Shown in pieces: positions 1 to 64,000 of a stretch of DNA of 64,000 nt (within the stretch, counting starts at the first letter, position 1; every line of letters begins with the position of its first letter). Where the stretch lies: the NCBI GenBank assembly GCA_963281255.1, contig OY725493.1:310001-374000 (forward strand), in the 5' to 3' direction. The position numbers and the translations under genes were made by a program. The notes beneath the pieces were generated by a model, which saw only the letters and a program-made list of their open reading frames with translations, was not told the DNA's origin and did no database searches. Origin of the DNA: Aphrocallistes beatrix. Its lineage: Eukaryota; Porifera; Hexactinellida; Sceptrulophora; Aphrocallistidae.

Positions 1-51
1 CCACCGTGATTTGTATGTACAGTAATTTGATATAAAATGGAATAATAGATA

Positions 52-239
52 CAGTCAACTCCGCTTAATACGGTCACTGTTTAATCGGGTCAACCGCTTA
101 ATCGGACCACTTTTGGCACGACCAGAATGGCTCTCACACATAAAAGCTAATACAAAATATTTTCGGTTAATAGGGTCCTCCGCTTAATCGGGTCAAAATA
201 TCCTCTGACCGATGTGAACCTATTAAGCGGAGTCCACTG
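52..239. mobile_element. 188-bp pogo/Tc1-type MITE (copy 1)
   Basis: Ends are inverted repeats starting CAGTC and rich in CGCTTAAT motifs, flanked by TA on both sides (50-51 and 240-241). A second copy of the same length lies at 45472-45659. The flanks 1-51 and 240-330 are contiguous in the related sequence at 8692-8835, which gives an empty site. No coding capacity. Confidence 0.85.
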
Positions 240-330
240 TAACTAATATTTTGAAGCTTCACTATTCTAATGACGCTCAAATAATATGAATTATTAATTT
301 AAATCGATAAATATTAGATAAAATGACCAA

Positions 331-1005
331 GATTCCATGCGCCAAATTTGGATCTTATATGGTAGAGGTTTTGATTTAGGTCCAAATTCTGAAAAACCCG
401 CACCTTTTCACAAATGGCGCCAAAATGTATCAGTCAAAATCTAGGATTTAATTACATTAGAGTTGTCTTCGATTTTATTAATCGATAGAGATTATACTTA
501 ACATTAAGAAATCCAATATGATGTGTGTTATATGTACAGTAATTTGATACAAAATAGGATAGTGCATAATTGATATTTTTTAGTCTCACTTTGAATGACT
601 TTTATATACTTATATATTTTTAGATATTTTTAGACATAGTTCGTGTTTTTAGTGCAGCTCCCAATATATGAAATGCTCTTATGTCGGGCATGCCTAATTT
701 ACGGGACGGGACAGCATCCCGTCCCGTAAATTAGGCATCTAAACCCGTCCCATCCCATAAATTAAACACCTTTTTGTCCTGTCCCGTAAATTAGGCATCT
801 TGACTCATCCCGTCCCGTAAATTAGGCACCTAGATTTTACGGGATTATCCCATGCTCACCATATCATATTATTCCATGATTTTTGTCGTAAAAAGTGTTA
901 AAATAATATTACCAAAAATTATTCAAAAGTATTCCATTTTATTGTATATATTAGTAGCTAATAGTCTTTCACAATCAATTCTGTCATACTTCAGGATTTA
1001 ATCTT
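331..1005. other. 3' flank of the first effector gene, AT-rich
   Basis: No gene seen. It holds a second divergent copy of the flanking repeat near 535-590 and the acgggacgggac-type repeat at about 683-838. Confidence 0.5.
683..838. repeat. Short tandem/inverted repeat with unit gcctaatttacgggacgggac
   Basis: Copies of a ~20-35 bp unit containing TTTACGGGACGGGAC are arranged head to head around about 700-740 and then in tandem. The same unit builds the larger array at 10262-10512 in opposite arrangement. Function unknown; it could be the end of a non-autonomous element. Confidence 0.7.
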
Positions 1006-3747
1006 CTAATTTTTTGAAATCGTAGACAATGCACAATGACTATTCGCTATTTGAACGTACAGCTCTTTGTACCAAATTGCTATTTCCAACACCTTGCTTC
1101 TAACTGCATGTGATATGATTGGTTGAGCTAGCATAGAGTGGATTGCATCTAGGATTTGACGGAGTGAGACACTAGGAGAGTAGTCTTCTATGAGAATAGG
1201 ATGACATATGAGTCCTGCCTTGTCTACGTTAGGATGATAGACTGATGATAGAAATCTCAGTTTAGGCGGGTAATGTGGGTACTGTTCTACGAAATTCAAC
1301 TCCATTATAAATATAGAACCTTCAAAAGGAGAGTATATTGGTCCTTGCATGAAGATTATCCATTTCAGAATTTCATTTTTAAAAGGATAGAGTTTGCAAT
1401 AAGGACTAGGACTCTTAATGTAAGCAGTAACTTTCCTTAAAATGTGTGTGCTGTTAGCTATTGTGCTTTGCGATATCATAGCCTTCTGATATTCATCTTT
1501 ATCTGAGTTTTCAAGGAATTCTTCTGTACTCATTAATTGATCAGAAAGTTGACGAAAGAGAAGGTTATAACTCCAATAATGATCATTCTCTACTTGAGAA
1601 CCTGAAAACATATCTTGCAATACTGAAGAGTATTGTAATAATATACTAATCGGAGGTGAAAATTTATTTTCTTTCCACAAAGATTTTGAAATTTTATTTT
1701 CTGTAAGATGAATTCCTTTCGAAATTTTAGCTAGAACTTCTATATTATGCGCAAATTGATGTGACAGAATAATATTATTCACTACAGAGGTAGATTCGTA
1801 CAGCCTTTTTTCAAACGAGTTCGTCTTAGCTCCATAATATTTTATATTAGTTTCACCATTAGTGAGTAGAAATATTTTTGTTCTCGACTCGTTGCTAGGG
1901 CTAGAATATTTATCAATGCAATACGCGAGTGCGTTTAAGATTATTCCACTACTGAGTCGATTCCTCAGGATAAACGAAGGTTTGAATTTTTCAACAGTTT
2001 TTAATCTCTTCAAAAGTACACTACATTCAAAAGTAGGTTTCATTATTTCGAAATAACCATTTATAACTTCGTGACTGTTAGAAACCACTATAGCTCCAAG
2101 AAGATATTTGCATTGAGATCCTATGAGACAGTCTACAAGAGTTTCTATTATCATAATGGCAGCATCTAGCTGAGTTAATATCAAGTTGGGTCTGTTTTGA
2201 TTATAGTAGTTTTCAAGGAATGCCAGATTCATATCTCTACTGATGTCTAGTATGATTATAATCTTGGGGTAGCTGTTTATATTGGATATTTCAAGACATT
2301 CATAAGTGTCAATATCATGAGGATTGTATGAGTAACATTTACCATTTTCTGGAGAGAAATAGTTGAAGTACCCATACCTCCCTTCAGTCCTTCCTAGGAA
2401 CACACAGGGACTAGACAGACCACGAATCAGTGGAAGCATCAGTCCGTACAATTTCCTTTCTTCTACGAAACTCTTGTAAAGCTGTACTGGATGTTGTAAT
2501 GGAAATCTGTGCCTAACTATTTCAGTGAAATCTTCCAATCTAGTGGGAGGAGTATAGCTAAACGCATCGTGTGTGGAAGAGACGTTTCTCCAAGTTACGA
2601 TTGTATCTTGGTTGGGAGGGAATGCTTGCAAGAGTCTACGGGTATCGTCATCTCTCGGATTCTCTCGTGTCCGTTTTGAAATGAAAGTAGTTTCGTAGAT
2701 ATCCGTCAATTGTAGATCAGGTGTTAGTGCGTGTTCTTCTATGTGCATCCACAGCTGTGGGAATTTGGAGATGGTGGGTCTATCTGAAGTTGTGGAGAGA
2801 AGAGAAATGGTTGTAATGATGCCTTCATTGATGGCTATTCTGTGTGGTAGAGATGTGGGGGATTGAGTGAATAGGAGATAGAGAGAGTAGACGAGTGGAG
2901 GAGAACAGGAAATCTTCCTAAGCAGTCCCAGTCTCCTCAACAGTCTGTCTTTATCTCTGTTCTCTTCATACTCTCTCACTAAGAAGAGGAGATACGCGTT
3001 GAATGTGTGGAAATCTGATCTGAAGTTAGACGGATAACATGAAGTATAGACTGAATGAAATGCCATGAAAGGTTCATTGTTATTATAAGTGTCAGAAATT
3101 GTGAAAGATAGATCTCTCTTGCCAAAAGATCTTTTTGAAATGCTCATGCTATCTGGGACAATCTCATCGCATTGTTTTTTAGGATTGAAGCAGTATATGT
3201 CAATGCAACCAATAGGAATGTGCATATCCAAGGATATACGTATTTTCAGGTCTGAATAGAAAATGTGTTTTTTATTGAATTTCAATTCTTTTCTGATGTC
3301 ACTATTTTTCAATTGAATGCTGATTTCAAATTCATCGCATTCAACATCACTCTCGAACTTGCCATCCTTGGATAGTTTCTTAGGGTAAGCATATATCAAC
3401 TCATTGTCTCGTAGTCCCCAGTTAGAGAGAGGTTCAAGGTAGACTTTAGGAGTAGGTGCGAGGGGATATCCTGTCTCTGAGTACAGTTCTACACTCGTGA
3501 AGTTAACTCCTTTTACTTCCTTGCTTAAAAGCTGATAGACTATCCGTACAAACTCATAATACTTCATGGGCCGCTCAATTTCTAAAGGGTACACTGTACT
3601 GCAGGCAATTCCTTCTTGATTTAGAAATTTAATATTTATTTTCAAAATTGGAATTTCACAATCTTTTGATTCAGTTTTTACTTTTTCAAAGCCAGATTTA
3701 TGTTTCTCTGCGGAAGATTTGGGTGGTATCAGCAGTGCTGTTTGTTC
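1006..3747 (-). CDS. Effector exon: Ubl-like x2, vWA, E2 (UBC); U-box missing
   Basis: Long exon read in phase 0 from a TTTTATAG acceptor at 3748; the first methionine is at 3645 but the frame stays open to the acceptor, so it is probably exon 2 after the zinc-finger exon at 6667-7596. Order: two beta-grasp-like segments, a helical region, a vWA domain whose MIDAS is degenerate (DISRD instead of DxSxS), then a UBC fold with HPN and a cysteine in LICHPIL, the expected E2 active-site position. The protein stops soon after the UBC domain where the paralogue at 14514-17573 continues into a U-box; the end (ALSTISKN) looks frameshifted. Likely a ubiquitin-conjugating protein with a zinc-finger adaptor, activity unproven. 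Confidence 0.8.
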   Translation of the reverse strand, partial: EQTALLIPPKSSAEKHKSGFEKVKTESKDCEIPILKINIKFLNQEGIACSTVYPLEIERPMKYYEFVRIVYQLLSKEVKGVNFTSVELYSETGYPLAPTPKVYLEPLSNWGLRDNELIYAYPKKLSKDGKFESDVECDEFEISIQLKNSDIRKELKFNKKHIFYSDLKIRISLDMHIPIGCIDIYCFNPKKQCDEIVPDSMSISKRSFGKRDLSFTISDTYNNNEPFMAFHSVYTSCYPSNFRSDFHTFNAYLLFLVREYEENRDKDRLLRRLGLLRKISCSPPLVYSLYLLFTQSPTSLPHRIAINEGIITTISLLSTTSDRPTISKFPQLWMHIEEHALTPDLQLTDIYETTFISKRTRENPRDDDTRRLLQAFPPNQDTIVTWRNVSSTHDAFSYTPPTRLEDFTEIVRHRFPLQHPVQLYKSFVEERKLYGLMLPLIRGLSSPCVFLGRTEGRYGYFNYFSPENGKCYSYNPHDIDTYECLEISNINSYPKIIIILDISRDMNLAFLENYYNQNRPNLILTQLDAAIMIIETLVDCLIGSQCKYLLGAIVVSNSHEVINGYFEIMKPTFECSVLLKRLKTVEKFKPSFILRNRLSSGIILNALAYCIDKYSSPSNESRTKIFLLTNGETNIKYYGAKTNSFEKRLYESTSVVNNIILSHQFAHNIEVLAKISKGIHLTENKISKSLWKENKFSPPISILLQYSSVLQDMFSGSQVENDHYWSYNLLFRQLSDQLMSTEEFLENSDKDEYQKAMISQSTIANSTHILRKVTAYIKSPSPYCKLYPFKNEILKWIIFMQGPIYSPFEGSIFIMELNFVEQYPHYPPKLRFLSSVYHPNVDKAGLICHPILIEDYSPSVSLRQILDAIHSMLAQPIISHAVRSKVLEIAIWYKELYVQIANSHCALSTISKN

Positions 3748-4827
3748 CTATAAAACGTAATAATTAAAAATACTATGAATGCATCGTTTGAAGATTATAT
3801 AAATAAATATACCACCTGTTACAACGGCTTTACTCGACCAATTCTATTGCAAAACGTACATCCTGATAAAGATACTATATCTAAAGTAGATTTACCACAC
3901 GGGTTCTAAAACGTCTAAAGGATATCATAAGAAAATTTTGGGTAATTTCCAACCAGGGCTGCAAATAGGTCACATAAACTGACTCATGACTCATGTGATC
4001 CATCGAAGTAGCGACCAATGACCCATTGATCCTGGATCATCCATGATTATCTGACCTATTCTGACCCATCATTATGATTCCATTATTAGAAGTAAACGTA
4101 AGTATTTAGTCTAACATAATGAGTGAATCAAGTCTGGCAGCATTGCATTCCGTTGGGATGTTACAATATGCCGAGCATTAAAGGCACTAAAGTGTCTCTC
4201 GCTTTTTGGTGAGGATGCCTGAATCACCAATAGTCTCATGGCAACTATTGATAATAATGGGAACCGAAGTTTATACTTCTTTCACCAATCAAGGAGATTA
4301 AAAATTCCCGTTTCGGAACCGTTTCTTAAAAATGCGTTTGCAATTCTCTTTTGAGTTGTAAATCAATGTTTGTAATATGTTTGTTGTTGGTATCGTGGTG
4401 TCATCAATTTGAAACCAACTGAATGGATCATATTTGGCCCCTCCTTTTGAGGTTGCATATCAAGGCTAGATTGATCAAACTCAAAGGCCCGCGTACAGCT
4501 CTGTTGTGGGGTCGAGTATTATCGTGGAATAATCGGATTCCTTTGGCCCCGTGGCTCGATCGCTTCGAATAATAATGTTTTTCAACATCTGTTAAGCAGT
4601 TGTCTATATCTGCTTTTTAGGAACACATATAGAAGCCACTATACCATGCGCATCAAAAAATAATAGAGAACCTTCATTGCCCGGAAGTCGGCCTAGGATA
4701 AGTGTTAGGGGTGGCACCTTTCGGGATCCAGGTTTTTCTCTGCTCCTTTCACAACGGCTCAGCGTGCTTAATCCAGGTTTCATCACCTGTGCACACGATA
4801 TCCTGCGATAGTCAGAAAATTCATATA

Positions 4828-5496
4828 CAGTGGAACCTGTATATAACGGCCACCCAAGGGACTGGACAAAATTGGCCGTTATACACAGGTGGCCGTTATA
4901 TACAGGTGATTGTCTTAATCCTCAAAAGGTATCAACGTAGTGAAATGTATATCAAGTTTTTAGAAATCTATTACTTGAAGTAATATAATGAAACTTGTTT
5001 ATCGTTCGTAACAGGTCCTGTCATAAACACATAAAAAGGTGAAAAGGGTGATGGTCGTTATAGGCAGGTAGTGACCATTACATACTTGCCAACTGTCCCG
5101 TTTTCGGCGGGACGTCCCGCTTTTTTCACCTTTCTATTGACCTAATCTTCTCGAGTGTCCCGCTTTTACAAGAAATTTCCCTATTATGTCCCGCTTTTTT
5201 TGACTCTATGTATAATACTTTTCTATTGTGTCCCGCCATGTCCCGCGAAATTCAACACTGCGTCCCGCTTTTATCATGACTCAGGTTGGCATGTATGCCA
5301 TTATAGACAGATGATGGCCGTTATACACAGTTTTTGGGTCAGTAAGGGACTGCAAATGGGTGGCCGCTGGCCGCGTTGAGCCGGTGACCGCTATACACAG
5401 GGTGAATATTATGGAATTTCGGACTGGACTGTTCAATGGTGACCACAATAGACAGGTGACCGTTATACAGAGTGGCCGTTATAGCAGGTTCGACTG
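4828..5496. mobile_element. pogo-type MITE (copy A), nested in hAT
   Basis: Begins CAGTGGAACCTGTATATAACGG and ends with the inverted counterpart, flanked by TA at 4826-4827 and 5497-5498. Several internal copies of a GGCCGTTATAnACAG motif. Related to 22622-23440 in opposite orientation. No coding capacity. Confidence 0.8.
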
Positions 5497-5865
5497 TATC
5501 TTTAACAATTCCTTGACACAAGACAGACGAGTACTTTTCAGAGGACCACCTTAAAGAAAATTTTCGGAACTTAAGATGGTTGAGCATAATGTCAGAATTA
5601 TGGTTATTGTTATCTGTCGCAAAATCTGTAGTAAACGACACAATTTTGTTTGAAGAACATTCCACAATTGGTTTCTTTATTTTTTCCTGATACTCTTTAA
5701 TCTTCTCAAAAATAGATTTTTACACTGTTTCTCTATCAAAAAGCACATCATTAACATCGAGATTCCCGTATATGCTTCCAATTTGGATCATTTTCTGAAC
5801 AAATATTCTCAACCCAGGATTATCGACAAACATAAATGAAGAACAACCATACAGACTTCCGCATC

Positions 5866-6159
5866 CTATACTCGCTTCCCTTCTTCTTTCGTAAAGTGCT
5901 TACCTGGGGTTTTCTTGAAAAAAGAATATTGAGTTTCCCCTTTGGAGGAGCAGATTTTGTAATGGTCCGCCAAATTTTTAGCTCCGTATAATTCAACAGA
6001 GCCATCAGTTTGTTTTGCTTTGAATTTTAGACAAACGAAGCAATCTTTACAGGCTGACCAACCAAATACTAATTCATTAGTTGCTTTAATTTTAATCAAC
6101 CGGAATTTCTTCCAAACATCAGCTTTGCACTTTGGGTCGTCGTTAATGCATAAGAACAT
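5866..6159 (-). pseudogene. BED-type zinc-finger fragment of hAT transposase
   Basis: 97-residue frame with W-x2-F near the start, then C-x2-C in ACKDC and an H-x4-C in DHYKIC, the layout of a BED finger. BED fingers bind DNA at the N terminus of many hAT transposases. It lies inside the 8-bp-flanked hAT element. No complete transposase frame follows, so it is a remnant. Confidence 0.6.
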
Positions 6160-6666
6160 ATCACCACGGTGGAGAACAGCCTTTATATATTCACAGTTGT
6201 TGGAGAACGTTTACGACAGTAAGTAGATCTCAGAGAAATAATATATATAAATGGAAACTGTCAGTCTACATATATACTGATGTATATTTGAATTGCAATC
6301 CTGTTTCCAGTAATATTACACATTTTACCGATAAGATTAAGGTACGACAAATTAATTGAAGATTACAGTTACTATACACTAGACATATACGTTTATGAAT
6401 GTATCACTTAGTAGTATTCAAAACTAATAGTATAAAGACTACCTCTATAAGTCTATTTACAAGGTTTTCTAAATTAACAAATAAACTCTTTGAAGCTAAC
6501 ATTGTATATAAATAAAATATTGACCCATTAGCGGATGACCCATGACCCACCGACCCATCTAACCTATTGACCCATGGGTCAGTGACACATTTGCAGTTCT
6601 GTTTCCAACATCTAAATCAATATTTATATTCAATTAAGTAAAATTTACAGTATTTAAATTCAATAC

Positions 6667-7596
6667 CTCACTTGGTCCTGCATTTACTTTGAACGGTTCT
6701 GTTAGTTCATCAACTTCAACACTTGGTGTAGGTAATGCTAGAATAGGTGACTTCAAAGTTTTCGATCGCTGACATTCTTTCTCTAAATATTGCACTTTAT
6801 CAGTTAATTGTTCAATTTCATCTTTTTGATCCAGTATTATTGATTCTATTTTCACCACTTTATTAAGATAAAATACTTTAGTCATGTCCAAATGCTTTGA
6901 TTCAAATGTTTTTTCATGTTTAGGTAACTCAGATCGTTTACCTAACACTTCACATCCCATTTCCTTGTATGGACATGCTACTAGTGTGTTTGGGCATTCT
7001 TCGTCAATGTGTAACTTCAATTCTTTCCGAATGCAACTTTTCAAGCATTCGTTAGGACAAGCTAAAGGAAATTCTAGACAGATTCTGTTGTGATTTTCCA
7101 ATACTTTGTATTGCATTGTAGCTCTACAATATTTACACTCAACAATTCGAAGCTGACACTCGTTTTCGCAATGATTCTGTAGTTCACATCGCTTCAAAAG
7201 AACGTCACACACGTTAGAACAGTTCTGAATGAATTCTGCGCATCCATCCAAGTGTGCATCGATTTCTCCCAGAATTCCTTTCCACACACATCCTCTCTTC
7301 GTCAGAGGACACTTAGCTCTCAATTTAGGTATGTTTTTTCTTGTTTTTATCATCGGTATAGAGTCTTCTCCCATCTTGCACACTTCACAAACTAATTTCT
7401 GATCAGGTCCGTTTACTAAGCAAGCGTTTCGCATTACTCCATTACACTTACTACAGACGTAGAAGTCTGTTCCCATTTCGTCTAATTCATTTTCTAGCAA
7501 ATCCTGCTTGTAGCCCCCATACTGATCTTTCCCAACCTCAATCAACAGGAGCAGTTCTTTACGATCGATTGTATTGTAAACTTCTCTTCCAGCCAT
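6667..7596 (-). CDS. Adaptor exon: RING-like and TRAF-type zinc fingers, coiled coil
   Basis: Starts MAGREVYNTID. Residues about 48-75 hold a C-x2-C pair followed by C and C-x2-C, a reduced RING-like finger. About 90-235 hold five cysteine/histidine units of TRAF type, each ending in H-x3-5-C or similar. Residues about 245-285 form a short coiled coil (KDEIEQLTDKVQYLEKE). There is no MATH domain. A donor GAG|GTATTG at 6666 in phase 0 can join the effector exon at 3747; without splicing the frame ends at 6634. Paralogues are at 38294, 57830 and 61545. Family knowledge: TRAF fingers bind E2s or target proteins. Inference: substrate or partner adaptor for the attached E2. Confidence 0.8.
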
Positions 7597-8342
7597 CTCA
7601 AATGTTCATAGTAATGGTATATCAATCTAATTCAAATATTAATATTTACGTATATATCAATCAGACTGCCAATGAAAACTTATTATGAGGAGTCCAAAAT
7701 GTATAAGCTAACTCTAATACTACCATAGGCACCAAGTATGTATTCTTTGTGGGGAGGCAACCCAAGTCTGGAGCATGGGGGGACTGTGGTGCCGGGCTGT
7801 GGAGCAGTGGAGGAACTAAAACTAAACCCCAGAATTATGTTAATTGAGTTTTGACATATATCCCAATTACAATTTGATTCCACTATAGTCTAAGATTTTA
7901 CTCCTAGGTACTAACAGCAATACAATGTAGCTGTGTATCGATATTTGAGCATCTAAGATTCAAAGTTTTGCCCCCCCCCCCCCGTTTTTATTTTCCAGAA
8001 CTTGGCACCTATGAATATTAGATTAGCTAGGCAGCAATAAAGTCACAACAAATTCCTCACGGCATATTGTATACGGTTAGATATGCCAAAAGATATAGTG
8101 GAGAGAGCATTTAAGAAAGAACATCTGCGAAGCAATATTATAATGACTGAGACATTAGCTAATGAAACTGAAACTAATGAAGTGGTCTAATGATTATATC
8201 CGGGTGATACTGCCCAGACAAAAGTATTTGTCTATCAGTCAATGTTTCACAGAAATACAAGCAAGTACTAAGTAGTCTTTTAAGTGGGGAACATACACGA
8301 AAAATATCTATCAATATAACTTGAAGCATAATAACAACAATT
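7597..8342. other. Upstream region of zinc-finger exon
   Basis: No gene seen. The stretch 7680-8340 is matched in reverse complement by about 61020-61500, and partly near 36690-36760, so it belongs to the duplicated unit. It contains a 14-base C run around 7971-7984. Confidence 0.6.
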
Positions 8343-8571
8343 TAGGTAAATGTTTTTTGTGAATCTGAAAACATTTCTCTAATTGTTCTTATTACGCGTC
8401 TGGCATAAACGAGTGACATCCCTACTGATGAAGTCAGTGTAGATTGATCAATCTCTTTGAAATCAGAGACAGAATAAACACTGAGCGTGTTAAGGCTTTG
8501 TTCAAACTTCCTAAGCCGCACTTCCTTGAGATCATCTTGCAATGATATTTCTGGACTTTCCGTCGCAATTT
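8343..8571 (-). pseudogene. SAM-domain exon relic
   Basis: The translated stretch SLQDDLKEVRLRKFEQSL onward matches the SAM exon at 30185-30394 over its full length. The position of the start methionine reads ATT, and the paralogue's splice donor (CCAGATTTA|GTGAGT) has become TCAGATTCACAAAA, after which a stop follows. It therefore lacks both start and donor. Its inverted-duplicate partner at about 60890-61015 is further decayed. Confidence 0.7.
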
Positions 8572-8691
8572 CAAAAATTTATTTTAGTACAGTACGCTAT
8601 ATAGAAAACAATGTGTGTAAATGCTATCTATGAATACTATACAAGAGCCTATCTAGCATATGATCTGTTTAGTAATATTATTAAGAAAAAT

Positions 8692-8835
8692 CCACCGTGA
8701 TTTGTATGTACAGTAATTTGATATAAAATAGGATAGTAGATAATGAATATTTTTAAGCTTCACTATTATAATGAATTACAAATAAATGAATTATTAATTT
8801 AAATTCGATTAATTTTAAATAAATGACCAAGATTT
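8692..8835. repeat. Direct repeat of window positions 1-51 + 240-330
   Basis: Starts CCACCGTGATTTGTATG like position 1 and continues through AAGCTTCACTAT to AAATGACCAAGATT. It is uninterrupted here but split by a MITE at 52-239 in the first copy. Confidence 0.8.
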
Positions 8836-8896
8836 AAATAAAAAGGAGCGTTGTTCATAATAAGCGACCCTGGCTGTATGTGATAGCCGAAACATT

Positions 8897-9165
8897 AGTA
8901 GATCAGGTGTTAGTGCGTGTTATTCAATGTGCATCCACAGCTGTGGGAATTTGGAGATGGTGGGTCTATCTGAAGTTGTGGAGAGAAGAGAAATGGTTGT
9001 AATGATGCCTTCATTGATGGCTATTCTGTGTGGTAGAGATGTGGGGATTGAGTGAATAGGAGATAGAGAGAGTAGACGAGTGGAGGAGAACAGGAAATCT
9101 TCCTAAGCAGTCCCAATCTCCTCAGTAGTCTGTCTTTATCTCTGTTCTCTCCACAATCTCACTAT
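8897..9165 (-). pseudogene. Fragment of an effector exon (helical region)
   Basis: Close to the antisense of 2715-2985 in the first effector exon. It carries a lost base in the GATGTGGGGGATTGAG context, giving a frameshift, and is cut off on both sides. The right part (gaatattcagtg) resembles the tandem repeat near 60315, its inverted-duplicate partner. Confidence 0.75.
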
Positions 9166-9450
9166 ATTCTGAATATTCAGTGTATCTAATTTTGCTAAGG
9201 AACAGGACGGAAAACATGAAGTGCCAAGACTATACCTATACTTAGGACTATACCTAACCGATCTATCCAATATTCTTTATTACATCAACCAAATATCACA
9301 TTACTTGTAATACTCCACTAGATATCTTCTTCAGTGTATCATATATCACCTTGATTCTCTCTAGATACACAAAACATTATATTAAAAATACTTAAGATTA
9401 TACTTGCATGCACATACAGGCATCTCTATTGACATTGCGAAAAGACAAAA

Positions 9451-9650
9451 NNNNNNNNNNNNNNNNNNNNNNNNNNNNNNNNNNNNNNNNNNNNNNNNNN
9501 NNNNNNNNNNNNNNNNNNNNNNNNNNNNNNNNNNNNNNNNNNNNNNNNNNNNNNNNNNNNNNNNNNNNNNNNNNNNNNNNNNNNNNNNNNNNNNNNNNNN
9601 NNNNNNNNNNNNNNNNNNNNNNNNNNNNNNNNNNNNNNNNNNNNNNNNNN
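9451..9650. other. Assembly gap (200 N)
   Basis: A run of exactly 200 N. Nothing can be said about its content; frames drawn across it are meaningless. Confidence 0.99.
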
Positions 9651-10841
9651 GCAAATGATTCTGAATAGAAAAACTGAATATTCAAAATGTGAATATCTAT
9701 TTAAAAAGATTTTATAGTGACGTATAGCTCCTACCAAGGTCAATAATAGTGGGACACATTGTCCATCTATATTTTCCTGATATCAAACCCTGATACACAC
9801 TTCTGGAGAGAGGGAGTAAAACTGAGTGTAGCCCAGACTAGGATTGCCAGATTTTGTAAGACCAAACCAAGACAAAATTTAATATCCACCATACCTACTT
9901 GTTATACTAACTACTTGCTACTAACAAATCTAATGTATGAAACCAGTACATAGCAGACATTGTAAGAGACTAACTCAACTAACTTAGATGAGTGTAGAGG
10001 ATTGTGACATGACCTATATAGTTGGACAAGAAATACTGGATCATAATACATAGGATCATAATATATGTGATCACTAGAAACTAGCTGGAGAACCTAACTG
10101 AAAAAACACCATTATTCTCCACATTACCTCACAATAAATCAAAATATTCCAAACCCGGACAAACTTGATCCATTCCCAGACTCTAGATAAATGGTTCTAA
10201 ATCCGGACGTCTGGCAACCGCTGGAATAAATAATTTTAAATATTTAACAGGGTAATTGGTAACTCCCCGAAAATCTAGGTACCTAATTTACGGAACAGGA
10301 CGAGTTAAGATGCCTAATTAACGGGACGGGACAGAAAAGGTGCCCAATTTACGGGACGGGACGAGTCAAGATGCCTAATTTACGGGACGGGACGAGTCAA
10401 GATGCCTAATTTACGGAACGGGACAGAAAAGGTGCCTAATTAACGGGACGGGACGAGTTGAGATGCCCAATTTACGGGACCGGATGCCGTCCCGTCCCGT
10501 AAATTAGGCATGCCCCAACAGACCACCATCAGATCTCTAAATTCCCGGAGCAAGTATACGATTTCATTTTTCCCGTTGGGTACGTCTTTTAAATAGTAAG
10601 CTTATAGTAGGATAGTAAGGATGCTATCAGACTAGCAGTGAGATAGACCACTGATCAAGAGCCTCGTCACATTCCTTTCAAAGCCCTGGAAAACTTTTTT
10701 TAGCCAATAAATATGTACGGATATTTTGTTCTCATGAGTAGGATCAAAACTATTCTCGTTCATTTGAATACAAATATAATACTATCCGTAAGATTTCACT
10801 GAAAGAAGACGGGTATAATGAAATACATTAATTATTCAAAC
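9651..10841. other. Noncoding stretch with satellite-like repeat
   Basis: No gene seen apart from the repeat array at 10262-10512. AT-rich with scattered stops in all frames. Confidence 0.4.
10262..10512. repeat. Tandem array of (g/a)tgcctaatttacgggacgggac units
   Basis: About seven units of 33-36 bp alternate gagtcaagatgcc and agaaaaggtgcc spacers with TTTACGGGACGGGAC cores, ending in an inverted copy (GTCCCGTCCCGTAAATTAGGCAT). The reverse arrangement occurs at 683-838. Confidence 0.85.
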
Positions 10842-11051
10842 CTTGATTGTAGCTTCACAAAGTCGTTTAAATCTATTTACTTCAAAAACTGTCATCCCAG
10901 CTTCTATCAACATGTTTGGTTCTTGAAGAAATCGATTAAAATCTGTAACTCCATTGACGTGTAAAACTCCATCTTTGTTGAATTTATCTCTGTGCTTTGT
11001 TAATCTAATTCTTTCAAGGAATTCATCGATTTGTCTCTTATCTCCGATCAT
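10842..11051 (-). CDS. SAM-domain exon, orphan
   Basis: 70 codons starting MIGDKRQIDEFLERIRL, ending ATIK before a phase-0 donor AAG|GTTTGA. It is a close paralogue of the SAM exon at 18842-19051 (same length, same donor position). SAM domains are small helical bundles that self-associate or bind other SAM domains. No intact downstream effector exon is found on this strand before the zinc-finger start at 7596, only the fragment at 8897-9165 and the N gap. The upstream sequence 11052-11240 also resembles the divergent promoter at 19052-19294. Confidence 0.65.
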
Positions 11052-12475
11052 ATTCACTAAAGTAAAACAATCAAATATAAGATCTCAACTATACAGCTAT
11101 ACATACGAAGAAAATTATAGTAAAATGATATCAAATATCAGTGTCTTAGGACTAATTAGCTGCACCTCATGCATACGTATATAGGATTAACAGCAATAAT
11201 AGAGAAAGTAACTAAAAATCCCAAGGATTGTCGTTCAACCAATCAACTAAAATATTAGTCATACAAATATGTATGTATGCCTGAAAATTATATGTTCTCG
11301 TTTCTGACCCGAAATATATTTAGTGTATCAGATTAATTAAGATATCTTACCTCTTAATCACATCCAATCTAGCTATGAATACAGTACATACAATTGTAAT
11401 GATTGACTAACTTTATAAAAGAAAAGTTATTTCATCATAAAAACCTGATAATTGTTCGGTTCTCGCGAACCAATGAATTTCAATCTCAAATAGTCACTTT
11501 GATTGCATGCATTTTCACTACATTTAGACTCCAATCTATTAATAGTGAAAAGAATCATAAATTTTATTGGTGAAAAAAGTTTGTCACTCGTGAAATTTCG
11601 CTTTGAAATTTTCAATCAATTCGGGCAAGCAGAAAGTAATTGCACATAACCAAAGGATATTCATTTAACATACACACATCTGATTGGTCACAATCCACCA
11701 ATAGAGTAGGGAGATTAGAACTGATAACTTGATGAAGCTTATAAATAGGAGCGAAATAGGACTAATATGCACTTAAAATTATGAAGTTTATCACCTCTTC
11801 ACTTATTTCTTTTATAATTGTTGTGCGAAAATTGAATTGGTGTCGATCTCTCTAACTGCAATGAAGGTATGTACATTTTATTCACAAATATTTTTTATTG
11901 GAATTTAAATTCTTTTGCACCCTTTTATGGAATTTGTTAATCTAATTGTTAATAATTCTTTGGTATGTAAATTACTTATGTGGAGATTCGGTATGAAACT
12001 ATAATTGAACTTGTGAAATTCCAAAATAAAAGCTTAATTTACTAATTATATGAACACTGAAAGCTATTAGTGTTAAAAATACCCAGCATACTTGTTTGAT
12101 ATATTTATCATTACAATATTCTTCAACTAATACATTACTGTCCACCAAGCGTCTGATTTTGAGAACCAATCCTCCTATATGATAACCAATATTCTGAATT
12201 CAGTCGAGTAAACGATTTTACCCTCGACTGTGTTTTTTCTGTTTTTTTTTCTATTTACAATAAATAGTCCAAATGTTTATGACTTCCCAAAATAGCTTAA
12301 ACCAGAAGTTTAGCAACAAAACACTTTGTAAGCGCGGGTTTACTAATTAACTAAGTCAGATTTCTCAAGAACCTACAAATACTGTACTTCACTTCATTAC
12401 ACCATTATAATAAACTTAGTAAATCCTATATAAGAAATTCATGCGTAACTAGCAGAGCTTGGTATGCTACAAGTA
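11052..12475. other. Intergenic, no gene recognised
   Basis: The first 190 bp copy the promoter at 19052-19294. At about 11862 there is an ATGAAG|GTATGT, which could be a first exon with donor on the plus strand, but I find no matching downstream exon. The rest is AT-rich. Confidence 0.4.
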
Positions 12476-13477
12476 TTACTTCTGCTTTTTGGGACTTCTC
12501 GGACGTTGATTTGATAATCCTTTGGAGGGTCTAGCATTCCTTTTGGTCGGAGGAGCGGTCGGAGAGCTTTTGTTCTGTTTCGGAGTTCCGTTCTGATTCC
12601 TTGAAACAGAGTTATGTGCAGTCCCGTTTGCAATTTCATAAGACTGAATATTTCCGGTTTTCTCTTCAGGACAAGGAATTGCGTCTTTGAAGTTCCAATC
12701 TTCTCCAGAGAAGAACTGCTCCATTTTTCGATACGTCCAGTAAGGATTGAGTCCGCAGAACGTCAATATCGCTCCTCCTACGAGAAGTAGCACCAGCAGA
12801 GAGTTCATGTTGTAGTATATCCGACTCCAATCCTTAATGACGAAATACATAATCACACATAGGACGTTCTGCCGAGTGTGGAAGAGATGGATTAGGAAGA
12901 ATTGGTTCGCTTTCCAAATTAGAGTTTTGGATAGTTTAGCCTTGATTAGCACCCAGCATAGACAAGAGAATGGAGTGGACATCTCCAGCGTTACAATGAC
13001 CAGCCCCAGGAAGTAACCTTGATCAAGAGCTAAGCCTATTGAGTATCCGAATAGCGATACGAAATGGTGAGCTAGGAGTGCGTAGCTCCTCTGACTGAAC
13101 AGATAGTCAGATATCAGGAGTAACATGCACTCAAACGTGAAGAACCCGACGATAGTGGTCGTTAGGTATTGACTTGAGAGAGTTTTTCCAAAGACTACAT
13201 CATCCCAGAGCTCTTGGTCTGCCAGCCAGACGATAGGCGCTAACGTGATTGACCTTAAACCGAACAAAGCTCTAACTCCTGCTAAGCACCAGAACACCTG
13301 ATGAGCTGGCTTCAGGTTATTAAATGTTGCCATGCATTTTGATGCGAGAAAAACTGTGCAGAAAATGAAAAATTCGAAAATGATTGCGATGGCAGTGGCG
13401 AAGCATTTATGCTTGTTGCTTCCGTCATATATCTGCAAGGGTGTGACGTAACTTAGTAGGATTCCTTCTGTCGTCAT
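12476..13477 (-). CDS. TLC-domain membrane protein, CLN8-like
   Basis: 333 residues. Several hydrophobic segments (about 27-47, 60-80, 105-123, 137-160, 165-180, 205-220, 227-245) match a TLC (TRAM-LAG1-CLN8) domain. The diagnostic paired histidines are at 137-138 (LLAHHFVS) and the E-x-STPF motif is at 165-170. The tail from about 265 is polar and lysine/proline-rich and ends KKQK, a KKxx dilysine signal for return to the endoplasmic reticulum; human CLN8 also ends in a dilysine motif (family knowledge). CLN8 acts as a cargo receptor for lysosomal enzymes; whether this protein does so is inference. A CAAACAG just upstream of the ATG suggests a 5' UTR intron. It looks intact and unrelated to the ubiquitin genes around it. 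Confidence 0.85.
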   Translation of the reverse strand: MTTEGILLSYVTPLQIYDGSNKHKCFATAIAIIFEFFIFCTVFLASKCMATFNNLKPAHQVFWCLAGVRALFGLRSITLAPIVWLADQELWDDVVFGKTLSSQYLTTTIVGFFTFECMLLLISDYLFSQRSYALLAHHFVSLFGYSIGLALDQGYFLGLVIVTLEMSTPFSCLCWVLIKAKLSKTLIWKANQFFLIHLFHTRQNVLCVIMYFVIKDWSRIYYNMNSLLVLLLVGGAILTFCGLNPYWTYRKMEQFFSGEDWNFKDAIPCPEEKTGNIQSYEIANGTAHNSVSRNQNGTPKQNKSSPTAPPTKRNARPSKGLSNQRPRSPKKQK

Positions 13478-13639
13478 CTCGATCTCCTGTTTGAAAGTAG
13501 ATATGATTCATAGTTATAGAAGAGCAGGTACTATATCCACTATAATATCGTGAAAGTGAATCTTGATTTCGTTTGATTACCATCGAGAAAAGTTTTGGAG
13601 TAACCATTTGCTTAGCAGGCTAGGCGCACTCCAAATATT

Positions 13640-14513
13640 TGTATTATGCTGATCAATTTGAATGAAATACTTACTGAACAGGGCCGTAGCCACCAGTCTG
13701 GTTGGTCCGGTTTCAACCTTACCACTTTTTGGTCATAACAGGACCACTTCACACCTGGTGTCTACGCCCTTGCTGAACAGGATGGGAGACGTATGTACCC
13801 TTTAAACGAACTTAGTTGGGCCTAGTTATTTATAAACCATATGCTTATCTCTGTCAATTAATAACTGAATTATCACTTTAACTTACCAGAAATTTGCTCT
13901 ATCCTACAAGCATTCAATACCTTTCAATTTGATTACAAAATACAATAAATTAATTGAAATATTAACATATGTAGTTAATATATTATGCCTACAGAAGATA
14001 CAATTAGAGTGTTACCTTTGAGATCACAAGGCATGTCCTATGCACTGGCATTAGTCATCTTATATTATTATAACAAACCAACTCTAGAGAGTGTTAGGAC
14101 TGCTGATGCTACCTTAGTTGCAACTTTAGTTGAAAGGAATGTAATTCCAAGTTTAGAACTTATGACGAGTCATATCAACTAATGTGTTAAGTATTTGTCT
14201 AAAATAAATTGTAGAATACATCAGATAATCCTAACTGTGATAAATCAATCAATTAATGGTTACAACATCAGGATATTATATAGAGACTGAATTTACAAAC
14301 TCTACAGTCTACGCAATGCTCTGTAATGAAAGTAACTAAAAATTGAATATAATTGATGATAACTATGATGTCCCTTCACTGGCCTTTACTAAAGAAATAA
14401 CATGATTAACACTGCTAAAATTATCGAGTAGTTTTATAGAAATGCCAGCTAAAATCTAGGTTCTTATAATTAGAAGAAAAATAGGCTATAAGTTCCATAA
14501 AGAAGGACGTACT
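13640..14513. other. Intergenic with a short inverted-repeat element
   Basis: Around 13679-13773 a short element has ends CAGGGCCGTAGCCACCAG and, inverted, CAAGGGCGTAGACACCAG, with CTGAA on both sides. A small reading frame lies at 13985-14182. Nothing else recognised. Confidence 0.4.
13985..14182 (+). CDS. Small hypothetical protein (65 aa)
   Basis: Starts ATG and reads MPTEDTIRVLPLRSQG; no family recognised. One mildly hydrophobic stretch at about 20-30. It could be a chance frame or a piece of a decayed element. No splice sites or poly(A) signal support it. Confidence 0.2.
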   Translation: MPTEDTIRVLPLRSQGMSYALALVILYYYNKPTLESVRTADATLVATLVERNVIPSLELMTSHIN

Positions 14514-17500
14514 CTATTTCTCCCACCAGTAACTCCTCGCATACAGTTTCCTCCTGTGCATCAGCACTGCATCTGCTATAGCGTGGTTAGGAATGAGGTC
14601 TGAAGAGCGTAGAGGAGTGTGGCTGATAGGATCTGTGTGTGTATTCTCTATGTGCTGTAGAATAGCGTGACGTTCATACGTGTTACCTTCAGGAGTCATG
14701 ACAGGATTGTCGAACAGTTGATTTGTGATAAAACAAACTAGAGCTGGAGGATGAGAGATGTTAGAATAGTCTGATTTTATCTTGAAATCTTGTTCTATGG
14801 TAAACAATGTTTTGCCTTTTAGACTCAAGATTTCGCAGAGACCATTTGCTGTCTTATCATACAAATCCTTGTACCAAATTATTATTTCTAACACCTTGCT
14901 TCTAACTGCATGTGATATGATTGGTTGAGCTAGCATAGAGTGGATTGCATCTAGAATTTGACGGAGTGAGACACTAGGAGAGTAGTCTTCTATGAGAATA
15001 GGATGACATATGTGTCCTGCCTTGTCTACGTTAGGATGATAGACTGATGATAGAAATCTCAGTTTAGGCGGGTAATGTGGGTACTGTTCTCCGAAATTCA
15101 ACTCCAGTATAAGTATAGAATCTTCAAAAGGAGAGTGTATTGGTCCTTGCATGAAGATTATCCATTTCAGAATTTCATTTCTGAATGGATAGAGTTTGCA
15201 GTAAGGATTGGGACTCTTAATGTAAGCAGTAACTTTCCTCAAAATGTGTAAACAGTTAGATATTGTGCCTTGAGATATCATAGCCTTCTGATATTCGTCT
15301 TTATCTCTCTCAGAGTTTTCAAGGAATTCTTCTGTACTAATAAGTTCTGAAGCAATTTGACTTGAGAGAAAGTTATAGGTTCCAAAATTATCACTCTGCG
15401 CATCAACACCACTCAGTATGTCTTGTAACACTGTGCAATATTCCAATATCGGATTAGTTGGAGGGTATATATTGTTTTCTTTTGAAATGGTTTTTGATAT
15501 TGGTTTATATGTAATGTGTACACCTCTAGTTGTCTTGCAAAGCTGTTCTAAATTATGTGCGAATCTTTCTGATAGAATAACGTTGTTCACCACACAAGTG
15601 GAGTTGTAGAGTCTCCGTTCAAATGAGTTAGTCTTAGCTCCATAATACTTTTTGCTAGTTTCACCATTAGTAAAGAGAAAAATCTCTGTTTTCAATTCCT
15701 TACTTGGACTGGAATATGAATTAATACAATAATCAATTGAAGTTTGGATTATTCCATCAGTAGGCCGATATTTCTCGTAATATGTAGGTTTAAACTTTTC
15801 TAAATATTTTTTTAATTTTGTTAAAACCACATCGTATTCAAAAGTAGGCTTCATTAGTTCCATAGTTCGAACATCATGATTGTTTGATATTACTATGACA
15901 CCGAGCAAATACTTAAATTGAGATCCAACAAGATAGTCCACGAGATTTTCTATTAACATGTTAGCAGCATCAAGTTGACTGAGTGCAGGGTTAGGTACCC
16001 TTTGAATTCTTGAGTTTTCAAGGAATGCCCAACTCATATCACTACTGATGTCTAGTATGATTATAATCTTGGGGTAACTGTTTATATTGGATATCTCGAG
16101 ACGTTTTGAAATGTTAATATCATGAGGATTGTATGAGTAACATCTACCATCTTCTGGGGAGAAATAGTTGAAGTATCCATACCTCCCTTCAGTCCTTCCT
16201 AGGAACACACAGGGACTAGACAGACCACGAATCAGTGGAAGCATCAGTCCGTACGATTTCCTTTCTTCTACGAAACTCTTGTAAAGCTGTACTGGATGTT
16301 GTAATGGAAATCTGTGCTTAACTCCTTCAGTGAAATCTTCCAATCTAGTGGGAGGAGTATAGTTAAACGCATCGTGTGTGGAAGAGGCGTTTCTCCAAGT
16401 TACGATTGTATCTTGGTTGGGAGGGAATGCTTGCAAGAGTCTACGGGTATCGTCATCTCTCGGATTCTCTCGTGTCCGTTTTGAAATGAAAGTAGTTTCG
16501 TAGATCTCTGTCAATTGTAGATCAGGTGTTAGTGCGTGTTCTTCTATGTGCATCCACAGGTGTGGGAATTTGGAGATGGTGGGTCTATCTGAAGTTGTGG
16601 AGAGAAGAGAAATGGTTGTAATGATGCCTTCATTGATGGCTATTCTGTGTGGTAGAGATGTGGGGGATTGAGTGAATAGGAGATAGAGAGAGTAGACGAG
16701 TGGAGGAGAACATGAAATCTTCCTAAGCAGTCCCAGTCTCCTCAGCAGTCTGTCTTTATCTCTGTTCTCTCCATACTCTCTCACTAAGAAGAGGAGATAC
16801 GCGTTGAATGTGTTGAAATCTGGACTGAAATTAGACGGATAGCATGAAGTGTAGACTGAATGAAATGCACTGAAAGGTTCATTGTTAATATACGTGTCAG
16901 AAATTGTGAAAGATAGGTTTTTCCTGTTAATATATTTATTTAAAATGCCCACGTTATCTGGGGCAATCTCCTCGCATTGGTTTGTTACACTGAAGTAATA
17001 TATGTTAATGCAACTAATAAGAATGTGCATTTCCAAAGATAAAAGTATTTTCAGGTCTGAATAGAAAATGTGTTTTTTATTGAATTTAAGTTCCTTTCTG
17101 ATGTCACTATCTTTCAGTTGAATTCTAATTACAAATTCATCGCAATCAACATCACTCACGAACTTATATTCTTTGAATAGTTTCTTAGGGTAAGCATATA
17201 TCAACTCATTATCTCGTAGTCCCCAGTTAGAGAGAGGTTCTATGTAGACTTTAGGAGTAGGTGCGAGGGGATAACCTGTCTCTGAGTACAGTTCTACACT
17301 CGTGAAGTTAACTCCCTTCACTTCCTTTCTTAAAACCTGATAGACTGTTCGTACAAACTCATAGTACTTCATGGATTGATTAATATCTAGTGGGTACACT
17401 GTATTGCATACAATTCCTTCTTGATTTAGAAATTTGCATTTTATTTTCAGTTTATTCAATTTATCATTTTTCGAGATTACCTTTGCTGCTGCACCATGCC

Positions 17501-17573
17501 TTGTTAATGGGATGGACTCATGTACACCAGTACTTCCATGTTGTATCATCGTAACAGGATCTGGAATTATATC
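14514..17573 (-). CDS. Effector exon: Ubl-like x2, vWA, E2 (UBC), U-box
   Basis: Phase-0 exon from a TTTGTATGTAG acceptor at 17574; eight codons precede the first methionine at 17549. About 1019 residues. Two beta-grasp-like segments (about 35-125 and 135-230), a helical region (to about 480), a vWA domain from about 490 with degenerate MIDAS (DISSD), a UBC domain with HPN near 840 and a cysteine about 8 residues later (HICHPIL), and a U-box from about 935 (CFITNQLFDNPV, EGNTYER). This combines E2 and E3 elements in one chain. It joins in frame to the SAM exon at 18842-19051, giving SAM-Ubl-vWA-UBC-U-box of about 1090 residues. Most complete member of the HPN subfamily. Confidence 0.88.
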   Translation of the reverse strand, partial: DIIPDPVTMIQHGSTGVHESIPLTRHGAAAKVISKNDKLNKLKIKCKFLNQEGIVCNTVYPLDINQSMKYYEFVRTVYQVLRKEVKGVNFTSVELYSETGYPLAPTPKVYIEPLSNWGLRDNELIYAYPKKLFKEYKFVSDVDCDEFVIRIQLKDSDIRKELKFNKKHIFYSDLKILLSLEMHILISCINIYYFSVTNQCEEIAPDNVGILNKYINRKNLSFTISDTYINNEPFSAFHSVYTSCYPSNFSPDFNTFNAYLLFLVREYGENRDKDRLLRRLGLLRKISCSPPLVYSLYLLFTQSPTSLPHRIAINEGIITTISLLSTTSDRPTISKFPHLWMHIEEHALTPDLQLTEIYETTFISKRTRENPRDDDTRRLLQAFPPNQDTIVTWRNASSTHDAFNYTPPTRLEDFTEGVKHRFPLQHPVQLYKSFVEERKSYGLMLPLIRGLSSPCVFLGRTEGRYGYFNYFSPEDGRCYSYNPHDINISKRLEISNINSYPKIIIILDISSDMSWAFLENSRIQRVPNPALSQLDAANMLIENLVDYLVGSQFKYLLGVIVISNNHDVRTMELMKPTFEYDVVLTKLKKYLEKFKPTYYEKYRPTDGIIQTSIDYCINSYSSPSKELKTEIFLFTNGETSKKYYGAKTNSFERRLYNSTCVVNNVILSERFAHNLEQLCKTTRGVHITYKPISKTISKENNIYPPTNPILEYCTVLQDILSGVDAQSDNFGTYNFLSSQIASELISTEEFLENSERDKDEYQKAMISQGTISNCLHILRKVTAYIKSPNPYCKLYPFRNEILKWIIFMQGPIHSPFEDSILILELNFGEQYPHYPPKLRFLSSVYHPNVDKAGHICHPILIEDYSPSVSLRQILDAIHSMLAQPIISHAVRSKVLEIIIWYKDLYDKTANGLCEILSLKGKTLFTIEQDFKIKSDYSNISHPPALVCFITNQLFDNPVMTPEGNTYERHAILQHIENTHTDPISHTPLRSSDLIPNHAIADAVLMHRRKLYARSYWWEK

Positions 17574-18841
17574 CTACATACAAATTGATGATAAATGACT
17601 TCAGCGCAACCAAATTTAGTAGCTAGTTAGGGCTATTATTCAATTCATAGTTCAATTTTCATATGATGTCAAACTATCCTGGCTATGAGAAATCGATTAA
17701 TGTTTATATATGTACAAGCGCGGTCACTTGCTTGCGCTGCGCGGCTGGTGGACACTTTGTGTCCGCCGGAGGCTCCCTTCGGTCGCCTGGGGTCACATTG
17801 GTTAATTATAAGGAAGATAACATCTCTAAATACGTCTGTCCTACTGTGATAATTCATCATTTTTTGATGATATTTGCATCATATGTGAGGTATGTTAGTA
17901 TACAGATTTTATTAAAATTTCAGCCTTCTATCTCCTATAATTACTGAGTTATCCTCGAATAACTGAATGGCTTAACTTTTAAAAATGTGACAATGACGTC
18001 ATAATTCCATGATGAGTCAACATTTTGCTCTGAACTCAGAACTTAGTGGAGCCATAGCCAAAACACTCTCACATGCTTAAAATCAGCTTTCTGCGCCTGG
18101 CAGTTTCTTCAATCAATTCGTTACATATATATATATATATATATATATAGTAGTATATATAAATAAATGAATATACATTAATCGAGTTTTAATAGTAAGG
18201 ATATATGTATAACGAATTGATTGAAGAAACTGCCAAGTACAGAAAACTGATTTTAGCATGTGGGAGTCTTTTGGCTATGGCTCCCTATGCTTTGAGCTCA
18301 GATCAAAATCCACTCATCATGGAATTATGACGTCATTGTCACCTTTTTAGAACTAGAAATTTCAGTTTTTCGACTATATAACTTAACCATTTTGGGTGAT
18401 AGAAGGGTGAAATTTTAATAGAATGTGTATATTAATATACCTTACATATGATACAACTCTCATCCAAACATAATGACTCATCACTCTGTTATGACGTCAT
18501 GATTACACATCAAATTTTTAAAAATCGACAATTTTTGTCATTTTTCGTGTGATATCGATTATAGCAGTAGGACTGAGGTATTTAGAGATGGCATCTCCCT
18601 TATAATTAATCAATGTGACCCCAGGCGCCCGAAGGGCGCTTCTAGCGGACACAAAGTGTCCGCCAGCCGCGCAGCACAAGCAAAGCTCGCTTGTCTATAA
18701 TAGAGATTTAGTCCTATCTAATGATTCGAGTGATTTGTTAAATTGCTGGAGCAGTATTAACTATCTAGCATTATTTTAAGAACTATATTATTGATCATTT
18801 GGAGGCTAGCATTCTTCAAATGTGATCTCAAACAAACAAAC
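17574..18841 (-). other. Intron of the SAM effector gene
   Basis: Donor AAG|GTTTGT at 18841 and acceptor TATGTAG at 17574, both phase 0. Mostly filled by a long-arm foldback element (17714-18693). Confidence 0.65.
17714..18693. mobile_element. Foldback element with ~450-bp inverted arms
   Basis: Left arm begins CAAGCGCG then GCTTGCGCTGCGCGGCTGG and a GTGTCCGCCGGAGGC block; the right arm is its reverse complement ending GCGAGCTTTGC-type sequence near 18680. The arms meet at a (TA)n loop near 18125-18205 flanked by tcaatcaattcgttac and its complement. Related single or nested copies: 23778-24335, 39777-41213 and 41736-42112. Confidence 0.8.
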
Positions 18842-19051
18842 CTTGATGGTAGAGTCGCAAAGCCTTTTGAATCTGTTCATTTCAAAAACAGTCATCCCAG
18901 CTTCTTTCAATAAGTTTAGTTCTTGAAGAAATCGCTTAAAATCTGTAATTCTTTCGACATGTAAAGTTCCATTACTGCTGAATTTATCTCTGTACTTCGT
19001 TAATTTAAGTTTTTCAAGAAATTCATCAATTTGTACCTTATCATCGGTCAT
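18842..19051 (-). CDS. SAM-domain adaptor exon (minus-strand gene)
   Basis: 70 codons, MTDDKVQIDEFLEKLKL to DSTIK, ending at a phase-0 donor AAG|GTTTGT. It can be spliced to the effector exon ending at 17573. The helical pattern EFLEKLKLTKYRDKF and EAGMTVFEMNRFKRL matches SAM helices 1 and 5. It starts 243 bp from the oppositely oriented SAM exon at 19295. Confidence 0.8.
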
Positions 19052-19294
19052 ATTTGAACAAATTAGTGAAACAACTCAAGTAGATCTGAACTATACAACG
19101 AATATATGCAATAATGATCTCTATGTATTATTCTATTTTTGTAATATGCTATCAAATATCAGTGGCTTAGGACTAATTCAGGTATACACTATATATAAGT
19201 TTATATGCTTGTGATATATACGCATATAGAATTAATAGCAGTGCATATTCAACGAGAAAGTAACTAACTTAATATCCTTCCTAGAATCAGTTCA
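19052..19294. promoter_or_regulatory. Bidirectional promoter between two SAM-effector genes
   Basis: 243 bp separate the two start codons, so both promoters and 5' UTRs must lie here unless noncoding exons exist further off. Contains tatatataagttt around 19187-19200 as a TATA candidate. A second copy, without an opposite SAM exon, is at 11052-11240. Inference: the two genes are co-regulated. Confidence 0.55.
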
Positions 19295-19495
19295 ATGGCT
19301 AGCTGTGAAGGGACTCTGGAAGAATTTCTGGACAATAACAATTTAGGGAAATATTATGAAAAGTTTAAAGAGCAAGGAGCATTTGATATTCAAGATGTTC
19401 TAACTGGTGTTGATAAGGACGTACTCACTCAAGACATTGGGATGTCAAATCTGGAGGCAAACAAGTTCATGAAAATCATTACTAGGCTCAACGGA
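19295..19495 (+). CDS. SAM-domain adaptor exon (plus-strand gene)
   Basis: 67 codons, MASCEGTLEEFLDNNNL to ITRLNG, with a strong phase-0 donor GGA|GTAAGT. Pattern EEFLDNNNLGKYYEKF and DIGMSNLEANKFMKI fits a SAM domain. The next plus-strand phase-0 exon is the effector at 25792, across a 6.3-kb repeat-filled intron. Confidence 0.75.
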
Positions 19496-21513
19496 GTAAG
19501 TTTTACCTTCTTATTTACGTATATGTAGTAACTTAAGGTGTTTATCAAAATTTATCTTTGGGGGGACTTATTTTCAACACAAAGAAATATTCAATCTGTA
19601 TTTTGAGTATTGTGCATGCCCTTAAAATGGGTTCTTCTGTCTCCTCTAAACTAGGATGTAGGAAAGGAGGGATTGAAAGTAGTGGCGTAGCCAAAGTAAT
19701 GTGTGGTGAGGTGCAGTGGCGGATCTAGGGGAGTTGTGGGCTTCCAACCCCCAAACATTCTGCAAACGTTCGCATCAACACTGCCGTAGGGGGTGACTAA
19801 CACTACTAATGAGTGAGACTGACAATCCCAGTGACCAGTGGTGTAGTGCAGGAGGAGAGGGGAAAAGCGGCGATCGCAAAACCTTTCATGACAACATTTA
19901 TAGATATGTTCATTCCCCACCAACATTTTGGCGTAAAATACTATTTTACATACGCTCCTCCGGTTTAATTTTGAGCACTACACCACTACCAGTGACCCTT
20001 GGGAACGGGGGTGCATGTACTCCTATTTTCCTCTATCCCAGAAATTAAACCCTCCAAACTGTGGCAGATCCAGGGGATCTGTGTCCACCTTCAAGGATTA
20101 GCAAAGTCAATTAGTTTGTCACCAGAAGCCACACCCTTTATCTTTTGAATAACTGTAGCTAGCTAACCAGGTTGAATATGCACGCTACAGTTAGATCAGC
20201 TGTGCTTTAAAAGAAGAGCAGCTGCTGAGTGGTGGATTCGTTTATCAAAATTAACAACCCTCATTTTAAGTGGTTAAAAACTGAGCTATTAAAAACGTTC
20301 ATGCGCATGCGGATAAGGTTTATCCGCATGCGAATTGCGAGAATTAAAGTTAAGTAATAATAAAAGAAATTTTGGAATAAAAAAGGACACATATAAAGTT
20401 AGCAAGGTCCGAGGACAAATTAAACGTCCCCAGAGTAGTTATAGACAAGGCATTCAGGCATGGGGCGGCCATGAGCGCCCCACTTTTGACGAAGCATCTG
20501 ATGGGTAGTCCTGGGGTTAGTAAGTAGGCCTGGGAAGGCTATAGTAGGTAGTCCTGGAAGGTTAGTTAGTAGGTCTGGGAAGATTTGCGGCTAGGTCTGG
20601 GATGGCTAGTAGGTATGCAGAGGTACGGCTGGGAGAGGTTAACGGGTAGGCAAGGCGGCCATGACGGCAACAATTTGAGGAACTTCCGACGGCACTGGTT
20701 ATAGATGAGGGTAGGCTCAAGTAGTGTTGATGAGGCCCTGGCTCTCTGGCTCTAACTTTTTTAGCCCGATCATTTTTCTAATCATTTTGAGGAGATTTGT
20801 ATTATCTTTTCTCTCACCACATCATTGACTTATTCTATTTTTCTATGCTGCTGTCAATTTGAGTCTTTTCCAGAATAAAACTTAAAAAACCTTAGCGCAT
20901 GCACTGATTGCCTCTTAGATTATGTGCTGTTTATTGCAGGATATCTGAAAATTGGTTGCAACTAGAACCTTTGAAGGGACGGAGTGGGGATAAGCCTGGA
21001 ATATCCTATGTTTCACATTAGGCGCAACCTATCAATTCTGATAGCTCTGAAAAAATTGATCCCTTACACACTTAGAGATTAGTTTGATGCTACATTGGGA
21101 CGAACAAACAAATTATACTTGAGTAAGTACTATAAATATGTCCACTGATACACATTCAACTCTCATGAGTTCAGTGCATTCAAATTCTCCCTCACAGATT
21201 TTGAGAAAATTTGAAACTTTTTCTTCGGTGAGTTGGGGGTATCCCCAGCCCAGGAATTGGATAATCCCAGGCAGTATTAGGGCAAATAACAAATCGGTCT
21301 TTGAGTCAGCACCAGGTTCATCACTTGCAATCTACCGTCCATAGCCTATACGTAGTCTTGTTAGTAAGATACTCAATGTAAGAAAGTATTATCTAGTAAA
21401 ATTTCACAAGGTGCCACAATTTGCAGATGTTGCATGTTTCATTGGTGCCGACTTGCTTTATTTCTGGGATCCGGAAAATGTAGTGAACTGAAATAATATC
21501 ACTACCTTTTATC

Positions 21514-21916
21514 CAGGGAATGAAAGGTTCACGAACGAACTTATTGAACTCGAACTGAACGCAAAACTCTTAAGGGATTTACACTGAACGAACCCCAGCG
21601 GTTGCCGAACGGCAGTTGAACGTGAACTGAACGAACTGAACTGAATAATGATAAATATTTATTCATAATATAGAAATAGATCACTAAGGGTGCTAATTCC
21701 ATCGTGGACTCATGTCTCCTTGTTGTACTTATTAACCACGAAGATCTTCCGACATCTTCGCGCGGACGGGACGACACAGTCTAGAGGTGAACGAACTGAA
21801 CGAACTGAACTGAACGCTAGTGGAGTTAAAGTGAACGTGAACGAACTGAAGGTGCGTCAATTTGAAATGAACTGAATTGCGTTTATTCAGTCCGTTTGTA
21901 AACCTTTCATTCTCTG
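21514..21916. mobile_element. hAT-type MITE (403 bp)
   Basis: Ends CAGGGAATGAAAGG and, inverted, CAGAGAATGAAAGG. The 8-bp duplication CTTTTATC lies at 21506-21513 and 21917-21924. Internal runs of gaacgaactgaact repeats. No coding capacity. Confidence 0.88.
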
Positions 21917-22621
21917 CTTTTATCTTCCTTCTTTGGCGATCTTATTTCGTTTTCGAGCCTGGTAAACTCAATCTGTTCTAAAAATTTCCTCAAGCGGGGG
22001 CAGAATGATTAACCAGGGAGGGGAACACCACGAAATAAATCCTATGACGGAACACAACAAGAAGCTGGGAGTATGAGAATGCTTTAAGTCGGACCTGGGG
22101 ATGCGTTGTAAGCCATGAAAGCTGACAACATTGTCACATAATGTCAAATTCTTCTGATTTAGTCTATGTATATAAATGCAATATTGTCACAGAACGTAGT
22201 TGATTAAATCCTGATAGGGGTACGAAACACAGGAAACTGAATTAATAGATTTTAAAGCAACATTAAACCTAGGATTGGAGGGATAAATCAACATATATCT
22301 GACCTTAGACAAAACCTTATTCTCATAGATCAATTACGAGTAAAAGACATTTATGAAATTAATTATAGGGGGAATTCGAAAATTTCCGGGGAGTGGCATT
22401 GTCCACCTTTGACGACACCCTCCTCTTCCATGGCAACGTCTCTTTTCTAAACTTCTCATACATACATACATATATACAACGCAGTGAATTGCAGATATTC
22501 ATATATTTAATTTAAGCAAAGTATTGTAACAACATTATAATGTAGATTGTATTACTGTTCTGCGCCAAGTAGGAGTTCCTACTTGGCGAAACAAAGTTGG
22601 AATAATTTGTATTTTGAAATA

Positions 22622-23440
22622 CAGTCGAACCTGCTATAACGGCCACTCTATATAACGGAAATTCCATAATATTGAACCTGTGTATAGCGGTCACCTGCTC
22701 AATGCGGCCAGCGGCCAACCGTTTGCAGTCCCTTACTGCCCTAAAACTGTGTATAACGGCCATCACCTGTCTATAACGGCCACTACCTGTCTATAACGGC
22801 CACTACCTGTCTATAACGGCCATCACCTTTTTCACATTTTCATGTGTTTATTATGGGATACGGACAGTTCGCTACATGGACAGTTCGCTACGGACAGTTC
22901 GCTACACGGACAAATTTAATAGAAAATGTAATGTAACTGACTGAAGTTTCGTCGCTGATATTTCTTTGAATAAAATTATTGAATCCTCACTTTCATTCTC
23001 CCATTCATTCTGACAAATAATACATGATAATCACCCACCCCCTCACGAAATAAAAATACCACTCTCGCGTGCCATTTGATATTATTTCAAACTCAAAATG
23101 CCTACTTTCTCTTTGTTCTTATACAAAATACTCTCCAAAATGCCCACTCTCACTCTCCTATCAATTCTAGTCCATGTAGCAAACTGTCCGTAGCGAACTG
23201 TCCATGTAGCGAACTGTCCTGTAGCAAACTGTCCGTATCCCGTTTATTATAGGTCCTGTTACGAACGATAAACAAGTTTCATGTAATTACTTCAAGTAAT
23301 GGATTTCTAAAACTTGATATTTATTGCACTACGTTGATACCTTTGGTGATTAAGACAATCACCTGTGTATAACGGTCACCTGTGTATAACGGCCAATTTT
23401 ATCCAGTCCCTTGGGTGGCCGTTATATACAGGTTCCACTG
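22622..23440. mobile_element. pogo-type MITE (copy B) with nested insertion
   Basis: Ends CAGTCGAACCTGCTATAACGG and its inverted counterpart, TA on both sides. Same family as 4828-5496, reverse orientation. It is enlarged by a hAT-like element at 22855-23242. Confidence 0.85.
22855..23242. mobile_element. hAT-like MITE nested in pogo MITE
   Basis: Ends GGGATACGGACAGTTCGCTAC inverted with one or two changes. The 8-bp duplication TTTATTAT lies at 22847-22854 and 23243-23250. The copy at 4828-5496 is continuous across this point. Internal repeats of acagttcgctac at both ends. Confidence 0.85.
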
Positions 23441-23777
23441 TATTCCCATTAAGCGCTGCGGAAAGTAGAAAATATATATAGACAAGAATTTATCGCAATT
23501 TATTTGGGGGATCGGCGTTGCATTCGTAGAGTATGAGAACAAATGTATTTTAATAAACATGAAATATATTTCATTCAAATACTGTTAAGGTGAACAAATT
23601 TTTGGATATATCTTTTGAAAATCATATAGTCAAGGTGTAGAGAAACGGATGTACCATTATTTTGGCAAATAGATTCCATTAATTCCATTGGTTGACAAAA
23701 TGAAGTAACCCCAAAAAATACAATTTAATTGCCAGAATAAGATTACATCTGTCTATAGTGTTTTATTTTATTATTTA

Positions 23778-24335
23778 CAAGCGCGCTTCGCTTGCTTGCG
23801 CTGCGCGGCTGGCGGACAATTTGTGTCCGCCGGAAGCGCCCTTTGGGCGCCTGTGGTCACCATTGATTAATTATATGGGAGATAACTTCCCTAAATACGA
23901 CTGTCCTACTGTCATAATCAATATCGCACGAAAAATCACCAAATTTGTCAATTTTTAAAATTTTGATGCGTAATGATGACGTCATAACAGAGTGATGAGT
24001 CATCATTTTTTGATAATAGTTGGACCATATGTGAGGTATACTAATATACATATTCTATTAAAATTTCAGCCTTCTATCTCCTATAATGGCTAACTGTATT
24101 GCTTAACTTTTTAAAATGTGACAATGACGTCATAATTCCATGATGAGTCGACATTTTGGTCTGAGCTCAGAACTTAGTGGAGCCATAGACAAAAGACTCT
24201 TACATGCCAAAAATCAGCTTTCTGCGCCCGGGAGTTTCTTCAATCAATTCGTTACAGATATATATATATATATATATACATATATACATATATACACATT
24301 AATCGAGTTTTAATAGTAAGGATTTATATTTCTTG
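23778..24335. mobile_element. Single arm of the foldback family
   Basis: Starts CAAGCGCGCTTCGCTTGC and runs through the same block order as the left arm at 17714-18125, ending at a (TA)n tract near 24256. No second arm is adjacent. Confidence 0.75.
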
Positions 24336-25173
24336 ATTAACAAAATATGTTCTCATACTCTCCAAATGCAATCCCGATAATACAAGTAAACCCTAGAATA
24401 AATTGTAAATAATAATAATTCCTACTTTGTGCAGCACTAAGTAGGAATATTTCAAAAACTCCAACTTTGTTGCGCCAAGTAGGGATATTCTTACTTGGCG
24501 CAGAACATTACTACGACTCCAGTAAGGCATGAAATCTTGCTCTTAGAAGTGTATCTCCTTTATTAAATGAGAAGCTATGATACTACGATTTTAGTCGAAA
24601 TATAGGATATCCAGGTTTATCCCCTTCCCGACCCGTCTAGGTTTTAGCTACAACCAATCTTTCAGAAATACTACAATAAACAGCACATTAGCTTAGAAAC
24701 AATCAACCATGCGCCATCTTCAATCAGTGCGTGCCCTAAAGTATTTTAATTTTTAATATATGATTTTCTGGCACTAGAAAACTATGGTGGACACTTTGCG
24801 TTCGCTGAAGACACCCTTTGGGTGCCTGTGCAAAATGTGTGATTATAATGGAGATAGCATCTCTAAATATATGTATCTTACTGTTATAATCGATATCATC
24901 AAATTTGTCAGTTTTTCAATTCAGCTACTATCAGTAGTTTAGAACTTCAACCTGAACACATACTTAATATCAATTAAGGATATATAATGTCATATTTTAT
25001 TTTCATAAACCCTATCAAGGTGACTAGGGGTATGAAGAGCATTTCGAAATACATCTACTTTCGGCGAACGAATTTACACGCCGGTCATGACACAAGGCAT
25101 CTCCTATACTAGGAGTACACTAAAAATCGATTATCAGAGGAAATGTGTCTTTAGACGAGAATAACTGTACATA

Positions 25174-25613
25174 CACTAAGCGGACAAAAGATTTCAACAC
25201 TTGATTTTTCCCATACAAATAATACTAAAATGGGTCTATTCATGAAGAGGGTTACTTCTAAACGGTATGGGATACAGCTAATCGGATTCCAGATTCGAAT
25301 AATACGCATTCAAATTAGTAACAGGTTAATTTTTCTAATTAATCATTCATTCCTAACTTTTTGTAATTATCACATGATACATGATAGCAATGAATTATCT
25401 ATGGTGGCTCAGGCTGATAAAATTGTTCATTGAGTTGAGTAATTTATTAGTTATGTTCAACTATGACAAATTCGAATGTGTAGATTTCGAATCTGAAATC
25501 AGATTTTTAGTATCTCTTTGAATTTGAACGTATTGCCCTTCATGAAAAATTCCAATTTTATATTATTTGTATGGGAAAGAATCAAGTGTTGAAATACTTT
25601 TGTCCGCTTAGTG
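25174..25613. mobile_element. Tc1/mariner-type MITE (440 bp)
   Basis: Inverted ends CACTAAGCGGACAAAAG with about 50 bp of further complementarity (tttcaacacttgattttt), flanked by TA. A decayed relative lies at about 58860-59015. Confidence 0.85.
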
Positions 25614-25791
25614 TATAATATGCTTACATCAACAAATTTTAACAACCGTTTTGTGGTAGAGGTAGCTCACTGTATAGTAGAAAACCATCCATGTCATAAC
25701 ATCGCTGAATAAGTTGATTATTAATGAGGGAGATAAGTATACTTATAATTTCTATACTTTGAAAATTGATAATTATAATGAGTTCAACTAG

Positions 25792-28700
25792 GCACCAACT
25801 TCCGTTGCTCCATCAGGCCAGGATCAGACCAATTTGAGTAATGAAGCCTATAAGATACAAACCAGAAAAGCTGCGCTTGACATTCAGTATCAGCTGTTTA
25901 CGAACCTAACTCCTGAAAAGAAACGAGTAGGACCTTTCAACACTGATCAAATCCTGTACTGCGACCTCGTTAACATTATATGCAATCAAGAACGAAATGA
26001 GTTGGGAGAAGACATGACGGTAGAACTGTACACCTGTGAAGGGTACCCATTAGCCACTAGACCTATCTCCTACATAAGCAAACTGTCCGACTGGTGTCTT
26101 GAGGAGTATCCTGACACTCCTCTACTCTATGCTGTTCCTAGACTTAAATGCTATACTGACAAGTGTACACAGTACATGACGGCAGCTCCTCTCTGTGATG
26201 GAACTGATTCTATCTTCATTCGGAATGAAGAATGCGGATTCAGTATGAATCAAATCCGAACTAATTGCACACAGGGCACGTATTTCCAGTTAATAAAGAG
26301 AATACAAGATATGACAGGAATTCCAGGCCACCTTATCCAATTGTACCAAGCTGGCACCTTTATCCATTCATCTACAGATGTCACATTAAATGAACTAAAT
26401 ATTGCGAATCAGTCCGCTTTGGAAATAAAGCCAATTATAAATTTCTGGACTCAAGGGAAGGATAAGAATTTTATGCTACAAGAGTGCAAACCAACTTGGC
26501 ATCAGGAACAAAGTACTTATGGGAGCACGTTCTTTTTCAGCTGTCTCTACTCGCTAGCTGATTGGATGGCAGAACCTCTGCAACAAACATCGGGAATATT
26601 ACATAGAACTTTAGGACACATACGCAGCATAACAGGATGTCCTCCACTCATCCACGCACTCAATCTATTATTCTCTAAAGAAACTCTAACTCTCCCTCAC
26701 AGAGTTGCTATTCAGCAATGTTTGGTTTTGCTATTCAAAATGATAAAACCAAAAACACCAAAATTACACTTAACCAATTTTGAGGTCATAAATTCAGAAA
26801 AAGTGACAGAATATTCAAATTATTTTTGGGTTTATTTGGTTGACAGTTCAACACCTGGTCACACGCATTCGGAACAATACTCCACATTCAAACTCATCTG
26901 TAGTGAAACCTACCACCGTATGACTGACCCTGTGATAGTGAAGGATGTCAATGGAGTAGAACACATCCTTGAACAAACTAAAGTGAGTACCGAGATCATT
27001 GTTAAGTATCTGTACAACTATAAACGTATGCTCAAGTGTTTCATTGGAGATGAGGCAGTTGTTTGGAATTGTATTAGCATTCCTACTTGTGGGATTGACT
27101 TAACTGGAGAATGGAAGAGTCTTGTCAAGAAATGTAAGAATTATCCAGCACTCTGTGTCCAAGCACCTCTTAACGTTAAATCCACTCAATGTCGTAGACC
27201 ATCCATGATTCCCACTGGAAACGGGAATATCGGCGTCTACATAGATAGTTCTAAAGATACAAATAAACCTCATGTGTATTATGAGGTTACTACTGGACAA
27301 TCCGTATTATTCGATGCTCATGAATTGGATAGAGATGTGAAGTTGAAGCAGCCTCCTTGTTTCAAGAGACTTGCATTGCTCACGAACCCTGACGGGCAAG
27401 GTTTACAAGCCATCACTCGCGATCCAGAAGAAGTTATAATGGTCATTTTGGACACCAGTGGATCAATGGGATCGGTTTATCTGGATGGTAAGACTAATTA
27501 TCAGTCAGTACTTGAGGCATTCAGTGCTTTCTGCGATCGTTCTACTGCCTATGACTTGAAACATGTAATTGGACTAACTTTGTTTGCGAAAAACTGCAGT
27601 TTACAATATCCTCTTTCTGAAAACTTTCGGGAGTTTAATAATCAGTTTGGAAACTTTCCACCAGGAACACATACAGCAATATACGTAGCAATCAACTTCG
27701 CAATCCAACAGTTGAACAATTTCACAACTTTACATCCAGAATATAGAGAAGTACCTCGTAGGATATTATGCCTGACAGATGGAGGAGATAATCATTCGAA
27801 TCTAACGTCACAAGGAGCAACTCAATTGCTGATAGAAAATAAAATAATAATGGACTGTGTGTTGTTGTGTGATGGTATAGTAGAAACGCATGCTATTGCT
27901 AAAGCAAGTGGAGGGTATTCTTTCAGACCCGAAGATTCACAGGAAATGTTGAACATATTTGAACAGGAAACAATGCTTTCAATGAAGACCAGACAGCATT
28001 GCACAGCAGCTTTTGTTCCTGGAGAAGAGATTGATCTTATGTCACAAGTCATTCTACCAATCGATACAGAGCCTACTCACTTGCTACCTGAAAAGATTAA
28101 CATAAAGGTACAAACACCTCAAAAGTGTCTCGCACGTGCTCTTATCCAGAGACAGCTGTCTTCTCACATCAACACTGATCTAACTAAAAGGATCTTACAA
28201 GAGCTTTCCTACTATCAAGCACATCCTCACCCAGCTATCGAGGTGTTCCCTGGAGAAGAACACATTGACTTCTGGAGGATTATAATGGAAGGACCAGAAG
28301 GTACACCTTACGAAGGAGGAATATTTGAGCTGTTCATTGAGTTCATTAATGAATATCCAACCAAACCACCTAACATCCGATTCATCACACCTATCTACCA
28401 TTGTAACATCAACAGTTCAGGACGAATTTGCCACACAATCCTGGATAGGTTCTATGCCCCCGGGGTGAGGGTAGGGGAGATCTTCAACCACGTGTATGGA
28501 CTCCTCATTGACGCAGAGCCTGATGACCCATTGGACAGTGTGAAGGCCACACTACTACGTTGTGATAGAGATGAATATTTGGATAATGCTAGATATCACA
28601 CTGACCAACATGCAAAAGCTAGAACCAAGAGACAAGTCCGTATTGATCTTCTTGGTAATGATCAGAATGTGCAGGTGAACTATCCAGCTCACTTGGTGTG

Positions 28701-28914
28701 TCCACTAACATTGGAGCTTTTTGTGGATCCAGTTTCAAACGCGGATGGAGAGACATACGAGAGAGAAGCTATCTTGGAGCACCTCGGGAGCGGAAAGAAC
28801 TACGATCCTTTCACATTCCGTGAGCTACATGAAGATGAGTTGCGTCCGAATAAAGCAGTAGGGAAGGCAGTGACAGAGTTCAAGCAAGAGATTGAAAGAG
28901 CTGGTCAACTGTAA
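25792..28914 (+). CDS. Effector exon: Ubl-like x2, vWA, E2 (UBC), U-box (HCN type)
   Basis: Phase-0 exon after a CAACTAG acceptor at 25791; the first codons read APTSVAPSG, and no ATG is needed because the SAM exon at 19295 supplies it. About 1040 residues. The second beta-grasp segment (TYFQLIKRIQDMTGIPGHLI) resembles ubiquitin's helix region. vWA with an intact MIDAS (DTSGS) near residue 550 and TDGGDN later. UBC near 785-945 with HCN in place of HPN but a cysteine in GRICHTIL. U-box from about 960 (CPLTLELFVDPV, DGETYER). AATAAA overlaps the region 4 bp after the stop. Intact and the best candidate for a working E2-E3 chain. Confidence 0.88.
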   Translation, partial: APTSVAPSGQDQTNLSNEAYKIQTRKAALDIQYQLFTNLTPEKKRVGPFNTDQILYCDLVNIICNQERNELGEDMTVELYTCEGYPLATRPISYISKLSDWCLEEYPDTPLLYAVPRLKCYTDKCTQYMTAAPLCDGTDSIFIRNEECGFSMNQIRTNCTQGTYFQLIKRIQDMTGIPGHLIQLYQAGTFIHSSTDVTLNELNIANQSALEIKPIINFWTQGKDKNFMLQECKPTWHQEQSTYGSTFFFSCLYSLADWMAEPLQQTSGILHRTLGHIRSITGCPPLIHALNLLFSKETLTLPHRVAIQQCLVLLFKMIKPKTPKLHLTNFEVINSEKVTEYSNYFWVYLVDSSTPGHTHSEQYSTFKLICSETYHRMTDPVIVKDVNGVEHILEQTKVSTEIIVKYLYNYKRMLKCFIGDEAVVWNCISIPTCGIDLTGEWKSLVKKCKNYPALCVQAPLNVKSTQCRRPSMIPTGNGNIGVYIDSSKDTNKPHVYYEVTTGQSVLFDAHELDRDVKLKQPPCFKRLALLTNPDGQGLQAITRDPEEVIMVILDTSGSMGSVYLDGKTNYQSVLEAFSAFCDRSTAYDLKHVIGLTLFAKNCSLQYPLSENFREFNNQFGNFPPGTHTAIYVAINFAIQQLNNFTTLHPEYREVPRRILCLTDGGDNHSNLTSQGATQLLIENKIIMDCVLLCDGIVETHAIAKASGGYSFRPEDSQEMLNIFEQETMLSMKTRQHCTAAFVPGEEIDLMSQVILPIDTEPTHLLPEKINIKVQTPQKCLARALIQRQLSSHINTDLTKRILQELSYYQAHPHPAIEVFPGEEHIDFWRIIMEGPEGTPYEGGIFELFIEFINEYPTKPPNIRFITPIYHCNINSSGRICHTILDRFYAPGVRVGEIFNHVYGLLIDAEPDDPLDSVKATLLRCDRDEYLDNARYHTDQHAKARTKRQVRIDLLGNDQNVQVNYPAHLVCPLTLELFVDPVSNADGETYEREAILEHLGSGKNYDPFTFRELHEDELRPNKAVGKAVTEFKQEIERAGQL

Positions 28915-28917
28915 ACC

Positions 28918-28923
28918 AATAAA
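28918..28923 (+). terminator. Poly(A) signal AATAAA
   Basis: Canonical hexamer four bases after the TAA stop at 28912-28914. This would give a very short 3' UTR; GT-rich sequence follows near 28927-28940. Confidence 0.55.
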
Positions 28924-30184
28924 GCGTTGTGTTTGTAAATATCCCTAATAATTGGATTTATCTTGCTCTAAGAGATTGTATATGTATATACCCTAGTAGT
29001 TAGAACTTAGTTTCAGTAGGAGCATTTGTTTGCTCATTGTTAGGATAGCTAGAGGTGTATCATGTTTTTGATATAATATATGTTTACTTTAAAGTTTTGT
29101 TTTTGTTTGTTTAGGTTTTACACTCAAATCTAGCACTTTGTTGCGCAATTCTTACTATTTGAGATATGGCATTGACGGTCTGTAGCTTTCGTACCTACAC
29201 ATCCATGTAACATTGATATACGTACAAACGTTATATGAACGTTATATGACGTTTCACCATAGTACACGGATATGAATGTGTTTTGAAATTTGAAGCAATT
29301 TGGCCAAGTAGTTTTTCCAAGAACAAACAGAAGAATGGAAGTGTTTACACATCGATTCTTCTGTTTGTTCTTGGGAATCTACCCGACTAAATTGAATCTA
29401 ATTTCAATCATGTATCCTTATATGATGGAACAACATCATTCTTTACAAGGTGTTAAGAAATTGATGTCCTTAAATTTGAAATGTAATTCCTTATAGTATT
29501 AAGTCTGATAGTCATGAAAGTACTCTGTTCAGAACGTATGATACAAAAGAGATTCTAAATACAATAATAACAATATTGCATCGGCCTGGCGGTATCTAAA
29601 CCAAACATGTCTGTTTTGCCTTTATACAATACAGCGCCACGGCATCTTCGCCTAAAAGAACCCATGAATAACAAAGGAACGCGTTCGCAACATTTGGTTG
29701 TAAAGCAACGGGAAACCTTGTCATAAACCCCCGAAAAATGAGTAATTTTAGTTAGAAAGATCTTTTGCCACGCATCTTTAAAATGATCCCAATTATGGCA
29801 TTATATATGCATCCAGTTAATGTTATTAGAAACTTTATTAAGGGTTTATATTTAGCAATTGATCTTAGCGGTAGCATTAGGAGGACATCAATTTCTTAAC
29901 GCCTTTGAAAATCTGATGATCTGAAGTAAATGTTTGAAATCACTAATTGATATTTCTATATAATTAAGCTAATATATCCATAATCCCACACTTCCTTCTC
30001 TATTACATTTCCTTCATATCAGATAACACTTCTTGTAAGGTCCAGATTGGCATCTCTAATATTAAGCAGATCAGATATCAGTTAAACCCTCAATATAGTA
30101 GTCATAGGGATTTATATTATAAAGATTTTGTACTGAAATATTTTCTATTCTATTGGATATTGTACTAGGGAAGGAATATCGCAA
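28924..30184. other. Intergenic
   Basis: No gene seen. One near-perfect hairpin at 29317-29374 is listed separately. Confidence 0.4.
29317..29374. repeat. Perfect 20-bp inverted repeat with 18-nt loop
   Basis: CCAAGAACAAACAGAAGAAT at 29317-29336 pairs perfectly with 29355-29374; three more pairs (one a wobble) extend the base. It could be a small-RNA precursor or a very small MITE. Confidence 0.75.
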
Positions 30185-30394
30185 ATGGCAACGGAAATTC
30201 CAGAAATGTCATTGCATGATTATCTCAAGGAGATACGGCTTGACAAGTTTGAACAAAAGCTTAACAAAAAAGGCGTCCATTCGGTTCGTGATTTTGAAAC
30301 TATCGATCAATCATCGCTGATTTCAGAAGTAGGGATGAATCTAGCTCAAGCCAAGTACTTAGAAAGAAGAATGGAAGTAATGTTTCCAGATTTA
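30185..30394 (+). CDS. SAM-domain adaptor exon
   Basis: 70 codons, MATEIPEMSLHDYLKEIRL to VMFPDL, with phase-0 donor TTA|GTGAGT. SAM helices are visible in HDYLKEIRLDKFEQKL and EVGMNLAQAKYLERR. It joins in frame to the short exon at 32387 and then to the effector at 32996. Decayed paralogues are at 8343-8571 and about 60890-61015. Confidence 0.8.
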
Positions 30395-32386
30395 GTGAGT
30401 TGGATAAGTAGATATTGTTCTGTATATTGTATACCATGGGATTGCGATTTTATTATTCTAGCACGCTTTAATCGTTTTCGCTGCGCAGCTGACAAACGCT
30501 TTATGTCCGTATCTGTTGCCTTTCTGGCTCCTCTTCGCCCTTTCTCAAATAAAAACTTTATCCGGCATTTTATCCCGTGAATTGGAAACATTTCCTTTAA
30601 TAATCCATGTACAACATGCACAGCCTGTTGTATACTCGCATAGTCGTATTCCGCTGAGATCTGCACTGCATATGAATAATATGAATAATATGAATTCTTA
30701 ATTATTAACCAAAGATAATAATCGAAATGTATAGTCCATGCCCACCCTGCTAATACGCCCACTCAGTGACCAGAACGGCATTGATGAACCTGACACAAAA
30801 TATTAAGAGCCACCCAGCAAATAATGCAGACTGAGAGGCGCGCTTATTATAATAAATCTAAATCAGTCATGCGTATGTAGAGGTGGTATTTTGCACCTAA
30901 TGTTATCCAGTCATCAAGTAAAACTGATCCTATGCTATCTAAGAGAATTGGACTTTGAATAGCAGAAAATCAGGTAACTGATTGGTTACCATACGCCAAT
31001 CATTTTTGAGTCTTAAGAGATATTATGAGCATGTAATAAAATAACTATTTACCCTCTCCATGGGTGCACTGTGCTATTAACACATAACACATATTCATTT
31101 TCCCATTAGTTTATCCTCTATATAGTATGTGCCAACCTAAGTATCACTACGTTCGTTTGACTCACTCTCGCATAGTCCATTTTAAATCGCTTTAACTTTA
31201 AAATTGTCACACAGATATAATCCCCTATGCACTGGTCATATGTATACTCTTCAGTTCCTCAGGCTCTGTACAAATGCACAAACACATACATATACATTGA
31301 GTCTAAATAATCTGCTCAAGACACTATTCAAACATAATTGCACTCCACTGTGTGTATGTGTCTATATGTGATATCATATTCTCCAACAATATAGGAAATT
31401 CACCTTATTCCTTGGTGTCTAAGGGCTTTATACAGTTGAACCTCGTTAATACAAACACGGATAATAAGAACTCCAGATAATAGAGCAGATATTTTATCTC
31501 CTACAGGGGGGAGTAATACATATAAAGTATGATCAATAGTAAATATTTCGACCTCTATTGTACTCATTAACGCGGTTTTATTGCAGGGGGCCAGGTTTAT
31601 ACTCTGGGATCGCACATGGGGTCTTCTCCTGTGATGGGGTCAGGCCTGGCCCCGACCAAAAGTTGAGCTCGAATATTTATGTCGATAACGATTTTTCTGA
31701 ATCTAGCGCATGCTGTTTACATTGGAGATCGGCGAACCGTGTGTATAATATGCATTAAATATTTCCTATCTGAAACAGGAAATACTGTTAAAAAGCAAAG
31801 AAAATAATTTTAGCTTTGGGCCTGACCAAATGAAAAGTGCTTCCGCCGGGCCTGGGGGTCACGCATCCTCAGCTGCATATCAAAGTTATTTCTGATATTT
31901 GATCGATTGTTATTAGTATTTGGAATAGACCCAAAGTTTCAAGATTATTTAATGCAGTGAATTGTGTTCACTGTTTACTTGTAGAATGTGTTAGACTAAG
32001 TTGACTAATTCATTGAAAGATGATGGAGAATTATGAATTATTCAATTAATGAATTATTCAAAATCTCAAATATTAGTGCAGATTCTATGCTCAAAAGTGA
32101 TTAAAAGGTTGCTCATGTTATTTACCTCTAACATTGCTCAGTCCCTAAGCGAAATATCAAATATTTTTTAATTATTTTAGTTTTAAATTTTGAGTAATTC
32201 ATTGATAATTCATGAATTAGTCAACTTAGGTGTTAGAATATTCCAGAATCGTAAAATATCAAGTAAAATATTAAATTCTCGCTGCCCCTGTTCTACTGTA
32301 TATACTACTGTATATGCTACTGTCTATAAACATTATTTGACAATTACTGGATGCTTTTATATAATTTCAATCATTATTGTTTGTAG
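30395..32386 (+). other. Intron after the SAM exon
   Basis: No exon recognised. A decayed pogo-type end (acagttgaacctcgttaata) is at 31431. Otherwise AT-rich. Confidence 0.5.
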
Positions 32387-32473
32387 AAACTGAAAGAAGA
32401 AATACTTCCACCGTTACCACCGAGATCTGCTGCAACAAAAATAAACTCTGATTTGAAACCAAAAAAAGTTGAG
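32387..32473 (+). CDS. 29-codon linker exon, duplicate of effector exon start
   Basis: Acceptor TTTGTAG at 32386 and donor GAG|GTAAGT at 32473, both phase 0. Encodes KLKEEILPPLPPRSAATKI and about ten more residues, closely matching the first codons of the effector exon at 32996 (KPKEIVPPLPPKSAATQ). Homology continues past the donor into decayed coding sequence (to about 32555), so this is a partial duplication in which a new GTAAGT turned the copy into an extra exon. Confidence 0.65.
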
Positions 32474-32564
32474 GTAAGTTATTCCAACTTTCAATGTTAA
32501 AGATAAAATATAAATTTCTAGGCAGACAGCGAATTTGTACTCAGCTCCGTTCGCAATTAAAGTA

Positions 32565-32861
32565 CAGTACACCATCGCTAATCCGAACAACTCTGTACCA
32601 TCGATCGAAAAAAATCGTTTGGATTAGTGAATTTGTTCCGACTAGTGAAATAACACTAATTCAATGGGGTATTAACTATAATAAATTTGTATTGTTAGAA
32701 TATTTAAGATGTTATTTTTTTATGATTGTTTTTTTGGCGAGGTTTCTCAATCTTATTGAAAGATATAATATTATCAACGTTGATTCAATGCATAGAGGCA
32801 AATAAGTTTATATTTTGGGCGATTGTAAGAATGAAGTGTTCGGATTAGCAAAGGTGTACTG
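32565..32861. mobile_element. pogo-type MITE (297 bp)
   Basis: Ends CAGTACACCATCGCTAATCCGAAC and inverted counterpart, flanked by TA. Sits in the intron between the duplicated linker and the effector exon. Confidence 0.8.
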
Positions 32862-32995
32862 TACCATATTAAATCGCTTTAAAAATTAAAAATTGTCACC
32901 AGCATATAAAAATCCCCTTGGCTGTATTTATATATTTTTGGATAATTTTTACAGTTGCTGGATGTATTTATATTCTTTCAATTTTGCTTTTGTAG

Positions 32996-35900
32996 AAACC
33001 AAAAGAAATCGTTCCACCGTTACCACCGAAATCTGCTGCAACACAGCAGAACTCTGGTTTGAAACAAAAGAAAACTGGGGCAAGTGATTCCGACTTTCCA
33101 ATGTTAAGGATAAAATGTAAATTCCTAGACAGGCAGGGAATTTTCAACAATATAGTGTATTCCATCGACGTATTGCGCTTGGTTAAGTACTACGAATTCG
33201 TACATCAAATCTATGAAATCTTAAGGAAGGAAAAAAAAGAGATTAACTTCACGAGCGTAGAACTGTACTCAGAGACAGGATGTCCCCTCGCACCCTCTCC
33301 CAATCTATATTTAGAATCTCTTCATACCTGGGAACTAATGAATGATGATTTGATATATGCCTATCCTAAGAAACTATTCAACAAATATATTTTTGGAAGT
33401 GACATTGATTGTGAGGAATTCGTAATCAGCATTCAACTGAAAGATAGCAACATCAGAAAAGAATTCATATTCAATAAAGAGAACATTTCTTGTTTTGACT
33501 TGAAAATACGTATATCCTTGGACATGCACATCCTCACCGAATGTATTAGCATCCACTACTTCAATCTTGCAAGCCAGTGCGAAGAGGTTGCTCCAGATGA
33601 TATGAACATACTAAAGGAAACCATTGGCAGCCATAATCTATCTTTCACAATTTCTGACACTTATTTCGACAATGAAATTCGTATTCAGTCAGTTTACACT
33701 TCATGTTTTCCGTCCAGTTCCTTACCAAAATTCCACACACTGAATGCGGATATTCAGGAGTTAGTGAGAGAGTACGGAGAGAACAGAGATAAAGATAAAC
33801 TGCTAAGGAAACTGGGACTGCTTAAAAGATTTTCTTATTCGCCTCCACTCGTCCACGCTCTCTATTTCCTGTTCACTGGATCCCCCACATCTCTGCCACA
33901 CAAAATAGCCATCAATGAAGGCATCATTACAACCATTCACCTTCACTCCGCAAGTTCTGATAGGCCCACCATCATGACATTCACGCAAGTGTGGAGGCAC
34001 ATCGAAGAACACAGACTAACACCTGATCTCCAATTAACAGTAATATGCAGAAAGACTCCCAAACCAAAACGTACACAAGAGAAACCGGGAAAAGACGAAG
34101 GGGAAATTCCGAGGGAAGGCGAAGAGATTCCAAGAGAAAACGGACAAGAGATACTGAGAATGGATGAAGAGATACCGAGAGAAGGCGAACAAGAGAAAGC
34201 AAAAGAAGATGGACAAGACATTCCGAGAGAAAATGAAGAAATTCTCAAGGAAAGCGAAGAGATCCCGAGAGAAAATGGGCAATATATACTGGACATTACA
34301 AGAGAAGGCGAAGAGATCCCGAGAGAAGGTGATGAGATTCCAAGAGATGGTGAAGACATTCTCAAGGAAAGCGAAGAGATCCCGAGAGAAAACGGACAAG
34401 AGATTCAGAGAGAAGGTGTAGAGATCCCGAGAGAAGGCGAAGACGTTCTAAGAGAAGGCGAAGAGATCCCGAGAGAAGGCGAAGACGTTCTAAGAGAAGG
34501 CGAAGGCGTTCTAAGAGAAGGCGAAGAGATCCCGAGAGAAGGCGAAGACGTTCTAAGAGAAGGCGAAGACATTCTAAGAGAAGGCGAAGATATCCCGAGA
34601 GAAGGCGAAGATATCCCGAGAGAAGGCGAAGAGATCCCTAGAGAAGGCGAAGAGATCCCGAGAGAAGGCGAAGAGATCCCTAGAGAAGGTGAAGATATCC
34701 CGAGAGAAGGCGAAGAGATCCCTAGAGAAGGTGAAGACACTCCGAGAGAAGGTGAAGAGATTCCGAGAGAAGGTGAAGAGATCCCGAGAGAAGACGCAGA
34801 GATCCCTAGAGAAGGTAAAGAGATCCCTAGAGAAAACGGACAAGATATACTGAGAGAAGGCGAAGAGATCCCAAGAGAAGGCGAAGAGATCCCGAGAGAA
34901 GGTGAAGACATTCCGAAAGAAGGCGAAGAGATTCCGAGAGAAGGCGAAGATATCCCGAGAGAAGGCGAAGAGATCCCGAGAGAAGGTGAAGACATTCCGA
35001 GAGAAAGCGAAGAGATCCCGAGAGAAGGTGAAGAGATCCCGAGAGAAGGCGAAGACACTCCGAGAGAAGGTGAAGACATTCTGAGAGAAGGCGAAGACAT
35101 CCCAAGAGAAAAGGAGACCCATACATTCTTGCAAGTAGCCCCGTTCAGCCAAGAGACAATCTCAATTAAGCTAAATGCCCCTACTACGTATGCTATGCAC
35201 AATCTCTCCAAGATTATAATTGTATTAGGCATCACTTGTGATATCAGTCAGACAGTTCTTGGAAACATCGCACTTCACTCCGAGCCAATTCCCGCGCTGA
35301 CTCATCTAAATTCCGCCATCAACGTGATAGAGACTCTCATAGACTTCCTTATAAGGTCTCAATACAAGTGTTTGCTCGGCGCTATCGTGATATCCAATGA
35401 TCCTAAAGTCCGAAACGCTTACTGTGAAATAATGAAACCGACCATTGAATATGGCGAAGTTTTGAAAGAATTGAAATTACACATGGAAAAGTTCAAGCAT
35501 GCCTATTACATGAGAAGTAACCTTAGTGATGGCATAATCGTAAACTCACTCGATTTTTGTATTAACTCATATTCCGATTCCAATGAAGCTGGAAGGACAG
35601 AGATTTTTCTTTTTACCAACAGCAAAACTAATGAGAAACACTATGGTACTAAGATTACTGGTTTCAAGCAAAGGCTGCATAACTCCTCCTGCGTGTTGAA
35701 TAACTTCATTCTTTCAGACCAATACTCACATAACTTAGAAGAACTGTCTAAACTAACTAAAGGAGTCCACGTAACTTATAAATCGATATTGAAATGTCTG
35801 TTGAATGAAAACAGCATATCCGCGCCAACTATTTCAGTGTTGAAAGGTATGCTCTCAGTTAGTGGGCAGGATGCAAACCTTGGAACTTATGAACTTCTCT

Positions 35901-36439
35901 GTACCCAACTTTCTGGTCAGTCAATTAGCATAGAAGAATTCCTTGAAAATTCTGAGAGAGATAAAGAGGAATATCAGACTGTGATGGCTTACGTTGATAG
36001 CCCAAGTCCTCACTGCAAACTCTATCATCTCAGAAATGAAGTTCTGAAATGGATAATCATCATGCAAGGACCAATAGACTCTCCTTTTGAAGGTTCTATA
36101 TTTATAATGGAGTTGAATTTCGGAGAACAGTACCCACATTACCCGCCTAAACTGAGATTTCTATCATCAGTCTATCATCCTAACGTGGACACTAAAGGAT
36201 ACGTGTGTCATCCTATTCTCAAAGAAAAGTATACTCGTATTGTCTCACTCCGTCAAATTCTAGATGCCATCCACTCTATGCTAGCTCAACCAATCGTATC
36301 ACATGCAGTTAGAATCAAGGTGCTAGAAACAGCTCAATGGAATGTTGGATTGTACAACCAGATCGTCAATACTTTCTGTGAAACTCTGAGCTTAAAAGGC
36401 AAAACCTTGTCTACCATTGAACAAGATTTCAAGATATAA
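32996..36439 (+). CDS. Effector exon with heptad-repeat insert: Ubl-like x2, vWA, E2; U-box lost
   Basis: Phase-0 exon after TTTTGTAG. About 1147 residues. The two beta-grasp-like segments and helical region are followed, where paralogues have about 200 conserved residues, by about 340 residues built from a 7-residue acidic/basic unit (EGEEIPR and variants). A vWA-like domain follows with the first MIDAS Asp replaced (LGITCD), so metal binding is unlikely. The UBC domain keeps HPN and a cysteine (YVCHPIL). The frame stops at QDFKI where the paralogue at 14514 reads DFKIKSDYS and continues into the U-box: an AAA lysine codon is TAA here. Long frame kept open through the repeat argues that it is translated. 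Confidence 0.8.
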   Translation, partial: KPKEIVPPLPPKSAATQQNSGLKQKKTGASDSDFPMLRIKCKFLDRQGIFNNIVYSIDVLRLVKYYEFVHQIYEILRKEKKEINFTSVELYSETGCPLAPSPNLYLESLHTWELMNDDLIYAYPKKLFNKYIFGSDIDCEEFVISIQLKDSNIRKEFIFNKENISCFDLKIRISLDMHILTECISIHYFNLASQCEEVAPDDMNILKETIGSHNLSFTISDTYFDNEIRIQSVYTSCFPSSSLPKFHTLNADIQELVREYGENRDKDKLLRKLGLLKRFSYSPPLVHALYFLFTGSPTSLPHKIAINEGIITTIHLHSASSDRPTIMTFTQVWRHIEEHRLTPDLQLTVICRKTPKPKRTQEKPGKDEGEIPREGEEIPRENGQEILRMDEEIPREGEQEKAKEDGQDIPRENEEILKESEEIPRENGQYILDITREGEEIPREGDEIPRDGEDILKESEEIPRENGQEIQREGVEIPREGEDVLREGEEIPREGEDVLREGEGVLREGEEIPREGEDVLREGEDILREGEDIPREGEDIPREGEEIPREGEEIPREGEEIPREGEDIPREGEEIPREGEDTPREGEEIPREGEEIPREDAEIPREGKEIPRENGQDILREGEEIPREGEEIPREGEDIPKEGEEIPREGEDIPREGEEIPREGEDIPRESEEIPREGEEIPREGEDTPREGEDILREGEDIPREKETHTFLQVAPFSQETISIKLNAPTTYAMHNLSKIIIVLGITCDISQTVLGNIALHSEPIPALTHLNSAINVIETLIDFLIRSQYKCLLGAIVISNDPKVRNAYCEIMKPTIEYGEVLKELKLHMEKFKHAYYMRSNLSDGIIVNSLDFCINSYSDSNEAGRTEIFLFTNSKTNEKHYGTKITGFKQRLHNSSCVLNNFILSDQYSHNLEELSKLTKGVHVTYKSILKCLLNENSISAPTISVLKGMLSVSGQDANLGTYELLCTQLSGQSISIEEFLENSERDKEEYQTVMAYVDSPSPHCKLYHLRNEVLKWIIIMQGPIDSPFEGSIFIMELNFGEQYPHYPPKLRFLSSVYHPNVDTKGYVCHPILKEKYTRIVSLRQILDAIHSMLAQPIVSHAVRIKVLETAQWNVGLYNQIVNTFCETLSLKGKTLSTIEQDFKI
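34100..35112 (+). repeat. Coding minisatellite, 21-bp unit
   Basis: About 48 units of agagaaggcgaagagatccc with scattered 24-30 bp variants containing aaacggacaag. All units keep the reading frame. The opposite strand also stays open over much of the array because of its composition; I treat those frames as artefacts. Confidence 0.95.
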
Positions 36440-36761
36440 ACAGATGAAATCGTAAAGTAAGGGAATTGGTTGGGAAGGGCTACTAATATAATGTATACAG
36501 TAAAATGGAATTCCTTTGAAAATATTTTTTGTGATATTTATTTTGATACTTCTGCATTTTTAGAACCTAAATCGTAGAAGAGTATGATATGGTGTACAAA
36601 TACATATAACCTTCTTATATAATGGTACAATAGTCTTGAAACCTTCTATATCTTCACGCTTATACTCCACTCCGTAACTGAATTTCAGTTTCATTAGTTA
36701 ATGTCTCAACCATCATAATATTGCTTCGCAAATTTCCTTTTTTAAATGCGAGGTCACTAAG

Positions 36762-37312
36762 GGGGCGCCTGAATAAGATCGAATTTCTATGCTGGCATTA
36801 TATTGTATTGGGGCGCATGCATTAGGTCGAATCTCGATGTTGGCCGTAGATCGATTTCTAAAATGTAGAATAATATGTACGTATACCGGAATAAACAAGT
36901 GAGTAACGAGTTAAATATTAATTTTGCTTAAAAACCGCCTTAACATGCAGGCGAATTTTTAAAATATTCCCTATCAAAAACCCTTCGAATCTCCCCTGGT
37001 TCCCAATAAATCAAAAAATACCCTCCAATCGACCCTCTATTATTTATTTCACAAAATAAATACCATTCTCCCTCTAAATCCAAATTGAACTTTACTTTAC
37101 TTTACTTATTTCAGTTTTGAAAATTATTCCGCTTTCCTAATTCAATTTAATGAATACTTTGAAATTATATCTAATGCCAACACAAGAAATTCGACCTAAT
37201 GCATACATTGAAAATTCGATCTAAAGCCAGCATAGAAATTCGATCTTGTGCATGTTTCAAGAATTCGATCTAATGCCAACATAGGAAATTCGATCTTGTG
37301 CAGCGTCCCCGC
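36762..37312. mobile_element. Inverted-repeat element with 7-bp duplication
   Basis: Ends GGGGCGCCTG and, inverted, GCGGGGACGCTG, followed inward by inverted copies of agatcgaatttctatg and related motifs. CACTAAG lies at 36755-36761 and 37313-37319. Confidence 0.7.
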
Positions 37313-37542
37313 CACTAAGATACGTGCAATGGGATCCGAATTTTTAAATATTCTCTCCAATTTCAACATTTGTTTTTGTCTAACAGTATACATATATACT
37401 GTGGGATATTTTGTCTCGAAAATGACAATATCATTTAGATATTACAGAGTTGTGACTTTATTGTTAATATTGTTTTAGAATGAGCTTGTATTTTATATTC
37501 TTTATAACAAGTTTTTATTGGCAGTCTGATACATATATATTA

Positions 37543-38218
37543 AGGTGCTCAAAAAATACTAAAATTTGAATCTTTAGATGCACACTCTTCAAATAGTTTA
37601 CTTTGATCACCAAGTATTCACCATAAAATTTTCATGCAATTTGGGGATGGTTTAGTGGTCGCGCAAAGTAGCTTCCCTCTCATGCTAATTTATAATGGGA
37701 TATGTCCAGGTTGGTGCTAAAAGTTGTAAAAGGCGTATTTCTGATGTTTAAATAAACTAGGAACTTTATTTTTGTGATATTTGAGGGTGGTTTTATATCA
37801 GCAAATAATACATTTTAATGACCTAAAAGCTACCGGTTCGGAGATATTGGTGAAAATTGTTGAGACCATTAATATTTTCAACTATGAAGGCTGTTCCCAA
37901 CTGTTTTCGCCAATATCTCCGAACCGGTAGCTTTTAGGTCATTAAAATGTATTATTTGCTGATATAAAACCACCCTCAAATATCACAAAAATAAAGTTCC
38001 TAGTTTATTTAAACATCAGAAATGCGCCTTTTACAACATTTGGCCCCAACCCGGACATATCCTATTATAAATTAGCATGAGGGGGAAGCTACTTTGCGCG
38101 ACCACTAAACCATCCCCAAATTGCATGAAAATTTTATGGTGAATACTTGGTGATCAAAGTAAACTATTTGAAGAGTGTGCAACTAAAGATTCAAACTTTC
38201 GTATTTTTTGGAGCACCC
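37543..38218. mobile_element. Long palindromic MITE (676 bp)
   Basis: Arms of about 315 bp (37543-37858 and 37904-38218) are nearly identical inverted copies around a ~45-nt loop. Ends read AGGTGCTC; TA on both sides. It inserted next to a (TA)n tract just upstream of the zinc-finger gene start. Confidence 0.88.
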
Positions 38219-38293
38219 TAATATATATATATATATATATATAAATTTGTATTTTTGAATTAGATTGATATATCATGACTATGAACATTTGAG

Positions 38294-39223
38294 ATGGCTG
38301 AAAGAGAAGTTTATAATACAATCGATTGTAAAGAACTGCTCCTGCTGATTGAAGTTGAGAAAGATCATTATGGAGGCTACAAGCAAGATTTACTAGAAAA
38401 TGAATTGGATGAAATGGGAACAGACTTCTGTGTCTGTAATAAGTGTAATGGAGTCATGCGAAACGCTTGCTTAGTAAACGGATCAGATCAGATATTAGTT
38501 TGTGAAGTGTGCAAAATGGGAGAAGACTCTATACCGATGGTAAAAGCAAGAAAGAACATTCCTAAATTGAAAGCTAAGTGTCCTCTGTTGAAGAGAGGAT
38601 GTGTGTGGAAAGGAATTCTGGGAGAAATCGATGCACACTTGGATGGATGTACAGAATTCATTCTGAACTGTTCTAACTTGTGTGGCGTTCTTTTGAAGCG
38701 ATTTGAATTACAGAATCATTGCGAAAACGAGTGTCAGCTTCGAATAGTCAAGTGTAAATATTGTGGAGCTACAATCCAATACAAAGTATTGGAAAATCAT
38801 AACAAAATCTGCCTAGAATTTCCTTTAGTTTGTCCTAACGAATGCTTGAAAAGTATAATGCGTAAAGAAATAAAATCACACATTGAAAAAGAATGCTCTA
38901 ATACACTAGTAGCATGCCCATATAAGGAAATGGGATGTGAAGTGTTAAGCAAACGATCTAAGTTACAGGAACATGAGAAAACATTTGAATCAAACCATTT
39001 GAACACAACCAAAGTATTTTATCATAATAAAGTGAAAAAAATGGAATCAATCATTCACGATCAAAAAGATGAAATTAAACAATTAAATGTTGAGGTTCGA
39101 AATCTGCAAGAAGAATGTCAGCGATTAAGAATTACAAAGCCACCTGCTCTAGCATTGACTACGCCAAGTATTGAAGTTGATGAGCTAGCAAAACTGGTCA
39201 AAGTTAACTCAGGATCGAGTGAG
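38294..39223 (+). CDS. Adaptor exon: RING-like and TRAF-type zinc fingers, coiled coil
   Basis: Starts MAEREVYNTID. Same layout as 6667-7596: reduced RING-like finger (VCNKC ... VCEVCK), five TRAF-type Cys/His units to about residue 235, then a coiled coil (KDEIKQLNVEVRNLQEE). A phase-0 donor GAG|GTAGTT at 39223 can join the effector exon at 42173; unspliced, the frame ends at 39259. No MATH domain. It is intact, and with its effector exon gives zinc-finger-Ubl-vWA-UBC-U-box. Confidence 0.8.
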
Positions 39224-39776
39224 GTAGTTTATTTAAATAGATTATTTTTATTCAATTGAATATAATGTTACCGTGTTTGTGACTTTTTGTGCATATACAG
39301 CAGTGTATATGCACTAGAAGTAATATACTGGTTGTTGAAATATTTTGCCACTTCTTGAGTGCCAAAGTTAATAAAATACCTCAAAAACCTGTTATATTCA
39401 GAAATATAGCATTACCAACTTGTTTTGATGGGTATATGTGAAATATCTGGGCAGTGTAATGGTGGCTGCCGATGGGTTTAGACACTTTCGTCTTGTCGGG
39501 AATCTGTATTGGTCATGACTCAAAAAAGTTTTCAAGGTATCGGCTGAACTTTATTTAACGGAATTCACATCTTATATTTCACAAATATTTATTGAAACTC
39601 ACTGTTTTGTTTGCTTGTTTGTACAAGTTGATTAAGGAACTAGGAAGTGTTAGAAATGTGAAATTTGCCGCACAAGTAAATCCTTACAATTAAAACTCGA
39701 TTAATATATGTAAGACTCCCACATGCCAAAAATCAGCTTTCTGGGCCTTCGTTACATATATATATATATATATATA

Positions 39777-42112
39777 AGCGCGCTTCGCTTGCATGCGCTG
39801 TACGGCTGGCAGACACTTTGTGTCCGCCGGAGGCGCCCTTTGGGCGCCTGGGGTCGCATTGATTAATTATAAGGGAAATAACATCTCTAAATACGTCTCT
39901 CCATAGCCTACTCTAATAATGCCTCACAGTAAAATAACCAAGGATGCGGTAATAGCCGAATGGATTAATATACGATTAGCCTAAAGTCGTCAACCATGTA
40001 GGATAGGCATTAATAATGTATTACCAGCATATATAAACATGGCATCAAATAACATATATTCGTTGTCAAAATTTCGATTCGTCATCATATCATTGCGCAA
40101 CAGGTCATTTTAAGTACGATTTTGGCAATTTTCTAAGCTGTTTTAACCCTATTTGTAAATGGTATTAAGGTGTGATTTTTGTGTAGAACCAAGATTAGTA
40201 CGAGTTGAATTCTTCAATGGAATGTTGTTACATTCCTGCGTTGCTATGGTAAAGCATTTTGGTCAGTTTGGGCCATATCCTGGAAACTGTAAGAACCAGG
40301 TCTTCAAATTTGATTTTATTTGATAGGCAATTGGCTACTTCCTATTAGGTAATAATACAATTTAAACTTCTAAATTCACAGACTATAGATTTATGAGACA
40401 ATTTAGTGTTTTGGCCACATTCTTAAAATCAACCCATAACTCAAAACTCGTTGAATTTAGAAGTTCAAGTTGTATTATCACCTAATAGGAAGTAGGCCAT
40501 TGCCTATCAAACACGATCGAATTTGAAGACCTAGTTCTTACAGTTTGCAGGATATGACCCAAACTGAACAAAATGCTTTACCATAGCAACGCAGGAATGT
40601 AACAACATTCCATTGAAAAATTCTTCAAATTTTTCAAATCAACTCGTACTAATCTTGGTTCTACACAAAAATCACACTTTAATACCATTTAGAAATAGGG
40701 TTAAAACAGCTTAGAAAATCGCCTAATCGTGCTTAAAATGACCTATTGCAGAATGATATGATGACTAATCGAAATTTTTCCAACGGATGTATGTACTTTG
40801 ATATCATGTTTATATATGTTGGTAATACATTCTTAATGGCTATTCCGCATGGTTAACGATTTCAGGCTAATTGTTGATTTATCCATTCGGCTATTACTTC
40901 ATCCCTAGTCCATGATTTTCAGTCTACTGTGAGGCATTATTAGAGTAGGCTATGGTCTCTCCTACTGTTATAATCGATATCGCACGAAAAATCGACAAAA
41001 TCATCAATTATTAAAATTTTGATGAGTAATGATGACGTCATAACAAAGTGATGAGTCATCATTTTTTGATGATAGTATGATAGTATATCATATGTTGAGT
41101 ATGTTAGTATACAGACTCTATTAAAATTTCAGCCTGCTATCTCCTATAATGGCTGAGTTATGCTCGAATAACTGTTTTTTCAAGTTTCTTCAATCAATTC
41201 GTTACATATATATATATATATATATAATTTGATAATTTGATAATTTCATTGTTAATTCCATAAGTTACGTATTAAATGATAACAAATAATTTGGATAAAT
41301 TACAAATGTCGTTTCTAGAGACGTGAAATAAATAGATTTAAACTTCTTGAGTTTCCGTGACTCATCTTTTGCTCTTTGAGACGAATTCATATTCTTAACA
41401 GTGTTGGAAAGTATACAGTTACACGTAGTGAATATGAGCTTCTTGAGAACGTCCCATCGGAAAGTTTGCAGGTTGGACACTGGGTGCGCCAAATTTCATC
41501 ATGTTCTCCTTCAAAATAAAAAAGGGTCAGGTTCACTAATATACTGCGTGAAGCTCCTCCAAGTAATTTATCGAATAACTGTGGTTTCAATTCAATGAGA
41601 GTGTATATCTTGGCCCCGAATGTCAAGGGACGTGAAGGCGTTTTGCCAAGAATGTTGGAAGCGTTATCGCAGGGTTGGAGGAAGGGTGGGTGTATCGTGG
41701 GCATGGAGTACCCGAAATTATTATCACTGATTTTTGGCATGTGGGAGTCTTTTGGCTATGGCTCCACTAAGTTCTGAGCTCAGAGCAAAATGTCGACTCA
41801 TCATGGAATTATGACGTCATTGTCTAGAATGTGTCTATTAATATACCTCATATAGGATGTAACTATCATTAAAAAAATGATGACTCGTCACTCTGTCATG
41901 ACGTCATCATTACGCATAAAATTTTTTAAAATTGACAAATTTGGCGATTTTTCGGGCGATATCGAGTATAACAGTACCACAGACGTATTTCGAGATGTAT
42001 CTTGTATCTCCCTTACAATTAATCAGTGCGACCCCAGGCGCCCGAAAGGCGCCTCCGGCGGACGCAAATAGTCCGCCAACCGCGCTGCTCAAGCAAGCGA
42101 AGCGCGCTTGTA
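39777..42112. mobile_element. Foldback element with internal cargo
   Basis: Left arm starts AGCGCGCTTCGCTTGC (39777) and ends at a (TA)n near 41213; right arm (41736-42112) is the reverse complement ending GCAAGCGAAGCGCGCTTG. Between them 41214-41735 is unrelated to the arms and holds an unrecognised minus-strand frame (41387-41740). The left arm is interrupted by the element at 39903-40954. Confidence 0.7.
39903..40954. mobile_element. Nested palindromic element (1052 bp), 8-bp duplication
   Basis: Inverted ends ATAGCCTACTCTAATAATGC; the duplication GTCTCTCC lies at 39895-39902 and 40955-40962. Arms of about 480 bp are inverted copies. The 8-bp duplication fits a hAT-like superfamily. No coding capacity. 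Confidence 0.88.
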
Positions 42113-42172
42113 TATATTATTTATCCCATAATGAGCGAAATGCGCTTGTTTTGAGTATAAACTGTATATTAG

Positions 42173-45100
42173 ATCTCATCTCCTGTGGTATTATCAAGTG
42201 AGGATCAGAAGATACAAACTAGAAAAGCTGCGCTTGAGATTAAATATCAGCTGTTTACGAGCCTAGTTCCTGAAAAGAAACGAGTAGGACCTTTCAACAC
42301 TGATCAAATCCTGTACTGCGACCTAGTTAACATTATATGCAATCAAGAACGAAATGAGTTGGGAGAAGACATGACGGTAGAACTGTACACCTGTGAAGGG
42401 TACCCATTAGCCACTAGACCTATCTCCTACATAAGCAAACTGTCCGACTGGTGTCTTGAGGAGTATCCTGACACTCCTCTACTCTATGCTGTTCCTAGAC
42501 TTAAATACTATACTGACAAGTGTACACAGTACATGACGGCAGCTCCTCTCTGTGATGGAACTGATGCTATCTTTCTTCGAAATACTGAATGTGGATTTAA
42601 AACTCATTTCCGAACTAATTGTACACAGGGCACGTATTTCCAGTTAATCAAGAGAATACAAGATATGACAAGAATTCCAGGCCATCTTATCCAATTGTAC
42701 AAAGCTGACAACTTTATCCATTCATCTACTGATGTCACATTAGATAAACTGGATATCGTGAATCAGTCCGCTCTAGAGATGAAGCCCATCATAGATTTCT
42801 GGATTCTAGGGAAGGATAGGAATTTTATGCTACAAGAGTGTAAACCAACTTGGCATCAGGAACAAAGTACTTATGGAAGCACGTTCTTTTTCAGCTGTCT
42901 CTACTCGCTAGCTGATTGGATGGCAGAACCTCTGCAACAAACATCGGGAGTATTACTTAGAACATTAGGGCACATACGCAGCATTATAGGATGTCCTCCA
43001 CTCATCCACGCACTCAATCTATTATTCTCAAAAGAAACTCTAACTCTCCCTCACAGAGTTGCTATTCAGGAATGTTTGGTTCTGCTATTCAAAGTGATTA
43101 AACCAAAAACATTTCACTTGCCCAATTTTGAGATAATAAATGCTGAAAAGGTAACAGAATATTCGAATTATTTTTGGGTTTATTTGATTGATAATTCAAC
43201 ACCTGGTCACACACAATCGGAACAATACTCCACGTTCAAACTCACCTGCAGTGAATCACACCATCGTATGGATGACCCTGTGATAGTAAAGGACGTCAAT
43301 GGAGTGGAACACATAGCTGAACAAAATACAGTAGATGCCGAGATCATTGTTAAGTATCTGTACAACTATAAACGTATGCTCAAGTGTTTCATTGGAGATG
43401 AGGCAGTTGTATGGAATGGTATTTACGTCCCTACTTGTGGAATTGACTTAACTGGAGAATGGAAGGGTCTAATCAAGAGATGTAAGAACTATCCCGCACT
43501 CTGTGTCCAAGCACCTCTTAACGTTAAGTCCACAGAATGTCATAAACCCTGCATGATTCCCACTGAAAACGGGAATATCGGTGTCTACATAGATAGTTCT
43601 AAAGATACAAACAAACCTCATATCTATTATGAAGTTACTACTGGGCAATCCATCTTATTCGATGCTCATGAATTGGATAGAGCAGTAAAAAAAAACAAAT
43701 CTCTCATCGAAACTCTAGCTAAAGATTGGCAAACATTACAACCACACTTCGAGGGTTTGGAAGTCATCACTCGTGATCCAGAAGAAATCATAATGGTCAT
43801 TCTGGACACCAGTGTATCGATGAATTCGGCTTATCTGAACGATAAGACTAAGTATGAGTCAGTATTTGAGGCATTCCTAGCTTTCTGTGATCGTACAACT
43901 GCCTATGACTTGAAACATTTAATTGGGTTAATTTTGTTCGCGAAAAACTGCAAATTACAATACCCTCTTTCTGAAAACTTTCGAGAATTCAATTATCAGT
44001 TCGAAAATCCCTTGCAAGGGAAAAGTATCAAATCGATATACGACGCGATAAAGTTTGCAATTGAGAATTTAAACAAATTTACAACTTTGTTTCCAAAATA
44101 CAAAGCCGTTCCAAGGAGGATCTTGTGTTTGACAGATGGAGGAGATAATAATTCGAATATTACGCCAACAAAAGTCACTCAATTGCTGATAGAAAATAAA
44201 ATAATAATGGATTGCGTGTTGTTGTGTAATAGTGTAGTAGAAACACATGCTATTGCTAAAGCAAGTGGAGGTTATTCTTTCATACCCAAAGATTCACTGG
44301 AAATGTTGAGCATATTTGAACAGGAAACAATGCTTTCAATGAAGATTCGAAAACAGTGCACAGCTTCCTTTATCCCTGGAGGGAAGATTGATCTTACTTC
44401 AAAAGCTCTTCTACCTTTTGGGGAAGAGCCTACTCACTTGCTACCTGACAGGATTCACATAAAGGTACAAACAGCTCTAAAGTGCCTCGCACGGGCGCTT
44501 ATTCAGAAACAGCTGTCTACTCACACTAATAACGCTGATCTAACTAAAAGGATCTTACAAGAACTTTCTTTCTACCAAGCACATCCTCATCCAGCTATTG
44601 AAGTGTTCCCTGGAGAAGAACACTTTGACTTCTGGAGGATTATAATGGAAGGACCAGAAGATACACCTTACGAAGGAGGAATATTTGAATTGTTCATTGA
44701 GTTTACTAATGAATATCCCTCCAAACCTCCTAACATCCGATTCATCACACCTATCTACCATTGTAGCATCAACAGTTCAGGACGAATCGGTCTCACAATC
44801 TTAGATAGGTTCTATGCCCCCGGGGTGAGGGTAGGGGATATCTTCAACCACGTGTATGGACACCTCATTGACGCAGAGCCTGATGACCCATTGGACAGTG
44901 TGAAGGCTACACTACTACGTTTTGATAGAAATGAATATTTGAAGAAAGCTAGAGATTACACTGAACAACATGCAAAGATTTACTCTAAAAAGGATGTTCG
45001 CATTAGCCTATTAGGCTCAGATCAGAATGTACAGGTGAACTATCCAGCTGAATTGGTATGTCCACTAACATTGGAGCTCTTTGAAAACCCAGTTTCGACT

Positions 45101-45274
45101 GTAGCAGGAGAAACATACGAGAGAGAAGCTATCTTGAAACACCTCAGGAGCGGAAAGAACTACGATCCATTCACATCCCGTGAGCTACATGAGGATGAGT
45201 TGCGTCCGAATAAAGCAGTGAGGAAGGCAGTGACAGAGTTCAAGCAAGAGATTGAAAGAGCTGGTCAACTCTAA
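42173..45274 (+). CDS. Effector exon: Ubl-like x2, vWA, Cys-less E2 (UEV-like), U-box
   Basis: Phase-0 exon after GTATATTAG (first codons ISSPVVLSS). About 1033 residues, closely related to the 25792 effector. vWA MIDAS kept (DTSVS). In the UBC domain HCS replaces HPN/HCN and the active-site segment reads GRIGLTIL: the catalytic Cys is Gly (codon near 44788). It therefore cannot form a ubiquitin thioester by itself and resembles UEV proteins (family knowledge: Cys-less E2 variants act as partners of active E2s). The U-box is intact (CPLTLELFENPV, AGETYER, LRPN). The frame is otherwise undamaged, so loss of the Cys is not simple decay. It joins in frame to the zinc-finger exon at 38294. Confidence 0.87.
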   Translation: MSSPVVLSSEDQKIQTRKAALEIKYQLFTSLVPEKKRVGPFNTDQILYCDLVNIICNQERNELGEDMTVELYTCEGYPLATRPISYISKLSDWCLEEYPDTPLLYAVPRLKYYTDKCTQYMTAAPLCDGTDAIFLRNTECGFKTHFRTNCTQGTYFQLIKRIQDMTRIPGHLIQLYKADNFIHSSTDVTLDKLDIVNQSALEMKPIIDFWILGKDRNFMLQECKPTWHQEQSTYGSTFFFSCLYSLADWMAEPLQQTSGVLLRTLGHIRSIIGCPPLIHALNLLFSKETLTLPHRVAIQECLVLLFKVIKPKTFHLPNFEIINAEKVTEYSNYFWVYLIDNSTPGHTQSEQYSTFKLTCSESHHRMDDPVIVKDVNGVEHIAEQNTVDAEIIVKYLYNYKRMLKCFIGDEAVVWNGIYVPTCGIDLTGEWKGLIKRCKNYPALCVQAPLNVKSTECHKPCMIPTENGNIGVYIDSSKDTNKPHIYYEVTTGQSILFDAHELDRAVKKNKSLIETLAKDWQTLQPHFEGLEVITRDPEEIIMVILDTSVSMNSAYLNDKTKYESVFEAFLAFCDRTTAYDLKHLIGLILFAKNCKLQYPLSENFREFNYQFENPLQGKSIKSIYDAIKFAIENLNKFTTLFPKYKAVPRRILCLTDGGDNNSNITPTKVTQLLIENKIIMDCVLLCNSVVETHAIAKASGGYSFIPKDSLEMLSIFEQETMLSMKIRKQCTASFIPGGKIDLTSKALLPFGEEPTHLLPDRIHIKVQTALKCLARALIQKQLSTHTNNADLTKRILQELSFYQAHPHPAIEVFPGEEHFDFWRIIMEGPEDTPYEGGIFELFIEFTNEYPSKPPNIRFITPIYHCSINSSGRIGLTILDRFYAPGVRVGDIFNHVYGHLIDAEPDDPLDSVKATLLRFDRNEYLKKARDYTEQHAKIYSKKDVRISLLGSDQNVQVNYPAELVCPLTLELFENPVSTVAGETYEREAILKHLRSGKNYDPFTSRELHEDELRPNKAVRKAVTEFKQEIERAGQL

Positions 45275-45471
45275 ATTTGATAAATGTTTGTAAATATAAT
45301 TTGTAATGAGTGAAGCTTCTCTTGATCCAAGACATTGTATATTGAGTTCAAGCTTAGGTTTAGTTAGCAGTGTTTGATAGTTTTCTGTTAGAATAGTTAA
45401 GTGTGAATTACTTTTTTCGGATAATGAGTATATTAAACAAATTATGTTATACTCGTGATTTCTCCCACATA

Positions 45472-45659
45472 CAGTCGACTCCGCTTAATAGGGCCACTGT
45501 TTAATCGAGTCAACCGCTTAATTGGGCTACTTTTGGCAGGACCGGAATAGTTCTCACACATAGAAGCTAATACAAAATATTTTCGGTTAATAGGATTCTC
45601 CGCTTAATCGGGGCAAAATGTTCTCTGACCGATGTGACCCAATTAAGCGGAGTCGACTG
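45472..45659. mobile_element. 188-bp pogo/Tc1-type MITE (copy 2)
   Basis: Same family and length as 52-239; TA at 45470-45471 and 45660-45661. It separates the U-box effector gene from the lone U-box frame. Confidence 0.88.
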
Positions 45660-45734
45660 TATTAACTTCAGTTCTATTTAAACAGCTGTGTTTTACAAGT
45701 ATCAATTAATAAATAACTCGTAATATATGCAAAA

Positions 45735-46061
45735 ATGTACAAGTTACACAAATGCTTACATCAAAATAGAGAGACTATTCTCAATTCTCTTATCGGGAGT
45801 AAGCACAGTGTACCTACAGACTATCCTGAGCACTTGGTGTGTCCACTAACTATGGAACTGTTCCAAGACCCAGTCACTACTCTATTCGGAAATATTTATG
45901 AGAGCAAAGCGATTGAAGATCATCTCAGAAGTGGAAAGAATTACGATCCTCTGACGTTCCGTGAATTAGACGAAGATGAGTTGCGTCCGAATAATGCGAT
46001 TAAGAAACTTGCAAGAGATTGCATGTATAGTCAAGACAATAGAAATAGTTCTAACATGTGA
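45735..46061 (+). CDS. Free-standing U-box protein (108 aa)
   Basis: Starts ATG (MYKLHKCLHQNRETILN) and contains a full U-box at about 30-95 (CPLTMELFQDPV, LRSGKNYDPLTF, ELDEDELRPNN). It matches the C-terminal part of the effector ending at 45274, so it arose by partial duplication of that gene's 3' end. It could be its own small E3 or an alternative last exon. No vWA or UBC sequence. Confidence 0.65.
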   Translation: MYKLHKCLHQNRETILNSLIGSKHSVPTDYPEHLVCPLTMELFQDPVTTLFGNIYESKAIEDHLRSGKNYDPLTFRELDEDELRPNNAIKKLARDCMYSQDNRNSSNM

Positions 46062-46566
46062 ATATGTTTGATGGTATACGAAGTGCTTCTTTGGCTTGTT
46101 ACTGGGTATATAGATTTTCGTATTCATTGACTTTAGAGTAGGGAGCTGCGGCTAATTTCTATGAATCATTTACAGTCGAAATTGGGATTTTTTGACATCA
46201 ATCTTTGCAAAGTGTTTTATTCATAGTAATTTAATAGTAATTTCATCGGAATATTTGTGGGTTTTTGTCACCTAGAAAGTGTAATCAAATGAACAAAATA
46301 TTTTGAAAATTTGAAAATTTGTATGTATTTTATTCAACGTACATATATTGTGAATATTCTTAAGTACTAGCACTTTACGTTTCAAAATTCTGGAAACCTA
46401 ATTAGTCATAAGAAGAGCTACACAATACAAGTATTAATCAATCGGTGTAGCATCGTATTAAAATCAGACAATAACTAGTGAATTAACTTATAGAAATATC
46501 GTACATACTAAACATATATAAACACCCATTTATAGAATTAAGAATAAAGGGCACTAGCCCAGTTTC
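46062..46566. other. Intergenic between convergent genes
   Basis: Lies between the plus-strand U-box frame and the 3' end of the minus-strand E1-like gene. AT-rich, nothing recognised. Confidence 0.5.
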
Positions 46567-49500
46567 TTATCTGAAGTCGTACTTCACGTAGGGAACCTCC
46601 GCATCGTTCCCTTCTTTATCCTCGCAGCACATTTCCAGCAGCAGGGAACTGTGGTAGGGTGGGATGGGCTTCCTGCATTCTTCTTCCACTGCTTTAGACA
46701 CCCTACACGTTACCACACATGGATATAGTAATATTTTGGAAACTGAGAGGCAGAGTGGAAAAGTCAAATTTTCGAAACATAATAAGGCTAAAGAATTACT
46801 AAGATTAGGAATAGGCTAATGATGAATTCGGATCTAGAGGAAGAATGTTGTGTTTATGTTTGCATTATTTAGTTCGTTAGGAACCAATGGAGATTCTAGG
46901 AGGTTATGGTGTGAAATTATATTTTTAAAACGATTAATGGTTATTGCAAGCCTGTCTAAAAGGAAGTATTCGTATACTTAGTACGTAATGTGCTATGATA
47001 TAATGGGCTCACGGCATCTCAAATCTGGATTTCTTCTTCTTGGCTTCAGTGAAAAAGGCAAATAATAGCGCCACCCCTTGTGACAGCATCGTCACTTCCA
47101 ACTTGTACTTCTCCTAGAACGGACTATAAACTCACTGGAGTACTAGATGGGAGAATTAGAACAAACTTGCCTTGAAGAAAGAGACCAGCTCTCCCACCGT
47201 CATCTCGCTGCCTCCAGCCTTGCGTCCGTCTATCTCGAATCTGTCCCAGAGCGTGAACTCCGTATCGTAGAACTCCGACACAGCAATTAAAACAGGACTA
47301 ACACGGCTACAGTTCCAGGTCAATGGACTACCTTCTTCTTCTCAGCTAGGATGGGCTCTGAGAAAGTGAATAAGGGAAGGGCGAGGTTGAAGAATGCGTT
47401 CTTGTAGTTCTCGTGGTTGATCTTATCCTTGGCGCATCCCTGGTCCCGCGTCAGCTTGTACAGCTCCAGGCACGCAAGCCCGGCTACGACGCTAGTTGTG
47501 GTGGCGATGGCGGGGATGATCTTGCAGGCGATGCCCTTGCTCTTGTGCTTGTCCGCCGTCTTGATCCGGTAGTTGGTGGCCCGCAGGTTGGAGCAGGAGG
47601 TGATGTAGTCCATGTGGTGGTTACTGTCGTCATCCTACAGGACAGATTCACTGAACGTTAGAGTGGGGGTGTAGCATTTGTAGGCTTTCTACTGTTTAAA
47701 TTTGCTAGAATGAGTTTCTCATATGTTTGCATTTGTTAAAACATATACAAACATATCCGAAAACTCAGTCTAATAAATGCAAACATGTCAGAAAAATCAT
47801 TCTAGTAAATGCAAGCAATAGAAATTTTAACAAATGCATGGACCACATTAGAGTAACAGACTCACTATTAATTAATAGTTTATAGGTAGGATTAAGGGTG
47901 ATCTACTTAGAAAGCAAACAAGTGAGGTGCAGGTATTATTAAAAATCTTACTCAATCTGTATTTATCACTCAATTTTAGCATTATTAAATGTTAGTCTTA
48001 CCCGTGAAATTGTAATATTTCTATTTTGTGATCTATGTTTTAGTCCTACGAAAACTAGCAATAATCGTATTCATAGAACTGACCTTTACCTCACTATTTG
48101 TAGGTACAAGCGTTTGTCGTAGTGTTTCAAGCGTGGTGTAAGTTATACAACTACTCTTAAAATTAAATTTTTATGTTTCCTCATTAATTTTGAATAATTA
48201 TTCTTCTTATATATTAAGCCAATGTTTTACTCCATCTTTTGTTGACTGATTGCGGATCTAGGAGCTTTTAAGAGTGTGAAATTGTGGGTATTTTATTACA
48301 TGTACTTAACCTATTATGTACGTATATTGCTTTGTAACAACCCATGCAACTTAACTTAAAAAACGATTTCTCATATCACAATGAATTGATAAATCCTTAA
48401 CTGATTGTACTGATTGTTAACTGATTGTAATTTAGGATTGAGGGCAACGCTAACGCTTACATCTAAAATAGTATAATTAATGCCATTTTACGAACAAAAA
48501 TAACAACTACGTACATCCAAAATACAGTATTTGTCAGCAGTCAATTATCCAATTCCGAATTAAGTATCTTAAGAAACCTCAAATGTTGTTATTTTTTTTA
48601 GCGTTTTACAAAAATTGGTTAATTAAATAGTATACAGTAGATCAATCGGATGGTAACTGAAAAATACAGTATTAAGTAGGACTAGCGGACAAAACCCTGT
48701 CTTCCGCTATTGCTAACCTTCTCAAAGTTAAGAGCTCTGATAGAGAATAAGTCTGGGAGTTTTGTTTTCTGGATTTTTTTAATCAAAGAGCTCATCTCTC
48801 TAGTGCCGATTGCCATACGTTTCGTCGGCTTGGAGACGGGAACAGGAGTCTTAGCGGCCAGGGACTGTATCTGTTCGCGCGTAACGCCTTCTGAGGAGAT
48901 GCCGTGACTCTCTGCATAGAGGAGAGACGCCGCTTCGATGAAGTTCAAATGCAGTTCCTATTTCCGTTTATCTGATAATAAAAATTAAACGAGAGAAACT
49001 AAATCAGACCTTGCTGGTCAAAGAAACTCGTCTGGGGAAAAATTAAAGTCGGATCTTAGGTTCTTAGCTGGACTCACGCTGGAGCTGTCGTAGATGATAG
49101 GGACGGGACAGCGCCTTGTTCCAGACCAGAACGGAGCCCCTTCGTGGTTGGGTGGGAAGTTGGAGAGCAGCTGTTTGATCTGTGAAGTGAACAGATCCTC
49201 GAACTGCAGCCGCGCCCACTCAACGCAGTCCGGGAAGTTATCGGGGGGCTTCTGACACAGCACTTGCTTCAACTCCGATAGCAAGCACTGAGGCTCTTGC
49301 CCCGGCATCTTCATTATCCGCTCCATGAACCCCGCATCTCTTATAATGACACTTATAATGCTACATCTCTACACATAATTATGCTTATGATGCTACTAGA
49401 TCTCTACACACAATCTAACTTTTTGAACTGTCTGAAGAGGAGCCCGGGTTTAGTGAAGAATACATCGAAAGAGTCCATTGCCCACTGCAGCGTGTGTTCG

Positions 49501-52500
49501 ATGGCATAGGGGGAGTAATTAACGAAGTATATGTCGATCATTTCCTCCCGATGGTCCGAGCCAGAGCCATAGGACTCCGTCAAGAAGGGGAGGATCACCT
49601 GGACGTTTCCCTTGGTCCCGATAGTCCCGCACTCTAGCAGCGGCAGGTGGTAGTACAAGCACCTTCCACCCATGTACATCCCTACACACAGCCATTAGAC
49701 GACTCCATACTCCATTACATTACTCTACGCATTCTATAGAAGTTTACAAAGAGGATACTTCTATGGAGTTGAGGTGAGTTTTAATTACTAATAAACGCGG
49801 ATGTACATTATTGTATTACTACAGCTAAGTAAGTAATAAGATCGATTCTAGCAGCACATATCTTGGAAAGGAATCTACTTACTGGCTTATACGTTGTCTA
49901 GAGCGTTGGCCACTCCGTTGATTGTGGAGAAGAACTTGTCATCAAAAACATACTCAGCGTCTGACCCGACTTTATTCACGTGAGCCTCTATCCTCAGTGT
50001 AGGGTTTATCTTCTGAGCCGCCTCCGCTGCTACCAAGCTCTTGTATTTCTAACCAACAAAACAAACAAGTAAACAAAGAGCAAATAACAACAAATAAGTA
50101 ACAATTGAAGTACTCACGCCTATGTTCCAGGGCCGGAATAGGAACTGTCGGTTGAGGTTGGAATGCTCGATGATGTCCATGTCCGTAAGGACAACTTTCC
50201 CACTTGGACCGCTGCCCACGCCCATCATAGCGAAGTTCTTCAGAAGTTCGCATCCAACTGCACCAGCTCCCACTACGAAGTAGTTCAGATTCTCTAGCTT
50301 TTGCTGGAAATCTCCGCCGAACACCAACCGCTGACTCGCGTATCTGTCCGCCTAAAATTAGCAGCACGAGTAAGTGAACCTGCCGACTCCCAGAACTCCC
50401 TTACAATTTATTCGCAGCGACAGAATGTATCGCTAGTTTAAGACAGGTTATCTCAACCCTTTAAAACCCTGCTTTAATATAAAGGTTCCCCCTTCCCCCC
50501 AAAAAATGCACATATACAGGTAACTGATGTGCATTTTTTTGGGGGAAAAATACTTGATTGGGGCAAGGAGTAAAAACTTTGCAGAAGCATAACTCATAGA
50601 GTTTTCTTGCTATCTTGATCTCAGATTTCACCTCAACTAAAAGTTATGCTTTCACAGAGGATTGGGAGTGGAAATTTTGAAAAAAGACCTTTTGCAAGTG
50701 TTTACTATACGTTTGTATGACTTTCCTCAATGTTTATTGGGGTCACTAGATACTAGATGGCTCGTTAAATCGTTAGTATTTAGGGATCGGAGGGTTCCTA
50801 AAATGCTAGCATTTTATAGCAGGGGGCTCCAAAACGCGTTCAATCGTATCCTGTAAGTAACGAGGGGTTTTGGACCAGGGATGCGGTTGAAGAATATTAA
50901 AATAATATTTAACTTAAAATCGCATAATTACACGCACTATCTTTAAGATGAGTTAAAATCCTGTACCAAAATTGCTTCAATTACACATTTCAATTCCCTA
51001 ATACACGTAGCGAAGAAATTAATTACAATAAATAAATAAATAAATTACCTGAGGGTGGTTAAAGTGCTGTGGGGAAGGGAGCTGGTCGTCAGGAGGGAGG
51101 CACTCCAGTGCGTCGAAGAATAGGAACTGTTTGAGAGGATGGAACTTGCCGGTGCAGGACTTGAGCACTTCCTGAGCCGCGATCCCGCCCAGGAAGGAGA
51201 CCATGGGCATCAGCTCCCCGCGACACACGAACGCCAACTTCTCGATCAGATTCCTGTCCAAATGCTCCAGTCTCTCTCCCGGAGAGTTTGCATTCACTTG
51301 CTCTGTTAGCTTCATTAACTGCTCAGCATCTTCCTACACATACACACAGAGCAGTCATGTCTGTACTGAGGAGACACAATGTTTCTGTAGGTTTATTAGG
51401 TTTGATATTACTCAGAAGTTTTGACTGGTAAGTTTAACGCTTTATCATACATACTAAATATACTGTGATATAGTTGAGAATACTGGTAAGTATAGATTAC
51501 TAAATAGCAAGTTACAAAAACTAAAAAGGAAACTAGTAACTACTCCTATATACTAAGTGAATACAAGTGATTGTTAAGCCTATACTAAACGAAGCCTACC
51601 CAAGTAGCGCTTGGTAATTATCTCGGCTTCTTTGCTACATGACATTCACCTTCCCCTTCAAAGCTCCTCCTTATCATCTTGATTCCTTAAGCTGCCCCTG
51701 TTATGCCAATAAACTTCCATGTCTCCATAGCGGTCTGGGTCCCTCCTGAGCCTTCCTGATCTCCTTAATTCAGTAACGTCCTCTTGGTGACACTGGGAGT
51801 TTCTTGAAAGTATGATTTCGTCGTCGATCTCATTCGGCTCGCCAGGGCTGTCCGAGCTCTGTGGAAAAATCCCTAGTTGGCTCTCTCATTAATTTCTGTA
51901 CTAGGAGATGGTTTGCAACGATTCAGATGAACTGTTTGGCTTCTCTCTGAACTCGGATCGTTTAAATGAACATCGACTCCGAACCTCTCAACTACCAACC
52001 AGGGTCCAGTAAACATTGGTTCAAGGGTGTTCTGTCGTGTTTCATCCTTTACCAGAACCCAATCTCCCGGTAAAATGTTGCTAGCTTTTGTTTTCTTATC
52101 ATACACATCCTTCATTCTCTGTTGTGCACTTTCAATATTAAGTGTCGTTTTTTCATGAAGTTGACTGTCTCTAGACTTCGCAAACTCATGATAGGAAGTG
52201 GGATCTGAATACGAGACATAATCTCGGGGAGGGATCTCCGTATCAATTTTCCCCCGTAATTTCTCCCCAAACATAACCTCCTGAGGTGTGAAGCCCGTAC
52301 TAGTATTCACCTGTGAATTGCAGACGAAAGAAATCTCTTGCGTCAATTCCGGCCATTTCGTTCTAGACACATGTCTGTCTTGCAACAGACATCGCATATT
52401 CTGTTTATATGTCTGGATCATTCTTTCTGCCTCTCCATCACCCTCGGGATGGTACGGACTAGAACGTATCTTCTTAATTCCGTACTTATCGCATATCTTT

Positions 52501-55500
52501 CTGATTACAGCTCCATCCACATTACGGCCCTGATCAGAGAGGAGTGCTAAAGGGAACCCAAATCTATGGAACCAGCCATACTCTAATGCTTTTGCGATCG
52601 TTCCAGCCTCCTGATCTTTCATAGGAATAGCTTCTATGTACTTTGAAAATAAGTCAACTACAACAAGAATATAGCGATACCCCTCTGACGTCCAAGGTAA
52701 ATACGCAATATCCATCGCGATAAATGCCCGTGGGAAATTGAAAGGCAATTCAAACGTTTTCAGTGGTAGCTTTTTTTCGTAAGATCGTTTATTCCTCAAA
52801 CAAACCATACAGGCCTTGCAGAAACTCTGAACATCCGAAAACATTCCCCTCCAAAAGAACCGACACCGTAAGTCCATATAAGTCCTCTGGACACCAGCAT
52901 GTGTGGTACCATGAACATGATGCCAAACTTCCTCCCGACAAGACTTGGGTACAACGATTTTTTGACCTCTATACAACAAACCGACTCGTATTTTCATCTG
53001 AGAATACTTTCTCAACTGCCCGGTTAGAATTGCTCCATTCTCATTAATCTCTTCTAATGCTTTCGAAATCACCGGGTCCCTTCTCTGTTCCTCACGCAAA
53101 TGGCAGGTAAGGTCAGAATCTCCTTCGGACATCTGGTAAACTCTGCTCTCGAAATGCTCTGATTCATCGTTGATTTCCGAGTCGAACTTACACGAACTTC
53201 GACTGAGATAGTCAGCCACTATATTCTCCGACCCCCTCCTAAATTGAATTTCGTACCGTAAGCCCTCCAACTCCAGTAACCATCGTGCAAATTTCCCCCT
53301 CGGATCCCTCTGATGTCTCATCCACACCAATGGATTATGGTCTGAAAGAATTACTATTTTAGAAGCCGCCTGCAGATATTTTCTCCATTTACGGATTGAG
53401 GCCACTATGGCCCATGCCTCGCGCTCTCCTGCACTATAACGCACTTGTGCTTCGCTTAACTGGGACGAAAAAAACGAAATAGGTCTTAATCTATCACTCT
53501 GATCCTTTTGTGCCAGCACCCCTCCTACTGCCGATCCTGACGCGTCAACTTCTAGGTAAAAGGGACTGTTCCATTCTGGATAACAGAGCGTAATTGGGTT
53601 TTTAGATAATGCTCCACACAACGTTTGGTAAGCCTCCTCGCACTCCCTACTCCAGTTCCAGTGCACACCTTTTCGAGTAAGTCTATACAGAGGTAACGCA
53701 ATCTCGGCCATCTTTGGGAGGAATTCCCTGTAATAGTTTACTAATCCCAAAAAGGATCGCAACCGCTTCACATTATCTGGCCTAGCCTGCTGTTCAATCT
53801 TGCCAACAATTGAAGGTAATGGCCGAATTCCATCTGTACTAAGTGAATGACCCAGAAATTCTATTTCGCTATACCCAAAATGGCACTTCTCCTTTCGCAG
53901 CTGCAAGTTCGCATTGCGGTAACACTCCAACGTTTTCTGTAGGTCACTCAGATGGTTTTCAAATGTAGCTGAATGAGTGATGGTATCATCAATGTATGGT
54001 AAAGAGCACGAAACTCCTTCTAAGGCTTGGTCAATTACACGTTGATAGGTTGATGGGGCATTGCATAACCCGAATGGCATAACGCAAAATTCATATTGAC
54101 CTCGTGGAGTAATAAAAGCTGTTTTTTCTATGTCTTCTCTGCAAATGGGAATACTCCAGTATGCGCTGGCACCATCTAAGGTGGAAAACCATTTACTGCC
54201 TTCTAACTTGTCCAGAATATCACGCAGGTCTGGAAGAGGATACGCATCTTTCTTCGTACAATCGTTAAGACCCCGAAAGTCCACAACAAACCGCTTAGCT
54301 CCGTCCTTCTTTTCGACCAGAATGACCCTACTTCCCCAGGGAGAGTTAGACGGGCGTATGATTCGATTGGAAAGCATTTGCTTAACTTGTTTGTCTATTT
54401 CTTTCTCGCTGTACGGGTCGACTCTGGTGTATTTCGCTTTAACCGGACTAGCTCTTCCTGTCTCAATGACATGTTCTGATAAATGCGTAACCGTTGGCTT
54501 CTTTGGATCCTTAGCAAAAACATCCGAATACTTGATCAATAGTTCCTCCACGGCCCGTTGTTGGGTAGCGGTCAACTCTGAATTAATGTCCCACGCATCT
54601 GTAGTATCTGGTGGTTCATTCATTACCACACTATTCACTACCTTGACCCGTGACAATATTGGCCCTCCGTGCAGCGAAGCTTCGGTCGATAGCCAATGTT
54701 TTCCAAGCCGAACCCTATGGTTTTCCCAATCGAACTCTGTAGATGAAAATAACGACAAGAAATCTCTGCCAAGGATAATGGTAGGTTCATCGGTGTCCAA
54801 AACAAGGAACATTTGATCAACCGAGATTTTCTCTCCAATATCTAGGTGTAATTGCACTCTCCCTAGTGTTTCAACTGGGGTTGCACCGACTCCATTTACC
54901 TGCCCAGGGTAGGATACGTACTTGGCTCCTAACGACGTTAGCGTTACTTTGTCCACGATATTTGGCTGGGCGCCAGAATCTAACATTGCAATTAGTGGAG
55001 TACCATTCAAATAAATTCGCGAAACCACCCCTAACTCGTTAGTATGTAGAGAGCTATTAGCAAACTCAGCTAACAGGACTCGATTCTTAGTTCTGCAGTC
55101 TCGTTTATCGTGTCCTCTCTTTCCACACAATTGACAAAATTGCTCCGGACAAGAACGAGCAAAATGACCGTGGACCCCGCATACATAACATGCCGACTTC
55201 TGAGTAGTCCACGTACTGTAAGTCCTTCCATTCGATTCTTGTTGTTGTATCCTGTTTCCTTTCCTACGACTCTGATACCGGACCGGGTTTACCTTATCGT
55301 TGACCTGTTCGCTATTCGAGTCATGAGAGCTGTCGACAGGATGTGAATGTGAAGACTGTGTGTGTACACAGTCTTTGCTGGAGGTACTTGTGGTTTCCCT
55401 TCTCTCCTGGCTCAATACACTTTCATCCTGTAACATACAAATCCGAGCGAAATCTCGATTCCCCTTATCCAATGCGACACCCTTATCCGTGAGTGTTTGT

Positions 55501-57734
55501 CTAACCAATCTGATAAAATCCCTTTCTTGACGCGAGTCAATCTCCTCCCTCGTAGTCAACCATTCTTTAACCGGTACTTGAACATTGGTGGGTAATTGAG
55601 CAATGAGTATAGTACAAACCATCTTACTTGGTGCTTGAGCATGGCTTGCAGTAGTACGCAATTCATAAAAATAATCGTCAATCAATACTCCAGGGACCCA
55701 ATCCTTCCTACATAGTAATACCATTGCTTGAGTGCGATCAATAGGAGGGTCTATTGTGCGAAGTATCTCAAAAGCCTCATCTAGCGTCTTCGCTTCTTGT
55801 ACCACCTCCCGAACCACTTGTCGCTCCGTTGCTCTCCTACACACATAAGCTGGTAAGATACCAATCGCGAGCCTTTCGCCACCCTCCTGAGCCAATAAAG
55901 AGGTCACGGCTGCCCTGAAAAAATGCTCCCACTCTGCAATCGTCTGCTCCTTTAGAAGAGGAGGAATACTCAAATTCCCACCAGCCATTGCCATCCTGAG
56001 TTGAGAGTTTTTGTAACTTATGTGATATAGTTGAGAATACTGGTAAGTATAGATTACTAAATAGCAAGTTACAAAAACTAATAAGGAAACTAGTAACTAC
56101 TCCTATATACTAAGTGAATACAAGTGATTGTTAAGCCTATACTAAACGAAGCCTACCCAAGTAGCGCTTGGTAATTATCTCGGCTTCTTTGCTACATGAC
56201 AATACTACTATAATGGAGCTATTTAACCTTGTTGTAAGGACGAGGCAATTCTCCTTTCTCTGATACGAACAGATCCAGAGCCTACAGATACAACAGCTGA
56301 TCCAGCAATGCGGTCAGCTGATTGGCTAGAAGGAGTCTAGTTCTACCTGAAACGCAGCGAGTAGCTGAGGTGGCCTCTCGAGCTTAGCGAAATCCGTCGT
56401 CAAAAATTGCGGTTCTTCTAGTGATTCTCTAAGGCTTTTCTGAAATTGCGATTTACCATATCACACAATTACAGTAGTTAATAGTAATGAATGCCCTAAT
56501 TGAAACTTTTTAGACAGAAACTTACGAAATGTATCGTGAATGGTATTTTGCACTCAGTCGCAATTCCCCCGCCAGTGTAGGCAGGAAGCTTGGAGGTATC
56601 GCAGATGGAGAATGAGTAGGGAGTGAGAACCTTGATCTCCTGGGGCTTGTAGCTGTTCAGTACCTCCATACCCCCTACCTCCGAGAAGGAGACAAAGTCT
56701 CCATCCTTCAGGTTGTGCCTGGTGTCCTCGTTACACAGCACAATTCCCTTCTCAGCCTGGGAGATGTGCTGGATGAAACACGAACTAAGTTGCTCCCCGT
56801 TCTTGTCCACTACCAAGAAATTATTTCCAAAGTCGCAGAATAGACTCCTACACACAAGCACTATATAGATATACGAGTTGATTAATTTGCTCGAACAGAC
56901 TAATCTTTAAAATAGACACCCAAAACCTCGATAATTTCCAATAGGATTCACTGACCCGAAGAGTCCGTAGGATCCGACGCTGATGAACTTAATGCCGGCT
57001 TGATGGCAGATATCTCCCACTCGCAGCTGCTCCGAAAACCCAGCGTCACACAGCACTACCACCTACACGATCCTAACGTCACATTGGAATGCAAACATAA
57101 TTCTTCAAGAGTATAGTGCATACTTGGAAGTTTCTCAGCGCATCAGCTGTGAGTTCCCCGTCCAAACAGCTGATGCAAACATAGCTGTTCAGCTCCGCCA
57201 GCTGGTCCAGCACAGCCGCCGCTCGCTCCGTCCCGACCTTGTCCCTCGTCAGATAGAAGTTGCAGCCTCGCTCATACTCCTGCGCCGGACTCGGATCATA
57301 CAAAGTCACCGCTCTAGGCCCCGCCAGTATCACGTTCTTAGCTACGGAGACAGGCTGATGGAATTCGAAATATAAGCATTCAGGAGTTAGTGCTCCTTTC
57401 AAAACTGTGAAATTTCTGACTCTTTTATGTCATAGGCCAGTTTGTGCTAGCTGGCATTCTCACCTATATACATATATATGGTGAACGAGTGGGATTGGTT
57501 GGGATTAAATCTCACCTATCTCTACGCCCATGGCGCGCATCCCGCAGATGAGAACGCTACTGCTCTGAATCTTCTCCATCGCCTCGTGTCCCAGCACATA
57601 CCTGCAGGCAACACCATAAAAACACAGGCCTAACTCAGTAAGTCATGTGCTATAATGAACTGATGAGTCGGAACTCACAGTTGTCGGGAGTAGAGAGCCT
57701 CGTCTATATTCTTGCCAGTTGGTTTTGAGTCAAC
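46567..57734 (-). CDS. UBA1-like: UBA1-like ubiquitin-activating enzyme (E1), catalytic Cys lost
   Basis: Seventeen exons: 57679-57734, 57516-57601, 57124-57341, 56956-57062, 56526-56847, 56347-56439, 56228-56281, 51049-51333, 50118-50351, 49883-50048, 49420-49681, 49078-49339, 48718-48957, 47332-47634, 47171-47272, 47013-47113, 46567-46702. Phases agree throughout and the sum is 1009 codons including stop, near the usual E1 length. Seen: first half with LYSRQL and YVLGHEAM, second adenylation domain with [20 protein letters not shown] and [11 protein letters not shown], ubiquitin-fold end VPYVKYDFR. Two defects: the segment of the thioester cysteine (ICTLKNFPN in animal UBA1) reads IYFVNYSPY, Tyr codon 49527-49529; and LDNVDAR has TAA (49887-49889) for its second Asp. 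One intron uses a GC donor (47171). Either a pseudo-E1 or a recent pseudogene. The N-terminal exon is uncertain. Confidence 0.85.
47635..48717 (-). other. E1 intron
   Basis: 1.1 kb with no exon seen. A small foldback lies at about 47699-47815 (tagaatgagtttctcatatg and its inverted match). Confidence 0.6.
50352..51048 (-). other. E1 intron with a strong hairpin
   Basis: No exon seen. 50496-50513 (cccccaaaaaatgcacat) pairs with 50527-50545 around a 13-nt loop. Confidence 0.6.
51460..51463. repeat. Target-site duplication ATAC (left)
   Basis: Matches ATAC at 56202-56205 on the far side of the LTR element. Confidence 0.85.
51464..51644 (-). repeat. 3' LTR of Ty3/Gypsy element
   Basis: 181 bp, TG...CA ends, one mismatch to the other LTR at 56021-56201. 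In sense (minus) orientation it starts TGTCATGTAGC. Confidence 0.95.
51645..51659 (-). other. Polypurine tract
   Basis: On the sense strand GAAGGGGAAGGTGAA abuts the 3' LTR directly. This is the expected plus-strand primer site. Confidence 0.85.
51873..55994 (-). CDS. gag-pol: Gag-Pol polyprotein of Ty3/Gypsy element
   Basis: One uninterrupted frame of 1373 residues. Gag-like region about 1-260; two CCHC knuckles near 270-302 (C-x2-C-x4-H-x4-C twice); aspartic protease with DSG near 340; reverse transcriptase about 530-700 with YIDD; RNase H about 815-935 with a VDASG start; integrase with an HHCC zinc site (about 1060-1105) and a D-D-E core (AMDIAY, SDQGRN, GEAER) to about 1250; then a GPW-type tail ([10 protein letters not shown]). 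I see no chromodomain. No stop or frameshift, so it may be active. Single-frame gag-pol is shared with Tf1-like elements. Confidence 0.95.
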   Translation of the reverse strand: MAMAGGNLSIPPLLKEQTIAEWEHFFRAAVTSLLAQEGGERLAIGILPAYVCRRATERQVVREVVQEAKTLDEAFEILRTIDPPIDRTQAMVLLCRKDWVPGVLIDDYFYELRTTASHAQAPSKMVCTILIAQLPTNVQVPVKEWLTTREEIDSRQERDFIRLVRQTLTDKGVALDKGNRDFARICMLQDESVLSQERRETTSTSSKDCVHTQSSHSHPVDSSHDSNSEQVNDKVNPVRYQSRRKGNRIQQQESNGRTYSTWTTQKSACYVCGVHGHFARSCPEQFCQLCGKRGHDKRDCRTKNRVLLAEFANSSLHTNELGVVSRIYLNGTPLIAMLDSGAQPNIVDKVTLTSLGAKYVSYPGQVNGVGATPVETLGRVQLHLDIGEKISVDQMFLVLDTDEPTIILGRDFLSLFSSTEFDWENHRVRLGKHWLSTEASLHGGPILSRVKVVNSVVMNEPPDTTDAWDINSELTATQQRAVEELLIKYSDVFAKDPKKPTVTHLSEHVIETGRASPVKAKYTRVDPYSEKEIDKQVKQMLSNRIIRPSNSPWGSRVILVEKKDGAKRFVVDFRGLNDCTKKDAYPLPDLRDILDKLEGSKWFSTLDGASAYWSIPICREDIEKTAFITPRGQYEFCVMPFGLCNAPSTYQRVIDQALEGVSCSLPYIDDTITHSATFENHLSDLQKTLECYRNANLQLRKEKCHFGYSEIEFLGHSLSTDGIRPLPSIVGKIEQQARPDNVKRLRSFLGLVNYYREFLPKMAEIALPLYRLTRKGVHWNWSRECEEAYQTLCGALSKNPITLCYPEWNSPFYLEVDASGSAVGGVLAQKDQSDRLRPISFFSSQLSEAQVRYSAGEREAWAIVASIRKWRKYLQAASKIVILSDHNPLVWMRHQRDPRGKFARWLLELEGLRYEIQFRRGSENIVADYLSRSSCKFDSEINDESEHFESRVYQMSEGDSDLTCHLREEQRRDPVISKALEEINENGAILTGQLRKYSQMKIRVGLLYRGQKIVVPKSCREEVWHHVHGTTHAGVQRTYMDLRCRFFWRGMFSDVQSFCKACMVCLRNKRSYEKKLPLKTFELPFNFPRAFIAMDIAYLPWTSEGYRYILVVVDLFSKYIEAIPMKDQEAGTIAKALEYGWFHRFGFPLALLSDQGRNVDGAVIRKICDKYGIKKIRSSPYHPEGDGEAERMIQTYKQNMRCLLQDRHVSRTKWPELTQEISFVCNSQVNTSTGFTPQEVMFGEKLRGKIDTEIPPRDYVSYSDPTSYHEFAKSRDSQLHEKTTLNIESAQQRMKDVYDKKTKASNILPGDWVLVKDETRQNTLEPMFTGPWLVVERFGVDVHLNDPSSERSQTVHLNRCKPSPSTEINERAN
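56006..56019 (-). other. Primer-binding site, self-priming type
   Basis: One base inside the 5' LTR edge, the sense strand reads AAGTTACAAAAACT, with no TGG start as expected for a tRNA 3' end. It is perfectly complementary to AGTTTTTGTAACTT within the LTR (56066-56079), which begins 30 bp after a TATATA box. Confidence 0.7.
56021..56201 (-). repeat. 5' LTR of Ty3/Gypsy element
   Basis: 181 bp. TATATA at 56104-56109 (sense strand) predicts a transcript start near 56079. Ends directly next to the primer-binding site. Confidence 0.95.
56104..56109 (-). promoter_or_regulatory. LTR TATA box
   Basis: TATATA on the sense strand, 30 bp upstream of the predicted first base of the transcript at 56079. 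Confidence 0.6.
56202..56205. repeat. Target-site duplication ATAC (right)
   Basis: Pairs with 51460-51463. Confidence 0.85.
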
Positions 57735-57829
57735 CTAAATAAATTGCTTTATTATACGAGTATGGAGATGCTCTAATCAAAAATATAATTTTAGGTGTTA
57801 ATAGATAAGAATCGGATGTAATAAGTTAC

Positions 57830-58636
57830 CTTGCATGCTCTTAAACTAATTCCACATCGTTCTTTTGGTTCTGTATCCCTAGACTTTTGTGTAGCTAATG
57901 TTATCAGAGGTTCTTTCAGGTTCTTGGATTCTAGATATCTTTCAATATTCAGCAGTTTGGTAGTTAAGACATTAATTTCATCTTTTTGATTATGTATGGT
58001 TATTTCCATTTTTTTAACTTTGCAAGGATAAAATGCCTTAGTTAGCCCGAAATGCTTTAATTCGGATATTTTCTCGTGTTCTTGTAACTCAGATCTTTTG
58101 CTTAACACTTCACATCCCATTTCCTTATATGGGCATGCTACTAGTGTATTAGAGCATTCTTTTTCAATGTGTGATTTTATTTCTTTACGGATTATACTTT
58201 TTGAACATTCGTTCGGACAAACCAGAGGAAATTCAATACAGATTCTGTAGTGATTTTCCAATACTTTGTATTGGATTGTGGCTCTACAATATTTACACTT
58301 GATTATTCGAAGCTGACACTCGTTTACGCAATGATTCTGTAATTCAGATCGCTTTAAAAGACCGCCACATTTGTTAGAACAGTTCAGAATGAATTCTGTA
58401 CATTCATCCAAGTGTACATCGATTTCTCCCAGAATTCCTTTCCACACACATCCTCTCTTCATCAGAGGACACTTTACTCTCAATTTTGTTATGTTCTTTC
58501 TTGCTTTTACCATTGGTATAGAGTCTTCTCCTATCTTGCACACTTCACAAACTAATTTCTGATCAGGTCCGTTTACTAAACAAGCGTTTCGCATTACTCC
58601 GTTGCACTTACTACAGACATAGAAATCTATTCCCAT
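57830..58636 (-). CDS. TRAF-type zinc-finger exon, possible N terminus of the E1-like gene
   Basis: 269 codons from ATG at 58636 (MGIDFYVCSKCNG) to a phase-0 donor AAG|GTAACT at 57829. Contains the RING-like finger, the TRAF-type units and a short coiled coil. Relative to paralogues the first ~40 codons (from ATG at 58749) are frameshifted by a deletion and end in TAG; translation would restart just before the zinc-binding region. The tail after the coiled coil (KERCGISLRACK) differs from paralogues. Only 95 bp downstream is the first E1 exon (57734), phase 0, in the same orientation, so the two can be spliced into one frame. Unspliced, the frame ends at 57791. Alternatively the copy is a pseudogene inserted in E1 intron 1. 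Confidence 0.6.
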
Positions 58637-58754
58637 TTCGTCTGATTCATTTTCTAATAAATTCTGTTTGTAGCCTCATTTTCCCCAAATACAACCCACA
58701 TAAGTTGCTCTTTACAATCGAAAGTCTTGTAAGTTTCTCGTTTAGCCATTTCAT
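58637..58754 (-). pseudogene. Frameshifted N terminus of the zinc-finger copy
   Basis: Starts MAKRETYKTFDCKEQL, matching MAEREVYNTIDCKELL of the paralogues, then shifts frame near GGGGAAAATGAGGC and reaches TAG. Confidence 0.7.
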
Positions 58755-58859
58755 AATCATAATAATGACATTGTATCTAATTCAAAAAATTTATAAGATT
58801 AACGGGGTTGATATATTGAGAAGGAAACTCTTCGATAAAGACGCGTTGACGTATAAAAT

Positions 58860-59015
58860 GACCTAAGTATGGCTAATTAGAATGTGTAGATTTCGAATCT
58901 TAAATGAAAACTTATACATAGTATGAACACATTTCTCTTTACGAAAAGATCCAATCTAGTACTATTTGCATAGGAAGGAATAAAGTGTTCAAATACTTTT
59001 GTCCGGTTAGTGTAT
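58860..59015. mobile_element. Decayed Tc1-type MITE end
   Basis: Shares aatgtgtagatttcgaatct and caaatacttttgtccg-gttagtg with 25174-25613, adjacent to a (TA)n tract. Only one end remains. Confidence 0.65.
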
Positions 59016-59203
59016 ATATATATATAGTATATATATATATATTAGAAAATGAATAGAGTAGATATTGGATATAGTGATCATTTGATCCACAATTCCCTGT
59101 CCCGACACTATTACCATATCCAATATCTACTATAGTTATGAGTAAATTATAGTTATGATTACCAATATAAAAAGTGATGGAATGAATGTGAAGTGTGACA
59201 TAA

Positions 59204-59397
59204 TTACCAATCTGTTATAAGCCGGGGCAAGTTAAGTAACCCGGTGATCCAGTTCAAGATTGTTGTACCCTCTTCATCGACGGCCTTGTTTGTGCTCTCC
59301 ACTGTCTGCTTATTAATAATTTTCTCAAATTCACCAATAAGCACCTTCTTGAGAAAGTCCGTAAACGTTATTGTCTTTTTTAGGTAAATGGAGGTGC
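59204..59397 (-). CDS. Terminal exon of an unrecognised gene
   Basis: After a TTTAG acceptor (59398) a 64-codon frame (TSIYLKKTITFTDFLKK onward) ends ITDW and TAA at 59204-59206. The composition looks coding (FTDFLKKVLIGEFEKII, then NWITGLLNLPRLITDW) but I do not recognise a family. The upstream part would lie at higher coordinates, yet 59.4-59.6 kb is the inverted duplicate of 9.24-9.40 kb, so the rest may have been lost. Confidence 0.35.
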
Positions 59398-60220
59398 CTA
59401 AACATACATTTAATCTTAAAAGAATTTTAATATAACATTTTGTGTATCTAGAGAGAGTCTAAAGTGATACATGATATTTTATATCTTGAAGAAGATATCT
59501 AGTGGAATAGTACAGGTAATGTGATATTTGGTTGATGTAATAAAGAATATTGTATTGATCAATTAGGTTTAGTCCTAATGACTGATAAAAACATTTAATC
59601 TCAAACAAAATTCGATGAGTTAATGTTAACACTGTCCCAAGGATTTATACTACAACGAAAATATATTTTGGAAATGGGGTTTGTGCACCATGCTGATCTC
59701 TATTATATTTAGTGATTCAGGGAAAATAGTCAATTGCTGTCTTACATAGTACTAGGGCATTACGATCAAGTAATCGTTAATCCTTCCATCACGATCGCGA
59801 TTCTATTTTGACGATCGAATGAGAATCGGCGATTTTATTTTGAATAACCAGATCCCGATCTTTTTTAGCCTGATCATTTTTCCGAACTTTTTACTTATGG
59901 CATAAACATGGCAAAAGATTTCTTTGTTCAGGAAAGAACATGGCATGAACATTTAATGCTGTATGACATAGTATGTCATGAACATTCAGAGGCATTACAT
60001 GAGTATGCCAAACAGTTCATCTTGAAGCACTAGTCATAGGAACAGGTGCGGGATAAGTCTGATGAAAGTGCGGTTTAATGTGCCACAGGTATGTATATGT
60101 ACTGTACAGGCATGGTATAGGTGGTACGCCTGCCGCTCTATTATTTGGCAACCATATTTAAACTAAACATTTATGGGCATTTATACAAAATCTATTGCCG
60201 AGAGAAACTAACTTTATCTT
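59398..60220. other. Inverted-duplicate flank, no gene
   Basis: 59420-59580 is the reverse complement of about 9240-9400 (agaagatatctagtgga, ttggttgatgtaataaag). The remainder shows nothing recognisable. Confidence 0.55.
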
Positions 60221-60860
60221 CCACAATTTCTGACATTAATTCCAAAATTGGAAGCCGAGTTCAATCAGTTAACACTTCATGCTTTCCGTCCTATTCCTTA
60301 GCAACATTCGATACACTGAATGTCAATATTCAGAATATACTGAGAGGGTATGAGGAGAACAGAGATAAAAACAGACTGCTGAGGAGACTAGGACTGCTCA
60401 GGAAGATTTCTTGTTCTCCCCCACTGAATGTCACTGAATGTCAATATTCAGAATATACTGAGAGGGTATGAGGAGAACAGAGATAAAAACAGACTGCTGA
60501 GGAGACTAGGACTGCTCAGGAAGATTTCTTGTTCTCCCCCACTGAATGTCACTGAATGTCAATATTCAGAATATACTGAGAGGGTATGAGGAGAACAGAG
60601 ATAAAAACAGACTGCTGAGGAGACTAGGACTGCTCAGGAAGATTTCTTGTTCTCCCCCACTCGTCTACTCTCTCTATCTCCTATTCACTCAATCCCCCAC
60701 ATCTCTACCACACAGAATAGCCATCAATGAAGGCATCATTACAACCATTTCTCTTCTCTCCACAACTTCAGATAGACCCACCATCTCCAAATTCCCACAG
60801 CTGTGGATGCACATAGAAGAACACGCACTAACACCTGATCTACTAATGCTTTGGCTATCA
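60221..60860 (+). pseudogene. Effector-exon fragment with 118-bp triplication
   Basis: Starts in the second beta-grasp region (STISDINSKIGSRVQSVN, compare TISDTY...IRIQSVY at 33059 locus) and runs into the helical region (PTSLPHRIAINEGIITT). A 118-bp segment is present three times (60315-60660); 118 is not a multiple of 3, so the frame breaks. It ends near ALTPDL and matches 8897-9165 in reverse. Confidence 0.8.
60315..60660. repeat. 118-bp tandem triplication
   Basis: Units start at 60315, 60433 and 60551 (actgaatgtcaatattcag) and are almost identical, so the event is recent. Confidence 0.9.
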
Positions 60861-60889
60861 CAATACAGTCAGGATCGCTTATTATGAAC

Positions 60890-61015
60890 CTTGTTTATTC
60901 TGTCTCTGATTTAAGATCTATACTGAATTAATCAGTACGGATGTCACTCGTTCATGCCAGACACATAATAAGAACAGTTTAGAGAAATGTTTTCAGATTC
61001 ACAGAATACATTTCT
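60890..61015 (+). pseudogene. SAM exon relic
   Basis: The stretch gacgtcactcgttcatgccag-like to gaaatgttttcagattcacag matches the 3' half of 8343-8571 in reverse complement, with stops in all frames. Confidence 0.6.
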
Positions 61016-61544
61016 TTAAATTGTTGTTATTATGCGAAGTTATATTAATAGATATTTTTCGTGTATGTTGCCCACTTAAAAGACTACTTAGTACTTCTGT
61101 GTATTTCAATAAAACATTGACAGATAGACAAATACCTTTGTCCGGGTAGTATCACCCTGATATAAGCATTAGACCACTTCATTAGTTTCAGTTTCATTAG
61201 CTAATGTCTCAGTCATTATAATATTGCTTCGCAGATGTTCTTCTTAAATGCTCTCTCCATTATATAATTTGGTTTATCTAACCGTATACAATATGCCGTG
61301 AGAAATTTGTTGTGACTTTATTCCTGCCTAGCTAACGCTCCACTGCCCGCACCACGGTCGCACATGCTCCAGCCCTGGGAGGATTGCCTCCCCACTAAGA
61401 ATACACACTTGGTGCCTATGGTAGTATTAGAGTGAGGTTATGCATTTTGGACTCCTCACAATAGGTTTCATTGGCAGTATGATACATATATATACATTTT
61501 AATTTTTGAATTAGATTGCTATACCATTATTATGAACATATGAG
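61016..61544. other. Upstream region of zinc-finger copy
   Basis: Reverse complement of about 7600-8340. No gene. Confidence 0.7.
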
Positions 61545-62240
61545 ATGGCTGGAAGAGAAGTTTACAATACAATCGATTGTACAGAACTGCTCCTGCTGAT
61601 TGAGGTTGGGAAAGATCAGTATGGAGGCTACAAGCAGGATTTGCTAGAAAATGAATTAGACGAAATGGGAGCCGATTTCTGTGTTTGTAGTAAGTGTAAC
61701 GGAGTCATGCGAAACGCTTGCTTAGTAAACGGACCTGATCAGAAATTGGTTTGTGAAGTGTGCAAGATAGGAGAAGACCCTATACCGATGGTAAAAGCAA
61801 GAAAGAACATACCTAAATTGAGAGCTAAGTGTCCTCTGACGAAGAGAGGATGTGTGTGGAAAGGAATTCTGGGAGAAATCGAAGTACACTTGGATGAATG
61901 TGCAGAATTCATTCTGAACTGTTCTAACAAATGTGGCGGTCTTTTGAAGCGATCTGAATTACAGAATCATTGCGAAAACGAGTGTCAGCTTCGAATAGTC
62001 AAGTGTAAATATTGTGGAGCTACGATCCAATACAAAGTATTGGAAAATCACAGCAGAATCTGCCTAGAATTTCCTTTAGTTTGTCCTAACGAATGCTTGA
62101 AAAGTTGCATCCGGAAAGAATTGAAGTTACACATTGAAAAAGAATGCCCAAACACACTAGTAGCATGTCCATATAAGGAAATGGGATGTGAAGTGTCAAG
62201 CAAACGATCTGAGTTACCTGAACATGAGAAAACATTATAA
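61545..62240 (+). CDS. Truncated RING-like/TRAF zinc-finger protein
   Basis: 231 residues from MAGREVYNTID. All zinc-finger units are present to about residue 228 (ELPEHEKTL), then a deletion of roughly 50 bp relative to 38294-39223 creates TAA. The remaining coiled-coil part (62241-62400) also has a TGA. It could be made as a short zinc-finger protein, but it cannot splice in frame to an effector exon. Inverted-duplicate partner: 6667-7596. Confidence 0.65.
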   Translation: MAGREVYNTIDCTELLLLIEVGKDQYGGYKQDLLENELDEMGADFCVCSKCNGVMRNACLVNGPDQKLVCEVCKIGEDPIPMVKARKNIPKLRAKCPLTKRGCVWKGILGEIEVHLDECAEFILNCSNKCGGLLKRSELQNHCENECQLRIVKCKYCGATIQYKVLENHSRICLEFPLVCPNECLKSCIRKELKLHIEKECPNTLVACPYKEMGCEVSSKRSELPEHEKTL

Positions 62241-62400
62241 ATGGAATCAATAATTCAGATTCAAAAAGATGAAAATGAACAATTAACTGCTAAAGTGTGA
62301 AATTTGGAAAAAGAATGTCAGCGATTAAAAACTTCGAAGTCGCCCGTTCTAGCATTGACTACAACAGAACCAATCAAAGTTTACTCAGGACCATGTGAGG
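62241..62400 (+). pseudogene. Decayed coiled-coil end of zinc-finger exon
   Basis: Reads MESIIQIQKDENEQLTAKV then TGA; the old donor position (TGTGAG|GTAGTG, 62398) is still visible. Confidence 0.65.
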
Positions 62401-62616
62401 TAGTGAATTTAATTGAATATAAATATTGATTTAGATGTTGGAGATTATCCACAATTTTCTTATGATATCCTTTAGACGTTTAAGAACCCATGTGGTAAAT
62501 CTACTCTAGATATATCTTTATCAGAATGTACGTATTTCAATAGGATTGGTCGAGTAAATCCGTTTTAACAGGTGGTATATTTATATAGTATTCAAACGAT
62601 GCATTCATAGTAGTAA

Positions 62617-64000
62617 GTAAAAACTGAGTCAAAAGATTGTGAAATTCCAATTTTGAAAATAAATATTAAATTTCTAAATCAAGAAGGAATTGTCTGCAAT
62701 ACTGTGTACCCTTTAGATATTGATCAATCCATGAAGTACTATGAGTTTGTACAGATAGTCTATCATGTTGTAAGTAAGAAAATAAATGGTTTTAACTTCA
62801 CGAGTGTAGAACTGTACTCAGAGACAGGATATCCCCTCGCACCCACTCCTATAATCTACCTAGAACCTCTCTCTAACTGGGGACTACGAGATAATGAGTT
62901 GATATATGCTTATCCTAAAGAATTATTCAACAATTACCAGTTCGTGAGTGATGTACATTGCGAGGATTTCGTAATTCCAATTAAACTTAAAAATGGAAAT
63001 TTCGTAAAAGATTTTGAATTTAAAAAAGAATTCGTCTTCTGTTTAGACCTAAAAGTACTAATATCCTTTGAAATGCATATACATGTCGATTGCAACAATT
63101 TATATTAGTTCAATTTCTCTTAAAAATGCGAGGAGATCGCACCAGATACAATAGGTTTTCAAAAGAAATCGATTGACAGACGAAATCTATCTTTCACAAT
63201 TTCTGAAACTTATATTAACAATGAATCCTTGAATGCATTCCGTACATTCTACACTTCATGCTATCTTTCTAATGGCCCTAATACATATTATTACACATTC
63301 AACGCGTATCTTCTCTTCTTAGTGAGAGAGTACGGAGAGAACAGAGATAAAGACAGACTATTGAGGAGACTGGAACTGCTTAGGAAGATTTTTTGTTCTC
63401 CTCCACTCGTCTACTATCTCTATCCCCCACATCTCTACCACACAGAATAGCCATCAATGAAGGCATCATTACAACCATTTCTCTTCTCTCCACAACTTCA
63501 GATAGACCCACCATCTCCAAATTCCCACAGCTGTGGATGCACATAGAAGAACACGCACTAACACCTGATCTACAATTGACAGAGATATACGAAACTACTT
63601 TCATTTCAAAACGGACACGAGAGAATCCGAGAGATGACGATACCCGTAGACTCTAGCGAGCATTCCCTCCCAACCAAGATACAATCGTAACTTGGAGAAC
63701 CGTCTCTTCCACACACGATGCGTTTAGCTATACTCCTCCCACTAGATTGGAAGATTTCACTGAAAGAGTTAAGCACAGATTTCCATTACAACATCCAGTA
63801 CAGCTTTACAAGAGTTTCGTAGAAGAAAGGAAATCTTACGGACTGATGCTTCCACTGATTCGTGGTCTGTCTAGTCCCTGTGTGTTCCTAGGAAGGACTG
63901 AAGGGAGGTATGGGTACTTCAACTATTTCTCCCCGGAAGATGGTAAATGTTACTGATACAATCCTCATGATATTAACATTTCAAAACGTCTCGAGATATC
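62617..64000 (+). pseudogene. Effector-exon pseudogene, runs off the window
   Basis: Begins KTESKDCEIPILKINIKF like the exon at 1006-3747, but about 90 bp containing that exon's splice acceptor and first codons are missing. Stops and shifts: TAG near 63107, a deletion near 63424 (TYLLFTQS region lost), and CTCTAG near 63653 where paralogues have leucine. The last bases reach the region just before the vWA domain. Confidence 0.85.

Follow-up and report, generated by a model that had tools for sequence, protein, structure and literature searches.

The stretch of DNA analysed here, the window, covers 64,000 nt of Aphrocallistes beatrix (GCA_963281255.1, contig OY725493.1, forward-strand positions 310,001 to 374,000) and holds five long A-type or B-type bodies, each an open single exon, together with exons encoding SAM domains or TRAF-type zinc fingers (ZnF) (Table 1). 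In the wider region of 204 kb that we examined around it we counted 18 bodies, 12 of them intact, with open frames of 913 aa or more, and six broken, each split among several frames, and a six-frame search of both strands gave 14 SAM and 6 ZnF exons. The cluster comprises about 18 copies of a fused E2–E3 body behind a SAM domain, in place of which some copies may have a ZnF.

Table 1. Features of the gene family within the window. Genes are named after the lower coordinate of their body; a slash marks the putative splice site.
Feature	Position	Strand	Remarks
B-type body without U-box, UBC with cysteine	1006..3747	-	
TRAF-type ZnF exon, putative first exon of 1006 gene	6667..7596	-	weak donor GAG/GTATTG
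Degenerate SAM exon, 5' of 6667 ZnF exon	8369..8566	-	no ATG, no donor
SAM exon, body unassigned	10845..11042	-	
B-type body	14514..17573	-	divergent N-terminal region, UBC with cysteine, C-terminal U-box
SAM first exon (70 codons), 14514 gene	18842..19051	-	donor AAG/GTTTGT, phase 0
SAM first exon, 25792 gene	19295..19495	+	donor GGA/GTAAGT, phase 0
A-type body	25792..28914	+	Pfam, alignment, profile comparison
SAM first exon, 32996 gene	30185..30394	+	donor TTA/GTGAGT, phase 0
87-nt linker exon, 32996 gene	32387..32473	+	phase 0-0, from the sequence
B-type body without U-box, UBC with cysteine	32996..36439	+	
TRAF-type ZnF exon, putative first exon of 42173 gene	38294..39223	+	weak donor GAG/GTAGTT
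A-type body with U-box, E2 cysteine replaced (ICH to IGL)	42173..45274	+	
U-box fragment of a family member	45786..46007	+	
ZnF exon, no body downstream	57890..58675	-	
ZnF exon with stops, 218 bp upstream of broken B body	61545..62399	+	
Broken B-type body, start only, continuing past the window	62617..64000 (C7:372617-375548)	+	

E2 enzymes and U-box E3 ligases are ordinarily separate proteins. A first-pass annotation of this DNA had read the bodies as a combination of beta-grasp, vWA, UBC and U-box, and the domain search it proposed bears this out for the UBC, since UQ_con lies far above the Pfam cut-off in all five window bodies, and in part for the remainder, with a C-terminal U-box in three (14514, 25792 and 42173; none by Pfam in 1006 and 32996), a vWA before the UBC in two (25792 and 42173, both A-type; none by Pfam in the three B-type window bodies) and the ubiquitin fold in 0/5 by Pfam. 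That fold is recognized by Pfam in the homologues L053, P0054 and P0028, the first two of which align with the window body there. Among the intact cluster bodies 10 of 12 have the U-box, and the E2 catalytic cysteine is likewise found in 10 of 12 (4/5 in the window), being missing in 42173 and C7:281172; the family UBC aligns to UBE2D3 and UBE2A and retains both the cysteine and the Asn of HxN. In the 25792 body the order is Ubl1 (tentative), Ubl2, helical region, degenerate U-box-like domain, vWA with DxSxS, UBC with predicted catalytic Cys880, and U-box. The internal U-box-like domain matched the C-terminal U-box at 97.2% in a profile comparison where five shuffled controls reached at most 0.8%. 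In the 14514 body, whose vWA Pfam does not see, the aligned segment has an altered metal-site motif, and since this motif is altered in B-type copies, ligand binding by the vWA cannot be general. The 32996 body carries an in-frame minisatellite (21-bp x 38) at 34301-35110. These matches support the prediction that the body is a fused E2–E3.

A SAM exon with a phase-0 donor lies upstream of three of the five window bodies, and in the 204 kb 10 of 14 SAM-like exons end in a phase-0 GT[AG]AGT. The first-pass annotation had given phase-0 donors to both kinds of first exon, which agrees with the sequence for SAM and less so for ZnF, where donors are weak and in the window are overlapped by a phase-1 GTGAGG. 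Its clear phase-0 acceptors are present at all five window bodies (TAG directly before 25792, 17573, 32996, 42173 and 3747), as is the phase 0-0 exon that it predicted at 32387, whose peptide resembles the initial ~29 codons of the 32996 body; across the cluster, 15 of the 16 body ORFs examined (of 18 units) start directly after TAG. Directly 5' of 16 of the 18 bodies, and on the same strand, lies a SAM or ZnF exon, a pairing not reached in any of 20,000 strand shuffles (mean 8.6, maximum 15) or 20,000 random placements (mean 5.8, maximum 14). The SAM exon at 10845 is followed on its strand by the degenerate SAM, ZnF exon 6667 and the 1006 body, and could be part of the 1006 gene.

Most SAM exons score under the Pfam cut-offs: of four window exons scanned only 19295-19495 exceeds a curated one (SAM_2, 20.7 vs 20.5 bits), and 18842..19051 stays below (SAM_TNK 0.0011, SAM_1 0.0032). 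Additional evidence for the join comes from L053 (C11), an intron-less SAM–body gene of the same genome with one uninterrupted ORF of 1162 aa, in which ubiquitin, UQ_con and two U-box stretches exceed the Pfam cut-off and vWA and SAM_TNK (0.027) do not; its SAM is recognized mainly through the orthologues P0044 and P0045, which both have SAM_TNK, and the C11 protein P0043 scored 0.0069 against our cluster SAM profile, poorer than the best shuffle. SAM also stands at the N-terminus of the Oopsacas models P0014, P0021 and P0051 and of the EukProt Trinity proteins P0027, P0029 and P0033 of a relative (a Pfam scan found none in P0021 or P0027). The exons behind the cluster profile had been detected using an earlier profile in which P0014, P0021, P0027 and P0029 were already present, which makes the matches of the cluster profile to these four proteins partly circular. 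The Trinity proteins all belong to a single gene cluster (DN182_c0_g1) and may be paralogue chimeras produced by assembly. In all, the evidence supports SAM exon and body forming one protein.

It might instead be that SAM or ZnF exons are shared, each being alternatively spliced to more than one body. The body acceptors are interchangeable in phase (15/16 after TAG), two SAM exons stand upstream at some loci (C7:386408 and 386942), and Trinity isoforms i9 and i11 show two SAM N-termini on apparently the same body. However, paralogue chimeras are common in Trinity assemblies and this isoform pairing may be one, and 16 of the 18 bodies have a nearest module to themselves; we hold such sharing to be quite improbable.

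The cluster SAM profile recognizes the N-terminal segment of Oscarella P0054 (6e-11) and that of teleost proteins such as P0066 (8e-10), and 37 of the 95 proteins compared outscore the best of 475 shuffled proteins (1.4e-3). When L053 was searched, 36 of 59 matches aligned across at least 88% of its length; the family spans sponges, lamprey and teleosts, and relatives occur in ciliates and a fungus. The uncharacterised Oscarella lobularis protein P0054 and Oopsacas minuta LOD99_14356, LOD99_14351 and LOD99_10138 share the order SAM–Ubl–vWA–UBC–U-box with our genes, LOD99_10138 (P0014, a partial model without UBC and U-box) grouping with the A-type (SH-aLRT 100), whereas the B-type bodies stand apart on a very long branch of their own. 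A hake protein of ~1000 aa, P0073, likewise unites vWA, UBC and U-box in a single chain and aligns with the C11 copy along most of its length. It is labelled ‘putative bifunctional E2/E3 enzyme R795’, a name presumably taken from the mimivirus gene R795; two scans of viral contigs gave 11 and 29 pattern matches and no relative, and the viral link is therefore unconfirmed. Teleost members too have a SAM-like start, but unlike in the sponge cluster no ZnF-linked copy was seen among them. In Paramecium the Ubl–vWA–UBC proteins have a core homologous to the sponge bodies; P0085, the one scanned, showed no C-terminal U-box and no SAM match, the others being placed as kin by precomputed domains. Because the layout is common to Oscarella and teleost homologues the E2–E3 fusion is ancient, and the intron-less C11 gene together with the SAM starts of those homologues indicates that SAM is ancestral. 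The proposal that exon shuffling recently fitted an E2–E3 effector with interchangeable recognition modules, SAM or ZnF, in the service of innate immunity or of regulated self-assembly, is therefore unlikely, and where the origin of SAM is concerned it is refuted. The proposal would fit the phase-0 first exons that the modules occupy and an apparent SAM exchange between B paralogues, but SAM is ancestral to the family, as Oscarella, teleosts and C11 show, and SAM and body distances are concordant in the A-type (r 0.70). Within B the correlation is -0.15, and B body 297523 has a linker 76% identical to that of 324517 at a SAM distance of 0.80, which makes one SAM exon swap probable; modules may be exchanged between B paralogues. 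As for the claim that no such family had been described, homologues do exist in databases, one under the E2/E3 label given above, and our literature search found no paper on a SAM–Ubl–vWA–UBC–U-box family.

The status of the ZnF exons is less clear. They score well as zf-TRAF (Pfam, 9.7e-24 for the 38285 exon and 7.7e-17 for the 6634 exon) but differ from TRAF proteins in having no MATH/TRAF-C, which was absent from the two window ZnF ORFs and from 5/5 scanned on C9 and C14. They could be stand-alone TRAF-type genes lying between E2–E3 genes, with only the SAM–body genes true fusions, a reading to which we give slightly less than an even chance. It is favoured by at least 152 ZnF matches in the genome (127 of 452 candidates scored), many on C9 and some with several in a frame; by the five C9 and C14 ORFs without MATH; by a protein search with the ZnF part of the joined ZnF–body chain (1243 candidates) that returned two ZnF–USP proteins and no ZnF–body; by weak, ambiguous donors; by exon 57890, which has no body downstream; and by the 1006 gene, where two SAM exons lie beyond the ZnF exon on its 5' side. 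Against it, five of six ZnF exons lie just 5' of a same-strand body, the same kind of ZnF module shares a single frame with a USP domain on C17, purifying selection acts on two ZnF-linked A bodies, and the cluster ZnF exons have no conserved stop: four copies (one broken) share TGAG then GTA and end at four different stops 8-11 codons further on, and two others have phase-0 ends (AAG/GTAATA and AAG/GTAACT). In addition, 42173 has no Met before residue 67, which falls within Ubl1, so an upstream exon is needed and the ZnF is the only one found. The 281172 body has earlier Mets than 42173, like its own SAM-linked sister, and body fragments intervene between ZnF exon 294510 and body 289977. We put a ZnF–body splice at about even odds.

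A post hoc comparison shows the E2 cysteine or the U-box missing in 3/3 intact ZnF-linked bodies vs 1/9 SAM-linked ones: the cysteine in A-type 281172 (Tyr) and 42173 (Gly), the U-box in B-type 1006. One could imagine, though we find it doubtful, that a TRAF-type ZnF first exon replaced SAM more than once (in A-type 281172, A-type 42173 and the B-type), each time with loss of one catalytic half and, as part of the same doubtful scheme, with independent Tyr and Gly replacements, and that selection kept these copies as non-conjugating TRAF-like regulators competing with or recruiting SAM-assembled enzymes, the cluster being a mosaic array with a conserved conjugation core and divergent vWA, Ubl and N-terminal modules.

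Median omega is 0.27 for A, 0.42 for B and 0.37 for the ZnF set, and the branches of the cysteine-less copies 42173 (0.35, 95% 0.26-0.49) and 281172 (0.26, 95% 0.13-0.48) are under purifying selection. That the array consists mostly of decaying pseudogenes with relic junctions is thus very improbable; six of 18 bodies are indeed broken, two ZnF-linked A bodies have lost the E2 cysteine and 1006 and 32996 the U-box, but 12 of 18 remain open and omega is well below 1 in all three sets and on both cysteine-less branches. Divergence is uneven along the chain, the UBC being conserved and the vWA and Ubl2 not; the vWA has the lowest omega in the A-type (0.16), which gives no sign of adaptive change there. 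In B copies the helical middle region is conserved to the level of the UBC, so the contrast is not simply one of catalysis versus binding.

Other proteins share parts of this plan. BIRC6 and UBE2O are E2/E3 hybrid enzymes with both functions on one polypeptide, as here, but the sponge bodies have no BIR (none among the window-body Pfam matches) and a separate U-box and vWA, and we claim homology for the UBC only. Unlike UBE4/UFD2, the window bodies have no Pfam match to the Ufd2P core N-terminal to the U-box. The animal protein WDSUB1 combines SAM and U-box with WD40 repeats (PMC3087547), which had no Pfam match in the window bodies or L053, and Monosiga Mb_UBOXa combines VWA with U-box (PMC3087547); in the part of that source consulted, UBC and vWA are not mentioned for WDSUB1, nor UBC for Mb_UBOXa.

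Taken together, the cluster is probably a tandem, recombining expansion of an ancient eukaryotic single-chain E2–E3 family with a SAM exon spliced in phase 0 to one body exon, the predicted layout being SAM – Ubl1 (tentative) – Ubl2 – helical region – degenerate U-box – vWA – UBC – U-box. Under this tandem-expansion model gene conversion would keep parts such as the UBC alike, chains would assemble through SAM, and the vWA and Ubl2 would bind copy-specific partners; an E1 would charge the UBC of the chain, and its discharge onto bound substrate or the assembly itself would be triggered by the U-box next to it or by that of a neighbouring chain, while ZnF-linked copies without E2 cysteine or U-box might serve as non-conjugating adaptors or brakes. 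New here are the internal U-box-like domain, the uneven divergence of the chain, the probable SAM swap and the post hoc association of ZnF with catalytic loss. The fused E2–E3 behind SAM is, by its predicted domains, an old and little-noticed protein family and would be a ready-made case for control of ubiquitin transfer by proximity and oligomerisation, and the sponge cluster offers a natural experiment in which a near-constant UBC is combined with divergent vWA, Ubl2 and SAM and with selected cysteine-less copies.

Within the 204 kb searched around the window, with a SAM-exon profile and with tblastn using TRAF-type zinc-finger (ZnF) and body queries, we found 18 copies of the body, the large single-exon effector frame, along with 14 SAM-like and 6 ZnF exons. 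Twelve of these bodies are open over 913 aa or more, and the other 6 are broken. A SAM or ZnF exon lies on the same strand immediately 5' of 16 of the 18, at distances of 192 to 20,563 bp, a degree of pairing reached in 0 of 20,000 strand shuffles and 0 of 20,000 random placements; one of the 16 pairs (body 289977 with ZnF exon 294510) has body fragments in between that were not counted as a unit. Six-digit names are coordinates on contig C7, which holds the window at C7:310001-374000 in a genome of 100.5 Mb and 28 contigs. A phase-0 GT[AG]AGT donor ends 10/14 SAM exons, and 15 of the 16 body frames examined begin directly after TAG, although these pairing and junction counts somewhat overstate the evidence because paralogues are not independent. 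The five long effector frames and the splice-junction letters of the first-pass annotation are all present in the sequence, and UBC is matched by Pfam in 5/5 window bodies; its claim that every effector also carries a U-box and a vWA domain held only in part, Pfam matching the U-box in 3/5 and vWA in 2/5. An 87-nt exon at 32387-32473, phase 0 at both ends, gives a peptide similar to the start of the 32996 body and therefore looks like a duplicated linker, and that body contains an in-frame minisatellite (34301-35110; 21 bp x 38 copies) with an EIPREGE-type repeat. Besides the C7 cluster, the 25792 body as genome query found dispersed members on C2 (two), C1, C11 and C14, most other matches spanning the UBC part only. 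Other elements share the window (see table), and a ~1-kb palindromic element (39902-40955) and shorter repeats recur in long cluster introns, for example at 17.7-18.7 kb and 23.8-24.2 kb.

Other elements located in the window
Feature	Position	Strand	Remarks
Ty3/Gypsy-like polyprotein	51873-56096	-	intact frame inside cluster; protease, RT, RNase H, integrase
TLC-domain (TRAM_LAG1_CLN8) gene	12476-13507	-	single exon, among family members

In the C11 copy (L053) SAM region and body form a single uninterrupted 1162-aa frame that runs to the U-box. Its own SAM is faint (SAM_TNK 0.027; with the cluster SAM profile 0.0069, which the best shuffle outscores). The orthologues P0044 and P0045, at 74-76% identity, carry SAM_TNK, and P0044 aligns with L053 across the SAM region. 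A SAM start running on into the body is also found in the Oopsacas minuta models P0014, P0021 and P0051 and in three EukProt Trinity proteins of a relative, with Pfam detecting SAM in P0051, placing it below cut-off in P0029 (EukProt) and finding none in P0021 or P0027 (EukProt). Trinity isoforms i9 and i11 have differing SAM ends on what is apparently the same body; this pairing could be genuine, which would suit the less probable reading that bodies share first exons, or it could come from chimeric assembly. With L053 as protein query at least 59 matches were returned from the best 7998 candidates scored, among them Oopsacas, Oscarella lobularis, many teleosts, lamprey, Paramecium, EukProt tig00021094 and the fungus Mycena floridula, and the alignment covers at least 88% of L053 in 36 of the 59 matches listed; no tetrapod is named among the matches listed from those 7998 candidates, which does not imply absence. 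A profile built from 11 cluster SAM exons recognizes the N-terminal ends of the Oscarella protein (6e-11) and of teleost homologues (best 8e-10, some near noise); 37 of 95 proteins score better than any of 475 shuffled ones (best 1.4e-3), and SAM was therefore not gained in this sponge. Thus the SAM anatomy described in the first-pass annotation is supported, whereas the origin it proposed, a newly shuffled exon, is ruled out by the C11 gene and by the SAM of the Oscarella and teleost homologues, which makes this domain ancient.

Of the 40 matches listed for the 25792 body as protein query, only Oopsacas minuta LOD99_10138 and LOD99_14351 are named proteins. In our tree (a quick method with SH-aLRT support only, for which near-duplicates, fragments and five of the broken bodies were first removed, leaving 67 of the 95 proteins fetched and 13 of the 18 bodies) the A-type bodies group with LOD99_10138 (SH-aLRT 100). 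The B-type bodies lie on a very long branch separate from the rest of the family, the protein-database queries having included no B-type. Within the chain a second, internal U-box-like domain precedes the vWA (profile comparison 97.2%, five controls at most 0.8%), and Pfam places two U-box stretches in each of L053 and P0051. Ubl2 is backed by Pfam in homologues; Ubl1 as a second ubiquitin-type domain stays tentative because its profile comparison with Ubl2, spanning 28 columns, gives a probability of just 36% (no higher than 1.3% in five controls). The UBC can be aligned with UBE2D3 and UBE2A and retains both the cysteine and the HxN Asn, the motif reading HCN instead of HPN in A-type bodies and in all 29 rows of a wide alignment made without B-type, whereas B-type retains HPN. 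The vWA DxSxS motif is kept in 6/6 intact A-type copies, and in B-type this metal-site motif is altered.

Whether the ZnF exons are spliced to bodies as the SAM exons appear to be is, in our judgement, about evenly balanced. In favor of joining, TGAG/GTA is common to four ZnF copies (one already broken) whose stop position is not shared, and two further copies have other phase-0 AAG/GTA donors; however, the ZnF donors are weak and a phase-1 GTGAGG overlaps. Three ZnF copies have similar 5' flanks, which also resemble the flank of a gene at C17:3656642-3662761 (L011, L013), in which the same ZnF module and a USP-type deubiquitinase share one open frame (UCH 9.3e-40 in L013), but a protein search with the ZnF part matched only two such ZnF–USP chains (P0041, P0042), and ZnF frames are very numerous elsewhere in the genome (at least 152 matches, sometimes several per frame). 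In body 42173, which evolves under selection, the first Met is residue 67 and lies within Ubl1, as would suit a body needing an upstream exon. Against this, 281172 itself contains early Met residues, one ZnF exon is not followed by a body, and two SAM exons, one of them degenerate, are present further 5' in the 1006 gene. All three ZnF-linked intact bodies are without one catalytic half (281172 Cys->Tyr; 352173, window 42173, lacking the E2 catalytic cysteine, Cys->Gly; 311009, window 1006, no U-box), compared with 1/9 of the SAM-linked intact bodies (342996, window 32996), a hypergeometric probability of 4/220 across the 12 intact bodies that is uncorrected for the pattern having been found post hoc. 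The two cysteine-less copies are constrained, with omega of 0.26 (0.13-0.48) and 0.35 (0.26-0.49; 200 codon bootstraps). With a window ZnF exon as query, TRAF-type ZnF frames are seen to be hugely expanded at C9 3.15-4.57 Mb and elsewhere (L016-L038); MATH was absent from 5/5 of the expanded frames scanned, and one (L017) ends in an apparent membrane segment. A 693-aa frame at C7:294510-296516 (L012) is a natural chimera of all three parts, consisting of a SAM remnant, the N-terminal part of a B-type body and ZnF.

Median omega comes to 0.27 across 7 A frames, 0.42 across 6 B frames and 0.37 across 4 ZnF exons, and we reject an array of dead genes given the 12/18 open bodies and omega below 1 even in cysteine-less copies. 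Measured against each copy's four nearest neighbors, the B-type UBC is 90-95% identical in 8/10 copies (342996 and 378000 are lower), and identity is likewise high in the helical middle region and over much of the U-box; in vWA, Ubl2 and linkers it mostly drops to 50-70% beyond one or two close partners. These partners shift along the chain, with Ubl2 of 305200 92% identical to 342996 and vWA of 297523 98% identical to 372617. In A-type, median dS is 0.32 for UBC, 0.31 for linker plus Ubl1, 1.16 for vWA and 0.96 for the helical region, and patchy gene conversion would give such uneven divergence. The A-type vWA has the lowest omega of the regions (0.16, U-box left out), so that by this measure its divergence is old rather than adaptive. 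SAM and body distances correlate across 11 pairs (Mantel r 0.42, p 0.013; 0.70 within A, -0.15 within B). The B body 297523 has a linker 76% like that of 324517, yet its SAM belongs to the other type (distance 0.80), and therefore a SAM exon swap is likely, though this body is broken.

Among the proteins described in a survey of animal U-box ligases (PMC3087547) are WDSUB1, which has SAM and U-box, and a Monosiga protein with VWA and U-box. No paper with the SAM–Ubl–vWA–UBC–U-box layout was found among those listed, judging from titles and the starts of abstracts, and the family is apparently undescribed. The Oopsacas genome paper does not mention ubiquitin, TRAF, SAM domain, innate immun(ity) or U-box in its main text (PMC10280926), nor does the Aphrocallistes paper mention ubiquitin, TRAF or SAM domain (PMC10282587). 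Literature queries for R795 with mimivirus or 'putative bifunctional E2' gave nothing on an R795-type enzyme, and two viral-contig scans for a giant-virus link yielded 11 and 29 pattern matches, none of them a relative.

Judged from sequence, this is a real, ancient family of single-chain E2–E3 proteins, which in this sponge has undergone a recombining expansion. SAM domains assemble, and a charged UBC beside a U-box can pass ubiquitin to a bound partner or within an assembly. By analogy with these families, the SAM parts would assemble the E2–E3 chains, the charged UBC next to the U-box would transfer ubiquitin onto a bound partner or inside the assembly, and vWA and Ubl2, the most divergent parts between copies, are candidates for copy-specific binding.
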